Assembly: GCA_024275145.1 (NCBI GenBank) | Contig: JAJRZR010000067.1 | Coordinates: 1-64,000, forward strand | Direction of reading: 5' to 3' | From: Deltaproteobacteria bacterium | GTDB taxonomy: Bacteria > Desulfobacterota > Dissulfuribacteria > Dissulfuribacterales > QOAL01 | Length of the DNA stretch: 64,000 bases | Part shown: piece after piece, positions 1 to 64,000 of the stretch | Layout: each line of letters starts with the position of its first letter | Numbering within the stretch: position 1 is the stretch's first letter | Program-made: the position numbers and the translations under genes | The notes under the pieces: model-generated | What the model was told of the DNA's origin: nothing | The model's database searches: none | Seen by the model: only the letters and a program-made list of their open reading frames with translations

Positions 1-1
1 A

Positions 2-2065
2 ATAAGATTCAACGACAGATACAATGTAGCCTTCAAGGTAGAAACCCATAACAGCCCGTCTGCCCTTGACCCCTATGGCGGGGCACTTACTGGAATCGTT
101 GGCGTCAACCGCGATCCATTCGGAACCGGGATGGGGTCAAAACTTGTATTCAACACGGATGTATTCTGCTTTGGTCCCCCTGATTACTAAGGCCAACTCC
201 CCAGGGGCCTACTGCACCCAAAGCGGATCTTCGAAGGCGTACGCGAAGGCGTGGAACACGGTGGTAACCAGAGTGGGATACCCACTGTAAACGGCTCCAT
301 ACTGTTCGACGAACGTTACCTTGGCAAGCCCCTGGTGTTTTGCGGAACCGGCGGCATCATGCCCAATGAGGTCTGTGAAAAACCAGGCTATAGGAAGAAG
401 GCAAGGCCCTCTGACGCCATAGTCATGTGCGGGGGCCGGATAGGAAAGGACGGGATACACGGTGCCACCTTTTCTTCTGAAGAACTCCATGAAGGTTCAC
501 CCGCCACTGCCGTACAGATAGGCGATCCGATAACCCAAAAAAAGATGACTGACTTCCTGCTAAGAGCTAGAGACCTATGCCTCTACAATTCCATAACGGA
601 TAACGGCGCAGGTGGCCTTTCATCCTCGGTGGGTGAGATGGCACTGGAAGCAGGGGGTTTCGAACTTCACCTGGACCGGGCACCGCTCAAATATCCCGGG
701 CTACAACCCTGGGAAATACTCGTCTCCGAGGCCCAGGAACGTATGACCGTGGCCGTGCCTCAGGACAAACTCGAGGAATTCCTTGCGCTTTCAAAGAAGA
801 TGGACGTAGAGTCCACGGTCCTTGGTACCTTTACCGATACAGGCAAGTTTCATTGCCTCTATAATGGGAAGACAGTCGCATATCTGGACATGGATTTCGT
901 GCATGAAGGGGTACCAAGGCTCGAGCTGAAGGCCATATGGACAGAGCCTGCCCACAAGGAACCGACGATTCCCTGTCCCAAGGATCTCGGCAAGGAACTA
1001 AGAAGGATGCTTTCCAGATACAATGTGTGCAGTAAGGAATACGTCGTAAGGCAGTACGATCACGAGGTACAAGGCGGAAGCGTGGTCAAGCCCCTTACAG
1101 GCTCCGAGGACGACGGTCCAAGCGATGCGGCCGTATTCCGTCCAGACCTGGATTCCAGGCAGGGCCTGGTGGTCTCACACGGTATCTGCCCAAGATACAG
1201 CGACATTGACACGTATCATATGGTCTGCTGTGCAGTTGACGAAGCGGTGCGAAATGCCATAGCCGTAGGGGGAAGCCTTGAACAGATGGCCGGCCTTGAC
1301 AATTTTTGCTGGTGTGACCCGGTTCAATCCGAAAAGACCCCTGACGGCCACTATAAGCTGGCACAGCTTGTAAGGGCCAACCAGGCCTTGTATGATATAT
1401 GTACTACCTATGGGGTACCCTGCATCTCTGGAAAAGACAGCATGAAAAACGATGCGACCATTGGAGGGATAAAGATCTCTATTCCCCCTACCCTCCTTTT
1501 CTCCGTAATATCCAGGATCAATGACGTAACCAGGGCGGTCACCATGGACGTCAAGGCCCCTGGACACCTGGTTTATATACTGGGCACCACCTATCCTGAA
1601 CTCGGGGCGTCGGAATACTATAGGGCCCACGGACATATCGGAAGAAGCGTACCCAAGGTGAGGATGTATGAGGCTGTCAAGCGTTACCAGTGCCTTTGCA
1701 GGGCGATAGAACAAGGTCTTGTCGCCTCATGCCATGACTGTTCAGATGGTGGCCTGGGTGTGGCCATATCGGAGACTGCCTTTAGCGGCGGTCTGGGCGT
1801 GGATATCGATCTGTCAAAGGCCCCTTGTGAAGGTATCGATCGGGCCGACATACTGCTTTTCAGTGAGAGCCAGAGCCGCTTCGTAGTCACAGTGCGCCCT
1901 GAAGACATGCAGGCATTTGAAGAGGCGATGGGGGATACGGGATGGGCGCTTGCAGGCCAGGTTACAAAGGAGCCAACCGTAAGACTTACTTATAATGGGG
2001 AAACTATTCTCTGCGAACCATGCGATCTGTTAAAAAAGGCGTGGAAAAGGCCCCTGGCATGGTAG
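2..2065 (+). CDS. purL: Phosphoribosylformylglycinamidine synthase (PurL-type), 5' partial, interrupted by an in-frame TAA at 188-190
   Basis: The same frame reads [97 protein letters not shown]... up to the 604-aa ORF end. Typical PurL motifs ([33 protein letters not shown]). Confidence 0.9.
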
Positions 2066-2577
2066 ATCAGGGGGGACTCAGGGCAATACTTGAGGAAGAA
2101 GCGCTCATTATCCGCCATTCAGGGGAGATCCCTGAAGTGGCCCTGCATAGCAGCCTCTATTATCTTACTGCCGATCCAGACGGCCCAAGGCTACAACATC
2201 TGGCCCTGGATGACATAAGGCCTTTAAAGGAAGAGGTGCTCAGGCGCTATGAAAAGATATTGTTGAGGGATCTTGATCCAGGGAACCGGGATAAGCGGAT
2301 ATACAGAGGGCTTGCCAGAAGTTGCGTCAACTGGAAGCGACTAAAGAAATTTGCTGAAAAGGAAGGGCTGGACCTTTTACATATCCGGGAAAGGGCAGCT
2401 ACTGCCCTTGTGGGCTTCCTAGAACAAGAAGTAGAGGACGTGCGGTCCGGCAAAAGGTGCTCCTGCATAAACTGCGGATTCGACGAACTCTTGAATCTGG
2501 CAACAGACCTGGGGGTACGAATGGAAGACCTGCCCAAGGGTACCGAGAAACTCTGCGGAGAGAACAGGGCCAAATGA
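2059..2577 (+). CDS. Conserved hypothetical protein with a Cys-x2-Cys pair (CSCINCGF)
   Basis: ORF 2020-2577. Likely start [11 protein letters not shown] at 2059 overlaps the purL stop (ATGGTAG), and the ORF end overlaps the next gene (ATGA). Confidence 0.6.
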   Translation: MVDQGGLRAILEEEALIIRHSGEIPEVALHSSLYYLTADPDGPRLQHLALDDIRPLKEEVLRRYEKILLRDLDPGNRDKRIYRGLARSCVNWKRLKKFAEKEGLDLLHIRERAATALVGFLEQEVEDVRSGKRCSCINCGFDELLNLATDLGVRMEDLPKGTEKLCGENRAK

Positions 2578-3701
2578 TTTTCCCCCGCCCGGACAATGAT
2601 CCAGGTCAACCGAAGCGCAACACATCAAATGGAAGTAACAGGCTGGCCGATTTTCTTGCATTGGGCCTGGGTGGACTCATACTGGTCCTGGGGCTCAGAC
2701 TCTTCGCCCCATTTTTTGAACCTATCGCATGGGCCATTATACTGGCATTATTCTTTTATCCTATCAACGTCTGGTTGACCAGCCACCTCAGGATCACGCA
2801 TTCGATAGCTGCATTGGCCATGTGTGTGCTGATCATCCTATTTATTATCATACCGGTATTCGCCCTTCTTGGGAGCCTTACCACCGAGGTGCTCAGGGTG
2901 TACAATGAAATTCAAAATCATCTTCAATCAGGTGATTTTTCCGTACTGCCCGATCAAACGAAATACCCCTATCTCTACAAGTTGGCATCCAGGCTCTTTG
3001 AGACATTGAGGGCCAATGAGGCCACGGTCAAGGACACCATAATCGGTCTTTCAAAAAACATGGGGGAGTTCTTCCTCAGGCAGGGTACGGTGGTATTCAA
3101 AAATATTGCCAATGTAATATTCAGCGCGGCCCTCATGCTAGTGACCCTGTATTATCTATTCAGGGATGGTGAAAGGATGCTCGGTACCTTCAAGAGCCTC
3201 TTGCCCATGAAGGACCAGACGGTGGACAAATTTACACATCTTACTGCTGACGTACTGTCTGCCACCCTGTATGGCAACCTACTGACCGCGGCCATCCAGG
3301 GGGCCCTTGGGATATTCATTCTATGGATCCTTGGTTTTTCGGCCCCCCTTCTTTGGGGTATGATAATGGGGCTTGGCACATTCATACCTATGGTGGGAAC
3401 TGCCATAGTATGGGTACCTGCCACACTGTATCTTTTTTTAACGGGCCTATACCTAAAGGGCGCTATCCTTCTATCCTTCAGCGTACTCGTGATAAGCCAG
3501 ATAGATTATTTCCTGCGCCCCTATTTCATCAGCGGCAAGACGCAACTGCACAGCCTGTTCCTGTTCTTCAGCATCCTGGGAGGGCTCCAGACCTTTGGCT
3601 TCCTGGGCCTGATATTGGGCCCCATATTGATCGCACTGTGCGTTTCCATCCTTGAAATCTACAAGATGAACCTCCTTGGTAGGACGAGACAAAATGGGTA
3701 A
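2574..3701 (+). CDS. AI-2E family transporter (PerM/YdiK-like) multi-TM protein
   Basis: Long hydrophobic segments; pattern ...GALGIFILWILGFSAPLLWGMIMGLGTFIPMVGTAIVWVPATLYLFLTG... typical of AI-2E/UPF0118. Start MIFPRPDN at 2574. Confidence 0.8.
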   Translation: MIFPRPDNDPGQPKRNTSNGSNRLADFLALGLGGLILVLGLRLFAPFFEPIAWAIILALFFYPINVWLTSHLRITHSIAALAMCVLIILFIIIPVFALLGSLTTEVLRVYNEIQNHLQSGDFSVLPDQTKYPYLYKLASRLFETLRANEATVKDTIIGLSKNMGEFFLRQGTVVFKNIANVIFSAALMLVTLYYLFRDGERMLGTFKSLLPMKDQTVDKFTHLTADVLSATLYGNLLTAAIQGALGIFILWILGFSAPLLWGMIMGLGTFIPMVGTAIVWVPATLYLFLTGLYLKGAILLSFSVLVISQIDYFLRPYFISGKTQLHSLFLFFSILGGLQTFGFLGLILGPILIALCVSILEIYKMNLLGRTRQNG

Positions 3702-4602
3702 GGGATGCTACCTAAGGCTGCTGGAAAACGGTGAACTTGGGAAAAGGGTCAAAGAGGCATCCAAACGCCTCAGCTCCTGCAATCTGTGCCCCCATGAATG
3801 CGGCGTTGATCGAACCAAAGGGGAAAAAGGATTCTGCCAGGCAGGGAGCCAGGCCAGGATTGCAAACTATGGGGCCCACTTCGGGGAAGAACCACCACTT
3901 GTGGGCAAACGCGGCTCTGGCACGGTCTTCTTTTCCTGGTGTAATATGAGATGTGTATTTTGCCAAAACTATGATATAAGCCATCAAGGTTCGGGATTTG
4001 ACGTGACAGCAGAATTTTTGGCCTTTTGTTTTCTCTCCCTTCAGGAAGGTGGCTGTCACAACATCAACCTGGTGACGCCTTCACACATGATCCCCCAGAT
4101 ACTAAAGGCGCTGCTTCTGGCGGCATCCGAGGGACTTTCCATTCCACTGGTATACAATACCGGCGGCTATGACAGCCTGGAGACGTTGAAACTCATAGAT
4201 GGTATAGTGGATATCTATATGCCTGACTTCAAATACTGGGATGAGGCTACAGCCAGGCGCCTCTCCAAGGTAAAAGGTTATCCAGGGATAGCAAGGCAGG
4301 CCCTGCGCGAGATGCACAGGCAGGTAGGCATATTAAGGCTTGATGAAAACGGCATAGCCCAAAGGGGGCTCCTTGTAAGACACCTTGTGCTTCCGGAAGG
4401 CCTTGCTGGCACCAGGGATGTACTCGACTTTATCTCCAAGGAGATCTCCCCGAAAACCTGTGTAAATATTATGGATCAATACAGGCCCTGCGGCATGGCC
4501 TCAAAGTACCCCCCCCTTGACAGAAGGATTACCAGGCAGGAATATCTCGATGCGCTTGAAGAGGCCAGAAAGGCAGGACTAAAGAGGCTCGCGGAGTTTT
4601 AG
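3694..4602 (+). CDS. Radical SAM protein, PflA-like (4Fe-4S)
   Basis: CNLCPHECGVDR...GFCQAG plus the radical SAM motif CNMRCVFCQNYDISH and VYNTGGYDS. Confidence 0.85.
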   Translation: MGKGCYLRLLENGELGKRVKEASKRLSSCNLCPHECGVDRTKGEKGFCQAGSQARIANYGAHFGEEPPLVGKRGSGTVFFSWCNMRCVFCQNYDISHQGSGFDVTAEFLAFCFLSLQEGGCHNINLVTPSHMIPQILKALLLAASEGLSIPLVYNTGGYDSLETLKLIDGIVDIYMPDFKYWDEATARRLSKVKGYPGIARQALREMHRQVGILRLDENGIAQRGLLVRHLVLPEGLAGTRDVLDFISKEISPKTCVNIMDQYRPCGMASKYPPLDRRITRQEYLDALEEARKAGLKRLAEF

Positions 4603-4609
4603 TCGTGGT

Positions 4610-5239
4610 ATGGGACGGCTCTTTGCTATAGGAGATATACACGGATGCCTGGATAAGCTTGATAATCTCTTGAAGCAGATCCGGGTTGACTGGGGAAGGG
4701 ACAAGGTTGTATTCCTGGGAGATTATATAGATCGGGGACCTGATCCCAAAGGGGTAATCCAACGGATCATGGATCTCAAGGCCTTCTGGCCCGATTCCAT
4801 TATCACACTCAAGGGCAACCACGAAGAGATGTTTCTTTCGTATCTGGCCCAGGAAGACTATGGACCATTCATTTCCCAGGGTGGAAATAAAACCATAGAA
4901 AGCTATTACGACGAGAATGGAGATTTTTTCTGCCCACCTGCCCATATTGATTTCCTGCAAGGCCTTGTCCCGTTCTTTACCACGGAACACTTTATCTTTG
5001 TCCATGCAGGCCTGCGACCAGGAATTCCCCTGGAGGAACAAGAGGTCGAAGACCTTCTCTGGATCAGGTCGGAGTTCATAAATTCATCCTATGACTGGGG
5101 ACGACGCATTATCTTTGGACATACCCCATTCAATTCCCCATTGATCCAGAAAAACAAGGTGGGTATCGATACAGGCGCTGTATATGGAGGCAGGCTCACC
5201 TGTCTGGTACTTCCTGATTTCGATTTCATTTTTTCCTGA
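4610..5239 (+). CDS. Calcineurin-like metallophosphoesterase / serine-threonine phosphatase
   Basis: GDIHGCLDKL, GDYIDRGPDPKGV, LKGNHEEM, FGHTPF motifs. Confidence 0.88.
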   Translation: MGRLFAIGDIHGCLDKLDNLLKQIRVDWGRDKVVFLGDYIDRGPDPKGVIQRIMDLKAFWPDSIITLKGNHEEMFLSYLAQEDYGPFISQGGNKTIESYYDENGDFFCPPAHIDFLQGLVPFFTTEHFIFVHAGLRPGIPLEEQEVEDLLWIRSEFINSSYDWGRRIIFGHTPFNSPLIQKNKVGIDTGAVYGGRLTCLVLPDFDFIFS

Positions 5240-5292
5240 ATCGCAGATGGAAACAGGCGCTATACAAACCCCAAAAAGGATTCATCAGCGAT

Positions 5293-5721
5293 ATGGCACG
5301 ATCCAAAAAAAATAACCATAAAAGCCGGCTCGAAAGGGCATTGGAAGACCCAAAACTGAGGAAACAATACCTGAAGGAGGTCGAAAAGTTGTTCCAGGGC
5401 CCAAAAGGCAGGCCAGGGCATGACAAGGACCTCCAGGCCCTTCACAGGGCCTATGGCACCGCAAGCTTTGAAAAGAAACTGAAGAACTACATAAACACCT
5501 ACGGCCTGCCCGACGACTGGAGTATCCTCTTGCTGCTTCTCGATTCAAGGTTGGAACCTGATATCGTATGCAAGGCTATAGAGGCCCTATGCAACATGTC
5601 AAAGGAAAGGTCCACACAGGAAAAAAAGGGACTCAAGAGCAAATTAAAAGTGCTCAGCCTTACGAGCAAATCCCCCTTGATATGCGAGGCTGCTGAATCG
5701 GGTCTCAAGGCCTTGGGATGA
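5293..5721 (+). CDS. Hypothetical protein, basic N-terminus, helical
   Basis: 142-aa ORF fitting tightly between two same-strand genes; family not recognised. Confidence 0.55.
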   Translation: MARSKKNNHKSRLERALEDPKLRKQYLKEVEKLFQGPKGRPGHDKDLQALHRAYGTASFEKKLKNYINTYGLPDDWSILLLLLDSRLEPDIVCKAIEALCNMSKERSTQEKKGLKSKLKVLSLTSKSPLICEAAESGLKALG

Positions 5722-5737
5722 GGCTGGTGAATTACGC

Positions 5738-6646
5738 ATGGGATCCCCCCGTTTCCATACGTGGCAGCAACTGTTGGACGACTATCTTGCCTATCTGTCC
5801 ATAGAAAGAGGAGCAAGTGACAACACCATGGAATGTTACAGCCATGACCTTGCAGGCCTCATGGAATTCATGGAAAGGGCTACCATAAACTCCCCTGACG
5901 AAATCCGCCCAAGACATATTCTAAGGTGGCTCAAGGAGCTGAGAGACAGTGGCCTGTGTCCTGCAACTACCGCGAGGAAACTTTCAGCTGCAAGGGGATT
6001 CTTCAGATTCCTGGTGGAGCAACATGGGCTAAAGGCCACCCCTACGGCGGTGATATCGAATCCGTCAACCGGCCAACGCCTCCCGACGGTGCTTTCGGTT
6101 GCCGAGGTAGAACGCCTGCTGGACCAGCCCGATGTATCCAAGGCATCCGGGCTCAGGGACAGGGCCATGCTGGAGACCATGTATGCCTGCGGCCTTAGGG
6201 CCTCGGAAACCGTCAAACTGGCCCTGGGACAAGTAGACAGAAGACTCGGCTATCTAAGGATCCTCGGCAAGGGCGACAAGGAACGTATAGTGCCCATGGG
6301 GAAGACTGCACTCTATTGGTTAGACAGGTATATCAAGGATGGACGGGGAAAGATCCTCGGGAAAAAGGCCAGTAATTTCGTATTTCCCGGCCGCTCTGGT
6401 ATCCCCCTTTCCAGGCAAAGGCTCTGGCAGATAATAAAAAAATATGCCCTCATGGCAGGACTCAAGGCCATATACCCCCATGTCCTCAGGCATTCGTTTG
6501 CCACGCACCTGCTGGAGGGAGGGGCAGACCTCAGATCGGTCCAGATGCTCCTTGGTCACAGCGATATAAGCACTACCCAGATATATACCCACCTGGACAT
6601 TCGCCACCTGAGAATGATCCATAAAAAATTTCATCCAAGGGGATAG
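5738..6646 (+). CDS. xerD: Tyrosine recombinase XerD/XerC
   Basis: N-terminal SAM-like domain; R..HxxR..H..Y catalytic pattern (YACGLRASE, HVLRHSFATHLLEGGADLRSVQMLLGHSDISTTQIYTH). Confidence 0.9.
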   Translation: MGSPRFHTWQQLLDDYLAYLSIERGASDNTMECYSHDLAGLMEFMERATINSPDEIRPRHILRWLKELRDSGLCPATTARKLSAARGFFRFLVEQHGLKATPTAVISNPSTGQRLPTVLSVAEVERLLDQPDVSKASGLRDRAMLETMYACGLRASETVKLALGQVDRRLGYLRILGKGDKERIVPMGKTALYWLDRYIKDGRGKILGKKASNFVFPGRSGIPLSRQRLWQIIKKYALMAGLKAIYPHVLRHSFATHLLEGGADLRSVQMLLGHSDISTTQIYTHLDIRHLRMIHKKFHPRG

Positions 6647-6723
6647 GCTGGCTGTCTATTTTTCTCTCCACGCCAATGGAATAGAGGGAACCGATACCAG
6701 GTAAAAATCGTTACTATCAAGAT

Positions 6724-9700
6724 ATGACATCAAAACAGAAAAATTCACCATCAATATATTCATGGACCTCCAGGCTGAGACAATCGTTCCTACCGATAAT
6801 CAGGCAACGTGGCAATCGCTATGCCAATGGCGGAAGGGTGAACCTCCTGGAGGCCTCCTCAAAGACCATCAAGGCAAAGGTGAGCGGTACCATTGATTAT
6901 CATGTACTCATAGAGGAAAAGAGCGATTCAGACGGTGAGGTGATAATCTCATGTACCTGCCCCTTTTTCAGGCAAGGCTACCCTTGCAAGCACCTGTGGG
7001 CCGCAGCGGTCGAGGCGGACAGAAGGCCGAAGGGTGTACAGGGTACGAACAAAACCAGGCATAGGACCCCTGGCAAGAAGAGAAAAGACAGAAGAATCCA
7101 CTGGCAGGGGCTCTTCAGCGATGATTTCTGGAACGACATGGCATCGTTCCCGTGGTCCCAAGGGCCAGGTGGCTTTATCCTGTCCTACGAACTGGCGGTT
7201 ACGTCCTCGGAGATAAGTATATGGGCCTTTGAACAATATATTAAAAAGGATGGCCGACCTGGAAGACGCATAAAACCCAGGGCCGAGACACTGGAACATA
7301 AGGATCTTCCCGTACAGGACCGCATGATATTCGCCATACTGGACGAGGCATTCCGCAAAAATGCGCACGGCTACAGCTACTGGCATACCAAGTCTACGGA
7401 TTACCGCCATATCCCATTGACATCGAGGGACCTGGAGGCCTTGCTTCCACTCCTTGCAGAGACCGAAAGGTGCAGGCTCATGAACCACGAGTCGGAATGC
7501 GTTGCCGACCCGCTCAGGATGGGGCAGCCTCTGGACGCAACAATCCGATTCGATGGCCACGAATTCCGCAAAAAAAAGAAAAGGGCTGTAAAACTCACTC
7601 CCATAATCCTGGTGGGAGTGGCCACGGAAATCGCACCAAAGGACCTGGAGATACTTTTCCATACCCGGCCCCTCATGTTTGTATACCATCAACGGCTCTA
7701 TCGCCTGCGTGGCCCGAGATACTCGTGGCTGTCCTCCCTGATGGAGGCCGACAGGATCGAGGTACCAATCAAGAACTTGCCCGACCTCATTACGAAAACC
7801 CAGGAAGTAGAAGGTATGCCAGAGGTCAAACTGCCCGAAAAGTTGGCCCCGAAAGAGGTCACAGATGCCGAGCCAATCCCTATACTGAGAATCGACCTTG
7901 ATGAAGGCCTGGTAAAGGGAGTATTACTCATGGACTACAACGGCCTTGAGATCGAAGGGGATGACAGACGTTCCACCATACTGGACCCGGATAAGTGGAT
8001 CAGGATAACACGCAATTTCCAGGCAGAACGCGCACACGTGGACTTGTTGGAGAGGGCGGGGTTTTCCAGGCAGAAAGATCTGTTATTTTCCAGGAACATA
8101 AAAGGTGCCGCGGACGCCCTGTCAGGACTTACGGCTGCCGGATTCAGGATAGAGGCCAGGGACAAAAAGACTATACGTGGTGGCAAGGCAACGAGTTTCT
8201 CTGTCTCATCCGGCATGGACTGGTTCGATCTCGAGGGCAGCATTGACTTCGACGGGCAGAGCGTACCGCTTCCAAGGGCGGTGAGGGCCTATCTCAGGGG
8301 TGAACGTACTATCCGCCTGGGGGATGGCAGTGTAGGATTACTGCCGGAGGATTGGCTCTCCAAGAACCTTGCACTCCTGGAGCTAGGCAAGAGGGTAAAG
8401 GGGAAAAAGAATAAGCTGAGATATCCTTCAGGCCAGGCCCTTCTGCTAGACTCCCTACTCCAGGAAAACCCGGTGAAATCTATCGACCAGCGGTTCTTGG
8501 AATTGAAGGATGCCCTGAAAAACTTTGAAGGGATAGAAAAGTATCCGGCGCCAAAGGATTTTGTAGGGAAACTCCGGCGGTATCAGGAGGCATCCCTTGG
8601 ATGGTTCAGGTTCCTGGAACGATTCGGCTTTGGCGGGGTACTTGCCGATGACATGGGGCTTGGCAAAACGGTGCAACTGCTGGCATGGCTTGCAGGCCAT
8701 CCTGGAAGACGTCCTGGAAGCCCATCCCTCGTGATTGCCCCCACCACGTTGATCTTTAACTGGCTGAACGAGGCAACAAGGTTTACCCCAAGATTGAGGG
8801 TAACCTCCTATTCCGGAGGCGACAGACACATCATCCTGGAAGATGTATCGAAATTCGACATTATACTGACCACCTACGGGCTCTTGCGAAGAGATATCAC
8901 TAGACTCAAGGATATAAAGTTCAACTATGTCATACTTGATGAAAGCCAGGCGATAAAAAATCCTGACTCACAGACGGCGAAGGCTGCACGCTTGCTAAAT
9001 GCAGCACACCGACTGTGTCTCACAGGCACCCCGCTTGAAAACCACGTGGGAGAGCTGTGGTCACAGATGGAATTTTTGAACCCAGGCCTGCTTGGTTCAA
9101 AGGCAGTATTCGAACGGCGCTTTGCCAAACCAATCTCCCAGGATCAGAAAGATGCCGCATCCATATTGAAGGATATCGTAAAACCGTTCATCCTGCGCCG
9201 GACCAAGCAGATGGTAGCAAAGGACCTGCCAGAAAAGATGGAGCAGATCATACGCTGCCCAATGACCGAGGAGCAGGCCAGGATCTACCGACAACTCAGG
9301 GATCACTACCGTTCATCACTTTTCAATGGTTCTGGCAAAAAATCCGCTGGAAAGACAAAGTTCAAGATCCTGGAAGGGCTATTGAGGCTGAGGCAGGCGG
9401 CCAACCATCCTGCGCTGGTGGGGCAGCAGGATATCACCTCTGGCAAGCTCGTAGAGCTTGTGACACTCATAGATGAGGCGGTGTCAGGGGGACACAAGGC
9501 CCTGGTCTTCTCCCAATTCACCAAGATGTTGAGACTCATACGAGACGTGCTTGAAGAACGTTCCATTACATATGAATATCTGGATGGGCGCACCCCTCTG
9601 GCAAAAAGGGAGATGAAGGTACGCAATTTCCAGGAAAGGGATGACATAAGCCTCTTTCTGATAAGCCTAAAGGCCGGCGGAGTAGGACTCAACCTGACCG

Positions 9701-9951
9701 CGGCCGACTACGTATTCCTGGTGGATCCCTGGTGGAATCCGGCGGTTGAATCCCAGGCTGTTGACAGAACTCACAGGATAGGACAGGACAAGAAGGTCTT
9801 CACGTATCGGTTCATTACCGTAGATTCAGTAGAGGAAAAGGTGTTGGCCTTGCAAAAAAAGAAGCAGGAATTGGTAAGCTCCATACTGACTGGGAGCAAG
9901 GATATGCTCCGGAACCTTACGGCCTCTGATCTAGAGTTGCTGTTCTCATAA
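6724..9951 (+). CDS. SNF2-family (SWI/SNF) helicase with N-terminal SWIM zinc finger
   Basis: SWIM motif CTCPFFRQGYPCKHLWAA; LADDMGLGKTVQLLAWL, DESQAIKN, LTGTPLENHVGELWSQMEFLNPGLLG, DPWWNPAVESQAVDRTHRIGQ. Confidence 0.93.
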   Translation: MTSKQKNSPSIYSWTSRLRQSFLPIIRQRGNRYANGGRVNLLEASSKTIKAKVSGTIDYHVLIEEKSDSDGEVIISCTCPFFRQGYPCKHLWAAAVEADRRPKGVQGTNKTRHRTPGKKRKDRRIHWQGLFSDDFWNDMASFPWSQGPGGFILSYELAVTSSEISIWAFEQYIKKDGRPGRRIKPRAETLEHKDLPVQDRMIFAILDEAFRKNAHGYSYWHTKSTDYRHIPLTSRDLEALLPLLAETERCRLMNHESECVADPLRMGQPLDATIRFDGHEFRKKKKRAVKLTPIILVGVATEIAPKDLEILFHTRPLMFVYHQRLYRLRGPRYSWLSSLMEADRIEVPIKNLPDLITKTQEVEGMPEVKLPEKLAPKEVTDAEPIPILRIDLDEGLVKGVLLMDYNGLEIEGDDRRSTILDPDKWIRITRNFQAERAHVDLLERAGFSRQKDLLFSRNIKGAADALSGLTAAGFRIEARDKKTIRGGKATSFSVSSGMDWFDLEGSIDFDGQSVPLPRAVRAYLRGERTIRLGDGSVGLLPEDWLSKNLALLELGKRVKGKKNKLRYPSGQALLLDSLLQENPVKSIDQRFLELKDALKNFEGIEKYPAPKDFVGKLRRYQEASLGWFRFLERFGFGGVLADDMGLGKTVQLLAWLAGHPGRRPGSPSLVIAPTTLIFNWLNEATRFTPRLRVTSYSGGDRHIILEDVSKFDIILTTYGLLRRDITRLKDIKFNYVILDESQAIKNPDSQTAKAARLLNAAHRLCLTGTPLENHVGELWSQMEFLNPGLLGSKAVFERRFAKPISQDQKDAASILKDIVKPFILRRTKQMVAKDLPEKMEQIIRCPMTEEQARIYRQLRDHYRSSLFNGSGKKSAGKTKFKILEGLLRLRQAANHPALVGQQDITSGKLVELVTLIDEAVSGGHKALVFSQFTKMLRLIRDVLEERSITYEYLDGRTPLAKREMKVRNFQERDDISLFLISLKAGGVGLNLTAADYVFLVDPWWNPAVESQAVDRTHRIGQDKKVFTYRFITVDSVEEKVLALQKKKQELVSSILTGSKDMLRNLTASDLELLFS

Positions 9952-10022
9952 CAAAGGCCCGTGTCGGAAGCAGCGGGAGAGATCAAGGGCTTGTCTGATA
10001 AACACAGTGCCAGATCCTATTG

Positions 10023-13000
10023 TCACCACTCCACAGGCAATCTTACCCTGTTCCCGGCCTTGTTATCAAATAATAAGTAGCCCTGTTCCCTTCCAAACAG
10101 AAAGAGGTCTCTTGTAAGCATCACGTCCTTTCGACAATAATCAATGATCTTTTTTATCTTCCCCTGTTTCCACCACCGGAGTGCCTGGAGGCCGTTTGCG
10201 CTCTTTTCGGCGCCCAGCGTCGCCTTGGCCAGGGCGTCCAGGGACAACCTGTAACCGAGCCTTTTGTGGACGACCTCAAGGATATCCAGGGTGGGTAACG
10301 CCCAGAAATCCATATCCGAATAGGCGGTAAGTACCTTGTAGTCGAACCTCTTTATATTGAATCCGATTATCAGATCCATACGTCTTACGATATCGAAAAA
10401 TGCGCCGAGTTGATCCTCTTCAAAGGCAAAAAAGTCATCTTTTTTAGAATCATAAAGGACAGCGCAGCTTACCTTCATCAGATCGGCCCTATGCCAACCT
10501 CCTACCTCATGGGCAGACAATTGCGTCTCTATATCTAAGACGCCGAAACGTGTCACGGAACCACGAAAGACCCGCGGTTTCCCGGCACCCCTGGCCTTGT
10601 CTCCTATCACTGGTACAACCGCTCTCTGCCGTCTTTCCATGGCCTCACGTACGACAATTGGGGACACGGAATCACCGGCAGCGGACACGGGCACATGAGC
10701 ACCGCTGATGGCCCCCGGCCTGCGCCTGGTCGATATGTCCATCCCTGCAAGACCCCTTAGGATAAGCAATGCAGCCTCCTTGTCTATGGGCCTGTTGCCA
10801 GAGCCGCACTTGGGCGAATGAACACAAGAGGGACAGCCAAGCTCGCAGGGACAGGTCTCCACCGCCTTAAGCGTCTGCTCTATCAGTTCCTTGGCCTGGA
10901 TAAATGCCTGTCGGCTCAACCCCACGCCCCCTGGTATCCCGTCATAAACGAATACAGCAGGACCAGGAACCTGGGCATGAAACGGCGTGGATATCCCTCC
11001 GAAATCGTTCCTATCCGTAAGAACCAAGAGCGGAAGGATGCCGATAGCTGCATGTTCGACCGCATGGATCCCCCCCATGAAATGGAGCCTTGCATCCTCC
11101 ACTGCCGTCTGGAGCCATGACGGTATCTGCCACCACAGCCCCTCGGTCTCAAATATCTGTGGAGGCAGATCCAGATCAACCCGATTTATCAACCGCTGTC
11201 CCCTCACCTGCCTGCGCTCGAAACCGGTGACTTGGTCCTTGATCCTCAAACGTCCCCAAGAAAACCGGGTCCTACAGACCTTCCTGTCATCATACACATC
11301 CAGGATCTCTGTATCCTTGTGGCCGGTCACCCTGGTAAAATAGCCAACCTTTGCAGGCCTCACCAGGACCCTTGCCTTTTCCTGCTCAAGGGCCTTGACC
11401 ACGTATGTCTTACCCCGGTGGAGGTATATCGCACCAGGATGGGTCTCCCGATAGGCCCTGAAGCCGTCTATGACCCCTATGGTGCTACTATCCACCTCTG
11501 AGATTATCCGGAAGGAAGGCCCGGCACCTCTGAGATTCACACGACGATGCATACCTGTCGTATTTGCAAAAAGCCTTGAGCCATCCTCGGCCATGAGTAG
11601 TTTGCCACGCCTTTCAAGGGAGCTTGCAAGGCCCTTAATGCCACTTCCATCCAGGAAAACACCGTTTGTATCTATGGGCAGCTCAGAGGCAGCACAGAGA
11701 ATGTGGCCTTCGGCCACGGCAGGGTTATCTTTGTTGATGACGGCGGCCTCTGGCGGACGGATAAGAAGCTCGCGTGGATTCCGCAGAAAAAACTGGTCCA
11801 AGGCATCTTCCTGGGGTAGAAGAATAATCGCTGAATCCTTCATGCTCCTGCCAACCCTTCCTCCCCGTTGCCAGGTTGACATGATTGTACCAGGGTATCC
11901 CACCAATATGCACAGGTCCAAGGAGCCGATGTCTATTCCAAGCTCAAGGGCACTTGTGGAAACCACAGCGAGTAATTGTCCAGAAGACATCCTTCCCTCG
12001 ATCTCCCGCCGTTCCTCTGGCAAAAATCCGGCCCTGTAGACGGCTATCTTGTCAACATACCTACCTGCGCGCTGACTTGTCCACAGGCCTATAAGTTCGG
12101 TAAGCTTCCTTGATTGGGTATAAACTATGGTCTTGAGCCCCCTGTGAAGGGCAGCAAGCAAAAGATCGATTGCAACCTGTGCTGCTCCCATGTCTTCAGG
12201 GTCTATGAAGAGTATATGCCTTCCGCCCCTGGGGGCCCCGCTCTCATTGACCTCAATGACCTGGCGACCAATCAATTCGGTGGCAAGCTCACCCGGATTT
12301 CCGATGGTAGCAGAGCACATCACGAATACCGGATGCGAGCCATAATACCTGCATATCCTCTTTAGTCTCCTGAATACCCATGCCATGTTGGAGCCCATTA
12401 TTCCCCGGTAGGAATGAACCTCATCCACTACGATATGGGTCAGATTCCTCCACAGGTGACACCACCTGTCATGATAGGCAAGCAGGGATAGGTGGAGCAT
12501 TTCAGGATTGGTAAGCAACACGTTGGGGGGGCGCTCCCTGATCTTCTTCCTTCTCCATGACGATGTATCTCCATCATATATCTCGGCATCCGGGACGCCA
12601 TCGTCCAGCCCGGCGACAAACCTTCTGAAGATCTTCAGTTGGTCCTGGGCCAGGGCCTTCAGGGGGAACAGATACAGCGCCCTGCTCTCAGGCCTGTTGA
12701 GCACCTGTTCTACTACCGGCACATTGTAGATCAAGGTCTTACCGCTGGCAGTAGGGGTGGCAACTACTACGTCCTTACCTGACTTGATAAGGCCTATTGC
12801 CTTGGCCTGATGGCTATAGAGGCGCCTGATACCGTAACGATCAAGTATCCTAGAGATTTCATCGAGAATTGACAGGCCGGAAGAATCATACCTGGAAGGA
12901 ATCCCTGGCTGGTAGTGATAAAACGTCACCTGTCGCCCAAGCCTCCTTGATCCCTTGAGGGCTGCTATGTATTCAGATATCCTGTCTGAGTTAGCCGAAG

Positions 13001-13082
13001 CCAATATCTTTCCTGCCCCTCTGTATTGTCCAAAAATACCACATCTGGTCATAGGCAATGCATCTACTTCGTTGTCGGGCAC
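10023..13082 (-). CDS. YprA/MrfA-like DEAD/DEAH helicase (DUF1998 Cys cluster) with C-terminal RNase H-like (YprB/MrfB-like) exonuclease domain in one ORF
   Basis: Helicase motifs ATPTASGKTLIYNVP, DEVHSYRG, CSATIGN, GYPGTIMSTWQRGGRVGR; Cys cluster CPCELGCPSCVHSPKCGSGN; C-terminal FGVLDIETQLSAHEVGGWH...IIGFNIKRFDYKVL...IIDYCRKDVMLTRDLF resembles DEDD/RNase H-like exonucleases. Confidence 0.85.
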   Translation of the reverse strand: MPDNEVDALPMTRCGIFGQYRGAGKILASANSDRISEYIAALKGSRRLGRQVTFYHYQPGIPSRYDSSGLSILDEISRILDRYGIRRLYSHQAKAIGLIKSGKDVVVATPTASGKTLIYNVPVVEQVLNRPESRALYLFPLKALAQDQLKIFRRFVAGLDDGVPDAEIYDGDTSSWRRKKIRERPPNVLLTNPEMLHLSLLAYHDRWCHLWRNLTHIVVDEVHSYRGIMGSNMAWVFRRLKRICRYYGSHPVFVMCSATIGNPGELATELIGRQVIEVNESGAPRGGRHILFIDPEDMGAAQVAIDLLLAALHRGLKTIVYTQSRKLTELIGLWTSQRAGRYVDKIAVYRAGFLPEERREIEGRMSSGQLLAVVSTSALELGIDIGSLDLCILVGYPGTIMSTWQRGGRVGRSMKDSAIILLPQEDALDQFFLRNPRELLIRPPEAAVINKDNPAVAEGHILCAASELPIDTNGVFLDGSGIKGLASSLERRGKLLMAEDGSRLFANTTGMHRRVNLRGAGPSFRIISEVDSSTIGVIDGFRAYRETHPGAIYLHRGKTYVVKALEQEKARVLVRPAKVGYFTRVTGHKDTEILDVYDDRKVCRTRFSWGRLRIKDQVTGFERRQVRGQRLINRVDLDLPPQIFETEGLWWQIPSWLQTAVEDARLHFMGGIHAVEHAAIGILPLLVLTDRNDFGGISTPFHAQVPGPAVFVYDGIPGGVGLSRQAFIQAKELIEQTLKAVETCPCELGCPSCVHSPKCGSGNRPIDKEAALLILRGLAGMDISTRRRPGAISGAHVPVSAAGDSVSPIVVREAMERRQRAVVPVIGDKARGAGKPRVFRGSVTRFGVLDIETQLSAHEVGGWHRADLMKVSCAVLYDSKKDDFFAFEEDQLGAFFDIVRRMDLIIGFNIKRFDYKVLTAYSDMDFWALPTLDILEVVHKRLGYRLSLDALAKATLGAEKSANGLQALRWWKQGKIKKIIDYCRKDVMLTRDLFLFGREQGYLLFDNKAGNRVRLPVEW

Positions 13083-13321
13083 CTGAAGTACAAAGTGAGG
13101 GCCTGTGAGCCTTACGCCTCATATCAGCATACCCATATAACTCCGTACGGATCAGGAGCTTTTCACAATTTTTAACAATGAACCTGACGATCGGTTACAA
13201 GATACCAGTGTCAACCAGGGCTGTACCAGCCCACTGTCTGATTAGCGCATGGAAATGCCATGAACAGCATCGGATCAGGATCTTACATCCTTTCCGTTCA
13301 CAGTGGTACCTGTTCAATCAA

Positions 13322-13402
13322 CTAGGCCTCCACGCGGCCCGTATTTTAAATCTTAGGCCACAACCCAGGGCTTGAGAATACGGCCCGAGGAAGGATGTAC
13401 CT
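13322..13402 (-). repeat. Copy H of dispersed two-hairpin element
   Basis: Minus strand: GGTACATCCTTCCTCGGGCCGTATTCTCAAGCCCTGGGTTGTGGCCTAAGATTTAAAATACGGGCCGCGTGGAGG. Matches the second half of the core plus the GGGCCGC tail. Confidence 0.55.
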
Positions 13403-13412
13403 TTATAATAAA

Positions 13413-13488
13413 TTTTACCGGAGAATGTAGCCCAAAACGGGTTGCATTTTCATGCGTGGGATATGGCTCAGGATGTAGAGCCACATAG
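13413..13488 (+). repeat. Copy A of dispersed two-hairpin element
   Basis: TTTTACCGGAGAATGTAGCCCAAAACGGGTTGCATTTTCATGCGTGGGATATGGCTCAGGATGTAGAGCCACATAG. Hairpin 1 AATGTAGCCC/GGGTTGCATT; hairpin 2 TGGCTC/GAGCCA. Confidence 0.7.
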
Positions 13489-13635
13489 TTAAAAAATCTG
13501 TACTATTAAAAAATTTTTATAAAGTTTTAAATTTTTTTAACCAACATGCCCCCATACAGACCGTCAAACCCATTTGATGCAAGGTGGATAGTGGCAATAA
13601 AATCCAACAATCTGCAAAAGGTACAGATCGCTGCA

Positions 13636-13663
13636 ACAAAAAACCCGTAACACATGTTACGGG
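13636..13663 (-). terminator. Rho-independent terminator
   Basis: Minus strand CCCGTAAC-ATGT-GTTACGGG followed by TTTTTTG. Downstream of the small ORF 13778-14056. Confidence 0.7.
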
Positions 13664-13694
13664 CCAAGTGGGAGAAAAAAATATCTTTATAAAG

Positions 13695-13775
13695 TTACCG
13701 TGAAAACGCACCCTCCATAAGGGCTATATTTTCATGCCTGGGGTCCACCTCAACCTGTGCGGGAGGTATGAAAGA
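13695..13775 (+). repeat. Copy B of dispersed two-hairpin element
   Basis: TTACCGTGAAAACGCACCCTCCATAAGGGCTATATTTTCATGCCTGGGGTCC...GGGAGGTATGAAAG; TGAAAA/TTTTCA and CCCT/AGGG pair. Confidence 0.75.
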
Positions 13776-13777
13776 TT

Positions 13778-14056
13778 TTATAGGCTTCTTTCTTCTCTTT
13801 CGATCTCTTTCAGACACTTTTTATAATACTTCAGGCATTTTTTCAAAAAACGCCTCTGGCCTCTCCTGGTTGAAAGGTCCTCCCTCTTTACGGGTGCATC
13901 CCAGCAGGCCAGAACTATGAGCCTGACCGGCATATTCATATCCATCAGGCACCTGATTTTACTCTCATAATAATCCTTGTGTGCCTGACACTGAACCTTT
14001 CTGTTACTGGTTACATGGGACAATGGCAATCGTCTTGATCGGACTGAAGATATCAT
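13778..14056 (-). CDS. Small basic hypothetical protein (92 aa)
   Basis: ATG preceded by AAAGGTGAGAGAAA (RBS-like). A rho-independent terminator lies downstream on the same strand at 13636-13663. Confidence 0.45.
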   Translation of the reverse strand: MISSVRSRRLPLSHVTSNRKVQCQAHKDYYESKIRCLMDMNMPVRLIVLACWDAPVKREDLSTRRGQRRFLKKCLKYYKKCLKEIEREERSL

Positions 14057-14198
14057 TTTCTCTCACCTTTTTTCATTTTATCCAAGGATACGCTCAAGTT
14101 CCGGGCCATGTTGCCTAAACTTGGGAGTGTCTTCATGGTTAGAGCAAGGCAGACACAGGATTTAGATAAATTTTAAGCAAAATTCCTGCCACAAGACC

Positions 14199-15230
14199 AT
14201 GGCCCATGACCTTCCAGATAAGACGACTTGCATCCATCCCGCATGGCTTGCACACCCTCGTAGCCACGGGGCTCAACGCCTTAAGGATTTTCTCCAAGAT
14301 GCCGATAAGCTATCCATGGGAAGGGGACGGGCCATAAATACGGTGCGTACAAAATACAACCATACCTCTACGGTAGATCTATCCGCGGAACGGCGCCGCA
14401 GGGAGATCATAAAGCGGCTGGATACGATCCCGCCGCTCCCGGCCGCAGCCCATGAAGTCCTTTCAATAGTTGCGGGTGATCCGAAGGACACCGGAAGGCT
14501 TGAACAGACGATAAGGCATGATCCTGCCCTTTCATCACAGATCCTGCGCGTGGCCAATTGTGCCGCATATTATCCCCAGACACCCATAGACACAATCCAC
14601 CGGGCAGTGGTGTTCCTTGGATTTTCCGAGGTGAGGAATATCGCCCTGAGCCTAAGTATCTCCAGTGTGTTCAAGGAAAGACCTCGTTTATCCGGCTTTA
14701 GGACTCAAGATTTCTGGACCCATTCCATTGCAACCGCAATGATATCGCGGATACTGGCCATAGAGCTGGATAGAGAGGAACCTGAAATCTATTTCACTGC
14801 CGGTCTCCTTCACGACTTGGGACGGATAGCCATGTACACCTGCTTTCCTGATGAATGGGGATCTATCGTTGAATATGCACAGCAAAATAGATGCTCACTG
14901 CTCGCGGCAGAAAAAAGATTCGGCCTTCAACATAACCTGATAGGCGCATGGCTTGCCAGAAACTGGGAACTTCCCAAGATTTATCAAAAGACCATTGCCA
15001 CCCACCACCTGAGACTCTCACATCCCAAGATAGGCGAGCAGGGGCTATTGATCCAACTGGCGGACCAGATATGCCATCATGTGGGAATGGGACTGATGTC
15101 TCCTCCAGCGGTAAATCGAAGGGCGCTTGCCAATGCAGTGGGCCTGGGGCAGGATACGCTGGAAATACTCGAGAAACAACTGGATCAGATCGAGGAACTG
15201 GCCTCATCTATTATAGACATACTGCACTAA
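14199..15230 (+). CDS. HDOD-domain protein (start uncertain)
   Basis: RRREIIKRLDTIPPLPAAAHEVLSIV, HDPALSSQILRVANCA, TAGLLHDLGRIAM, ATHHLR, typical HDOD pattern. Confidence 0.85.
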   Translation: MAHDLPDKTTCIHPAWLAHPRSHGAQRLKDFLQDADKLSMGRGRAINTVRTKYNHTSTVDLSAERRRREIIKRLDTIPPLPAAAHEVLSIVAGDPKDTGRLEQTIRHDPALSSQILRVANCAAYYPQTPIDTIHRAVVFLGFSEVRNIALSLSISSVFKERPRLSGFRTQDFWTHSIATAMISRILAIELDREEPEIYFTAGLLHDLGRIAMYTCFPDEWGSIVEYAQQNRCSLLAAEKRFGLQHNLIGAWLARNWELPKIYQKTIATHHLRLSHPKIGEQGLLIQLADQICHHVGMGLMSPPAVNRRALANAVGLGQDTLEILEKQLDQIEELASSIIDILH

Positions 15231-15408
15231 GGGCAATCCACTAATGCGCATTCCTGGATCAAGCGTTTGCCCGTCTGCCGCCGCTGCCCCGGGTAGCCTG
15301 CGGCAAAACGGAATCAGTAAAACCGCAAATCCTTGCGGCTTCACCCCCCAAAGAGACGATTAGGAGGAAACAGTACCTACCAGAGGCCTTGTAACTGTGC
15401 ACGCATTG

Positions 15409-16584
15409 CTACAACATAAGGGCTGACAATGCGCCACCTACCAAAACCACCCAGAGGATATCCACCTTGAGACGGAGGGCGATGAAGGCACCAACACAAA
15501 GGACAGCGGCAACCCACGACCACTGGGCTGCCGCACCAAAACGTATGGTTACCGCAAGAAGAAGGCCTACGAAGGAGCTGAGTATCCCTCTCATTGCCAT
15601 CTTGAACCAGGAAGACCTCTTGAGCCGATCGAAATAGGGCACTACCAACAAAAGAACCAGGAAGGAAGGGGTAAAGATAGAAACCGCCCCTATGACCGCC
15701 CCTACGAAACCATACAACAAAAAACCCACAAAGGCAGCGGTAATAACTATGGGACCTGGAGTTACCTGTCCCAGGGCAATGCCATCCATCAATGACTTGG
15801 CATCCATGAGATGCCTCGCCTCCACGACCTCATGGAACATCAAGGGCAGGGAGGCATATCCACCACCGAAGGCGAAAAGATCGATCTTCAACATCATAAT
15901 CGCCAGATGAAAAAACGACCTGTTTATAAAAAAAAGCGCCGATACGCCCAACATCACTACAAAGGCGCACAGGAAGGCGAACCGCATCAGATCCTTAAGG
16001 CTATTGTTACCAGGATCATGGCTGGCATTATCCATGCCACCAGGATTGGCAAATTCCTGGCGGAACAAAACCAGACCTGCCAAGCCCGACGCTATGATGG
16101 CCAGAACAGGGCTTCCCCTTGCCACCAAAAACGAAGCGGATGCAACCACCAGGACCAGGTCCTTCCATGACAATATGGTCTTTTTACCAAAGCCAACAGT
16201 AGCATTTGCCACCATGGCGACAACGATAATCTGCAGCCCCCTGAACAGGGCCATGACATGGGGTAGGCCATGGGCCCTTTGGTAGGCCATGGACAAAAAA
16301 ACCATTAAAAAAAAGGCTGGCAGGCTGAATCCAACGTATGCCGCAAGTGCCCCCCTAGCCCCTCCAGCCCTGAGCCCTGCGTACGCCGCGGCCTGCATGG
16401 CCGTGGCACCTGGGATAGATTGAACCAGGGCCACACCTTCACGAAAAGACTCTTCCCTTACCCATCTGTATCTTTTTACCACCAGATCTCTTATATAGGC
16501 TACCATTGCAGGCCCACCAAACGCAGTGAGCCCCAGCCTTAGAAAGGCAAAGAAGATCTTCAGTGCAGGGATACGCTCTTCCAC
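15409..16584 (-). CDS. chrA: Chromate transporter ChrA family (long-chain, two-domain)
   Basis: FFAFLRLGLTAFGGPAMVAYIRD; QSIPGATAMQAAAYAGLRAGG; second repeat IDLFAFGGGYASLPLMFHEV...ALGQVTPGPIVITAAFVGF. Confidence 0.88.
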   Translation of the reverse strand: MEERIPALKIFFAFLRLGLTAFGGPAMVAYIRDLVVKRYRWVREESFREGVALVQSIPGATAMQAAAYAGLRAGGARGALAAYVGFSLPAFFLMVFLSMAYQRAHGLPHVMALFRGLQIIVVAMVANATVGFGKKTILSWKDLVLVVASASFLVARGSPVLAIIASGLAGLVLFRQEFANPGGMDNASHDPGNNSLKDLMRFAFLCAFVVMLGVSALFFINRSFFHLAIMMLKIDLFAFGGGYASLPLMFHEVVEARHLMDAKSLMDGIALGQVTPGPIVITAAFVGFLLYGFVGAVIGAVSIFTPSFLVLLLVVPYFDRLKRSSWFKMAMRGILSSFVGLLLAVTIRFGAAAQWSWVAAVLCVGAFIALRLKVDILWVVLVGGALSALML

Positions 16585-17495
16585 AGCTCCCTCACCTGCC
16601 TCACCATCTCGATATCCTTCTCTATCTCCCTTCCCCTGACGGTAAGATAGCCGCCTATGAGCATGGCATCTGCCCCTGCCCAGAAGGCCATGGCCTGGAA
16701 ATCCCCCAGCCTGCTCTCCCTGCCCCCTGCTATCCTGAGTGCCTTTTCAGGAAGTATCAGCCTGAAGATGGCAATAGTCCTCAAGATATCCGTCATTTTC
16801 AGTGGTGCAGCTCCTGCAAGAGGGGTCCCCTCTATGGGAACCAACAGATTAACAGGGACCGAATCCACATCCAGTTCGGCCAAGGTGCAAGCCATGGAAA
16901 TCCTGTCCTCCTCCGTTTCCCCAAGTCCTATGATACCACCGGAGCACACCTCAAGACCAACCTCCTTTGCTGCCCTTATCGTATCGATCCTTTCCTGGAA
17001 CGAATGGGTACTAACCACGTGGGGGAAAAAACGACTGGACGTCTCAAGGTTGTGATGATAACGACTCATACCGGCGTCCTTCAGACAGCTTAAAGACCTG
17101 CCGTCCAGTATCCCCAGGGAACAACACACCTTGATATCAACACGTGACCTTATTGCATGAATGGTCTCTGCTACATGCCTGACCTCGTCGCTGTTCATGC
17201 CACGGCCGCTGGTTACCAAGCTGAATCGCTCTGCCCCTGCGTTTCTAGCCCTTTCGGCCTCCCTGACCGCCTCATCGGAGGATCTGAGGGAATAGGCGGC
17301 TATGCTGGTATTGTAACGGGCAGACTGTGCGCAAAAGGCACAATCCTCGGTACAACGGCCTGAGCGTGCATTCATTATAGTACACAGGGAAAACCTGCTC
17401 CCCCTGTATTTGAGTTTTGTCTTAAGGGCCTTTTCCATCAACCAGGGAAGGGGCATGGAGGCCAGTTGGCTTATATCGTTGCCATTCATCTTCAT
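16560..17495 (-). CDS. bioB: Biotin synthase
   Basis: MNARSGRCTEDCAFCAQSARYNT radical SAM motif; HNLETSSRFFP; CSGGIIGLGETEEDR. Confidence 0.93.
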   Translation of the reverse strand: MKMNGNDISQLASMPLPWLMEKALKTKLKYRGSRFSLCTIMNARSGRCTEDCAFCAQSARYNTSIAAYSLRSSDEAVREAERARNAGAERFSLVTSGRGMNSDEVRHVAETIHAIRSRVDIKVCCSLGILDGRSLSCLKDAGMSRYHHNLETSSRFFPHVVSTHSFQERIDTIRAAKEVGLEVCSGGIIGLGETEEDRISMACTLAELDVDSVPVNLLVPIEGTPLAGAAPLKMTDILRTIAIFRLILPEKALRIAGGRESRLGDFQAMAFWAGADAMLIGGYLTVRGREIEKDIEMVRQVRELWKSVSLH

Positions 17496-17589
17496 AGTAT
17501 TTTCCGGATATCGATATTTTATAGATGTACGGAGTAGAAACTATTCCTGCGCATGCAACTCTTCAATCATCCAGGGAGACCAAGCGGAC

Positions 17590-18975
17590 CTAAAGCCCTA
17601 GGCCCTCAAAGGTGGCGTTGCACCGGGAAAGGATATCGTTTATCTGATCAACAGTAACACAAAGCGGAAGAAACAGGTAGATCACGTCCCCGAGGGGCCT
17701 TAGTATCAGGCCATGTTTCAGCCCCTCAAGATATACCTGAAACCCCCTTCTTTCCCTCGGTGGAAATGGTTTCTTACTGTCCTTATCCGCCACCAGTTCC
17801 AGGGATGCCACCATGCCTACGCCCCTTATATCACCCACGGTATCGAACCTTGCCAGGCCCCTGATTCCACTCTGGAGTACATCCACCTTTTGCGACAATT
17901 CCTCAAGGGTTTTTTCTTCTTCAAATACACGTAAGGAACCAAGGGCTGCTGCCACGGCCAACGGATTTGCCGTGAACGTATGGCCATGAAAAAAGGTCTT
18001 GCCCTCATTGTAGTCACCATAGAAGGCGCTAAAGACATCCTCGGTGGTCATCGTTGCCGACATGGGCAGATAACCGCCGGTAAGCCCCTTGGAGATGCAC
18101 AGGAAGTCCGGGCAGATCCCGGCGTGTTCGAGGGCAAACATCCTCCCGGTCCGACCGAAGCCAGTGGCCACCTCGTCAAGTATCAGGTGAACCCCGTAAC
18201 GTCTGCAAAGCCTTGCAACCTCCTGTAGGTATTCCACCGGATAAACGATCATCCCACCTGCCCCCATTAAAAGGGGTTCAAGGATCAGCGCGGCAATGTC
18301 CTCTGCCCTTCCCTCCAGAAGCCTTCTCAGGGGCTCCAGACACTCTATGGCGCATCCGGAGGCCCTTGGGGTACCGCAAGAATCACATGCAGGTGATGCC
18401 GTCTCGATCCCGCATGGGCAATGATAGCAATAGGGGGTGGGGATAGTAAAGGAATCGAATGTCAACCTGTCGAAGGGACCCTTGAAAGCCGGCACCCCAC
18501 CAAGGCTCATTGTACCGATGGTATCGCCGTGATAACCCCTTTCTAGTGCGATGAAACGATCCTTGCTCTTGTGACCGGTCTGTTTCCAGTATTGTACAGA
18601 CATCTTGATGGCCACCTCGCACGCTGTAGAACCGTCATCCGAGTAAAAGACCCTGGTCAATGGCTCTGGCGTAATGGAAGCCAACCTTTCCGCCAGACGG
18701 ATGGCCCCCTCATGCGTAGTCCCTGCAAAATGAATCTGTTCAAGCCTGTCCAGTTGCCCTTTGACATACGACTTTATGGTTGGATGGTTGTGGCCATGGA
18801 GGATACACCACCAGGAAGAAATGGTATCATAATACCGCTTTCCCTTGGCATCAAATAGATACACCCCATCGGCATGATCTACGAGCAGAAGATCCCTGTC
18901 CTCATAGTCCTTCATCTGGGTATAGGGATGCCACAAAAATTTCATATCCACGTCTAAAAGTCTTTCGGTTTCCAT
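17590..18975 (-). CDS. bioA: Adenosylmethionine-8-amino-7-oxononanoate aminotransferase
   Basis: WHPYTQMKDY; DTISSWWCILHGHNHP; DEVATGFGRTGRMFALEHAGICPDFLCISKGLTGGYLPMSATM. Confidence 0.92.
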   Translation of the reverse strand: METERLLDVDMKFLWHPYTQMKDYEDRDLLLVDHADGVYLFDAKGKRYYDTISSWWCILHGHNHPTIKSYVKGQLDRLEQIHFAGTTHEGAIRLAERLASITPEPLTRVFYSDDGSTACEVAIKMSVQYWKQTGHKSKDRFIALERGYHGDTIGTMSLGGVPAFKGPFDRLTFDSFTIPTPYCYHCPCGIETASPACDSCGTPRASGCAIECLEPLRRLLEGRAEDIAALILEPLLMGAGGMIVYPVEYLQEVARLCRRYGVHLILDEVATGFGRTGRMFALEHAGICPDFLCISKGLTGGYLPMSATMTTEDVFSAFYGDYNEGKTFFHGHTFTANPLAVAAALGSLRVFEEEKTLEELSQKVDVLQSGIRGLARFDTVGDIRGVGMVASLELVADKDSKKPFPPRERRGFQVYLEGLKHGLILRPLGDVIYLFLPLCVTVDQINDILSRCNATFEGLGL

Positions 18976-19104
18976 TTTTGTTGATATATCTCCTTATCTC
19001 CGCATCAAGATGAACGTCCCGCCCTTGAAAAACTTCCTTGGCAGCGTGCCCCCGGGTCTTGTGCCACCTGTGCAAGCGATCAGGGCAACTTAAAAACTTT
19101 TCCA

Positions 19105-22100
19105 TTACCCAGGCAAGATGGATCTCCCATCAAACACGAATGTATTTAGATCCGGGATCACCTGCCTGAAGATATCCACTGTTTCGGGATGACACGTAAA
19201 AAACAAAATCTGGTGCTGTCGCGCTACTTCCAGTATGGTCTCTGCCGTGCGCCTGGCCCTCGACGGATCGAAGTTTACCAGGATATCATCCATTATAATC
19301 GGAAGCCTTTCACCGTTTACGATATAGTTGGTCACGTATCCGAATCTCAATGACAGGTATAACTGTTCTGCCGTTCCCCTGCTAAGCTCCTGAGGCCTCT
19401 TACGCCTTGCATTTTCCGATACTACTTCAATGCTATCCCCACCGATAGGGGTCACTATTGTGACATATCTCCCCCCGGTGATTCTCCTGAAAAAACGACT
19501 GGCATCCCTGATAACCTTTGGCTGTTTATCCCTCTCTATTCGCCTTCTGGTCTGTACAATGAGCTCGAGAGCAATGGAATAGCGACACCAATCCCTGGCA
19601 AGCCGTCTTATCTCCTCTTTCAGAGATTCCATCGAGGAGCCCAGGATGGAAATTTCCCTGGAAGAGGCAAGCTCGTTCATGCGGGCCTTAAGATCCGCCC
19701 TTTCCTGAATCAATCGATCGAGATCACCTGTAATCTCATCAAGACCTCTTTCCACATCATCAAGCGCCTCTTCCACTTTCTGTCTGTTGAGCCCCTCTAG
19801 GGCCTTCGTAAATCCCTGGATATCACTATGACCAGTCACCCTAAGGATATTGACCTCAAGGGCCGACCTTTGTCTGTGTATCTCCCGAGCCTCGTTAAAG
19901 CGATGTGCAAGCTTCCTGAATTCTTCCTCGTCTTCAGCCCCTCCTGACAAAAAAAGCACTTCCATCTCCTTGTGCAGGGAGATCCTTTTTTCCTTGAGGT
20001 TTTCAAGTTCCTTTTCACATGCCTCGATCTGCTTGTTCAGGCTGAGCATCCTGGCTCGACCTACCTTGGCCTCTCCAAGTGCCTTGTCCATTTCCTCAAG
20101 GATGGCAGGGACACGATTTCTCCCGGGAAATCTCCTGCCGGTCCTCTCAATAAGCTCTCTGGCATCGTGCAAAAAGGCCATTATAAATTCTTCATCTCTG
20201 GAGATCCTTCGTTCCGTTTCATCGATCCTTTCCTGCTTGATCAGAACATCCTTGAAGATTCCCATGAGATCAAGCGCGGTATCAGGTAACAAGTCCTGTG
20301 ACAGGCCCTGCCCCTTGAGCCACTGCCTCCATCTCGAGATGGTTCGTGCTTCCCTGTCCCTTGCCCTTTTTAGACGAGCCCTCGCCTCCTGCACCCTGCT
20401 GAACAGGGCCTGGCGCCTCTGTCTCCTGGCAAGACATTCGGCCTCCAGTTCCTGTCTTTCAAGGATTTCTGACCTGAGCAGGCTTGCCCCTTCAAGAAGT
20501 TGCCTAACCTTTTCGGGTAATCTTTCCAGGTTACTATCAACGGAGAATGATTGCGCAAAGACCGCGTTTATCAACCCGATATGCTCGCGCAACCCATCCA
20601 TAAGGGACAAAAGGTCCCTTTTGAGTTCATCCCTTTGCCTCAACAGTTCCCGGGCCGACTCCACCCTTGAGAATATGGCCTCCATGGCCCCTGGGGCAAG
20701 GCCTTCCATCAGCCCGGCCTTGCGCAGCCAGACGTTCCAGCGTTCCTCTACGCGGGCAAGGGCCTTTCTTGCCCCTTCCCTCTTGTTACGAATAGCAACG
20801 ATCCTTTGCTCAAACATGTCGTGCTCCCGCTCATGGTCCAAAAGCACCTCTTCCTTGGATTTGATTCTGCCAGCAAGCTCTTGGGCACTTGACACCCGCA
20901 CCTCTAGTCCTGCTATTCCCTCAGGGGTCAAGGGAAGTGCCGCTTCGATCCTGGTCGCCAGGTCCACGATGGCACCTTCAACGCGGTCCCTCTGCCCCTG
21001 GTTTTTCTTGATCTCCTCCTGTAAGGAGGATATCTCTGTCCTTATCTCCTCCATGGAACCTCTGACCTCATGGGCCTTTTCCAACTCCCTTTTGCCGATA
21101 TGGAAAAAGCCCCACGCCACAAGGGCCGCCACCAGCCCTGAAAACGCCTCCGTCCTCAGATCGGGCAGGAAACAGATGGCAGCAACGGCCAGCAAAAACA
21201 AAAACATGGAGGTCAACCCACCCCATTTAAAAAATGGCGCCAGATTCCGTGCAAGGACCATTGAAAGTGCATCCGCCTCCCTTTGCCTGCCCATAATTCT
21301 ATCTTCAAGGAACGCCCTTTCCCTTGAAAGGCCGGAAAGCTCTTCGTTGAGGGCCTTGAGCCTGGAAACCGTCTCCTTGAATTCTTCGACCGATCTGCAT
21401 TTCCCAGGAAGGCCTATCCTGGCTTCCAATAAAGCAATTTCCTCTTTTAGGGTCCCTATGGCAGTCTTGATCCTATCATCCGTGGTCACCGCATCATCAA
21501 GCTCACGGGTGAGGGCGGTCAATGCCTCCCTTTTTTCATCGAGTTCACGGGAAAATCTATCGGCTACCTGCCTTGCCGAAAGGGAACTATCGAATGATCT
21601 CAGGGAATTTTCGTCCCAGTCTTCGTTAATTTCCCTCAAGGACTCAAGAAGCCTCGACTGGACGTCATCCAGTATCTTTCGCCTCTCGGGAATCTTTCTG
21701 ACCAGGAACTCCAGGTGCTCTCTGCCGGCCTCGACTTGATCAATACGGGTGAGATCCCATTGCGAATCCACAGGAGACGATCGGACAAGCCTTGCCAGGA
21801 TCTCTTTTTCTTCGACACGGGCCTGCTTGTACATGGCACGCATCTCATCCAGCCGATTCCCGGAATTGGACACGGCCAACCTCTCATCATCCAGACGTCT
21901 TTTCATCTGCATGATGGTATCACGTGTAAGTATCGACCGGTCCAGGCGGCTTACCCTTTCTACGGTCCAATCAGGACCGATCATGTGAAGAAGCGCCTTC
22001 ATTTCACCCTTCAGGCCATGGAGTTTGCTCTTCAATTCAGGAAGCTCCCCTTCTACCTGCCTGAATTCTGCAAGACGGTAGATCAACGCCTTTAAGGGCG

Positions 22101-23058
22101 ATTCCAACCCGATGAGATCCTGATCTATGACTATGTTTTCAACCTCCCCCTTCAAGGCCTCCAGATTGAGCAAGAGCCTTGCCTCCTGGTCCTTGACCCC
22201 CGAAAGTCTCTGTTCGAGCACCTCGAGCCTGTGGATCGCATCTTCAGGGAACTCCTTTGGAACCGGGGCCATCTCCTTGAGCCTTGCCTCCAGACCTCTT
22301 ATTTTCTTGAAATCCTCCCATATCTCCATGTATGAACGGAACGTTGCCCGCTTGGTCCTTAGCAAGTCCTGCCTTTTTTTGAAGTCCCTGATCTTTCGAT
22401 CCAGTTCCTGCTGTTTCGAAAAGAGCCTTTCAAATAGATCGAATGCATCCCTTGCCGTTTTGAGTTTTTTCCTGAGGGATTCAAACTCGGAAAGTTTACG
22501 GTTCAAGGCGGCCACCCTTCCCCTTGGCCTGAATATGCCTTGGCGGGAACCGACAAGATCCTTCTCCACCCTTGGAAGCCTCATGAGTGATGCCCCTAGG
22601 CTGGCCCCATAAATGGCCCCCTTGACCGCATCGTTGTTCAGGCTTTCAAAGCCTTGAAGCTCACTGAGGCTGAAGGCAAATATACTCCTGAAAAGCTCCT
22701 TCGATGTACTACCTAGAAGTGACTGTAGCTCGACCGCCCCACCCCTTCTCCCATCAGGAAGGTAAACGGTTATCCGCCCTCCCCTGGGGCCCTTCTTGCG
22801 TTCGATTTCGACGGTCCCTAGACCTTCGAACCTGAGGGTAAGGCGTCCGCCAGGATTACCCCCTGCCAGTGGTGGATAGGACAGTTCCTTGGTTCGCTGA
22901 TCAGGGAACCCAAACAACATCTGGATGATAAAGGCCACCAGGGTTGACTTTCCTGCCTCGTTATGCCCCAAAAAGACCGTCAGTCCTCCAGGAAGCTGTC
23001 CTATCTTGAGGTCGTGAAAAAGGCCAAAACCATCTATGTGAAGGCCTGAAATCCTCAT
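19105..23058 (-). CDS. AAA ATPase, SbcC/YhaN-like, long coiled coils
   Basis: N-terminal MRISGLHIDGFGLFHDLKIGQLPGGLTVFLGHNEAGKSTLVAFI; C-terminal LSRGTAEQLYLSLRFGYV...LPIIMDDILVNFDPSRA. Confidence 0.88.
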   Translation of the reverse strand: MRISGLHIDGFGLFHDLKIGQLPGGLTVFLGHNEAGKSTLVAFIIQMLFGFPDQRTKELSYPPLAGGNPGGRLTLRFEGLGTVEIERKKGPRGGRITVYLPDGRRGGAVELQSLLGSTSKELFRSIFAFSLSELQGFESLNNDAVKGAIYGASLGASLMRLPRVEKDLVGSRQGIFRPRGRVAALNRKLSEFESLRKKLKTARDAFDLFERLFSKQQELDRKIRDFKKRQDLLRTKRATFRSYMEIWEDFKKIRGLEARLKEMAPVPKEFPEDAIHRLEVLEQRLSGVKDQEARLLLNLEALKGEVENIVIDQDLIGLESPLKALIYRLAEFRQVEGELPELKSKLHGLKGEMKALLHMIGPDWTVERVSRLDRSILTRDTIMQMKRRLDDERLAVSNSGNRLDEMRAMYKQARVEEKEILARLVRSSPVDSQWDLTRIDQVEAGREHLEFLVRKIPERRKILDDVQSRLLESLREINEDWDENSLRSFDSSLSARQVADRFSRELDEKREALTALTRELDDAVTTDDRIKTAIGTLKEEIALLEARIGLPGKCRSVEEFKETVSRLKALNEELSGLSRERAFLEDRIMGRQREADALSMVLARNLAPFFKWGGLTSMFLFLLAVAAICFLPDLRTEAFSGLVAALVAWGFFHIGKRELEKAHEVRGSMEEIRTEISSLQEEIKKNQGQRDRVEGAIVDLATRIEAALPLTPEGIAGLEVRVSSAQELAGRIKSKEEVLLDHEREHDMFEQRIVAIRNKREGARKALARVEERWNVWLRKAGLMEGLAPGAMEAIFSRVESARELLRQRDELKRDLLSLMDGLREHIGLINAVFAQSFSVDSNLERLPEKVRQLLEGASLLRSEILERQELEAECLARRQRRQALFSRVQEARARLKRARDREARTISRWRQWLKGQGLSQDLLPDTALDLMGIFKDVLIKQERIDETERRISRDEEFIMAFLHDARELIERTGRRFPGRNRVPAILEEMDKALGEAKVGRARMLSLNKQIEACEKELENLKEKRISLHKEMEVLFLSGGAEDEEEFRKLAHRFNEAREIHRQRSALEVNILRVTGHSDIQGFTKALEGLNRQKVEEALDDVERGLDEITGDLDRLIQERADLKARMNELASSREISILGSSMESLKEEIRRLARDWCRYSIALELIVQTRRRIERDKQPKVIRDASRFFRRITGGRYVTIVTPIGGDSIEVVSENARRKRPQELSRGTAEQLYLSLRFGYVTNYIVNGERLPIIMDDILVNFDPSRARRTAETILEVARQHQILFFTCHPETVDIFRQVIPDLNTFVFDGRSILPG

Positions 23059-23144
23059 CTTCTACTGCGCGTTTTTTTTGATTGAAATCATGATTGGACC
23101 GAATAATCGTGTCGAAGAGGATGTAGTTGACATATATAGCCGAT

Positions 23145-24401
23145 TTACGAATCCAGCATATCGACCAACATAAGTTTTGCCTCCTCAAGCAGGGTCAGTA
23201 ATTCCCCCTCGTCCAAGGGGCCTACGGCCTTCAGGATCCTCCGATTACTGAAAAGTTCCTGCACTGCCTTTGTCAGGGGATGGCCTTCCCCCCTGCCATC
23301 GGTTTTCCATTCATGGGCTATTTGAAGGAGCTGGCCTACGAAATCGTCGCTTTTCATCCTGGCAACGAGGTCGAGCTCTGGAAGGCATCTGGACTCCAGT
23401 GTTTGCAACCATAGCGGTGGCTCGGCATCATCGAAGCCCTCCCTTATACCGGCTTCGAGTCCCTCCAGTGTCCCTGCCCTGTTGAGTTCGTTGAACAAGA
23501 AACTTCTGCCTGTCATAAAAAACCTGGCCACGATGCCCTGTCCAGGTGCATTGTCCCTTAGGTCCTGAATCCTCTGAACGACTGCCCCTTCCAGGCCGTC
23601 CATGGTAGAGATATCCGAGATATCCAGTTCCTCTGAAAACCAGCGGATACCACACAATTCGTGGAAATCCATGCCATCTACATGTCCATCCGTGACCCGG
23701 ACCAAGTAACATCCCCTTGGTCCTTGTTCCCGGAATGTACGTCCCTGAATATTGCCCGGGTATACCACATAAGGGCGTTCCGAGAGGATTTGTCTCGTAT
23801 GGACATGACCAAGAGCCCAGTAATCGATCCGGGATGAGAGGAGATCCCTCAAGTTACATGGGGCATACGGTTCATGACCAGTATGTGAACCCACGTTGCA
23901 GTGCAACAGGCCAATGTTGAAGGATCTATCACCGGGTGGATTGAACATCTTGGCAAGGTTTCTTTTTTCCTGACGGTGGGGAAAGCTCATACCGGTGATT
24001 GTGGCCAATGGTCCGCCAGGACCGGAAAAGACCACGGTCTCAGGGGCCTTGCTTGAGAAGAAATAAACATTTTCAGGCCATGTTATGGCACTCAATCCGG
24101 TATCTGCAGGATCATGGTTACCATGAACGACATAGGCCTTTATCCCTTGTTCCTTCAGACGGGCCATGCCTTCCCTGAAGGCCAATTGTGCCCGTATACT
24201 TCTGTCGAGGCTGTCATATATATCACCGGCCACCAATATAAAATCGACTTCATTGTCCAGGGCAAGCCTTATGAGGGCATCGAATGCATCGAAGGTTGCC
24301 TGCCTGAGGGTGTCGGCAAGCCCGGGAGAGTCTATTACCAGTCCCTTGAACGGACTATCAAGGTGAAGATCGGCAGCGTGTATAAAGGAAAAAGAAGACA
24401 T
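23145..24401 (-). CDS. Metallophosphoesterase, SbcD/YhaO-like DNA repair exonuclease
   Basis: FIHAADLHLDSPFKGL, VAGDIYDS, VHGNHDP, LGHVHTRQ; directly upstream of the YhaN-like gene. Confidence 0.88.
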   Translation of the reverse strand: MSSFSFIHAADLHLDSPFKGLVIDSPGLADTLRQATFDAFDALIRLALDNEVDFILVAGDIYDSLDRSIRAQLAFREGMARLKEQGIKAYVVHGNHDPADTGLSAITWPENVYFFSSKAPETVVFSGPGGPLATITGMSFPHRQEKRNLAKMFNPPGDRSFNIGLLHCNVGSHTGHEPYAPCNLRDLLSSRIDYWALGHVHTRQILSERPYVVYPGNIQGRTFREQGPRGCYLVRVTDGHVDGMDFHELCGIRWFSEELDISDISTMDGLEGAVVQRIQDLRDNAPGQGIVARFFMTGRSFLFNELNRAGTLEGLEAGIREGFDDAEPPLWLQTLESRCLPELDLVARMKSDDFVGQLLQIAHEWKTDGRGEGHPLTKAVQELFSNRRILKAVGPLDEGELLTLLEEAKLMLVDMLDS

Positions 24402-24888
24402 ATCTACAGGCTCAAATTTTTACCTGGATCATGTGTATGCGGTCATAGGAAACGCATCTACTGCAGGGCAGTAGACCCCTTACCCCTGGGACCTGTATTT
24501 CTGACAAATGTGTAGCAGATCCGTACTTGCATTTTTTCAACCCTGGAACCTATAATACAATATCTTTTGGGAATTATAATGACGCCATTTAAAACTAGGT
24601 ATAGAACAACATAGACAAACTTGAACAAGTGGTAGAAGGTAACTCCTTCCCTACAAAATATAATTTTTTACAGAAACCATGTAATCATTTTCATCCACAG
24701 GGATGGCATGGATCCACATCATGAACCTCCGGGTCGGGAAGCAGATTTACCAAACCAATCAAAAGCACGCCATCATTTAGACCGTCATTTTCCTCTTCCA
24801 GAAGGGCCACATGGCTGTCTACTGGTAGGTCTTGCGACCGGTAACCACGCGTGAGGCCACTGAGGAATACACACGAAGGAGATGCAAT

Positions 24889-26709
24889 ATGGGTAGGTTG
24901 CTCAGAATTATCACGGTGCTTGTGGCTGTCATAATCGTAGTTATCGTTGGCCTTGCCACCTTCATCCATTTTTACCTCACGGAAGACCGGCTCAAGGCAC
25001 TCATCATCCCCCCTGCAGAAAGAACTCTTGGCCGCAAGATAGACGTTGGAAACATCAAAGCAGGTTTGTTTAGTGGCATTGTAGTGAGGGATGTAATCAT
25101 AAAGGAGGCGGACGGCAAGGCAGATTTCGCACGCCTTAGGACCTTTGTATTAAGATATAGCCTTCTGCCCCTTCTCCACAAGAACCTGGAGGTAAATACA
25201 ATCGTAATCGATTCCCCCTTTGTGCGGCTGATCCGGGAAAAGGATGGACATTTCAACTATGAGACCCTGAAATTTCTTTCCAGGTCTCCACGGCCTGGGA
25301 CCAGGGTACAAAGGCCCGCAAGGCCCTCTAGTCCGCCGGCTGCCGAGGCACTCCCATTGTTCCTCACCGTAGACAGGATCCACGTCAAGGATGCCAAGGT
25401 CGAACTACTCGACAAGAGCGGGGAAATACCCAAAACCGAGGCCAAGGCCGACATGAAGCTGTCATTGAAGATTGGACGGGATATTTCATCGATGAAATAT
25501 GACGGCGAACTCATATTCTCAGTCACATCGAAATATGGCAACTTGAACCCATTGATCTCAGGAAACAGCAAATTTAATCAACAGGTAGTGGATTTTTCCG
25601 TAGACCTATTGACCGATGGACAACGGGTAAGCCTGACGGGACAGGCACGCAACTATCTGAAGGCGCCAAACATAAAGCTGGATATAACCAGTGACGAAAT
25701 AGACCTCGACAGGCTATTAGCAACAGCCGCAAGCCTTCCCAGCGCCAAAGGGAAAAAGACAGTTGCCAGGTCAACGCAGGGCAGGGAGGGATCAACATCG
25801 ACGGATACAGGAATGGCAAACCCGATCCAGGTCAACGGCAATCTTGCTTTTAGAAAGATACTGTATTCCGGGATCGAAATAAAGAATCTCAAGGGCACTT
25901 ACCAGTTCAAGGATCAACGGCTCGTCATCAGAGACATCTCAACCCAGGTTGCTGACGGCACTATCAACAGCACGCTTACAATCGACCTCAACAAAGCCGA
26001 ACCAGGCTATCAGGGAAACCTGCTCATCAAAGGGGTCAACCTTGGGAAAATCGTCTCGGACCTTTCCACTACCAGAAGGCTCGGAAGAATATCGGCCATT
26101 GCCGGGCTGAATCTGACCTTTTCCGGTGCGGGTTCAACCTGGCCGGTCATGCGCGAGACCTTGTCCGCCATAGGCAACTATCACTTGAAGGATGTCGAAA
26201 TAGGAGAAACCCCTATCACAAGGGCTATTTCGCTTCTTCTTGGCCTGAAAGAGCTTGGCATCCTCCGGTTTGACACAATAGATGGAAACCTGAAAATCCA
26301 CCGGGGAGACGTGCTTGTCAAGGCCAAAATGAGCGGAAACGACGTCTCCGCCAGCGCGGACGGGAAGGTAGGACTTGATGGCAGACTCGACATGCCCTTG
26401 ACCATAACGCTTGGCCCCAAACTCACCAAAAAGTTGAAATCAAGGGCATCGATCACAAGGTACCTGATGACTGAAAACGGGCAGGCCGTCGTCTCGTTGA
26501 GACTGGCAGGGACTATTTCCAAACCGGCCCCACGACTGAACACGGCAGCGATCAAGGAAAAGGCAGAAAAGGAGATAAGGCAAAGGGCCTTCCAGGCTTT
26601 GGAGAAGGTGCTCGATAAAAAATCCAGCCAAAAGGGCCAATCCAGCAATGATACTGGCAACGAGCGTATGCCAGCGGGAAAACTCCTGAAGGGATTATTT
26701 GGTCGATAG
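24889..26709 (+). CDS. AsmA-family protein
   Basis: N-terminal TM anchor, LKALIIPPAERTLGRKIDVGNIKAGLFSGIVVRDV; RBS AAGGAG upstream of ATG 24889. Confidence 0.78.
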   Translation: MGRLLRIITVLVAVIIVVIVGLATFIHFYLTEDRLKALIIPPAERTLGRKIDVGNIKAGLFSGIVVRDVIIKEADGKADFARLRTFVLRYSLLPLLHKNLEVNTIVIDSPFVRLIREKDGHFNYETLKFLSRSPRPGTRVQRPARPSSPPAAEALPLFLTVDRIHVKDAKVELLDKSGEIPKTEAKADMKLSLKIGRDISSMKYDGELIFSVTSKYGNLNPLISGNSKFNQQVVDFSVDLLTDGQRVSLTGQARNYLKAPNIKLDITSDEIDLDRLLATAASLPSAKGKKTVARSTQGREGSTSTDTGMANPIQVNGNLAFRKILYSGIEIKNLKGTYQFKDQRLVIRDISTQVADGTINSTLTIDLNKAEPGYQGNLLIKGVNLGKIVSDLSTTRRLGRISAIAGLNLTFSGAGSTWPVMRETLSAIGNYHLKDVEIGETPITRAISLLLGLKELGILRFDTIDGNLKIHRGDVLVKAKMSGNDVSASADGKVGLDGRLDMPLTITLGPKLTKKLKSRASITRYLMTENGQAVVSLRLAGTISKPAPRLNTAAIKEKAEKEIRQRAFQALEKVLDKKSSQKGQSSNDTGNERMPAGKLLKGLFGR

Positions 26710-26777
26710 ACCTATAGCTTACTATTGCAAGTTTCGATCACTGCCCTTGCCCACTATAGCCACCTTTTCTTGTTGTC

Positions 26778-28250
26778 ATGGGGAGCGATGCCATAAAAAG
26801 AATCTGGAAAAACATCTATGAATGGACCTGGAGAACCACCCCGCCACAAGGGGAAAAAGGGCTGGGGAACCTTCTGCGCATAATAAGCAGGCTCTTGTTC
26901 ATCCTGGCAAGGGAATTCGAAAAAGATGCCATAACCCTGCGAGCCAGTGCCCTTACCTACACCATCGTACTGTCATTGGTACCTGTCCTGGCCCTGGGGA
27001 CCGCGGTCCTCAAAGGGCTTGGGGCCGGCGACCAGATGAAAGAGGCGGTTTACCGGTTCATAGACCAGTTTGAAACTGGACAGGGTCCCGCGGGGACAGG
27101 CATGGGCCTGCCGCCTCTATCGAGACACGGGTCGTCCGAGTCAAATGCCACGACCCCCTCTTTCACCTTCCCTGGAAATGCGACCGCCCAGGCAGGGCTC
27201 TCAATGCACCTACGCACCGCTGTAGATAAAATATTTGATTACGTGGATCGTACCAACTTCGCCACCCTTGGTGTACTGGGTATCCTGGGGGTGGTGTTCA
27301 CTGTAATCTCCCTCTTAAGTAATATCGAACACGCCATGAACGTGATATGGCAAACCAGGAAGGGGCGTTCCATTGGACGAAAGATAATGGACTACCTGGC
27401 CCTCATGATCCTTCTGCCCCTTTCTGTAAATGTGGGTCTTGGGGCAATGGCAGCACTCCAAAGCCCTTCCCTGCTCATGCATCTGGAGAACTGGTTCCAC
27501 ATGGCTTGGCTTGGCCCTTTACTTCTCCAGATGTTTCCCGCTGCCTTGGTCGTAACCACCTTCGTACTTCTTTATCGCTTCCTGCCAAACACGAAGGTCA
27601 ACCTGATACCTGCACTGGTTGGGGGTATATTTGGCGGCATACTATGGATACTGGTCCAGGCACTCTACATAAAATTACAGATTGGAGTGGCCCGTTACAA
27701 TGCCATTTACGGTTCCTTTGCCACGGTTCCCCTGTTCCTTGTCTGGATCTATACCGGGTGGCTGGTCTTTTTGAGTGGCGCAGAACTTTCCTACGCTGTC
27801 CAGGTATGGCGGAGATATTTCCCAGGACAAGAACAGACATATCAGCTCTATTGTCTCCGGCTTGCCTACGATATCCTTATTGAAATATTCAAAGACTTCC
27901 ATAAGGGCAAGACAACGGACTACGATACCCTCGTTCAGCGCCTTGCCAGCAGCGACATGGAGATCCGAAAGGTTGCCGATAGATTGAAAAAGGCCGCCCT
28001 CGTAAGAGAAATCACGGAGGATGGATCCTTGCAGCTATTGCCAACAAGGCCACCAGAGACGATAAGGCCTGACAAGGTATTTGACTCCATCTGTGGAAGA
28101 ACTGTACAGGGAACACAGGGTGGCAAACTTGCCAGGATGGCGGCGGATGCGGCCAGAAGGGCACTGGGGAAGGAAACCTTGGCCGGGATATTTCGGATTG
28201 CAGAAGTGGAGCTTGCACCTGAAGAAAAAGGGAGCAAGGATGGACCGTGA
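26778..28250 (+). CDS. YihY/BrkB family membrane protein
   Basis: DAITLRASALTYTIVLSLVPVLAL; ARYNAIYGSFATVPLFLVWIYTGWLVFLSGAELSYA. Confidence 0.88.
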   Translation: MGSDAIKRIWKNIYEWTWRTTPPQGEKGLGNLLRIISRLLFILAREFEKDAITLRASALTYTIVLSLVPVLALGTAVLKGLGAGDQMKEAVYRFIDQFETGQGPAGTGMGLPPLSRHGSSESNATTPSFTFPGNATAQAGLSMHLRTAVDKIFDYVDRTNFATLGVLGILGVVFTVISLLSNIEHAMNVIWQTRKGRSIGRKIMDYLALMILLPLSVNVGLGAMAALQSPSLLMHLENWFHMAWLGPLLLQMFPAALVVTTFVLLYRFLPNTKVNLIPALVGGIFGGILWILVQALYIKLQIGVARYNAIYGSFATVPLFLVWIYTGWLVFLSGAELSYAVQVWRRYFPGQEQTYQLYCLRLAYDILIEIFKDFHKGKTTDYDTLVQRLASSDMEIRKVADRLKKAALVREITEDGSLQLLPTRPPETIRPDKVFDSICGRTVQGTQGGKLARMAADAARRALGKETLAGIFRIAEVELAPEEKGSKDGP

Positions 28251-29526
28251 AAGGCCAGAAAGGCTGGGGCTGAAGGAATTGGTGGCCATGGGTATAGGGG
28301 GCATGGTTGGCGGTGGGATCTTCTCGGTTCTTGGACTTTCGGTGGGCCTTGCAGGCCACAGTGCCCCGATGGCCTTTGCCATAGGAGGGGTGATCGCGCT
28401 GCTCACCGGCCTGTCTTATGCCAGGCTTGGCCTGACCTTTCGTTCGGACGGAGGAAGTTTTACATATCTCGAGTATGCCTTCAGGCAAAAAAATATCGCG
28501 GGCCTGGGGGGCTGGTTGTTGCTCGCCGGCTATCTTGGTACCCTGGCACTGTATGCCTTCACCTTCGGGGTCTACGGAAGCGCCATGCTGGGGGCCCCTG
28601 CCCACGGATCACCCGTAGATCATATCCTTGAAAGCGGGATACTAGTGCTCTTTCTTTCGATAAATCTCTACGGTGTAAGGGCTGCAGGGCATACAGAAGA
28701 CGTAATCGTCATGGTTAAGGTGATAATACTTTCCCTCTTTGCCACATCCGGCCTTTTTTTCATCAGGCCAGACCTGCTCTTGCCTGTCTTCGACAAGGGA
28801 GCCGCAGGCCTATTCATGGGAGCAGCATTGATATTCGTTGCCTACGAGGGCTTTGAGCTAATACCCAATGCGGTAAAGGAAACCTCGAACCCTGAAAGGA
28901 ATCTCCCCAAGGGCATCCTCATATCTATACTAGTTACTACAATGATCTATATCCTGGTTTCCCTTGTTGCCGTAGGGAACCTGGCACCAGAGGAGATAAA
29001 CAGATACAAGGAATACGCCTTGGCAGCCGCGGCAAGGCCCTTCCTGGGCCATGCCGGATTTCTGCTGATAGGACTTGGAGCGCTTCTATCCACGGCATCC
29101 GCCATCAACGCCACTATGTTCGGGACTGCACGGCTTGGCAAGGTCATGGCCCAGGAGGAGGAATTGCCAAAGGTCTTCTCCCACCGAGAACGCACACGCG
29201 ACATTCCATGGGTAAGTCTTTGTATAATCACAGTGGTAACCCTTGTCTTTGTCAACCTGGGTAACCTTACCATGATATCCTCCTTTTCCAGTGCGACGTT
29301 CCTCTTGATCTTCGCCAGTATCAATCTTGCGGCATTAAGGCTAAGGGGAAAAATCGGCATCCCGTGGCAGGCACCGCTGGCAGGCCTTATATTCAGCCTA
29401 GCTTCATGGTTAGTGCTCGCTGTCTACCTGTGGCAGCACAACCGGCACAGCCTTTTTTCCATTGCCTTTTCCTATGGGGTAATCGGGGTGGCAGAATTCC
29501 TTTTCAGCAAGAGAAGGCTGTTCTAG
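28240..29526 (+). CDS. APC-family amino acid permease
   Basis: LGLKELVAMGIGGMVGGGIFSVLG; YEGFELIPNAVKETSNPERNLPKGI; start at 28240. Confidence 0.85.
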   Translation: MDRERPERLGLKELVAMGIGGMVGGGIFSVLGLSVGLAGHSAPMAFAIGGVIALLTGLSYARLGLTFRSDGGSFTYLEYAFRQKNIAGLGGWLLLAGYLGTLALYAFTFGVYGSAMLGAPAHGSPVDHILESGILVLFLSINLYGVRAAGHTEDVIVMVKVIILSLFATSGLFFIRPDLLLPVFDKGAAGLFMGAALIFVAYEGFELIPNAVKETSNPERNLPKGILISILVTTMIYILVSLVAVGNLAPEEINRYKEYALAAAARPFLGHAGFLLIGLGALLSTASAINATMFGTARLGKVMAQEEELPKVFSHRERTRDIPWVSLCIITVVTLVFVNLGNLTMISSFSSATFLLIFASINLAALRLRGKIGIPWQAPLAGLIFSLASWLVLAVYLWQHNRHSLFSIAFSYGVIGVAEFLFSKRRLF

Positions 29527-29667
29527 ACTTCCATACACCCGCACCTCGCCCATCCCGGCACCCGGAGATACCAGCCCATGAACAAAAATCCTGCCTTTGT
29601 AACAAAAGGGGCTCAACCACCCCTGGGGCAGATAAAAAAACGCCTGACTCGACACATGCCCTTGGCC

Positions 29668-29880
29668 CTATTCGTTATGATACTTGAATGAAAGGCTTAC
29701 CCTGGCCCTATAGGCCACCACCTTTCCCTCCTCGAGCTTCATATCGAGCTTGGTGATCTCGGCGACCCTCAGGTCCTTCAAGGTCTTGCTGGCCGTCTCT
29801 ACCGCGTTCTTGGCTGCATCTTCCCAGGATTCCGTACTGGTTCCTACGAGTTCAATAAACTTGTACACGCTGCTGGACAT
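29668..29880 (-). CDS. Dodecin family protein
   Basis: MSSSVYKFIELVGTSTESWEDAAKNAVETASKTLKDLRVAEITKLDMKLEEGKVVAYRARVSLSFKYHNE; RBS GGAGAGG upstream. Confidence 0.92.
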   Translation of the reverse strand: MSSSVYKFIELVGTSTESWEDAAKNAVETASKTLKDLRVAEITKLDMKLEEGKVVAYRARVSLSFKYHNE

Positions 29881-30118
29881 AATACCTCTCCTTAGTTGGT
29901 TGTGCCCGCCCTCTGGCAACATATGGGCTAGGCTCGACAATAAAATGATCTTCTTATAGAAGATGGTTATTCGTCCCAGGCAGGTCAAGAAACCCTGGAG
30001 TTTCATGACACATATAGGCAATTACGCGGCAGACCATAATTCGCAGGCCTGCACGGCATACCTTGACATACTGAACCTGCTGCAAGTAGACTTTTTTACA
30101 AGGGTATATAATTAAAAC

Positions 30119-30180
30119 CTTCATGCGGCCCATACCGTTGGGGCCGCATCCCAAGGGCAGGGTATATTTTCACGGTAAAT
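30119..30180 (-). repeat. Copy C2 of dispersed two-hairpin element
   Basis: Minus strand TTTACCGTGAAAATATACCCTGCCCTTGGGATGCGGCCCCAACGGTATGGGCCGCATGAAGG; perfect ATGCGGCCC/GGGCCGCAT stem. Confidence 0.75.
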
Positions 30181-30181
30181 T

Positions 30182-30252
30182 TTCATGCAACCCGCACACC
30201 TGCTCCTCACGTGAAGGCACGATGCCCTGGAAGGGATATATTCTCACGGCAA
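30182..30252 (-). repeat. Copy C1 of dispersed two-hairpin element, in tandem with C2
   Basis: Minus strand ATTGCCGTGAGAATATATCCCTTCCAGGGCATCGTGCCTTCACGTGAGGAGCAGGTGTGCGGGTTGCATGAAAA. Confidence 0.65.
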
Positions 30253-30321
30253 TTCCAGGTGCAAGGTGGGTGTCTTCAACACGGCACCTAGACAGCCTCG
30301 AAATGGATGGAGGGAAAACCC

Positions 30322-33300
30322 ATGATCGGCGTACGACTTTTTCGTCTTTGCTATTGTGTTATCTTGGTCTCTTTCCTCCTGATAGCTGGCAGGGTACAGG
30401 CCAATATATTTCATACGGTTTGCAGCAATCAGGAAGGATACGTAGCGGTTGAAATCCTAGATAGGGACCTGATGCACATCCGTTACGGTACTGGAAGAGG
30501 GAATTCGGATATCGAGGTATCACCTATGATCTACAAGAAGGATTACACGGGCACCCGGGTTGAAACCGTGGCCGATACGGGGTCGATAGCCAGGTACAGA
30601 ACCGATGAATTCGAGATATCCATAGACAGAAATAGCTTGGGCATCGTTGTCAGAAAACGTCCATCGAATGAAATACTTGCAATGTTCAACCCCAAGAGCC
30701 TAGGAAAAAACAACAAGGTCCTCGAGGTATCCATGCACAACGACGAACATTTTTACGGCCTTGGCGAAAAGGTCCGTGGGGCCTACGACAACTCGATAGA
30801 CTGGCGCGGCATGAAAAGGGAGTTTGGACCATTTGGAAATATCATGGAGCCAGGGCTGGGAGGTGCAAACGCCAATATGGACGTGCCTGTGTTGTTCTCC
30901 ACCAGGGGATATGCCATCTTCATGGATAATGTATATCGGCATACATGGAACTTCCAGGGAAGCAATCAATGGACGGTCGAGGTGGACGGCGGACCCCTCA
31001 GGTTTTACGTAATGACCGGCCCTAATCTGGCTGACCTGATAGATGATTACACCGAATTGACTGGCAGGGCCCCAATCCCGCCCAAGACCATGCTGGGACT
31101 GTACATGTCCGAATATGGGTATGACAATTGGAAAGAACTGGATGCCGTCCGTTCGGGGCTTCAAACGGCCCTTGATAATGATCCCTCGAACGACCAGGAG
31201 AATTTCCCACTGGATGGGTTCATACTGGACCTTCAATGGTTTGGCGGGGTACCAGCGGTTCCAGGTGTAAGTCATTCCTCCATGGGACGGCTTACCTGGG
31301 ATAATGCCAGATTCCCGAATGCAAGGGCACATATCAAGGAATTAAAGGAAAGATATGGACTCGGCGTAGTGGTCATAGAGGAGGCCTACGTGGATAAGGA
31401 TCTGCCCGAGTACAAAGAGCTTGCGGACAGGAATTTCCTGGTCAAGGCCCCCGATGGCAGCCCTTGTTTCATAGACTATAATCCCTGGTGGGGTACCGGT
31501 GGCATGATCGACTTTACGAACCCTGAGGCCGGGGCATACTGGTTCGAGCAAAAACACGTCCCCTTGATAGAAGACGGGGTTGAGGCATTCTGGACCGATC
31601 TTGGAGAGCCTGAAATGTACAGGTCCGAATGTATATACTACGGCGGTAAAAGACACAAGGACATACACAACATATTCAATCTGCTATGGTCAAAAAGCAT
31701 TGATGAGGGATACAGACGTCGTTTCCCTGGCAGACGCCACTTCATCCTGAGCCGTTCAGGCACAGCAGGCAGCCAGCGTTATGGTGTTGGTTTCTGGTCT
31801 GGAGACGTTGGGGCAAACGAACAGGCACTGGTTGCCCAGCTAGGCACCATGATCAACATAGGCATCTCTGGGATGCCGTATTGGGGCACGGACATAAGCG
31901 GTTTCCACGGCGTGGCAAGCGATGCGCTATATACACGATGGTTTCAGTTCGGGGCCTTTACGTCTATCTTCAGACCTCACAAGGAAAATCTGTGTAATTG
32001 CAAACCGGATTCACCCGCCATCAGAGGAAACAAGGCCAGCAATTTATATTATACAAGGCTCAGATACACCCTGGCTCCTTATATATATACAGCTGCCAGG
32101 CAGGCCTATGAGACAGGCCTGCCCATCATGAGGGGCCTTGTCCTGCACTATGAACATGACCCCAACGTATATAATGAAGGAAGCGAATTCCTGCTCGGAC
32201 GTGACCTGTTGGTGGCGCCTATCCTGAGGGAAAATCGCACGAATAGGGACGTTTACTTACCCAAAGGTGACAATTGGTATGACTTCTATCGAAATATCGA
32301 ATTCAACGGCGGCATGAAACTCAAGAATGCAGGCGGAATCTTCCAGACCGGGCCTTCATGCGCACGGCCCATCTGTGCATATACCATTGATCGTGGGGGT
32401 ACTGTCCACAGGGCGGCATATTCCCAGGGCAAGTTTGATGAACTCCCTCTTTATGTAAGGGCTGGTGCCATCATCCCCATGACCTATACAGACGAAAGAA
32501 CCATGAACTTCAGCGGCCACCGATCAGGTGATGCCAAGACGCCGCCCTTGATATTGAGGATATATCCGGATTACCCAAGGGGGACGGGTGACTACGTCCT
32601 TTATGAGGACGATGGAGTAACCACTGCCTATAAGACCGGGGAATACCGAAAGACACCCATCAAATGTACCGTTGAAAACGGACGTGCCGAAACCACCATT
32701 TCAACTGCACAGGGAACATACAATGGGGCTAAATCCCACAAAATCATTCGGCTCGAACTCATCACAGGGAAAGAGCCCAATGGCGTCTATCTGGGAGGTA
32801 CCCGCCTTGACAAAATCCAGGTTGACGACATGCCACATAGGACAGCCGGCTGGTTCTATAAAAAGGATACCTGCCTGCTCTGTATAGATCTGGGAGACGT
32901 CTCGATAGCTAAGGAACACACTGTCAGGGTTAACGGGATTAAACCCTGCAACACCTCGGTTGGTATCAAGGTCCATTACTATGGGACCGGATGGCGCCAG
33001 GTCTTCATCCATTACAAAGCCAGGAATCAGTCTGGTCTCTGGAAGACGGTCCCCATGACAACCGAGCTGGTAGGTGGATGCCTAGCGGGATGGCGGATAG
33101 ATCTGCCTGTAGAGGTAGGACCAGGGATAGATTTTGTATTTACCAACGGCACCAACTGGGACAACAATGGCAAACGGGACTATCACGTGGAAAACATGGG
33201 CCAGGTATGGGTAAATGCTGCCTCCCATGATGTCTCCATCACGCCACCTCCCTGCCGTTCCACGGTACCCGTACATTTCAGGTGCTATAATGCATGGACC

Positions 33301-33561
33301 TCCTGGGGTCAAAACGTCTACGTGGTAGGAAACACACCACGGCTGGGTAATTGGAATACCGAAAAGGCGATTAAATTAACCCCGGTAACCGATCCCTGGC
33401 AGGGCATCTGGAAAGGTGAATTGGAAATGGCCCCTGACACCCAGATAGAATGGAAATGCATCATAAAGGATCCCCTGAAATGGCAACCCGGTAAAAACAA
33501 CCAGGTTACCACTCCCCATACCGGTACCACGACCCCGGTCCATACGAACGGAAGATTCTAG
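30322..33561 (+). CDS. Secreted GH31 alpha-glucosidase with C-terminal CBM25-like and CBM20-like starch-binding modules
   Basis: Signal peptide MIGVRLFRLCYCVILVSFLLIAGRVQA; GH31 motifs FWTDLGEPE, FWSGDVGANEQ; HYYGTGWRQVFIHYKA...NGTNWDNNGKRDYH (CBM25-like); VPVHFRCYNAWTSWGQNVYVVGNTPRLGNWNTEKAIKL...IEWKCIIKD (CBM20-like). Confidence 0.88.
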   Translation: MIGVRLFRLCYCVILVSFLLIAGRVQANIFHTVCSNQEGYVAVEILDRDLMHIRYGTGRGNSDIEVSPMIYKKDYTGTRVETVADTGSIARYRTDEFEISIDRNSLGIVVRKRPSNEILAMFNPKSLGKNNKVLEVSMHNDEHFYGLGEKVRGAYDNSIDWRGMKREFGPFGNIMEPGLGGANANMDVPVLFSTRGYAIFMDNVYRHTWNFQGSNQWTVEVDGGPLRFYVMTGPNLADLIDDYTELTGRAPIPPKTMLGLYMSEYGYDNWKELDAVRSGLQTALDNDPSNDQENFPLDGFILDLQWFGGVPAVPGVSHSSMGRLTWDNARFPNARAHIKELKERYGLGVVVIEEAYVDKDLPEYKELADRNFLVKAPDGSPCFIDYNPWWGTGGMIDFTNPEAGAYWFEQKHVPLIEDGVEAFWTDLGEPEMYRSECIYYGGKRHKDIHNIFNLLWSKSIDEGYRRRFPGRRHFILSRSGTAGSQRYGVGFWSGDVGANEQALVAQLGTMINIGISGMPYWGTDISGFHGVASDALYTRWFQFGAFTSIFRPHKENLCNCKPDSPAIRGNKASNLYYTRLRYTLAPYIYTAARQAYETGLPIMRGLVLHYEHDPNVYNEGSEFLLGRDLLVAPILRENRTNRDVYLPKGDNWYDFYRNIEFNGGMKLKNAGGIFQTGPSCARPICAYTIDRGGTVHRAAYSQGKFDELPLYVRAGAIIPMTYTDERTMNFSGHRSGDAKTPPLILRIYPDYPRGTGDYVLYEDDGVTTAYKTGEYRKTPIKCTVENGRAETTISTAQGTYNGAKSHKIIRLELITGKEPNGVYLGGTRLDKIQVDDMPHRTAGWFYKKDTCLLCIDLGDVSIAKEHTVRVNGIKPCNTSVGIKVHYYGTGWRQVFIHYKARNQSGLWKTVPMTTELVGGCLAGWRIDLPVEVGPGIDFVFTNGTNWDNNGKRDYHVENMGQVWVNAASHDVSITPPPCRSTVPVHFRCYNAWTSWGQNVYVVGNTPRLGNWNTEKAIKLTPVTDPWQGIWKGELEMAPDTQIEWKCIIKDPLKWQPGKNNQVTTPHTGTTTPVHTNGRF

Positions 33562-33660
33562 TCCCAAACCCTCAGGGAATCCATGCATCCGAAGCCGCAT
33601 TCCCGTTCAAACCATCCCAAAAAAACAAAGGTAACAGGCTACACTTGGCACCGAGATAGG

Positions 33661-33733
33661 ACTTTCATACGGTCCTCCAACCACGTCCCGGACATAAACA
33701 ATACGGCCCTGATAGAGGTACATTCTTGCGTCA
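33661..33733 (-). repeat. Copy J of dispersed two-hairpin element
   Basis: Minus strand TTTGACGCAAGAATGTACCTCTATCAGGGCCGTATTGTTTATGTCCGGGACGTGGTTGGAGGACCGTATGAAAGT. Confidence 0.65.
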
Positions 33734-33878
33734 AATCATACGTAACAAGGCACCCGGTGATACCACCACAATATTCTAATGAGATCCTCGTGATGGGGCC
33801 ATTGTAATGATTCTGTAAGTGATGAAGAAATCGCCAGCCAGTCAACCTTCAAATCAACCTTCAAAGGGAGAACGAGCC

Positions 33879-34547
33879 ATGAAGAAATCTTTATTGATAA
33901 CCTGCACCACGGCCATGTTTATGCTTGTTGCAGTTGCCCGCACACCCGCTGCAACCTATACGCTATATAATGATTTCACAGGCTTTCAAAGTGCCCTTGG
34001 AGGTGCTTCATATACCATGGAGGACTTTGAGGGATATAGCGACGGTGACAACCTGAACGGCGTCGAGTTCTTGCCAGGTGTCAAGGTTACATCCAACATG
34101 GCAAATGTCGAGGCCTGGCAAAAATCGGGATCGGATACGAATCTGTTCGCCTATGATGCCAGTACGAGACAGGGAGGCAATGCCTATTATCAGATTGATA
34201 TTTCAAAAGATTACGATGCGGTTTGTTTAGACATCGATGCGTGGCATCCGCAATCCACTGCCGGACAGATGGATGTATTCTTTAAGGACTCTTCATCGAC
34301 CAATATATCGTTGAGCCAGACGGGAGGAAGCGAGAGTGATCCTGTATTCTTTGGGATCATAGCAAGCCAGCCTATTGAAAGAATTGTCTGGAATGAGCCA
34401 TTAGAGAATGGGGGCCCTGGAAACGAAGAAACCGCGCTCGACAATATCGTCGTTAGCAACGCCGTGCCCATTCCAGGGGCCGTCTGGTTATTGGCCTCTG
34501 GATTGGCAGGCCTTGCAGGGTTCAGCAAAAGATCCAGAAGGGGATAA
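33879..34547 (+). CDS. Exported VPLPA-CTERM (PEP-CTERM-like) sorting-signal protein
   Basis: Signal peptide MKKSLLITCTTAMFMLVAVARTPAA; C-terminus VPIPGAVWLLASGLAGLAGFSKRSRRG; RBS GGGAG. Confidence 0.88.
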   Translation: MKKSLLITCTTAMFMLVAVARTPAATYTLYNDFTGFQSALGGASYTMEDFEGYSDGDNLNGVEFLPGVKVTSNMANVEAWQKSGSDTNLFAYDASTRQGGNAYYQIDISKDYDAVCLDIDAWHPQSTAGQMDVFFKDSSSTNISLSQTGGSESDPVFFGIIASQPIERIVWNEPLENGGPGNEETALDNIVVSNAVPIPGAVWLLASGLAGLAGFSKRSRRG

Positions 34548-34589
34548 GGGCGACTTCTTTCCTGTCAAAAGACACGGGAAGCCAGATGC

Positions 34590-35402
34590 CTATCCGTGAT
34601 GATCGTGCTTGTGGACGTGGGGATGACGATGTACATCCCCTCCATGGAAATGCCGGTGAACGTGGATCAGGTTGGCCCGCGCCAGCAAATCGTTATTCCC
34701 CAGTATCTCATCAGGGCTACCTTGAGCGGCCATGCGGTGGTCTTCACCAAGTACATATATCCTCTGGGCCACTATCTGTGCTACTTCCAGTTCATGGATG
34801 GCCAATACCAGGGTCTTACCCCTGTCTGCCAGAGAGAGTAAAAAATCTATTACCCATCCCTGGGTACGTGGGTCGAGGTTCGCCGTTGGTTCATCCATGA
34901 GCCAGACCTGCGGGTCAAGGGAAAGCAAGGAAGCCAATGCCACCTTTTTTTTCTCCCCCTCGCTCAACTGGTAGGGGGCACGCTCCTTCAGATGCTGAAT
35001 ACCCAGGGTTTCCAAGGCATCTTCCACCCGTTCCTTTATTTCTCTCTCAGGAAGCCCAAGCTGCAAAGGCGCAAAGGCAACCTCATTCCACACAGTTGGG
35101 GAAAAAAGCTGGACATCCGGGTCCTGGAAGAGCAATCCCACCTTGCGACGGAAGGAAAAGGCAAACTCTTCGTTTCTAAACTGCCTTTCCGTAAGAGCAA
35201 CACCAAAGGCCCTGCATTCGCCAGTGGTAGGGAAATAGAGCCCATCCATTATCTTTATGAGGGTCGATTTACCAGAGCCATTCACACCAAGTATGACTAC
35301 CCTCTCACCCGGCATTACCTGTAGGCTGATATTGTCAAGGGCTACAAGACCGTCCATGTAGCTGTAGCCCGTATTTTCTAACTCGAATACAGGTTCGCTC
35401 AT
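34590..35402 (-). CDS. cbiO: ECF Ni/Co transporter ATPase (CbiO/NikO) with His-rich C-terminus
   Basis: Walker A GVNGSGKSTLIKIMDGLY; LSEGEKKKVALAS; WLMDEPTANLDP; tail HVHRHFHGGDVHRHPHVHKHDHHG. Confidence 0.9.
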   Translation of the reverse strand: MSEPVFELENTGYSYMDGLVALDNISLQVMPGERVVILGVNGSGKSTLIKIMDGLYFPTTGECRAFGVALTERQFRNEEFAFSFRRKVGLLFQDPDVQLFSPTVWNEVAFAPLQLGLPEREIKERVEDALETLGIQHLKERAPYQLSEGEKKKVALASLLSLDPQVWLMDEPTANLDPRTQGWVIDFLLSLADRGKTLVLAIHELEVAQIVAQRIYVLGEDHRMAAQGSPDEILGNNDLLARANLIHVHRHFHGGDVHRHPHVHKHDHHG

Positions 35403-36280
35403 CCAATGCCCTTTTCTGAAAACACAATGGCAACGAGGATCAAGAGGGAAAAAGCCGCCCAGAGCGCATCCAGCCAGCCAGCGTGCAGCTCCTCAAGGAC
35501 CCTGGCCCTACCATTCCATCCACGTGACAGCATGGCTAGGTACACCTCATTACCAAGATTATATGACCTGTTCAACAAAAATGCGGTCCCACCAGCTATC
35601 CATCGCCGTTTTTCCCTGGCTGGTGTATGCCCAACGGTCCGGCTCCTGCGTGCGAGGAACATCTCCTCTGCAACCCTCAGAAACAGGAAGATGTACCTGT
35701 AGGTCATGGCCAACATCAATATACCCATCCTGGGGAACCGAAATGCAGAAAGGGCGCTCAACAGACGCATCCACTCGGTGGTAATCACAAGGAGGACCGC
35801 AAGGGAGACCGAGTCGGCCACCCTGATTACAAAGATGGCCGCCCCCTTGAGCCCTTGTTCCGTAACCGTAATCTCTGCAGGAATATGCACCAGGCCCAGG
35901 AGGGATATCGGGTCGGGAAAACGAAAGACGGTGAATACCGGCCTACCCGGTGTAATGACATTGAAGATGGCAGGGACCGCTATGATACCTGCAAATATGG
36001 GGATGAAAAACCAGACCCGCTTCAGGAAAAATCCAAGTGGCACCCGTGAAATAATGGCAAGAAAGAGGGAAAACGCATAGAGACCCATGAGGGTCTCTAT
36101 GCGATGGGCCATGGCCGCACCGATCAGGAACACCATGAGCGTTACGAGCTTAACCCTTGGATCAACACGTTGCAAAAGACCTGGAAGCCTGGCATAGCGA
36201 TGGGTAAAGACCGCCCTTTGCAGGGCCTCGGTCAGCTCGGCCAGGGTCCGTGCTACAAAATCCTTTCTATAAAAAAACAA
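35399..36280 (-). CDS. cbiQ: ECF transporter T component (CbiQ/NikQ)
   Basis: DPRVKLVTLMVFLIGAA; MTYRYIFLFLRVAEEMFLARRSRTVG; LLNRSYNLGNEVYLAMLSRGWNG. Confidence 0.9.
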   Translation of the reverse strand: MFFYRKDFVARTLAELTEALQRAVFTHRYARLPGLLQRVDPRVKLVTLMVFLIGAAMAHRIETLMGLYAFSLFLAIISRVPLGFFLKRVWFFIPIFAGIIAVPAIFNVITPGRPVFTVFRFPDPISLLGLVHIPAEITVTEQGLKGAAIFVIRVADSVSLAVLLVITTEWMRLLSALSAFRFPRMGILMLAMTYRYIFLFLRVAEEMFLARRSRTVGHTPAREKRRWIAGGTAFLLNRSYNLGNEVYLAMLSRGWNGRARVLEELHAGWLDALWAAFSLLILVAIVFSEKGIG

Positions 36281-36287
36281 GTTATTT

Positions 36288-36596
36288 CTATTTTCTGGCG
36301 AGTATCCGCCCCATAAACCAGGTTACCAAGGCGATTATGGCCATACCGCTGACCGCAGCCACTATATAACCAGGCACATCGCCCATACCTGGGATGGTGT
36401 AATCAGGCAAAGGGGCATTCCACGTCTCTGCAAACCGCTTGAGACCTTCAGGTACGTATCCCAGGAGCTGATTGAATTCATCGGCCCCCCACTCACCCCA
36501 TGCACTTCCAGATGCAATCAGGCCTATTGGGGATAGAAGGGCAAGGACACCAAGACCTATCCACAGTCCCATCCACGAACCCCTGTTCTCGCTCAT
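36288..36596 (-). CDS. PDGLE-type/CbiN-like small component (NikN/CbiL-like)
   Basis: Two-TM protein between CbiM and CbiQ; FNQLLGYVPEGLKRFAETWNAPLPDYTIPG. Confidence 0.75.
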   Translation of the reverse strand: MSENRGSWMGLWIGLGVLALLSPIGLIASGSAWGEWGADEFNQLLGYVPEGLKRFAETWNAPLPDYTIPGMGDVPGYIVAAVSGMAIIALVTWFMGRILARK

Positions 36597-37288
36597 GCCG
36601 TCACCTCCTTTTTAAAACTGTTCTTTACCGGCAAGGGTGCCGATTTTCTGACAAAGGCCAGAACCGCATCGGTTACCACGGCCTCTGCCACACCTGCCAT
36701 GGTGAGGTGGGCGAGCAACATGGCCGGTATCGCCTGGGAAAGCCCATATGGACAATAAAGAGGTGTGCCGTTTGCCGTGTGAAACAACAGGGGCTGTATT
36801 CCAAGTTCTACTCCGGTACACAGAGCAGCGGCATTGATACCCACGTAACTTCCGAGCGCAGCACCGATCCACTGTCGCTTGGAACCCGATGGAGCGCTTC
36901 CACTTATCAGGCGGTATACATAATAACCAACGAAGGGAAGCACGATGGCCATGTTGAAACAATTGGCACCAAGGGCCAGGATACCGCCATCACCGAAAAA
37001 CACCGACTGGACCAGAAGCACGATGGATATACCCATAACCGCAGCCCAGGGGCCCAACACGATGGCCATGAGGGTCCCGCCTACCGCGTGGGCAGTGGTC
37101 CCCCCTGGGACGGGGATATTGAACATCATGATAACGAACGAAAAGGCCGATAAAATGGAAAGAAGTGGCACCATTCTGGCGGTAAGGGTTTCTTTAACCT
37201 TCTTGACAGCCACGAACCAAAATGGAGCACTAGCGGCGTACATGACGGCGCACGTCGAAGGGCTCAAGTACCCGTCGGGAATATGCAT
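36593..37288 (-). CDS. cbiM: ECF Ni/Co transporter S component (CbiM/NikM)
   Basis: MHIPDGYLSPSTCAVMYAASAPFW, conserved CbiM N-terminus. Confidence 0.92.
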   Translation of the reverse strand: MHIPDGYLSPSTCAVMYAASAPFWFVAVKKVKETLTARMVPLLSILSAFSFVIMMFNIPVPGGTTAHAVGGTLMAIVLGPWAAVMGISIVLLVQSVFFGDGGILALGANCFNMAIVLPFVGYYVYRLISGSAPSGSKRQWIGAALGSYVGINAAALCTGVELGIQPLLFHTANGTPLYCPYGLSQAIPAMLLAHLTMAGVAEAVVTDAVLAFVRKSAPLPVKNSFKKEVTA

Positions 37289-37511
37289 CTTTTCTCCTCC
37301 TCTAAAAGTCTTTCAAATCGGTCCGCTCGTGGCAAGACCGCCTCTCACTCCAAAACCTTCATACGAATCGGAAGCCTTTCATGTTTCGACAACAACCCCG
37401 TGATTCCGCCACACCGGGAATGTATCTTACATGGTGAGCTACCTTAACGCCAAAGCAACCTATCGTCAATATTTTATTTTTGTGTTACGCCTGGAAATAC
37501 AGCCACTTCTG

Positions 37512-38882
37512 TTATATTTCCTCTTTGAGCGCGCTTGATATCTTTACGAGCATCTCCTTTGCATCCCCGAATATCATCATGGTCTTTGAATCATAAAAAA
37601 GCTCGTTGTCCACCCCGGCAAAACCAGGGCTCAAACTGCGTTTTATAATGATTATGGAGCGGGCCTTATCCACATCAAGGATCGGCATACCCGAAAGGGG
37701 ATTTCCCTTTTCCCGGGCCGCTGGATTTATCACATCGTTTGCGCCGACTACGAGTACCACGTCGGTATTCTGGAATTCATCGTTTATCTCATCCAGGTCC
37801 TTGAGCATATCATAGGGGACATTGGCCTCCGCCAGGAGTACATTCATGTGCCCAGGCATCCTGCCTGCAACCGGATGGATGGCGTAGCTGACCCCCACAC
37901 CTGCCTTCCTCAACAGTTCAGCCGCCTCTTGAAGGGCGTATTGTCCCTGGGCAACGGCAAGGCCGTATCCAGGCACGATTATGACAGATTGTGCATTCTA
38001 GAGCATCATGGCAGCGTCCAGTGGGGTATAACGGGTTACGTTGCGCATGGCAGTACCGGCGACCGGCCCTGCTTCATGGCCTACTGCCCCGAACAGTACG
38101 TTTGTCAGGGAACGGTTCATCGCCTTGCACATGAGGTCTGTCAGGATGAGTCCCGATGCACCTACAAGGGCCCCACTCACTATAAGGACATAGTTATTGA
38201 TAACAAAACCCGACGCTGCAGCGGCGAGCCCGGAGTAGGAATTCAAAAGCGCTATGACCACCGGCATATCGGCCCCCCCGATGGGTAACACCATGGTTAT
38301 ACCCACGATGCCAGAAACAAGCACGATCACAGCCAACACGGCAAGACCATGGTTTGTAGGGTCAAGCACAAAAAATATGCCTGCACCCAATACAAACAGA
38401 TGTAACAGGGCATTGAGGATCTTATGGCCAGGGAATACAACTGGCGCCCCGGGCACCAGGCCCTGAAGCTTACCAAAGGCCATCATGCTTCCCACAAAGG
38501 TCAACATACCTATAAAAAGGCTAAGGACTATGGTGACCGTGGTGGCAGGATCGGTGAATCCTGGAAAGCGTATGAACTGGGCATAGACTACCAGGGCCGA
38601 GGCAGCCCCACCAAAGGCGTTGAAAACCGCTACCATCTGGGGCATCGCCGTCATCTTTACCCTTCTTGCCGCCACAGCGCCTATAAGACCCCCAATAATT
38701 ATTCCTGCAACAATATAGGTATAATCAACGATCTGCTTTTCAAACAGGGTCACCACCACGGCAATGAACATGCCTGCCATGCTCAAGAGGTTCCCCCGTC
38801 GGGCCGTCCTGGGAGAACTCAAGAACTTAAGCCCCAGTATGAAACAGCATATTGACAACAGATAAAACAGGTTTATTAACAT
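37512..38882 (-). CDS. pntB: NAD(P) transhydrogenase subunit beta, interrupted by in-frame TAG at 37998-38000
   Basis: Minus frame continuous through ...[73 protein letters not shown]...; both halves are PntB. Confidence 0.9.
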
Positions 38883-38887
38883 GAGCG

Positions 38888-39178
38888 CTAGTGCCTCTCT
38901 TCCTTCTTGAACATCTCAAGCATCCTGTCCGTTACCATGAACCCCCCAACGACATTGATGGTTGCAAACACTATGGCAGCGAACCCGAAGAAGGTTGCAA
39001 GTCCACCCCGGCCAGCGCCTGCACTTATAAGGGCCCCCACCAACGTGATGCCGGAGACGGCGTTGGCCCCTGACATCAGGGGTGTATGAAGAAGCGGAGG
39101 AACACGGGTTATGAGTTCGAACCCGGCGAATATGGCCAACACGAAGATATAAATAGAAACAATAAGCTCACCGGTCAT
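38888..39178 (-). CDS. NAD(P) transhydrogenase subunit alpha part 2
   Basis: MTGELIVSIYIFVLAIFAGFELITRVPPLLHTPLMSGANAVSGITLVGAL. Confidence 0.9.
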   Translation of the reverse strand: MTGELIVSIYIFVLAIFAGFELITRVPPLLHTPLMSGANAVSGITLVGALISAGAGRGGLATFFGFAAIVFATINVVGGFMVTDRMLEMFKKEERH

Positions 39179-40343
39179 TTTTTCCCTCCAGGTAGTGTTT
39201 GACTGTCTCGCTGACGACCTCACCCTTATAGGTCACCAACGCATTGGCGTTTATTTCGTCTTCAAGATCCACAGAATCGTCTTCCCCGTGATACAGGTTA
39301 TTGAAGGCGTTCAATATATTTTTTGAGTACATGAGGCTTGCATCAAAGGGGAGTTGTGAAGGCAGGTTTACCGGGCCGTGTACGATTACCCCATTCCTTT
39401 CCACCGTCTCCCCTGCCACTGTAAGCTGGCAGTTGCCTCCCTGCTCAGCCGCCAGATCTACGATTACGGACCCCGGCCTCATACGACTGACCATCTGCTC
39501 TGTGATAAGCAACGGCGCCTTCTTCCCATATACAAGGGCAGTGGTAATTACTACATCGGTACGGTGAAGCCTTGCCTCAATGGCCTCCATCTCCCTCCTT
39601 ATAAATTCCTCCGGGGCCTCCTTGGCATATCCATATCTGGTCTCCATGTCCTCGGGAAGCTCCATTTCCACAAATCGTGCTCCAAGGCTTTCCACCTGCT
39701 CCCTTACCACCGGACGGGTATCGAAGGCCTCCACCTTTGCCCCCATCCGGTGAGAAACCGCAATGGCCTGGAGGCCTGCCACCCCTGCGCCTATCACCAG
39801 TACGTTTGCTGGTTGGATGGTGCCGGCGGCTGTCATTAGAAGGGGGAAAAACTTGCCAAGAAAACCGGCTGCAAGCAATACCGCCCTGTATCCCATTACG
39901 GTGCTGAAACTACTTAGGGCATCCATGCCCTGGGCGCGGGATATCCGTGGAATCAGTTCCATGGCAAAACCGGTCAGTCTACGTTTCCTCAGTTTTTCAA
40001 CGACACTGGCATCCGAGATAGGGGATAAGAAGCCTATTACAGTGGCGCCTTCTTTCATCATATCAAGCTCATAATTATTAAGCTCATCATTATGGCGCGG
40101 CGGATATATCTTTAACACGACGTCGGCGACCGAATATACATCGTTTGCACCGTCCATGATCCTGGCACCTGCGGCTTCGTATTCTTCATCCAGATAAAAG
40201 GCATCGGAACCGGCACCCTTTTGAACGAGCACCGTATGTCCCCCCGAGGTCAATTGCTTGACAGTCTGGGGAATAACCGCCACGCACCGGCAACCTTCCT
40301 GAATCTCCTTGGGAATAGCAATTACCAGATCCTTCTTTTTCAA
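39168..40343 (-). CDS. pntA: NAD(P) transhydrogenase subunit alpha part 1 (AlaDH/PNT family)
   Basis: IAIPKEIQEGCRCVAVIPQTV; LVIGAGVAGLQAIAVSHRMGAKVEAFDTRPVVREQVESLGARFVE; PGSVIVDLAAEQGGNCQLT. Confidence 0.92.
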   Translation of the reverse strand: MKKKDLVIAIPKEIQEGCRCVAVIPQTVKQLTSGGHTVLVQKGAGSDAFYLDEEYEAAGARIMDGANDVYSVADVVLKIYPPRHNDELNNYELDMMKEGATVIGFLSPISDASVVEKLRKRRLTGFAMELIPRISRAQGMDALSSFSTVMGYRAVLLAAGFLGKFFPLLMTAAGTIQPANVLVIGAGVAGLQAIAVSHRMGAKVEAFDTRPVVREQVESLGARFVEMELPEDMETRYGYAKEAPEEFIRREMEAIEARLHRTDVVITTALVYGKKAPLLITEQMVSRMRPGSVIVDLAAEQGGNCQLTVAGETVERNGVIVHGPVNLPSQLPFDASLMYSKNILNAFNNLYHGEDDSVDLEDEINANALVTYKGEVVSETVKHYLEGKNDR

Positions 40344-40410
40344 AAAAACCTCCTTGCTGTCTGCCTGCTCGTTCCCTGGGCGATACCCGGCCTGTCTGTC
40401 GTCCAGGTCT

Positions 40411-41217
40411 TCAAAGTACCCAAAGTGCCTTCAGACCATGCCAGGTGGCGTCAAGAAAAGGCGCAGCTCCCTGCATCCTAGAGAAGCCACCGCTTCCGGT
40501 CCTACAGGATATTATAAAGGCTCCGGCCCCTCCGGGATCATCAGACGCCTGGCCCAATATGGCGAGACCACTAAGACATGTATGGGAATTTTCGATGAAA
40601 GACGTGGTTCCTGGCATGAAACCGAACCCACCGTCACAATTTTGACATGTTTGCAACCAGGCTGTGATCCTCTCCCTGGCATCAGACAGTAATTGGGTAC
40701 CTTGCCCAAGAAAGGCCCACATCCTGGCCTCACGTGCGGTCTTCCAACGTAGTGCCGTTATACCGGCAAGCACCTTTTTGCGGATGCCCGCAGCCATTAT
40801 TCCATCACCAGCAAGCTCAAGTGCGGTCCTGTAAAGATAGTACGCCCGCTCCAGGAAGAGGTCATCTCCTGCAAGGCCTTGCAATAGACCTGCCAAGTAC
40901 TCCCTTTCGAAGGGAACACCTGCAATCCTGCATCCTGTCAGAAGCCTGTATATCAACTTTCCGGATACCGGAGGATCTCTAAGTTGACTGTCAAGATAGT
41001 TCCTCAAGGGCGTATCCAGCCATGGCGGCACGAATACCTGGGCATGCCCCTCTTGAAACCTTGCCATCTCAAAAATGGACAGGGCATAGAATGTATCTTC
41101 TATGGTGGCCGGTAAAAGGGGGGTGGCTCCATAGCCACCTGTCTCTTTGCGCCTCATGGCCGCAAACCTTACCACCCCATTGAGAACTTCGCGGGGAATC
41201 ATCATCTTACAGACCAA
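40411..41217 (-). CDS. Prenyltransferase/squalene oxidase-repeat (alpha-6/alpha-6 toroid) protein
   Basis: Repeats such as RRKETGGYGATPLLPATIEDTFYALSIFEM, NCDGGFGFMPGTTSFIENSHTCLSGLAIL, GSGGFSRMQGAAPFLDATWHGLKAL. Confidence 0.75.
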   Translation of the reverse strand: MVCKMMIPREVLNGVVRFAAMRRKETGGYGATPLLPATIEDTFYALSIFEMARFQEGHAQVFVPPWLDTPLRNYLDSQLRDPPVSGKLIYRLLTGCRIAGVPFEREYLAGLLQGLAGDDLFLERAYYLYRTALELAGDGIMAAGIRKKVLAGITALRWKTAREARMWAFLGQGTQLLSDARERITAWLQTCQNCDGGFGFMPGTTSFIENSHTCLSGLAILGQASDDPGGAGAFIISCRTGSGGFSRMQGAAPFLDATWHGLKALWVL

Positions 41218-41233
41218 TCGAAAAAACGGACCA

Positions 41234-41303
41234 GATTTTCATGACAAATGTACACCTACACCGACATGAAGCACAGCCCTGATGAAGGACGTTTTCGCAC
41301 TAT
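41234..41303 (-). repeat. Copy L (diverged) of dispersed two-hairpin element
   Basis: Minus strand ATAGTGCGAAAACGTCCTTCATCAGGGCTGTGCTTCATGTCGGTGTAGGTGTACATTTGTCATGAAAATC, aligns to copies B and C1. Confidence 0.5.
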
Positions 41304-41312
41304 GGATCCAAA

Positions 41313-42422
41313 TCAATACATCCTGCCCCTAAACAACATCCCTGCCGCCGCCAGGGTCACGACACCTATAAGGGCCATCGGCCAGTATTGTGACCAAAGG
41401 AGGTCAAAGGAGGCACCCTGCAGGAAGATAGACCTGACTACTATCAAAAAATATCTCAATGGATTCAAATAGGTCAGGTCTTGAACAAGCCTTGGCATAT
41501 TCGCAATAGGGGTTGCAAAACCGGAAAGTATCACCGAGGGAACCAGGAAAAGAAAGGCCCCCATGAGCCCCTGTTGTTGGGTGACCGAAAAGGCGGATAT
41601 CATGAGCCCGATTCCTATGGCGGACAGTAAAAAAGTAAAAAGGCCGAAATACAGGGCAGGAATACTCCCTCTGAGTGGTATGTGAAACCAAGTCACTATT
41701 ACCAGGATAATGAACGTGGCCTCCAGGGTACCTATTATGAACCCGGGGAGAGACTTGCCTACAAGGATCTCAACCGGGGTCATGGGGGTAACGAGAAGCT
41801 GGTCAAAGGTACCGGCCTCTCGCTCCTTCGCCACCGACAAGGATGTCACCTCGATGGTAACCACCAGGGTAAGTAGCGCCACGATTCCGGGGATTATGAA
41901 CCAATGGGAATCAAGCATCTCATTGAACCAGGATCTCACCACCAACCTGGCCGGGGGAATGGTGCGTCCATGGGTGGCGGCCCAGTCTTCATTGAAATCC
42001 GCCACTATCGACTGGATATAGTTCAAACCTATGAGCGCCGTATTGGAATTTCTGCCATCAAGTATCACCTGGATCGTACCAGTTTTTTCACGGCTCAGGT
42101 CCCTTGAGAAGGTAGGACCTAGGTGAATTACCATTAGCACCTTGCCAAGGTTGATCAGGGATGCTATCTGGGCATCGTCATCTATGGCACCATAGAATTT
42201 GAATGTTCTGGACCCGTCGAACCGCGCCAGGAACACCCTCGATGCCTCCCCGGTATCCTCATTGTAGACGGCATACGGTACGTTGTACAGATCAAAACTC
42301 GCCGCATAACCAAACACCAATATCTGTGCCACTGGCGGCAGGACAAGCACCATCCTGCTCTTCTTGTCCTTGAGGATCGCCAAAAATTCCTTCACCATCA
42401 AGGCATATATACGGCGCAGCAT
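41313..42422 (-). CDS. ABC-2 type efflux permease (YhhJ/YbhR-like)
   Basis: MVKEFLAILKDKKSRMVLVLPPVAQILVFGYAASFDLYNVPYAVYNEDTG; KEREAGTFDQLLVTPMTPVEILVGK. Confidence 0.9.
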   Translation of the reverse strand: MLRRIYALMVKEFLAILKDKKSRMVLVLPPVAQILVFGYAASFDLYNVPYAVYNEDTGEASRVFLARFDGSRTFKFYGAIDDDAQIASLINLGKVLMVIHLGPTFSRDLSREKTGTIQVILDGRNSNTALIGLNYIQSIVADFNEDWAATHGRTIPPARLVVRSWFNEMLDSHWFIIPGIVALLTLVVTIEVTSLSVAKEREAGTFDQLLVTPMTPVEILVGKSLPGFIIGTLEATFIILVIVTWFHIPLRGSIPALYFGLFTFLLSAIGIGLMISAFSVTQQQGLMGAFLFLVPSVILSGFATPIANMPRLVQDLTYLNPLRYFLIVVRSIFLQGASFDLLWSQYWPMALIGVVTLAAAGMLFRGRMY

Positions 42423-42430
42423 GTGGTCCC

Positions 42431-43585
42431 CTATTCCAGTCTTTTTCGAGCCTTCTTACGTATTATTACGATGAAAGCCGTGCCCATGGCCACCAGCCAC
42501 AGACAATTTGAAAAGAAAATGGGCCAGATATCCCCGGCAAGAAATATGTTCTGCAGGATGCTCACGAAGTACCGTGCCGCCACCAAGTGGGTAAGCCACT
42601 GGATAACCATGGGCATCGAGCCAATATCGAAGACAAAGCCTGACAGCATGAATGCAGGCAGGAAGGTGACAACTATGGCGATCTGGCCTGCCACGAACTG
42701 GCTGCCTGCGGTCTGGGAAATGAGAAGGCCCATGAATATGGCGGTAAGCATGAACAGGGCAGAACCAATTGTAAGGGCGAAAAAGGACCCCCTAAGGGGT
42801 ACGTGGAATATGAATATCGCCATGGCCACCGACAAGGCCATCCCCCCCATACCCAGCACAAAATATGGGATGATCTTCCCAAGCAGGATCTCCTGGATCT
42901 TCACAGGGCTGACCATAAGCGCCTCCATGGTCCCCCTTTCCCATTCCCTGGCAATCACCATGGCGGTGAGCATCGCCCCTATGAGTGTCATTATGACGGC
43001 AATCAGGCCTGGGACCAGGAAATTTCTGCTCCGCACAGCGGCATTGAACCATATCCTGTAGTCCACGTTGACAGGGATGTTAAGAGGCCTGCCTCTTTCC
43101 ATGGAAAAACGCTCAAGCCACTTGATCCAAGCCCCTGTCACATAGCCGATGGTGATCCTGGCCTGGTTGGCATCAACGCCATTTACAATCACCCCTATCG
43201 GGGCATTCCCCGTGCTCAAGAGTAGTCTGCCGAAATCACCCCTCAGCCATACGATCCCGTCAATACGGCGTTGCATCAGGGCCTTTTCTGCCTCCTGGAT
43301 GTTGTTCATGATCACAGGGGAGAAATATTCCGACTGACCAAAACCGCTTATAAAATCGAACGCGGCCTTGTCCGGTTTGTCGATCACCATGGCCATGGGA
43401 ACATGCTGGGCGTCCAGGGAAACGCCATAGCCGAATATGAATAACAATACCACAGGAAGAACGAAGGCTATACCTATACTGGATGGGTCACGAATGATCT
43501 GATAGCTTTCCTTTTTTACAAGGCCCCTCAGCCTCATCATACTTATGCCACGCATGTGACCGCCGTATGGCTGTTCCCCTGTCAT
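42431..43585 (-). CDS. ABC-2 type efflux permease (YbhS-like)
   Basis: LVKKESYQIIRDPSSIGIAFVLPVVLLFIFGYGVSLD; REWERGTMEALMVSPVKIQEILLGK. Confidence 0.9.
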   Translation of the reverse strand: MTGEQPYGGHMRGISMMRLRGLVKKESYQIIRDPSSIGIAFVLPVVLLFIFGYGVSLDAQHVPMAMVIDKPDKAAFDFISGFGQSEYFSPVIMNNIQEAEKALMQRRIDGIVWLRGDFGRLLLSTGNAPIGVIVNGVDANQARITIGYVTGAWIKWLERFSMERGRPLNIPVNVDYRIWFNAAVRSRNFLVPGLIAVIMTLIGAMLTAMVIAREWERGTMEALMVSPVKIQEILLGKIIPYFVLGMGGMALSVAMAIFIFHVPLRGSFFALTIGSALFMLTAIFMGLLISQTAGSQFVAGQIAIVVTFLPAFMLSGFVFDIGSMPMVIQWLTHLVAARYFVSILQNIFLAGDIWPIFFSNCLWLVAMGTAFIVIIRKKARKRLE

Positions 43586-45351
43586 GCCGACTCTGCCTCT
43601 TGCCCGTGCATCTCGATCAACGCGATAAAGGCATCCTCCATGGTTGGATCTGGATTTTCAGGGCTACGAAACCTCGCCTTCATCTCCTCAGGTGTTCCTG
43701 CAGCCAATATCTCCCCCTGGGCCATTATGACCATCCTGTCGCAATACTCTGCCTCTTCCATGAAATGGGTCGTCACCATCACCGTCACATTGGCCTCGGC
43801 GAGGGCATTTATATGACGCCAGAATTCCCGCCTCGCCAGGGGATCAACGCCAGAGGTGGGCTCGTCGAGAAAGAGAATTTCAGGCTCGTGCATGAGGGCC
43901 ACGGCCAATGCGAGCCTCTGCTTGTAACCAAGGGGTAATGTCCCGCTTCTGGCGTCCTTCAATCCAGAGAGGTCAAACGATTCAAGGGCCCAGCCAATAC
44001 GCTGCCTCTGACGTTTACCCCTCAACCCGTAGGCGCTGCTGAAGAACCTCAGATTTTGATATACCGTAAGGCCCCCGTAAAGGGAAAATCTCTGGGCCAT
44101 ATAGCCTATCTTTGCCCTTGCCTTTGCCCTTGCCCTCCTGAGATTGTGGCCTGCAACCCTGAGTTCACCCGAGGATGCTGGGAGCAACCCACAAAGCATC
44201 CTGAACGTGGTGGATTTTCCCGCCCCATTTGCCCCCAGAAGCCCGAAGATCTCCCCCCGTTTTACGGTAAAATCTATTCCCTTGACCGCATAAAAGTTCC
44301 CGAACTTGCGTTTGAGGTCCTTGACGGCTATTACCTCCTCGTCCCTTGAACCCCTTACCATGGATGGGGTTATGGCATGATGAAGCTCTGCCTCTCCTTC
44401 GCCTTCCTTTTTCCTTTTTAGGAGGCTTATGAACGCATCCTCAAAACGGGGCTCCACTACCTGCACATCAAAATCCACCCCAACTTGGAAGCACCTTTTA
44501 ACCTCTTGGGGTTCCATGGCATCCCTGGTTACGAGCCTGACCTTCTCACCAAGGATAAGCGCATCTATTACCTCGTGCCTTTCGCTGAGTACCTCCTGAA
44601 GCCTGCGCTTATCGCCCCTTGAGGGAGTAAGTATGAAGCTGTGACCCTCAAGCGCCTTGCTGAACACATGGGGTTCGTCCTGGCCAAGGAATCGACCCTC
44701 ATGTATGAGGATCACGTCTTGGCAACGTTCGGCCTCATCCAGATATGAGGTGCTGAGCAACACACTCATCCCCTCCTCTTCGACCTGCCTGTACACGATA
44801 TGCCATAACTCCCGCCGGGACAGTGGATCTACACCCACTGTTGGCTCATCAAGGATCAACAACGCCGGAGGCTTGATCAGGGTACATGCAAGGCCCAGTT
44901 TCTGTTTCATACCGCCTGAAAGGCGACCTGCAAGCCTTCGGGTAAAAGGTCCCAGCCCGGTCATCCTCATCAGTTCACGGTACCGGCCAGGCCTTACCTC
45001 GTTTGGCACACCCTGGAGATCGGCATAAAGATCCAGATTTTCCTGGACGGTGAGGTCTTCATAGAGCCCGAAGCGCTGTGGCATATATCCGATAGCCGCC
45101 TGGACCTCAAGGGAATCCCTGGACGTATCCATACCCAGACAGATGATCCTTCCCTTATCAGGTATGAGAAGGCCCACGGCCATACGCATGAAGGTAGTCT
45201 TGCCCGCCCCATCCGGCCCTATCAGCCCGGTTACCATCCCTTTCTTTACCCTGGCAGAAAAGTCATCCAGGGCTATGACCCGTCGCCTGCCCAGGAAAAA
45301 GCTTTTGTTGGCGCCCGTTGCCTCAAGGCAATATTCACTATGCACAGACAT
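43582..45351 (-). CDS. Tandem-domain ABC transporter ATPase (YbhF-like)
   Basis: Two Walker A/B sets: GLIGPDGAGKTTFMRMAVG/LSGGMKQKLGLACTLIKPPALLILDEPTVGVDP and GLLGANGAGKSTTFRMLCG/PLGYKQRLALAVALMHEPEILFLDEPTSGVDP; start at 45351 or 45489. Confidence 0.9.
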   Translation of the reverse strand: MSVHSEYCLEATGANKSFFLGRRRVIALDDFSARVKKGMVTGLIGPDGAGKTTFMRMAVGLLIPDKGRIICLGMDTSRDSLEVQAAIGYMPQRFGLYEDLTVQENLDLYADLQGVPNEVRPGRYRELMRMTGLGPFTRRLAGRLSGGMKQKLGLACTLIKPPALLILDEPTVGVDPLSRRELWHIVYRQVEEEGMSVLLSTSYLDEAERCQDVILIHEGRFLGQDEPHVFSKALEGHSFILTPSRGDKRRLQEVLSERHEVIDALILGEKVRLVTRDAMEPQEVKRCFQVGVDFDVQVVEPRFEDAFISLLKRKKEGEGEAELHHAITPSMVRGSRDEEVIAVKDLKRKFGNFYAVKGIDFTVKRGEIFGLLGANGAGKSTTFRMLCGLLPASSGELRVAGHNLRRARAKARAKIGYMAQRFSLYGGLTVYQNLRFFSSAYGLRGKRQRQRIGWALESFDLSGLKDARSGTLPLGYKQRLALAVALMHEPEILFLDEPTSGVDPLARREFWRHINALAEANVTVMVTTHFMEEAEYCDRMVIMAQGEILAAGTPEEMKARFRSPENPDPTMEDAFIALIEMHGQEAESA

Positions 45352-45448
45352 CCCCTTTGGGGATGACGACTTCACAATGGATGGTGTCTGCACGGACAGA
45401 CCATGTTGTTGGTACGCTTGTCCGGAAGCGCTGTCAGCAGTACCTCGT

Positions 45449-46501
45449 CTATTCATCCTGGCAGTGCTTCTGGATCGGGACCCTTTCATCAGGCCTCGGC
45501 TTGGGCTGATCCAGCCTTATGCTCACGGTGGCAGGCATCCCAAGGCGGAGTTCATTTTCCTTGTCACACACATATACCCTTACCTGGTATACGAGCCTTG
45601 TCCTGAGTTCCGGTGTCTCCACGTTCTTGGGTGTGAATTCAGCCACCGGAGAGATAAACCCTATCCACCCCCTATAGGACTTGCCTGGATAACTATCGGT
45701 GGTGATCACTGCCTTCATACCAATGGCAATCTTTCCAAGGTCAGGCTCAGGGATATATGCCCTTACCCACATCGGGTTATAAAGGGCCACAGTGAATACA
45801 GGGGTCTCAGGAAATGCCATATCTCCAGGCTCAAGGATACGGTTTCTGATTATACCCTCAGCGGGTGAGTACAGCCTGGTATCGGCCAGTTTTTGTCTTG
45901 CAAGCTCCAACGCCGCAGTGAGCGCGGATAGCTTTGCCTCGGCAGCGGCTATGTCTTCCTTCCTCGGGCCTAGGACCAGAAGTTTCAAGGCCTGTTTATC
46001 CGCATCAAGCTTGTCCCGAGCGGCCTTGAGCCTGGCCTCGGCATCATCGAGTTTCTGCCTTGATACGTATTCCGTCCCTGCCAAGGCCTTTATGCGCTGG
46101 TACGTGATCTTGGCATTTTTGACCATTGCCTGGTCGGCCCTGACCCTGGCCCGTGCCGCTAGAATCTCCTGAGGCCTTGAACCAGAATGAAGTCTGGCAA
46201 CTATCCATCTTTGTGCATCCACCTCGGCCGCAAGTTGCTTTGCAGCGGCCTCGTATCTAACAGGATCCAAGCTGCCAACCAGTTGGCCCGCCCTTACCCT
46301 GTCACCCTCCTCTACCAACAATTTCTGAATACGGCCGGTATCGTGAAACGCAAGCGGGACCCGCCTTATGTCTATATTGCCATAGATGTGCAGGACGCCA
46401 GGCGTTCCTTTCTGTCCATGCTTGAAAACATATACACCCACCGCCACGGCAACGACTATCGTCAAGACCAGCCCTGCCCTCCTGGCCTTCTTGATGTCCA
46501 T
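45449..46501 (-). CDS. HlyD-family periplasmic adaptor (YbhG/EmrA-like)
   Basis: GNIDIRRVPLAFHDTGRIQKLLVEEGDRVRAGQLVGSLDP; LYSPAEGIIRNRILEPGDMA. Confidence 0.9.
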   Translation of the reverse strand: MDIKKARRAGLVLTIVVAVAVGVYVFKHGQKGTPGVLHIYGNIDIRRVPLAFHDTGRIQKLLVEEGDRVRAGQLVGSLDPVRYEAAAKQLAAEVDAQRWIVARLHSGSRPQEILAARARVRADQAMVKNAKITYQRIKALAGTEYVSRQKLDDAEARLKAARDKLDADKQALKLLVLGPRKEDIAAAEAKLSALTAALELARQKLADTRLYSPAEGIIRNRILEPGDMAFPETPVFTVALYNPMWVRAYIPEPDLGKIAIGMKAVITTDSYPGKSYRGWIGFISPVAEFTPKNVETPELRTRLVYQVRVYVCDKENELRLGMPATVSIRLDQPKPRPDERVPIQKHCQDE

Positions 46502-46503
46502 GG

Positions 46504-47841
46504 CTACCCTTCTTCTCCCTTTCCCAAAATATCATTGATTGCCCTTACATCCCTTTCGCTGATCACGCCTGCAGCGGCCTTGAGCCTGACCCTGGCGAGG
46601 ATATGGTTATAAAGGGCAAAATAATAGTCCCTACGGGCTACAAAATAATCATGGGTGGTATCCAAGGTGTCAATGATTGTCCTGGTACCCAGTGCATAAC
46701 CCTTGTTGGTGGCATCCATGGACACGCGGGCGGATTCCATCTGTTGCCTTGCCGCCTCCAGTTGGACCACGCTGTCCTTCAGCCTCAGGAAGGCCTTTTC
46801 CACGGAAATCGTAACCTGGTCCCTCAATTGATCCAATCTGTGCCGGCTTTCTAACGCCCTGGCCTCCGCCTCCGAGGTCTTTGCCGAGATGCCCCCCCCC
46901 AGATAGAGTGGGACGGAAAGCACCAGCCCTACCTCGGTCTGGGTATCCCTGACATCCGGCAGGAAACCACCGTTCAGAAAACCTGCACCGGCCTTCAGAT
47001 CCAACCTGGGCCACCTCTCCCTTCTAGCGAGTTCGACCCTCTGCCTGGTAGCCTCCAGGACCTTCCTAGCCTTAGCCAGCAGCGGCTGATTGTCAAGGGC
47101 CGATTTTATCCACGGTTCCATGAAACAGGGTTCCGGGCCAAGCGGAACAAGATTTCCCACATCACGCAGTTCTCCCACAGGACGATGTGCCAGAAGTTCT
47201 AATTCCTTTCGGGATACAGCCAACCTGTTCCTTGCCGATATAAGGGCCGATGAAGCCGCATCATAGCGGGCCCTGGCCTCTTTCACTGCTATTATGTCAC
47301 CGGTGCCAACCTCCAGATATCTCCTGGTCCTGTCCAGGATCGTCTTCAAAAGATCCTTTTCCCGCCCGGCCACCTTGACATCCGCCCTGGCCTGAAGGAC
47401 CTTGAAATAGGCCTCAAAAACCCTGAGGATCAAATCCTGTCGGCTCCCTATGACACCCGCCTCCTCGGCCTTTATCAACGTCCCTGCCATCTTGAGACTT
47501 ACGTATGCCTGGCCGTCGAATACGGGCTGGACGAGGCGGACGCTGTATGAGTCTCCCCAGTAATATTTTTTTATCTCCTCCGGCCCGGCACCTGAAAGCC
47601 TAGTATATTTCCTTGAAAGTTCAGCCCCTGTTGTCAACCTGGGAAGGAGCCTGGATCTTGCAAGTGGAACCTGTGCCCTTGCGGCATCCAGTCTGGCCCT
47701 TGCCATGGCAAGGGTAGGATCGCTGGCCTCGGCTGCCTTGTAGACCGTCAGGATGTCATCTGTAGATGCCGCGTATACAGAACCTGCCAGTTGCATACAA
47801 AGTACTGAAAAAATCAAGACCCCTGTATGATGAAACCGCAT
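46504..47841 (-). CDS. TolC-family outer membrane efflux protein
   Basis: AAEASDPTLAMARARLDAARAQVPLARSRLLPRLTTGAELSRKY; ALGTRTIIDTLDTTHDYFVARRDYYFALYNHI. Confidence 0.9.
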   Translation of the reverse strand: MRFHHTGVLIFSVLCMQLAGSVYAASTDDILTVYKAAEASDPTLAMARARLDAARAQVPLARSRLLPRLTTGAELSRKYTRLSGAGPEEIKKYYWGDSYSVRLVQPVFDGQAYVSLKMAGTLIKAEEAGVIGSRQDLILRVFEAYFKVLQARADVKVAGREKDLLKTILDRTRRYLEVGTGDIIAVKEARARYDAASSALISARNRLAVSRKELELLAHRPVGELRDVGNLVPLGPEPCFMEPWIKSALDNQPLLAKARKVLEATRQRVELARRERWPRLDLKAGAGFLNGGFLPDVRDTQTEVGLVLSVPLYLGGGISAKTSEAEARALESRHRLDQLRDQVTISVEKAFLRLKDSVVQLEAARQQMESARVSMDATNKGYALGTRTIIDTLDTTHDYFVARRDYYFALYNHILARVRLKAAAGVISERDVRAINDILGKGEEG

Positions 47842-48073
47842 ATAAGATCCCTCAACCGTAAAAGCTCAAATCTTTCACCTTTCACCCTGTCCAGCCGGAC
47901 CATATCTCATCCCCCGGCACTAACGATACAGCCCCTTATGGAAACCGACACGATTATCCCAAATTATGCACTTCAAATGCCTAACGAAAATACTTCTTCT
48001 TTCATTTAAGGCAGTTATGACTATTTTGAAACATACAAACATTCACTCAAACAAACATGGCACCGCGGTATGC

Positions 48074-50599
48074 TTAACGCATCCACAGGATATGATTCTC
48101 TTCCAGGGGTACGAGTGCCTCGGGATGGGATGGAACGAGTCTAGGGGTATAGTCTGAAGAAGGACGCCTCTTGGGGATCGAGGCCTTGTATAAGAAGCCA
48201 TTTATCGCGCCAGCCAGCCTTTCAGAGCGCTTCATGGGCCAATGTTCCGGTTCCTGCTCACCGTCGAGGGGTTCGGCGAAAAGTTCCGCATCGACGGCCT
48301 CGGGATCAAGATCATCCAGGTAGATCTGGACACAAAAATCATATGTATTATCGGACTTTTTGAGCTGGAAGTGACCGAAGTGCACATTATTCCAATGCCG
48401 TCCTATTTCGGCCCGCCACCTCTCTATCTCGGAACCGATCCTTCCACCCTGCTCGATGCGCTTCCGGAAGTTATCGGCAGCGGGGATATAAAACTCCTCG
48501 GTATACTGGCGAAGCATCCGGTTACTAGAAAACTGGGGGGTCAATCTGGCCATACTCGTTCGCATACGGTTGACCCATGGAATCGAAATCCCCCTTGAAT
48601 CCCTGTCATAGAATGCAGGGATTATATCGTTCTCAAGTGTGTCATAGAGATCCATGGCCTCCTTCGCATCCCAGCTGGGATCGGCATCGTGCTCTTTTCC
48701 ATCACCAAGGGCCCAGCCCACCTCCTGGCAAAAGGCCTCGGCCCACCAACCATCCAGTTCCGAGAAATTGATGCCACCATTTACCAACACCTTCATCCCG
48801 CTCGTTCCGCTTGCCTCCCACGGCCGCCGCGGTGTATTTATCCAAAGGTCCACGCCCTGAACCATTTTGGAGGCGATTATCATGTCATAATCCTCTATGA
48901 ACAATACCTTACCGAACACCTCGGGTCTCCTGATATACTCGGCCCACTGTTTTATCATCCTCTTTCCTTCAAAATCCTCAGGATGGGCCTTCCCTGCTAT
49001 AATAAGCTGTACCGGCCTGGCAGGGTTGTTCAATATCCTAGTCAGCCTCTCCGGATCGTATAGCAGGAGATTAGGTCTCTTGTAGGAGGTAAACCTCCTG
49101 GCAAACCCCATTGTCAGGGCGTTCGGATCAAGCAGATCGGCGCACTTGGCAACAGCGATCTGTTTTTCGCCCACCGCTGCCCTTTGCCTGGCTACGCGTT
49201 TCCGGCAAAATTCTATCAGCTTCAGCCTGCTGCGTCCCCTGAAATTCCACAATGTTTCATGATCAAGCTTACTCAGGTCCGTCTCTACCGTATCAAGGGT
49301 CCCGAGCCACCTCGCCTTTCCACAGGAACCTGTCCACAGCGCATCGGAGTCCTCTGAATCCCATGAAGGCACATGGACAGCGTTGGTCACATGGCCTATG
49401 GGGACCTCTTCCTTTGGCCACCTTGGGAAAAGTGGAAGGAATATCTTTCTGCTCACCTCGCCATGCAGACGACTGACACCATTTATTGCACCACTGCCCC
49501 TCAAAGCTAGATAGGCCATGTTAAATGGTTCGGATGCATCCTCAGGCTTTGCCCTTCCAAGGGCGAGGAGTTCATCCAACGATATGTCCAGGGCCTCGGC
49601 CAGATGCGAACAGTAACGGCTGAACATCGGGGCAGGAAACCGGTCAAAGGCGGCATCGACCGGTGTATGGGTGGTAAAAAGATTTCCTACCCTGGTGCAA
49701 CTGAGTGCCTCATGGAAGGACAGGCCCGTGGCCTTCATAAGTGAAAGGGCCCTTTCCAGGACCACAAGTGCCGCATGCCCCTCATTCAGATGACATACCT
49801 GGCAGTTGAGCCCCATGGCCTCTATGAGACGCCAACCCCCGATACCCAGAACGATTTCCTGTTGAAGCCGGATCTCGCTGTCACCGCCATAAAGCTTTCC
49901 CGTAATACCGCGATCCTTGGGGCTATTCAAAGGATCATTGCTGTCTAGCAAAAGAAGCCTCACCCTGCCCACCTGAACCTCCCAAGTCCTTAACACCAGA
50001 TCCCGGCCAGGCAGAGATACGTTTATCCGGAGCCAGTCACCATTGCTGTCCCTAAGAGGCATTATGGGCAGCATGGCAGGGTCATTATAGGGAAAAAATT
50101 CGAGCTGATTACCCTGAGCATCAAGCGCCTGCCTGAAATAGCCCTGTTGGTAGAGTATGCCAATGCCTACCAGCGGGATACCCAGATCGCTTGCGGTCTT
50201 GAGATAATCTCCAGCCAGTATGCCCAGCCCTCCGGAATAGAGTGGAAGGGCCTCGCTCAGGCCAAATTCCATACTAAAGTAGGCAATTGTGCCCAATCGG
50301 TCCAGGCCATAGGTCTCGGAAAACCAGGTGGCTTGAGCCAAGTCCTTCTTTCTCTCCTCAAGCTGCGCCTCGAGTTCCTTGAGAAAGTTCCTGTCCCTTG
50401 CCAGTGCCTCCAATCTCTTTTGGCCGACACTTTCCAGTATCAACCAGGGATTGCCGGTAGCTTCCCATAGTTCCGAATCAATTGCCTTCCAAAGGACATC
50501 AGAGGCATGATTCCAACTCCACCTCATGTCTATTGCCAGCTCGGACAAACCCTTCACCGGCTCGGGAAGGGGACGTAACAGGTATCTGCTGTAATACAC
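48074..50599 (-). CDS. glgP: Alpha-glucan phosphorylase (DUF3417-containing type)
   Basis: ELAIDMRWSWNHASDVLWKAID; AYFSMEFGLSEALPLYSGGLGILAGDYLKTASDLGIPLVGIGILY; WINTPRRPWEASGTSGMKVLVNGG. Confidence 0.93.
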   Translation of the reverse strand: MYYSRYLLRPLPEPVKGLSELAIDMRWSWNHASDVLWKAIDSELWEATGNPWLILESVGQKRLEALARDRNFLKELEAQLEERKKDLAQATWFSETYGLDRLGTIAYFSMEFGLSEALPLYSGGLGILAGDYLKTASDLGIPLVGIGILYQQGYFRQALDAQGNQLEFFPYNDPAMLPIMPLRDSNGDWLRINVSLPGRDLVLRTWEVQVGRVRLLLLDSNDPLNSPKDRGITGKLYGGDSEIRLQQEIVLGIGGWRLIEAMGLNCQVCHLNEGHAALVVLERALSLMKATGLSFHEALSCTRVGNLFTTHTPVDAAFDRFPAPMFSRYCSHLAEALDISLDELLALGRAKPEDASEPFNMAYLALRGSGAINGVSRLHGEVSRKIFLPLFPRWPKEEVPIGHVTNAVHVPSWDSEDSDALWTGSCGKARWLGTLDTVETDLSKLDHETLWNFRGRSRLKLIEFCRKRVARQRAAVGEKQIAVAKCADLLDPNALTMGFARRFTSYKRPNLLLYDPERLTRILNNPARPVQLIIAGKAHPEDFEGKRMIKQWAEYIRRPEVFGKVLFIEDYDMIIASKMVQGVDLWINTPRRPWEASGTSGMKVLVNGGINFSELDGWWAEAFCQEVGWALGDGKEHDADPSWDAKEAMDLYDTLENDIIPAFYDRDSRGISIPWVNRMRTSMARLTPQFSSNRMLRQYTEEFYIPAADNFRKRIEQGGRIGSEIERWRAEIGRHWNNVHFGHFQLKKSDNTYDFCVQIYLDDLDPEAVDAELFAEPLDGEQEPEHWPMKRSERLAGAINGFLYKASIPKRRPSSDYTPRLVPSHPEALVPLEENHILWMR

Positions 50600-50605
50600 C
50601 TTTGA

Positions 50606-51298
50606 TTACTCCTTTTTCAGGACGATTCTAGCGTCCGCGACCACACACCTCTTGGAATTACATATGAGGGGATTGATATCAATTGATTCCATATAACCTT
50701 GAATGTCAACGACAAAACGGGAAAACCTCACCACGGCCTTTCTGAGGACCTCCATGTTCACCGGCTGCTTTCCACGGAAGCCCTCCAGCAGGGGACGGCC
50801 TCTAAGGCCCTGCACCATGGAATCCACGTCTTTTTCCTTTAAAGGGGCCATTCTTATAATAGTATCATTGTATATCTCAACGGCGACCCCGCCCATTCCC
50901 AGGATTACAACGGGACCAAATTGGAAATCTATATTGGCCCCCAGGATGAGCTCTATTCCCTGTACGGTTTCCTCTACTATGGCACCTGCAAATCCGTCAA
51001 TCCTAGACAGGGTGGAATAGGCATCCCTTAATTCCTGCATGGAATTAATTCCAGTGATAACCCCACCAACATCCGATTTGTGCATCGCCTTCGGAGAAAC
51101 TACCTTGGCTACCAGGGGAAAGCCCTTTTGCGTAGCAAACCCAAGGGCTTGGCCAAGATCCCTGGCCCATACGAAATCAGGGCAGTCCATGCCTGCCTCC
51201 CTGAGAAGCCCCTTTGCCGCTGGCTCCATGATCCAGCCCCGGCTCCTTGCCGTGCCGACCTCCTGAACAAATCGATCCTTTATCAACAAACCTGGCAC
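50606..51298 (-). CDS. ADP-forming acyl/acetyl-CoA synthetase beta (ATP-grasp) subunit
   Basis: GFPLVAKVVSPKAMHKSDVGGVITGI; VQGIELILGANIDFQFGPVVILGMGGVAVEIYNDT. Confidence 0.88.
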   Translation of the reverse strand: MPGLLIKDRFVQEVGTARSRGWIMEPAAKGLLREAGMDCPDFVWARDLGQALGFATQKGFPLVAKVVSPKAMHKSDVGGVITGINSMQELRDAYSTLSRIDGFAGAIVEETVQGIELILGANIDFQFGPVVILGMGGVAVEIYNDTIIRMAPLKEKDVDSMVQGLRGRPLLEGFRGKQPVNMEVLRKAVVRFSRFVVDIQGYMESIDINPLICNSKRCVVADARIVLKKE

Positions 51299-52650
51299 CT
51301 CTTAAGCGCACTTGCCATCAGGATTGAACTTTCCACCGAAGGGGCAACCGGTATACCATTTAGTTCAAAGCCCTCAATGATCATCATATATTTGTCCTCA
51401 TGGGGTACATAGGCAATAAGGGGCTTGCCCTCGCGTCTGTATACCGCACTCAGCCTGGCACCGATATCCGCCGTTATCCCAGGCAGATAGGGAAGCAAGA
51501 GGAGCAAGATACAATCCACCTCTTCATTCCGACTAAGTTCTGCCACCGCCTCTACAAAATCGTCATCGACCGCACTTCCTGTAAGGTCTAACGGGTTAGC
51601 CAGGGAGGCGATCGATCTGATACTCGTAGAAAGCCTCTGCCTGATCCGTTCCCTGAGTTCGTTTGAAAACCCTGGCACTCCAAGCCCGAACTTGGAGCAC
51701 AGGTCTACAGCAAGGGCACCATGACCGCCGCTACCGGTAACTATGGCAATCTTCCCAATGATGGATTTCTGATAGCAGCTCAGGGCCTCACAAAATGCAA
51801 CCAGTTCGGACTCACTTTTGGCCTCTATCACACCAAATTGGGAAAGGCAGGCGGAAAACACCGCGTAGTCCCCGGCCAACGCCGCGGTATGACTCGATAC
51901 GGCTAGTGCTCCCCTGGAACTCTTGCCTGATTTGAGAACTATCACGGGCTTTGGACACCCCCAGGCCGCATGTACGAATCGTCTACCCTCGTTTTCTCCA
52001 AATCCCTCTATATAAAATACGATCACCCTGGTAGGCTCATGCCTGCCAAGGTAGTCTATAAGATCCGTCTCCCGGATAACTGCCTTGTTACCTATGCTTA
52101 TACCAATAGACAACCCAACGTCCTCTTCCGCAAACCGGAGCATTTGGTCCACCAACACGCCACCACTCTGGCTGACCAACGCCACGTTACCGACTTCGGG
52201 GCGTATAATCCTCTCTGTGGGAAGGAAGAGGGTATCGACCCTGGAAGGGATGTATATGCCCAGGCAGTTGGGCCCCACGAATGGGAAACCGGCCCTCTTG
52301 GCCATGGAGGTACACTGTCTCTGAAGTTCGGCTCTGCCGGTTTCGGCGAATCCTCCTGATATTATCACGGCTCCACCGACCCTGGCGGCTATACATTGTT
52401 CCAAGACCACCGGCACCACATCGGCCTTTACGGCTATCACCGCAAGGTCTACCCTTTCAGGGACATCGGATATAGCCTTGTATATCTTCTGTCCCATGTA
52501 GACACCGCCCTTGGGATTTACACCATAGATCCTTACCGGATATCGAAGAAGATTTTTGGAAAAAATAACATTTGCAGGATGGCGGTCATGGGTAAGCGAG
52601 ACACCGATCACCGCCATTGATTCAGGATAAAAAAGCGGATTAAAATCCAT
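51283..52650 (-). CDS. ADP-forming acyl/acetyl-CoA synthetase alpha subunit (CoA-binding)
   Basis: FYPESMAVIGVSLTHDRHPANVIFSKNL; GPNCLGIYIPSRVDTLFLP; GNVALVSQSGGVLVDQML; SHTAALAGDYAVF. Confidence 0.9.
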   Translation of the reverse strand: MDFNPLFYPESMAVIGVSLTHDRHPANVIFSKNLLRYPVRIYGVNPKGGVYMGQKIYKAISDVPERVDLAVIAVKADVVPVVLEQCIAARVGGAVIISGGFAETGRAELQRQCTSMAKRAGFPFVGPNCLGIYIPSRVDTLFLPTERIIRPEVGNVALVSQSGGVLVDQMLRFAEEDVGLSIGISIGNKAVIRETDLIDYLGRHEPTRVIVFYIEGFGENEGRRFVHAAWGCPKPVIVLKSGKSSRGALAVSSHTAALAGDYAVFSACLSQFGVIEAKSESELVAFCEALSCYQKSIIGKIAIVTGSGGHGALAVDLCSKFGLGVPGFSNELRERIRQRLSTSIRSIASLANPLDLTGSAVDDDFVEAVAELSRNEEVDCILLLLLPYLPGITADIGARLSAVYRREGKPLIAYVPHEDKYMMIIEGFELNGIPVAPSVESSILMASALKRCQVC

Positions 52651-52713
52651 TCAACGACACCTGTACCCAATATTTCCAGTATTGGTTATGGTTCCAACCC
52701 TTTGGAAGATTGT

Positions 52714-53190
52714 TCAAACCGGTTCCACTGCCTGGCCCTTTGCCTTTACCACAAATACCGGTATCTCACTGTCAGAGGCAAGTATTTTTGAGGCGACAGA
52801 TCCCAATGGATAGGTAACGATGTTGGTACGGCCATGGGAGCCGATCACTATAAAATCAACTCGCTTCCCCTCGGCAATGCCGACGATCTCTGCCGCGGCA
52901 TCCCTGCCCTCAAGCACCTCGGTAGTCACTTCGATTCCATGGCTGGATGCCTCCTTGGCTATGCGAGCCACAGCCTCCTTGGCCTCCTGCATCATCATCT
53001 CTGTCAATTCTTCACGGGTCTGAGTGGAAATCTCCGCCATCTCGTTCATGGAAAGCTTCTTGTAGTCCTCTACCACACAAACGGCCAGGACCTGACATTT
53101 CAACTGGACCGCAAGCCGAATCCCGTAGTTGGCGGCCTTCTCTGCTGTCCTGGACCCGTCAGTAGCCACAAGCATCCTTTTTAATACCAT
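52714..53190 (-). CDS. Universal stress protein (UspA family)
   Basis: KRMLVATDGSRTAEKAANYGIRLA; VDFIVIGSHGRTNIVTYPLGSVASKILASDSEIPVFVVK. Confidence 0.93.
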   Translation of the reverse strand: MVLKRMLVATDGSRTAEKAANYGIRLAVQLKCQVLAVCVVEDYKKLSMNEMAEISTQTREELTEMMMQEAKEAVARIAKEASSHGIEVTTEVLEGRDAAAEIVGIAEGKRVDFIVIGSHGRTNIVTYPLGSVASKILASDSEIPVFVVKAKGQAVEPV

Positions 53191-53251
53191 CTTTCTCCCC
53201 CTTTGTTAGGTCTATCGTGTATGCACCTGCCCTTATCTCCCTTTTTGTATC

Positions 53252-53334
53252 TAAGTCTTCATACGGCCCGTACGACGCCACAGCCTCAGGCATAAAAACA
53301 CGGCTCAGGGACAAGGGTGTATTTTCACGGTCAA
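53252..53334 (-). repeat. Copy D of dispersed two-hairpin element, about 60 nt upstream of uspA-like gene
   Basis: Minus strand TTGACCGTGAAAATACACCCTTGTCCCTGAGCCGTGTTTTTATGCCTGAGGCTGTGGCGTCGTACGGGCCGTATGAAGACTTAG. Confidence 0.75.
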
Positions 53335-53520
53335 TTAAACCTTCATATTCAGCCCCTACCACGCCTGCCACCATGAATTCTGCAACATATGTAACAGGCA
53401 AGGTGTCTGATCGAGGATACGAAAAAACGACCACGTTATGATCCAGAAGTCTGACCACTGCCGGCATTCTTGTCAACAAGAGGTAGTTCCAACAAATAAA
53501 ACCTGCGACCTTAAACCTGA

Positions 53521-53760
53521 ATTATGCACTTCAAATGTTGAATAAATAGAATCGCGTTAAAATTACAAGATGTTATAAGCAAACAGCATCCTCTTCGGTT
53601 CATCCAAAAGGTGCATCAACTTCTCAACGAAATCATCCAACATTTGAAGCCGCAAGGGATTGGCAATTTTGCCGAATTTGCTGCGTTGTAGAGCAATCGA
53701 AGTACACAAGCACGTCTGCATGTCCTTCCGCCTTGCATCTTCGGCAAAATTGCCAGCTGC
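53521..53760. mobile_element. Candidate non-autonomous element/remnant with nested inverted repeats
   Basis: CTTCAAATGTTG (53529-53540) / CAACATTTGAAG (53638-53649) and GGCAATTTTGCCGAA (53662-53676) / TTCGGCAAAATTGCC (53740-53754); no ORF. Confidence 0.4.
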
Positions 53761-53807
53761 ATGATCCTGGTTAAAATCAACAAAAAGGCTTTGAACCCGG
53801 CGCGTGG

Positions 53808-53834
53808 AAAAATAAAAGGCCCTTTTCAGGGCCT
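53808..53834 (-). terminator. Rho-independent terminator after the histidine kinase gene
   Basis: Minus strand AGGCCCT-GAAA-AGGGCCT followed by TTTTATTTTT. Confidence 0.8.
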
Positions 53835-53856
53835 GGGTGCACTACGCATGATTGCA

Positions 53857-55372
53857 TCAACTTACGGACTCTAAAGACCTGTCCGTTACATCTACGACAT
53901 CATCGACATCCCCTGCATCCTGATCGGGGCCTGGCAGGCTGCCGCTTTTGGAGAAGGTAACCGTAAAAACGGCGAAATCACCATCCTGGCTGAAGGAAAG
54001 AAGCCCGCCCATGTTTTTGACCAATCTGAAGGAAAGGGGCAGGCCTATGCTTTGGCCTCCCTCGCCAAAGGGCAAGAATAGTTTTTCCGCCTTCTTGACC
54101 TTCCTTTTTTCCATACGGTTTTTAAATTCTATGCAGATGTTGCCATTGGTTTCGTAGGACCTTATATGCAGGGTACCACCTTCGTTAAGGGAGAATATGG
54201 CATTTCGTATGAGGTTGATGAAGACCTCGGTAAGCAGATCCGAATCCAATTCGATCCTTTTCATCCCCCTGTTGAGGTCTACATCCAACTTGATATGATG
54301 TTTTTCGATTTCAGGGGATAACAGGACCAGGCTCCGTTTCAGGATGGAATTGAGGGAGAAGGTCTTTTTCCTGGGGATGGACGGGCGCAAGTAGTTGTTA
54401 ATCCTCTGAACGAGCCTTTCCAGGCGCCCTGACTCGGTCAAGATTATGTCAAGTTCCTGGCAGGCCGGGAGCCTCTTTTTCAGCCGGTTGGCAAACCCCC
54501 CCTATGGATATCAACGGATTCCTGATTTCATGCGCCACCTCAGCTGAAATGGTTCCCAAGGTCTTCAGCCTTTCGTTCTGGATGGCGGATTTTTCAAGCA
54601 AGACCCTGTCGGTTATGTCTACTGCCAGACCCTCGATGGACCGTTTTGCAGAATCAGGGAACCGGCTCTCGGTTATAGTCTTCAGCAGGGTATGGACGAT
54701 GAACCCCTTTTTGTGGATGAGCCTGCATTCGGTAGAGAAGGGAACCGGAGTAGTGGATAACATCGCCCTTTTTATGAGCCTCTTTATCCTACGCCTGTCT
54801 TCAGGATAGACCAGGGATAAAAAACCATGATCGAGGCCCTTTGCCTCATCGGGCGCATAACCAAGCATCCCCTGTGAAGCCTGATTGATAAATTCTAGCC
54901 TGCAATTTTTGCCAATCGAAAAGATCAAAACAGGCAGATTTTCGACCAAGAGTTCGTACCGGCTATCCGCCTCCCTGGCCCGTTCCTTGAGCGCCCTACG
55001 TTCCTCGAACCTCCTGAGGCAAAGCTTGAATTCATCCATTGAAAAGGGCTTTCTAAGATAGTCATATGCACCGATCTTCAAGGCCTGTACGGCATTTTCA
55101 AAGGTCCCGTATCCGGTGATAAAGGCTATCTCGAGCCTTGGCAGTTCACTCTTCAGGCGTTTGCCGAGTTCTATACCATCTATCTAAGGCAGGTGGATAT
55201 CCACAAAGGCGAGATCAAATTCCTGATCATGGACGACCCTGAGGGCCTCCCTTGGATGGTGACATACGACGGGTTTGTAGGATTCTTGTTTCAGTACCTG
55301 TGACAGGGTATCGCAAAGCGATATGTCATCATCAACAATCAATATATAGCCGGCGTGTTTGGTAAAGAACAA
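53857..55372 (-). pseudogene. Response regulator-PAS-histidine kinase, broken by in-frame TAG (55184-55186) and a +1 frameshift at a 7-G/C tract (54496-54502)
   Basis: ORFs 55184-55372 (ILIVDDD...LAFVDIHLP*), 54449-55081 (IDGIELGKRL... PAS, AEVAHEIRNPLISIGG) and 53857-54441 (HATPase core) join into one protein when both lesions are corrected. Confidence 0.8.
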
Positions 55373-55604
55373 ATCTCAAATCCTTCATGCTCGGTATCTT
55401 CAGGCGTTGATCAGGGAAACAAACTGCCATGGAAGTACTGGGCGCACCTTGTCGGCCAAACAGATGAACAGGAACCTAACTATTCGAAATAAAAGCCTCT
55501 CTTCCCGAAACGACCCATCTCCTTAATGGCAAGATGTTAATTATACTTATAACAAATAGTTACTCAACGACCGAAGTCAAGTGATTAAAGTTATAGGTGA
55601 ATAA

Positions 55605-55684
55605 TTTACCGTAAAAAAAGCACGCCCTAGTCCTGGGTCGTATTTTCATGCCCTGTTAACATGGCATGGATTGACGCATGAAGG
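55605..55684 (+). repeat. Copy F of dispersed two-hairpin element
   Basis: TTTACCGTAAAAAAAGCACGCCCTAGTCCTGGGTCGTATTTTCATGCCCTGTTAACATGGCATGGATTGACGCATGAAGG. Confidence 0.7.
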
Positions 55685-56035
55685 ATTACCATATAAAATG
55701 GCTTACCTCTGGGCTATTCCAGGCCCTTTCCAAGGTTCCTCCCCAGGGCTTGCGGGGTTGATCCCTCTGCTCAATCCGCTGCGTTGCAGTCGGCTGACCT
55801 GGTAGTAGCACTGCTTACACACCATCTCGTTGTCCCTTGATCATAGCTTGTCCTTCCATGGCCTAAATTATATTCCTGGACTTGTTCGCTCCAGGGGGGT
55901 TTAATTAATTTTTAGAACTAGGTAAACTTCCCATGATTCCTTTCCGGTCTGATCCAGGGGAATTCGGAACGTTTCTACAAAACAGCCCTTTGATCATGTA
56001 TTTTCAATTGACAAATTACGAAACAGGATGGATTC

Positions 56036-58243
56036 ATGAATGACAATGTCACCGACAACCTAGATCCTGAGTTTAGGAAGATTATAGAGGCACGGCATCA
56101 CGATCCGTTCAGTGTACTCGGCAGGCATCAGGTGGGAGAGAATGTAGAGATCCGGGCGTTCATCCCCACGGCGCAAGAGGTCATGATCGTCTCAGGCGGA
56201 CATAAAATGGAACGTATCCCTGGAACGGATTTTTTCGTTTGGCAGGGTAAACCGGAAGGGATTCCCTACCATTACAGATTCATATGGCGTGACGAACAAA
56301 ATCGTGAACATATGGCCAGGGATCCCTACACCTTTAAGCCACAGCTTTCGGACTTCGATCTCTATCTATTCGGCCAGGGCAAGCACTGGAATGCCTACCG
56401 GTTCCTTGGCTCCCATTGCCATGAAGTGGATGGTATCGCCGGGGTCCTCTTCAGTGTATGGGCGCCCAATGCCGAAAGGGTAAGCGTGGTAGGGGACTTC
56501 AACAACTGGGACGGGCGACGTCATCCCATGAGACACCGCGGTACAACCGGGGTATGGGAGTTGTTCATACCCGATCTTGGGCCTGAAACCCTTTACAAAT
56601 TTGAGATAAGAAACCGGGAGACGGGTCAGGTATTCCTGAAATCCGACCCCTATGCCCAAAGATATGAGCTTCGTCCCAAGACCGCATCGATTGTATGGGC
56701 AGAAGGAACCTACCAATGGCAGGACGATGAATGGATGGAGGCCAGGAAGGACTTTGACTGGCAACACAACCCCATTTCCATATATGAGGTCCACCTGGGT
56801 TCATGGAGAAGGGGCCCCGAGGGTGAATTCCTGGGTTACAGGGAACTGGCAGAGCAGCTCGTCCCATATGTCAAAAAGATGGGATTCACCCACGTGGAGC
56901 TTCTACCCGTAACGGAGCACCCATACGATCCATCCTGGGGATACCAGTCCACTGGCTATTTTGCCCCTACCAGCCGCTACGGTACCCCGGATGACTTCAG
57001 ATACTTCGTTGACCAATGCCACAGAAACGGCATAGGGGTATTCCTTGACTGGGTTCCTGCCCACTTTCCAAAGGATGCCCATGGGCTCGCCAGGTTCGAT
57101 GGAACCGCCCTTTATGAGTACGCAGATCCTAGGCTGGGGGAACACCAGGACTGGTCTACCCTGGTATATAATTTCGGAAGAAACGAAGTGAGGGCCTTTC
57201 TCCTTTCAAGCGCCATGTTCTGGCTGGAGGAATGTCATGTGGACGGTCTCAGGGTCGATGCAGTGGCATCGATGCTCTACCTGGATTATTCAAGGACTGA
57301 ATGGATTCCCAATAAATACGGTGGAAGGGAAAATCTGGAGGCCATAGATTTTCTTCGTCAGCTAAACATAGCAGTCCATGAGGCACAACCAGGCATATTG
57401 ATGATGGCAGAAGAATCCACATCCTGGCCACAGGTGAGTCGGCCGGTTTATCTTGGCGGGCTTGGCTTTGACATGAAATGGAACATGGGATGGATGAATG
57501 ACGTACTGAGCTACATGTCACATGATCCTATCTACAGGAAGTACCATCACAATATGCTTACGTTCAGCATGTTGTACGCCTTCACGGAGAACTTCCTACT
57601 TCCCCTCTCCCATGACGAGGTAGTACATGGCAAGGGTTCCCTTTTAAACAAGATGCCCGGTGATGAATGGCAGAAATTTGCCAATCTCAGGCTGCTCTTC
57701 TCGTATATGTACTGTCATCCAGGCAAAAAGCTTCTGTTTATGGGAGACGAATTCGGCCAAGGCAGGGAATGGGACAGTTCCCAGACCCTAGACTGGTATG
57801 TGTTACAGTACCCGTTCCATAAAGGCATCAATTGTCTGATAGGGGACCTCAATCGGCTGTACCAGCGCCTTGAGGCGCTCCACCGTTATGATTTCGAATG
57901 GAAGGGATTTGAATGGATCGATTGCCACGATGCAGAACAATCCGTGCTCAGTTTCGTGAGGAAATCCGACAACAGGCTCGTGGTAGTGGCTACAAACTTC
58001 ACACCTGTTCCCAGAAAGGGCTACAGGATAGGGGTACCTGAGGCAGGATCCTATTCTGAAATATTCAACTCCGACCTACAGATTTACGGAGGCAGTGGCA
58101 TGGGCAACCAGGATATGAGGATCGAGGCCGAGGCGCTACCCTGGATGGGGCGGCCATTCTCCCTTTCCGTTACCCTGCCTCCACTGGCCACGATCGTCCT
58201 GGAACCCGAAACGTTCAAGGCCACCCCGGATAATGTGGATTGA
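56036..58243 (+). CDS. glgB: 1,4-alpha-glucan branching enzyme
   Basis: [71 protein letters not shown]. Confidence 0.95.
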
Positions 58244-58277
58244 TGACTGACGCATATGGCTGTGGTCTTGACATAGC

Positions 58278-58805
58278 ATGATGTCCCCAAGATATCGTTA
58301 TATCCGGCTGGGTAGGGCTGTCTCATCCCTCTTGCCGGTCATGATACTCGCCGAGGCTGCCGTCTTTCCCGGAAGCGCCTTTGCCATCCAGGCCCACGGC
58401 GCATCGGAAGGGATCTTCGTGCACCTTGGAGGCCATGTATTGTTTGGACTTGCAATGGCCGGACTTGGTTATCGTATCCATGCAACAAGACTCCATGAAA
58501 TAAGGGCATGGAGACAGATGGCCTGTGGTGCATGGCTGCTCACTGCCTGGAACATATGGGCCATAGCGGGACATATCGTCTCGCTTTATATCCCAGCCAG
58601 CCATTTCATACGCCTTGGAGGCAATATGGCACCTGACTTCCTGGTCGTCTCATGGCTGGACGTAGCCTATTACGTGTTGCGGATGGACCACATCCTGTGT
58701 GTTCCTGCCCTGTTCTGTTTTTATCTTGGGCTGAAAGACCTATTGAAAATCTTTCCTGGAACAGGCATTGTCAACCATGACCACCATACCTATCCACAGG
58801 GTTGA
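58278..58805 (+). CDS. Hypothetical multi-TM membrane protein (about 175 aa), paired with downstream kinase
   Basis: Hydrophobic segments; HLGGHVLFGLAMAGLGYRIH...HIVSLYIPASHFIRLGG...; same strand, just upstream of the kinase. Confidence 0.6.
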   Translation: MMSPRYRYIRLGRAVSSLLPVMILAEAAVFPGSAFAIQAHGASEGIFVHLGGHVLFGLAMAGLGYRIHATRLHEIRAWRQMACGAWLLTAWNIWAIAGHIVSLYIPASHFIRLGGNMAPDFLVVSWLDVAYYVLRMDHILCVPALFCFYLGLKDLLKIFPGTGIVNHDHHTYPQG

Positions 58806-58860
58806 GGATATGCCGGGGCCATTATCCTCAAGTATTCAGCCGGTCGGACCTGCAATAAGG

Positions 58861-58950
58861 TTGCCGTGAAAACACATCCTGCCACCGGACCGTGTTTTTT
58901 TCTGCCTCGGAACGCGGCATCAAGGGTACGGGCCGCATCAAGTCTTAGGT
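58861..58950 (+). repeat. Copy E of dispersed two-hairpin element in kinase leader
   Basis: TTGCCGTGAAAACACATCCTGCCACCGGACCGTGTTTTTTTCTGCCTCGGAACGCGGCATCAAGGGTACGGGCCGCATCAAGTCTTAGG. Confidence 0.65.
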
Positions 58951-58964
58951 TGATTCGACAGACG

Positions 58965-60053
58965 ATGTTGTTGCCGCTCCTCCCGATATGGATAATAGAT
59001 CTCTTGGGCGCCACGGCCATGATTGTCCTTTCGATAATGTGCCTGAGGATTGTACTTAGGATATACACACGCGATCCGGAAGATGCACTTGCATCCTATC
59101 TGCTTTGGTTCTTCCTGGGAATCCTGGCCTTTTCATTCTCAAGGCCCCTTGGTCACATACTGAAGTATTTCCTGTTTTTCACCGGGCATCAGGACGTGTG
59201 GATAAGGATTTCGCCGATAAGTGGTTCAGTAAACACCATGGTATTCATCATGATCGCAGCCACTACCATGTTCTTCCACCGCATCCAAAAGACCATGTCA
59301 CAGATGGCACGAGACAGGCAGCGCATAGAGAATACCAGCAGGGAGTTGTTGAAATTGAACGAGGATCTTGAGGACATCGTATCCCAAAGAACCATGGCCG
59401 AGATGGCGCTCCGGGTAGCGCACGAGATCAGGAACCCGGTAATGATAATCGGCGGCCTTATACGCCACATACTGAAGGAAGGACCTTGCTCCAGGAACAA
59501 GGATCCAAGGCTTCAGAAGATAATGGACCAGGCACAGAAGCTAGAATCCCTTGTCAGCAGGTTCGAAGATGTAAGGCCTGTATACAAACGTTTTGCCCCA
59601 CAGGACCTTAATATCCTTGTCAAAGACTCGGTGGACGCGGTCAGGATAGAGGCAGAAAACAAAAACATCCGGCTTAGGTTTAGACGTTTTAAAAGCCCCC
59701 TGATCTTTCAGGGCAACGGCCGCCTGATCAAGATCGCCGTCATCCACCTGTTGAGGAATGCAGTAGATGCATGTAAAAGGGGATGCGAGATCAATGTGAC
59801 CACCGGACTGGCCCAAAAAGGCATCTTACTTAAGATAGAAGACAATGGTCCCGGTATCCCGGAGGACGTGCTAAAACATATATTTGAGGCCTTTGTTCGG
59901 ACTGAACAAGGAGAAACGGGGCTGGGGATCCCTTACGTGCGCCAAATAATAGAAGAACACCGTGGAAAGATCTCAATCAAGAGTGAAAAGGACAAGGGTA
60001 CCATCGTGGAAATCCTGCTTCCCACCCATGTGGGTGCACTCCATTCCAGCTGA
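58965..60053 (+). CDS. Membrane-bound sensor histidine kinase (start probably MLLPLLPIWIIDLLG)
   Basis: N-terminal TM region, H-box ALRVAHEIRNPVMIIGG, HATPase NAVDACKRG...KIEDNGPGIPEDVLKHIFEAFVRTEQGETGLGIPYVRQI. Confidence 0.88.
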   Translation: MLLPLLPIWIIDLLGATAMIVLSIMCLRIVLRIYTRDPEDALASYLLWFFLGILAFSFSRPLGHILKYFLFFTGHQDVWIRISPISGSVNTMVFIMIAATTMFFHRIQKTMSQMARDRQRIENTSRELLKLNEDLEDIVSQRTMAEMALRVAHEIRNPVMIIGGLIRHILKEGPCSRNKDPRLQKIMDQAQKLESLVSRFEDVRPVYKRFAPQDLNILVKDSVDAVRIEAENKNIRLRFRRFKSPLIFQGNGRLIKIAVIHLLRNAVDACKRGCEINVTTGLAQKGILLKIEDNGPGIPEDVLKHIFEAFVRTEQGETGLGIPYVRQIIEEHRGKISIKSEKDKGTIVEILLPTHVGALHSS

Positions 60054-60085
60054 CCAACCATTGAAGGTACGACATCCGTGCCTGG

Positions 60086-60829
60086 TCATTCCCCACTCCA
60101 TCTATCCTCTATCCATCTCGTCAACAATTCTATGTCCTTGATTATCAATTTACCCCGTTTCATGCCTAACAAACCCTGCCTCTTCAGATTCTGCATCTGC
60201 CTGTTCACTACCACCCGCACCGTCCCTATGAGGCCAGCTATTTCCCGGTGGGGCAGGTCATGTATGAGCCGAAGCCCACCCTCCGAGGAACTGTCGGCAT
60301 GTTTGAGGATCAACTTGGCCAGCCTAGTGCCCGTATCGCAAAGGGATAAATCGGTGGCAAGTTCCTCAAGTTCCCTCAATAGATGGCCAAGATAGGGGAA
60401 AAAGGCGTTGTTGATGGCTGGAATCTCCCTTACCCATTTCCTTGCAAGTTCCATTGGAACGGAGGCACATTCCACCTCCCTGTCAAGGCACCTGTAGAGC
60501 ACCTCGTGGCGTTGGCCATCGAGCAGGGTTATCACATCAAAGGCGTCCCCTTGCCGCAAGAGAAACAAGGTGATCTCCTTGCCCACCACGGGATTCTGTT
60601 CATAGACCTTTAGCCTGCCAGATACGATCATGTAAAAATGGCCCATTGTATCCAGCCTGGTAAGCGGATGATCATCCTCCCGGCTGAACCTCTCCAATTT
60701 CATGGAGGAGAGCAGGGAACGAAACTCTTTCTTGCGGAGTTTCGTAAACAATGGTGAGCGCTTGAGGGATTCCAAAGACGGATCGTACCCGGCTGTGTTT
60801 GAACCAGTCCTGTGGATCTTCAATGTCAT
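60086..60829 (-). CDS. Crp/Fnr family transcriptional regulator
   Basis: cNMP-binding-like N-terminus and HTH DLPHREIAGLIGTVRVVVNRQMQNLKRQGLL. Confidence 0.85.
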   Translation of the reverse strand: MTLKIHRTGSNTAGYDPSLESLKRSPLFTKLRKKEFRSLLSSMKLERFSREDDHPLTRLDTMGHFYMIVSGRLKVYEQNPVVGKEITLFLLRQGDAFDVITLLDGQRHEVLYRCLDREVECASVPMELARKWVREIPAINNAFFPYLGHLLRELEELATDLSLCDTGTRLAKLILKHADSSSEGGLRLIHDLPHREIAGLIGTVRVVVNRQMQNLKRQGLLGMKRGKLIIKDIELLTRWIEDRWSGE

Positions 60830-62013
60830 ATCCTTACCAGCGGCCAGTCGTTTCTACGGCCGAGTGAATAAAGCAACTGGAAAACGTGCAATGGATTGTG
60901 CCTGAACGACATCTGGGTACCATACAGATAGAGCCTCCACATCCTTACGAACTCATCCCCCATCATATCCCTTATCTTGCTGGCGCTTGCCTCAAATCTC
61001 CTGGCCCATTCGCCCAAGGTACGGTCATAATGCTGCCTGAGATCCTCCAGGTCAGCGAAGTCAAAACCGCATTTTTCAGCGGTATCAAAAATTTCACCAA
61101 GCGCCGGCACATAGGTGCCTGGGAAGATATATTTCGAGATCCATGGATCCATGGCCTCTGGCCGTAGTCTTCCTATGGTATGCAGAAGCAGTATGCCCTT
61201 TGGCCTCAGTAACCGACCCACCTTTTTAAAAAACACCGGGATGTTTTCCTTCCCCACGTGTTCGAACATCCCTATGGAGACTACCCTGTCATAGGTCCTG
61301 TCCTCCCTCTCTGGAAGCTCCCTGTAATCCTCTAGCCGTATCTCGGCCATGTCAGAAAGCCCGGCGTCCTTTATACGTCTATTCCCAAGCTCAAACTGCC
61401 TCTCCGAAAGGGTCAACCCCACGGCCTTGACGCCGTAATTCCTTACCGCCTCTATCAACAAGGTTCCCCATCCACACCCTATGTCTAACATTCGCTGGCC
61501 CTTCTTGAGCCTCATTTTCCTGAGCGTGTGCCCTATCTTTTGCAGTTGTGCCTTCTCCAGGGTATCGTCCTGATCTTCGAAATAGGCACAGGAATAGACC
61601 ATACCTTTATCCAGCCACAGCTTGTAAAAGTCGTTACCCCGGTCATAGTGTGCCTGGACATCCTTCCTGGTCTGTTTTATCGTGGCCTTTTTCTTAAAAT
61701 TTATCCAACACAACCTGGCCTTTTGACCTACCGACAGCCTCGACTGGAGATCGGTTTTATAGGCCCATTCAAGTAATCGGGAAATATCCCCTTCTATCTC
61801 TATATCGCCCCTGGTATATGCCTCACCAAATCCCAGAGACATATCAGTGAGAAGTGTCTCAAAGGATTCGGGGGTCTTGAATTTCAATTTGAATGCGGGC
61901 TCTGAACCGCCAAAGGAAAGTTCCGTACCATCCCAAAATTTAATAGTGCAGGGATAGCGTTCCTCGCCATTAAACAGGGAGGCTACCAGTGTCTTGGCCT
62001 GATTGACATCCAT
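60826..62013 (-). CDS. Cyclopropane-fatty-acyl-phospholipid synthase family (SAM-dependent)
   Basis: VQAHYDRGNDFYKLWLDKGMVYSCAYF; LDIGCGWGTLLIEAVRNYGVKAVGLTLSE; start MDVNQAKT at 62013 with GGAGGAAG RBS. Confidence 0.9.
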   Translation of the reverse strand: MDVNQAKTLVASLFNGEERYPCTIKFWDGTELSFGGSEPAFKLKFKTPESFETLLTDMSLGFGEAYTRGDIEIEGDISRLLEWAYKTDLQSRLSVGQKARLCWINFKKKATIKQTRKDVQAHYDRGNDFYKLWLDKGMVYSCAYFEDQDDTLEKAQLQKIGHTLRKMRLKKGQRMLDIGCGWGTLLIEAVRNYGVKAVGLTLSERQFELGNRRIKDAGLSDMAEIRLEDYRELPEREDRTYDRVVSIGMFEHVGKENIPVFFKKVGRLLRPKGILLLHTIGRLRPEAMDPWISKYIFPGTYVPALGEIFDTAEKCGFDFADLEDLRQHYDRTLGEWARRFEASASKIRDMMGDEFVRMWRLYLYGTQMSFRHNPLHVFQLLYSLGRRNDWPLVRI

Positions 62014-62029
62014 GTCTTCCTCCAAAAAC

Positions 62030-62107
62030 TCCCAGCGGCTGCGTATCCGAAGCCGCTCTCCAGGCACAAAAATACGGCCCGGAGCCAGAATATATTGCAC
62101 GGTAAAG
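62030..62107 (-). repeat. Copy G of dispersed two-hairpin element in CFA synthase leader
   Basis: Minus strand TTTACCGTGCAATATATTCTGGCTCCGGGCCGTATTTTTGTGCCTGGAGAGCGGCTTCGGATACGCAGCCGCTGG; AGCGGCT/AGCCGCT stem. Confidence 0.7.
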
Positions 62108-62553
62108 ATCATGCAAAATTAGGATACGGCTATATTGTATCCTCCATGATCTAGACTTTCACGTTGATCTGCATGCTTAGCCTGCTCGGACAATGTATTT
62201 TTTATTTCCCGGGAAGAAAATCCGTACCCCCCTTTTACAAAAGGGCAGGATCCCTTCCGCTCGTCCATGATATATCTGCCTGACAATGCCCCGATAATGA
62301 GGCTTCACTGAATATTACCTTTAAGGCTATTATAATGAGATAAGTAGGTACTTATGGTGACATTGTCAATCGGTAGGCGTATCCTTCGGCGGAAGATTCC
62401 ATGTGCCTTAACATGAGGCACACCTGCCATGCTACCTGATGACACCTTGGACATAAGGTGGCCATATCACAGAAACGTTTCCTGTTCGCCCCTGTTGGGG
62501 CCACTGTAATGTAACCGGAGCAGTCCTTTCTTCTCACCCCAGGGCCGATTTGA

Positions 62554-63990
62554 TTACAAAATTCCTTTAGGCCCCCTGGAGATTATCCCGGCCACGTCTC
62601 TCAATACATGGGCGAGGGAGGCCCTGGCAGGTCTTGCTATATATTTTGGAACCCACACGGGGAAAAATTTTTCCTTGTAATGTCTAAGGCCCTGAAAATT
62701 ATAAAAATATTCTTCATGCTCATAAATCATTGCCCCAAGTTTATTCCAAAGTGGCGCAGAGGGATGCTCCTTCAAACCTGAAAGTGGCGCCATTCCCAGG
62801 TTAAATTCTTTGAATCCCTGACTTGCTCCCCATAGCATCAGCTCAACCAGGAGAAAATCCATGATGCCGTGCGGGGCATCGGGTATATAACGCATCAGAT
62901 CTATAGAAAGTTCTTCTCTTTCCGCCCCTTCCCAGATATTGGCAAATGCAATGATTTCACCCCCGATATCCACCACTGCCACGGGGAAACGAAGCAGGTA
63001 GTTCTCGTTGAAAAACCCCAGCGAAAACCCCTTTTCCCTCATGTGCTTCCTGGATAGCCACGCATCCGATATATAGCGAAGACGGGGGAGGACGTCAGCT
63101 ACCTTGGTTACAGGTATTGTCCTGAATCTACATCCGTCCCTTACAAGCCTGTTGTGCTCGTTTCTGAGCCTCTTTTTCGAGGCACCCTTCAGAGAAAAAT
63201 CCGTCAGCGGCACCCTTGCCTCTTCGCCGATCTTTACCAGGTACATGCCTAGGTCCAGGTAGAAGGTCAGGTCATCAGGCCCAATCTCATAGAAGACCGG
63301 TACCGCATCGTATTCGTCACACAGGTCATTGAAATGCCATATGAGATCGGCCTTTTCACTGCGGGGTCCAATCGGATCCCCCATGGAAACCCACGTCCTT
63401 CCGGTTACGGCATACATGATAAAGGCGTTACGGACCTTGTTGAAGAGAAATGCCTTGTCGCCCAGCATGGCCAGATAGGCATAGGTTTGTACGGACCTTC
63501 GGGCTATGTGCCAAGCCAGATCCAATTCCTGCCTATCGGGAAAGGCGGGTTTGAATCTGGCCGGATGAAGAATATGCCATAATGAGAAAAAAAGCAGGAC
63601 GGACACGGCCCCTATGGTGCCCCTTAGGAACCTGGGTGCATCGGCCCACAACGCGAAATGCCACCACAAGTCCCCTGCATATTCAACGTGTCTGAAGGCA
63701 AAGATTCCTATCCATACGCTCGCCGTTATGGCAACCGCGGCGGAGGCCAGCCAGCCGGCCGACAGGGGTTCGTTGAATAGGGAGGACCTCCTGTAAAAAT
63801 GCCGTTTTAGGGGCAAAAGGACCGCAAGCACTACCAGTAGGAAAACGGCTTCTTCAAAATCGAAGCCTTTCAGCAGGGAAAATACCGACCCGGAGACGAG
63901 TAGTGCCAGGGTGAGATAATAGGCACCGTCAAGCCTTCGTCTGAGACCCCATGCCAGTACCAGCAGACATGAGCCTATCACACTGGCCAA
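62554..63990 (-). CDS. MprF-like / phosphatidylglycerol lysyltransferase C-terminal domain protein (likely continues past the window end)
   Basis: TM N-terminus; GDKAFLFNKVRNAFIMYAVTGRTWVSMGDPIGP; YEIGPDDLTFYLDLGMYLVKIGEEARVPL; FNLGMAPLSGL. Confidence 0.82.
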   Translation of the reverse strand: MASVIGSCLLVLAWGLRRRLDGAYYLTLALLVSGSVFSLLKGFDFEEAVFLLVVLAVLLPLKRHFYRRSSLFNEPLSAGWLASAAVAITASVWIGIFAFRHVEYAGDLWWHFALWADAPRFLRGTIGAVSVLLFFSLWHILHPARFKPAFPDRQELDLAWHIARRSVQTYAYLAMLGDKAFLFNKVRNAFIMYAVTGRTWVSMGDPIGPRSEKADLIWHFNDLCDEYDAVPVFYEIGPDDLTFYLDLGMYLVKIGEEARVPLTDFSLKGASKKRLRNEHNRLVRDGCRFRTIPVTKVADVLPRLRYISDAWLSRKHMREKGFSLGFFNENYLLRFPVAVVDIGGEIIAFANIWEGAEREELSIDLMRYIPDAPHGIMDFLLVELMLWGASQGFKEFNLGMAPLSGLKEHPSAPLWNKLGAMIYEHEEYFYNFQGLRHYKEKFFPVWVPKYIARPARASLAHVLRDVAGIISRGPKGIL

Positions 63991-64000
63991 AAAATGCGAG

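Follow-up and report, generated by a model that had tools for sequence, protein, structure and literature searches.

Intergenic repeats of about 86 nucleotides are copies of a gene-less mobile DNA element

The repeats of about 86 nt between the genes of the analyzed stretch of DNA (the “window,” 64,000 nucleotides) are copies of a gene-less mobile DNA element, and as a family they are not RNA switches of the adjoining genes. With a probability of roughly 75%, they represent a non-autonomous transposable element of ~86 bp that is moved as single-stranded DNA by a transposase of the HUH (Y1) type acting in trans. The element has been amplified, has exact ends, and was inserted in a lineage-specific manner 3' of T(T)TA without duplication of the target; it is intergenic, randomly oriented to genes, and carries hairpins that were kept across genera despite a changed sequence. 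The family is real and abundant and was active recently; it belongs to an already known kind of miniature element, in a new host group. This explains conspicuous structured intergenic repeats without a match in Rfam, which would otherwise be regarded as riboswitch candidates.

Copies, ends, and insertion sites

An nhmmer profile made from the copies of the preliminary description yielded exactly 11 matches in the window, with E values of 1e-10 to 1e-21, the next match being at 0.07. The conserved core and every copy reported there are consequently real, albeit with C2 as a shortened copy and with the list covering only a minor fraction of the several hundred copies present. The copies are given below with their nhmmer or covariance model (CM) scores and, where it could be compared, the situation in G001, a second genome of the same genus.

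13322..13413, minus strand: copy H, head-to-head with copy A; nhmmer 37 bits; CM 59.7 bits, E 6e-13
13412..13500, plus strand: copy A, diverged, with a perfect 13-bp hairpin 1 and a 6-bp hairpin 2; CM 33.7 bits
13693..13779, plus strand: copy B; CM 64.6 bits
30181..30254, minus strand: copy C1, diverged, with C2 directly after it; nhmmer 45.6 bits; syntenic interval of G001 without element
30113..30180, minus strand: copy C2, shortened, without the middle segment; CM 48.2 bits
33657..33736, minus strand: copy J; the corresponding G001 interval contains an equally oriented element, with a second, younger one beside it
41231..41307, minus strand: copy L; absent in G001, where the flanks are joined with ~2 nt between them
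53251..53335, minus strand: copy D, near consensus; CM 78.6 bits; absent in G001
55604..55689, plus strand: copy F; CM 48.7 bits; absent in G001
58859..58948, plus strand: copy E, upstream of a same-strand gene at a distance of 17 nt; CM 78.3 bits; G001 copy at the same place
62023..62107, minus strand: copy G, immediately 5' of the ribosome-binding site of the gene at 60826; CM 54.1 bits; also present in G001

Copies D, F, L, and C1/C2 thus have no equivalent in G001, and E, G, and J have counterparts. The window is contig 54 of its genome, G000 (2.65 Mb, 120 contigs). Copy D alone as a BLAST query found copies on many contigs of G000, independent ones at 5e-9, and covariance model R1 gave at least 150 matches genome-wide. 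Genomes were sampled as 20-kb stretches, and for G000, with 464 kb covered, nhmmer yielded 80 copies; extrapolation from this sample leads to ~380 to 460 copies in the genome, an approximate value because the sampled contigs were chosen among those with matches. With ~70 intergenic copies per ~170 intergenic regions of at least 100 bp in the sample, the element accounts for a large share of the intergenic DNA of this genus.

Among 40 relatives, only G001 (the metagenome-assembled genome “Deltaproteobacteria bacterium isolate S143_34,” WFZW01) is also rich in the element, and copies are few in other genera of the same family and order. A search for the core pattern over ~85,000 species genomes, with the window's own genome left out, had the G001 assembly as its sole match, and searches of IMG/VR and of plasmids gave no match to the element. 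G005 and G027 contain relatives of 120 to 140 nt that share the element's ends and have a longer tip of hairpin 1.

The layout of the element is CCGTGAAAATA-(hairpin 1)-~10 nt-(hairpin 2)-TGAAGGTTTA. Its outer ends, with a slash marking the border, are TTTA/CCGTGAAAATA on the left and CATGRAAGTTTA/ on the right, and the consensus of G000, read by eye, is TTTA CCGTGAAAATACATCCTGCCCYTGGGCCGTGTTTTCATGCCCTGGGGTGCGGCRTCAAGGGTACGGGCCGCATGAAGGTTTA(G). Terminal inverted repeats are absent, as seen from a comparison of the consensus ends CCGTGAAAATA and ATGAAGGTTTA, and a length of ~86 bp is too short for a transposase. A young subfamily in G001, with 119 left and 110 right ends at a tolerance of 3 mismatches, many of them identical, defines these borders: conservation begins sharply at TTTA/CCGTG and stops at GTTTA, with G preferred as the next base. 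Left or right ends that at first appeared isolated in G001 were shown to belong to truncated or diverged copies.

Exact junctions could not be read from most alignments of orthologous intergenic regions owing to their divergence. Where a filled and an empty site could be compared, the site was continuous again once CCGTG...GTTTA had been removed, without gaps in the case of L139 versus L036 of G000 (TTTTA/GAGAATAAC versus TTTCA/GAGAATAAC), and likewise for L130 versus its paralogue L153, with CTTA at the border and TTTA as the element's own end. Young copies also adjoined older ones precisely at the TTTA on the left or right side of these (L120, L126, L129, and L143), accompanied by two further tandem insertions (L190 and L193), and one copy (L147) resides on the opposite strand inside the apical hairpin loop of an older one. 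From these nested and orthologous sites, it can be concluded that the element inserts immediately 3' of T(T)TA. The tetranucleotide to the left differed from TTTA in 16 of 74 young copies, and in none of these 16 did the same tetranucleotide appear on the right, which indicates that the left TTTA is the target and the right one belongs to the element. A duplication of a TTTA target, which had also been considered, is ruled out by this mismatch.

Hairpins and position relative to genes

Palindromes are present near both ends of the element, hairpin 1 being the weaker one, and the G001 consensus forms two hairpins with DNA folding parameters. Because RNAalifold found no pairs in a MAFFT alignment of the copies, the covariance model was based on a structure drawn by hand. 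The arms of hairpin 2 fit their own partner better than those of swapped copies, with z-scores of −6.1 in G001 and −2.5 in G000, and the effect was weaker for hairpin 1 (−1.9 and −0.5, respectively). Pair counts gave 81 doubly changed cells compared to 49 in shuffles, in an alignment fitted to the structure, and covariation counts exceeded those of shuffles in four of five measures, the model-fitted alignment again leaning toward the structure. Copies from G013, G004, G002, and G008 and copy A of the window possess both hairpins, with arms that are different yet matching. Many old copies no longer fold cleanly. The originally described layout of two hairpins with maintained pairing is therefore supported by several copies, by hairpin 2, and by the covariation, but hairpin 1 is weak within a genome. 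One copy of G001 (L110, C232:33464-33550) combines a young right half with a left half of another sequence and a near-perfect hairpin 1, which suggests a product of recombination between subfamilies.

The repeats had been suggested to be a family of cis-acting RNA leaders, which as riboswitch-like elements or attenuators would control the genes downstream. Two hairpins with some covariation would agree with this, as would the situation in the window, where most copies precede a same-strand gene and E and G are positioned directly before start codons. The apparent orientation of the window copies, however, arises largely from six of them (A, B, H, C1, C2, and F) between divergent genes, where any orientation fits. 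When the strand was scored between co-directional genes in sampled sequence with simple gene calls, 25 of 52 copies in G000 and 31 of 57 in G001 were on the same strand as the genes, and 23 of 45 tandem cases remained same-strand after subtraction of the window, all of which is random. The preference for the downstream gene is consequently visible in the window, mainly via the copies between divergent genes, and disappears in the larger samples. Within the sample, 95% of the copies were intergenic compared to 15% of the sequence.

The age and conservation of the copies also speak against a leader function. Insertion was recent, massive, and lineage specific, and copies are absent at orthologous sites. 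Where both genomes have a copy at the orthologous site, the two are 49 to 67% alike, compared to 53% (standard deviation of 10) for random pairs and ~83% for genes; being hardly more alike than random pairs, they show no sign of retention for a function after insertion. The RNA fold z-scores of the copies are weak (mean of −1.0 in G000). No Rfam family scored above its gathering threshold, and copy D had nothing at an E value below 1, in agreement with the earlier description, in which the element was not recognized as a known riboswitch. Control of the downstream genes by a leader RNA is hardly credible after these results, and the riboregulator idea, being largely refuted, should be dropped for the family as a whole. 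Single copies, such as G in the 5' untranslated region (UTR) in both species, could nevertheless have local effects. Consequences for the host of copies that settle in a 5' UTR, for instance G or E, would be incidental.

Mobilization of the element and rival explanations

The hairpins lie close to ends that are not inverted repeats, and the element inserts 3' of a fixed tetranucleotide without duplicating it; these features together point to single-strand transposition of the IS200/IS605 type. The folded hairpins would be recognized by a HUH (Y1-type) transposase supplied in trans, which may cut the left flank after TTTA and the right end after GTTTA. The element, transferred as single-stranded DNA, would then be joined 3' of a new TTTA, leaving the target without a duplication.

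IS200/IS605 elements insert 3' of a tetra- or pentanucleotide without duplication (PMC7290912), and the “PATEs” (palindrome-associated transposable elements) of Haloquadratum walsbyi are gene-less IS200/IS605-type forms, some but not all of which have ends related to those of a tnpA-bearing IS200/IS605 element (PMC3119063). The 86-bp element appears to be closest to this PATE or IS200/IS605-type class. It resembles PATEs in the lack of terminal inverted repeats and target duplication, in the palindromes near the ends, in being too short for a transposase, in the high copy number and insertion into one another, and in that an intact transposase is not always present. In contrast to PATEs, it has a bacterial host, consists mostly of hairpin, uses TTTA as its one fixed target, and is without an IS605-type parent of matching ends among the sequences found. 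With IS608 and ISDra2, the element shares the insertion 3' of a short fixed sequence, the hairpins at both ends, and the absence of a duplication, but it contains neither tnpA nor tnpB and lacks a recognizable guide ahead of hairpin 1. Each hairpin of IS608 is preceded on its 5' side by a guide tetranucleotide. No clear guide is visible in the 86-bp element because hairpin 1 begins very close to the left end; the conserved GAAAA is part of the hairpin 1 stem, and no room is left of hairpin 1 for a guide tetranucleotide. If moved as proposed, the element would be a recently active bacterial example of gene-less HUH-type mobility.

Evaluation of this assignment needs to consider the enzyme. An autonomous copy with these ends was found neither among the assembled young ends of G001 nor in G000, and the only Y1 proteins of both genomes, whose sequences show HUH and Tyr motifs, are of the RAYT type and flanked by another motif, GGGGACAGGCAAAT. 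G005 contains related elements and gave no Y1 match. The weakly supported pairing of hairpin 1 within G000 and the old copies that fold uncleanly also count against the assignment. The transposase may possibly have been lost from the draft assemblies, as a multicopy insertion sequence, or recently from the genome. Haloquadratum has strain-specific IS605-type insertions although its IS200-type transposases are disrupted (PMC3119063). An IS200 tnpA gene beside an element in G027 (L082) was rejected as the autonomous partner since a comparison of its two copies revealed other ends. A search for IS91-type proteins (PF04986) gave no match, and neither did its controls. With ends, target, and young copies mapped, the mobilizing enzyme is directly testable.

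An alternative to a PATE-like element would be a classical REP or REPIN family mobilized by a resident RAYT (TnpA-REP) transposase. Such families (PMC2817692, PMC3116915, PMC8266576) are likewise high-copy, intergenic, hairpin-forming DNA with presumed mobilization by an HUH Y1 enzyme; RAYT-type Y1 genes exist in G000 and G001, and the one in G001 has element copies on both sides. REPs are defined by a GTAG or CGTC tag beside a palindrome of 20 to 40 bp (PMC3733652), but no such tag accompanies the palindromes of the consensus, which has two unlike hairpins, defined ends, and a cut site of TTTA rather than CT. Copies flanking a RAYT gene were seen only in G001, and none adjoined the RAYT genes scanned in G000. 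The RAYT genes of this order carry their own motif (GGGGACAGGCAAAT; GGGACAGG) in all 12 loci examined, and the distributions do not match: G003, G022, G026, and G030 possess a RAYT without the element, and G005 and G027 have the element without this RAYT. The RAYT of G001 was rejected as the driver on the basis of its own GGGGACAGGC ends and of this mismatch. The earlier “REP-like” label was right with respect to mobility, but structure, target, and the lack of consistent RAYT linkage separate the element from true REPs, and a REP/RAYT system is improbable. Even less probable is a MITE derived from a DDE transposon or a cassette mobilized by a serine or tyrosine recombinase. A short, gene-less, high-copy repeat with TTTA at both ends would fit such an origin, but the element is without terminal inverted repeats and target duplication, and its targets are short and scattered, unlike a defined att site. 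A full element with these ends, of whatever kind, was not encountered in G001.

It is conceivable, though on balance unlikely, that the PATE-like element represents a minimal single-strand transposon lineage, composed essentially of two hairpins and TTTA ends, whose mover is not a recognizable Y1 transposase of the host. Such a lineage would persist across several genera of one order and have reached several hundred copies in one genus by repeatedly inserting into its own ends.

Some observations concern the RAYT loci and other repeats. In 8 genera (L169 to L180), GGGGACAGGCAAATTAT motifs are located beside each RAYT gene, in many cases arranged as an inverted pair, and are otherwise rare in the genome samples. 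Beside the RAYT gene of G001, a copy of the element resides in the loop of a GGGGACAGGC palindrome (L074, 13443-13567). A second dispersed repeat of ~200 to 250 bp, which contains an internal inverted repeat (GCAATTTTGCCGAA...TTCGGCAAAATTGCC), is present at 53521-53776 of the window, at ~12 other places in the 464 kb of G000, and in G001 (L063, 13562-13767), the copies being 74 to 88% alike. A third repeat (TCCGAAAATGCATTTTTTGATTAGCCATGGACACACAAGGACATACATGGACAAA...) is often positioned directly 5' of the 86-bp element, as in G001 (L064, 4128; L067, 179; L068, 8788; L070, 17042; L072, 3923) and G027 (L082, ~1247).
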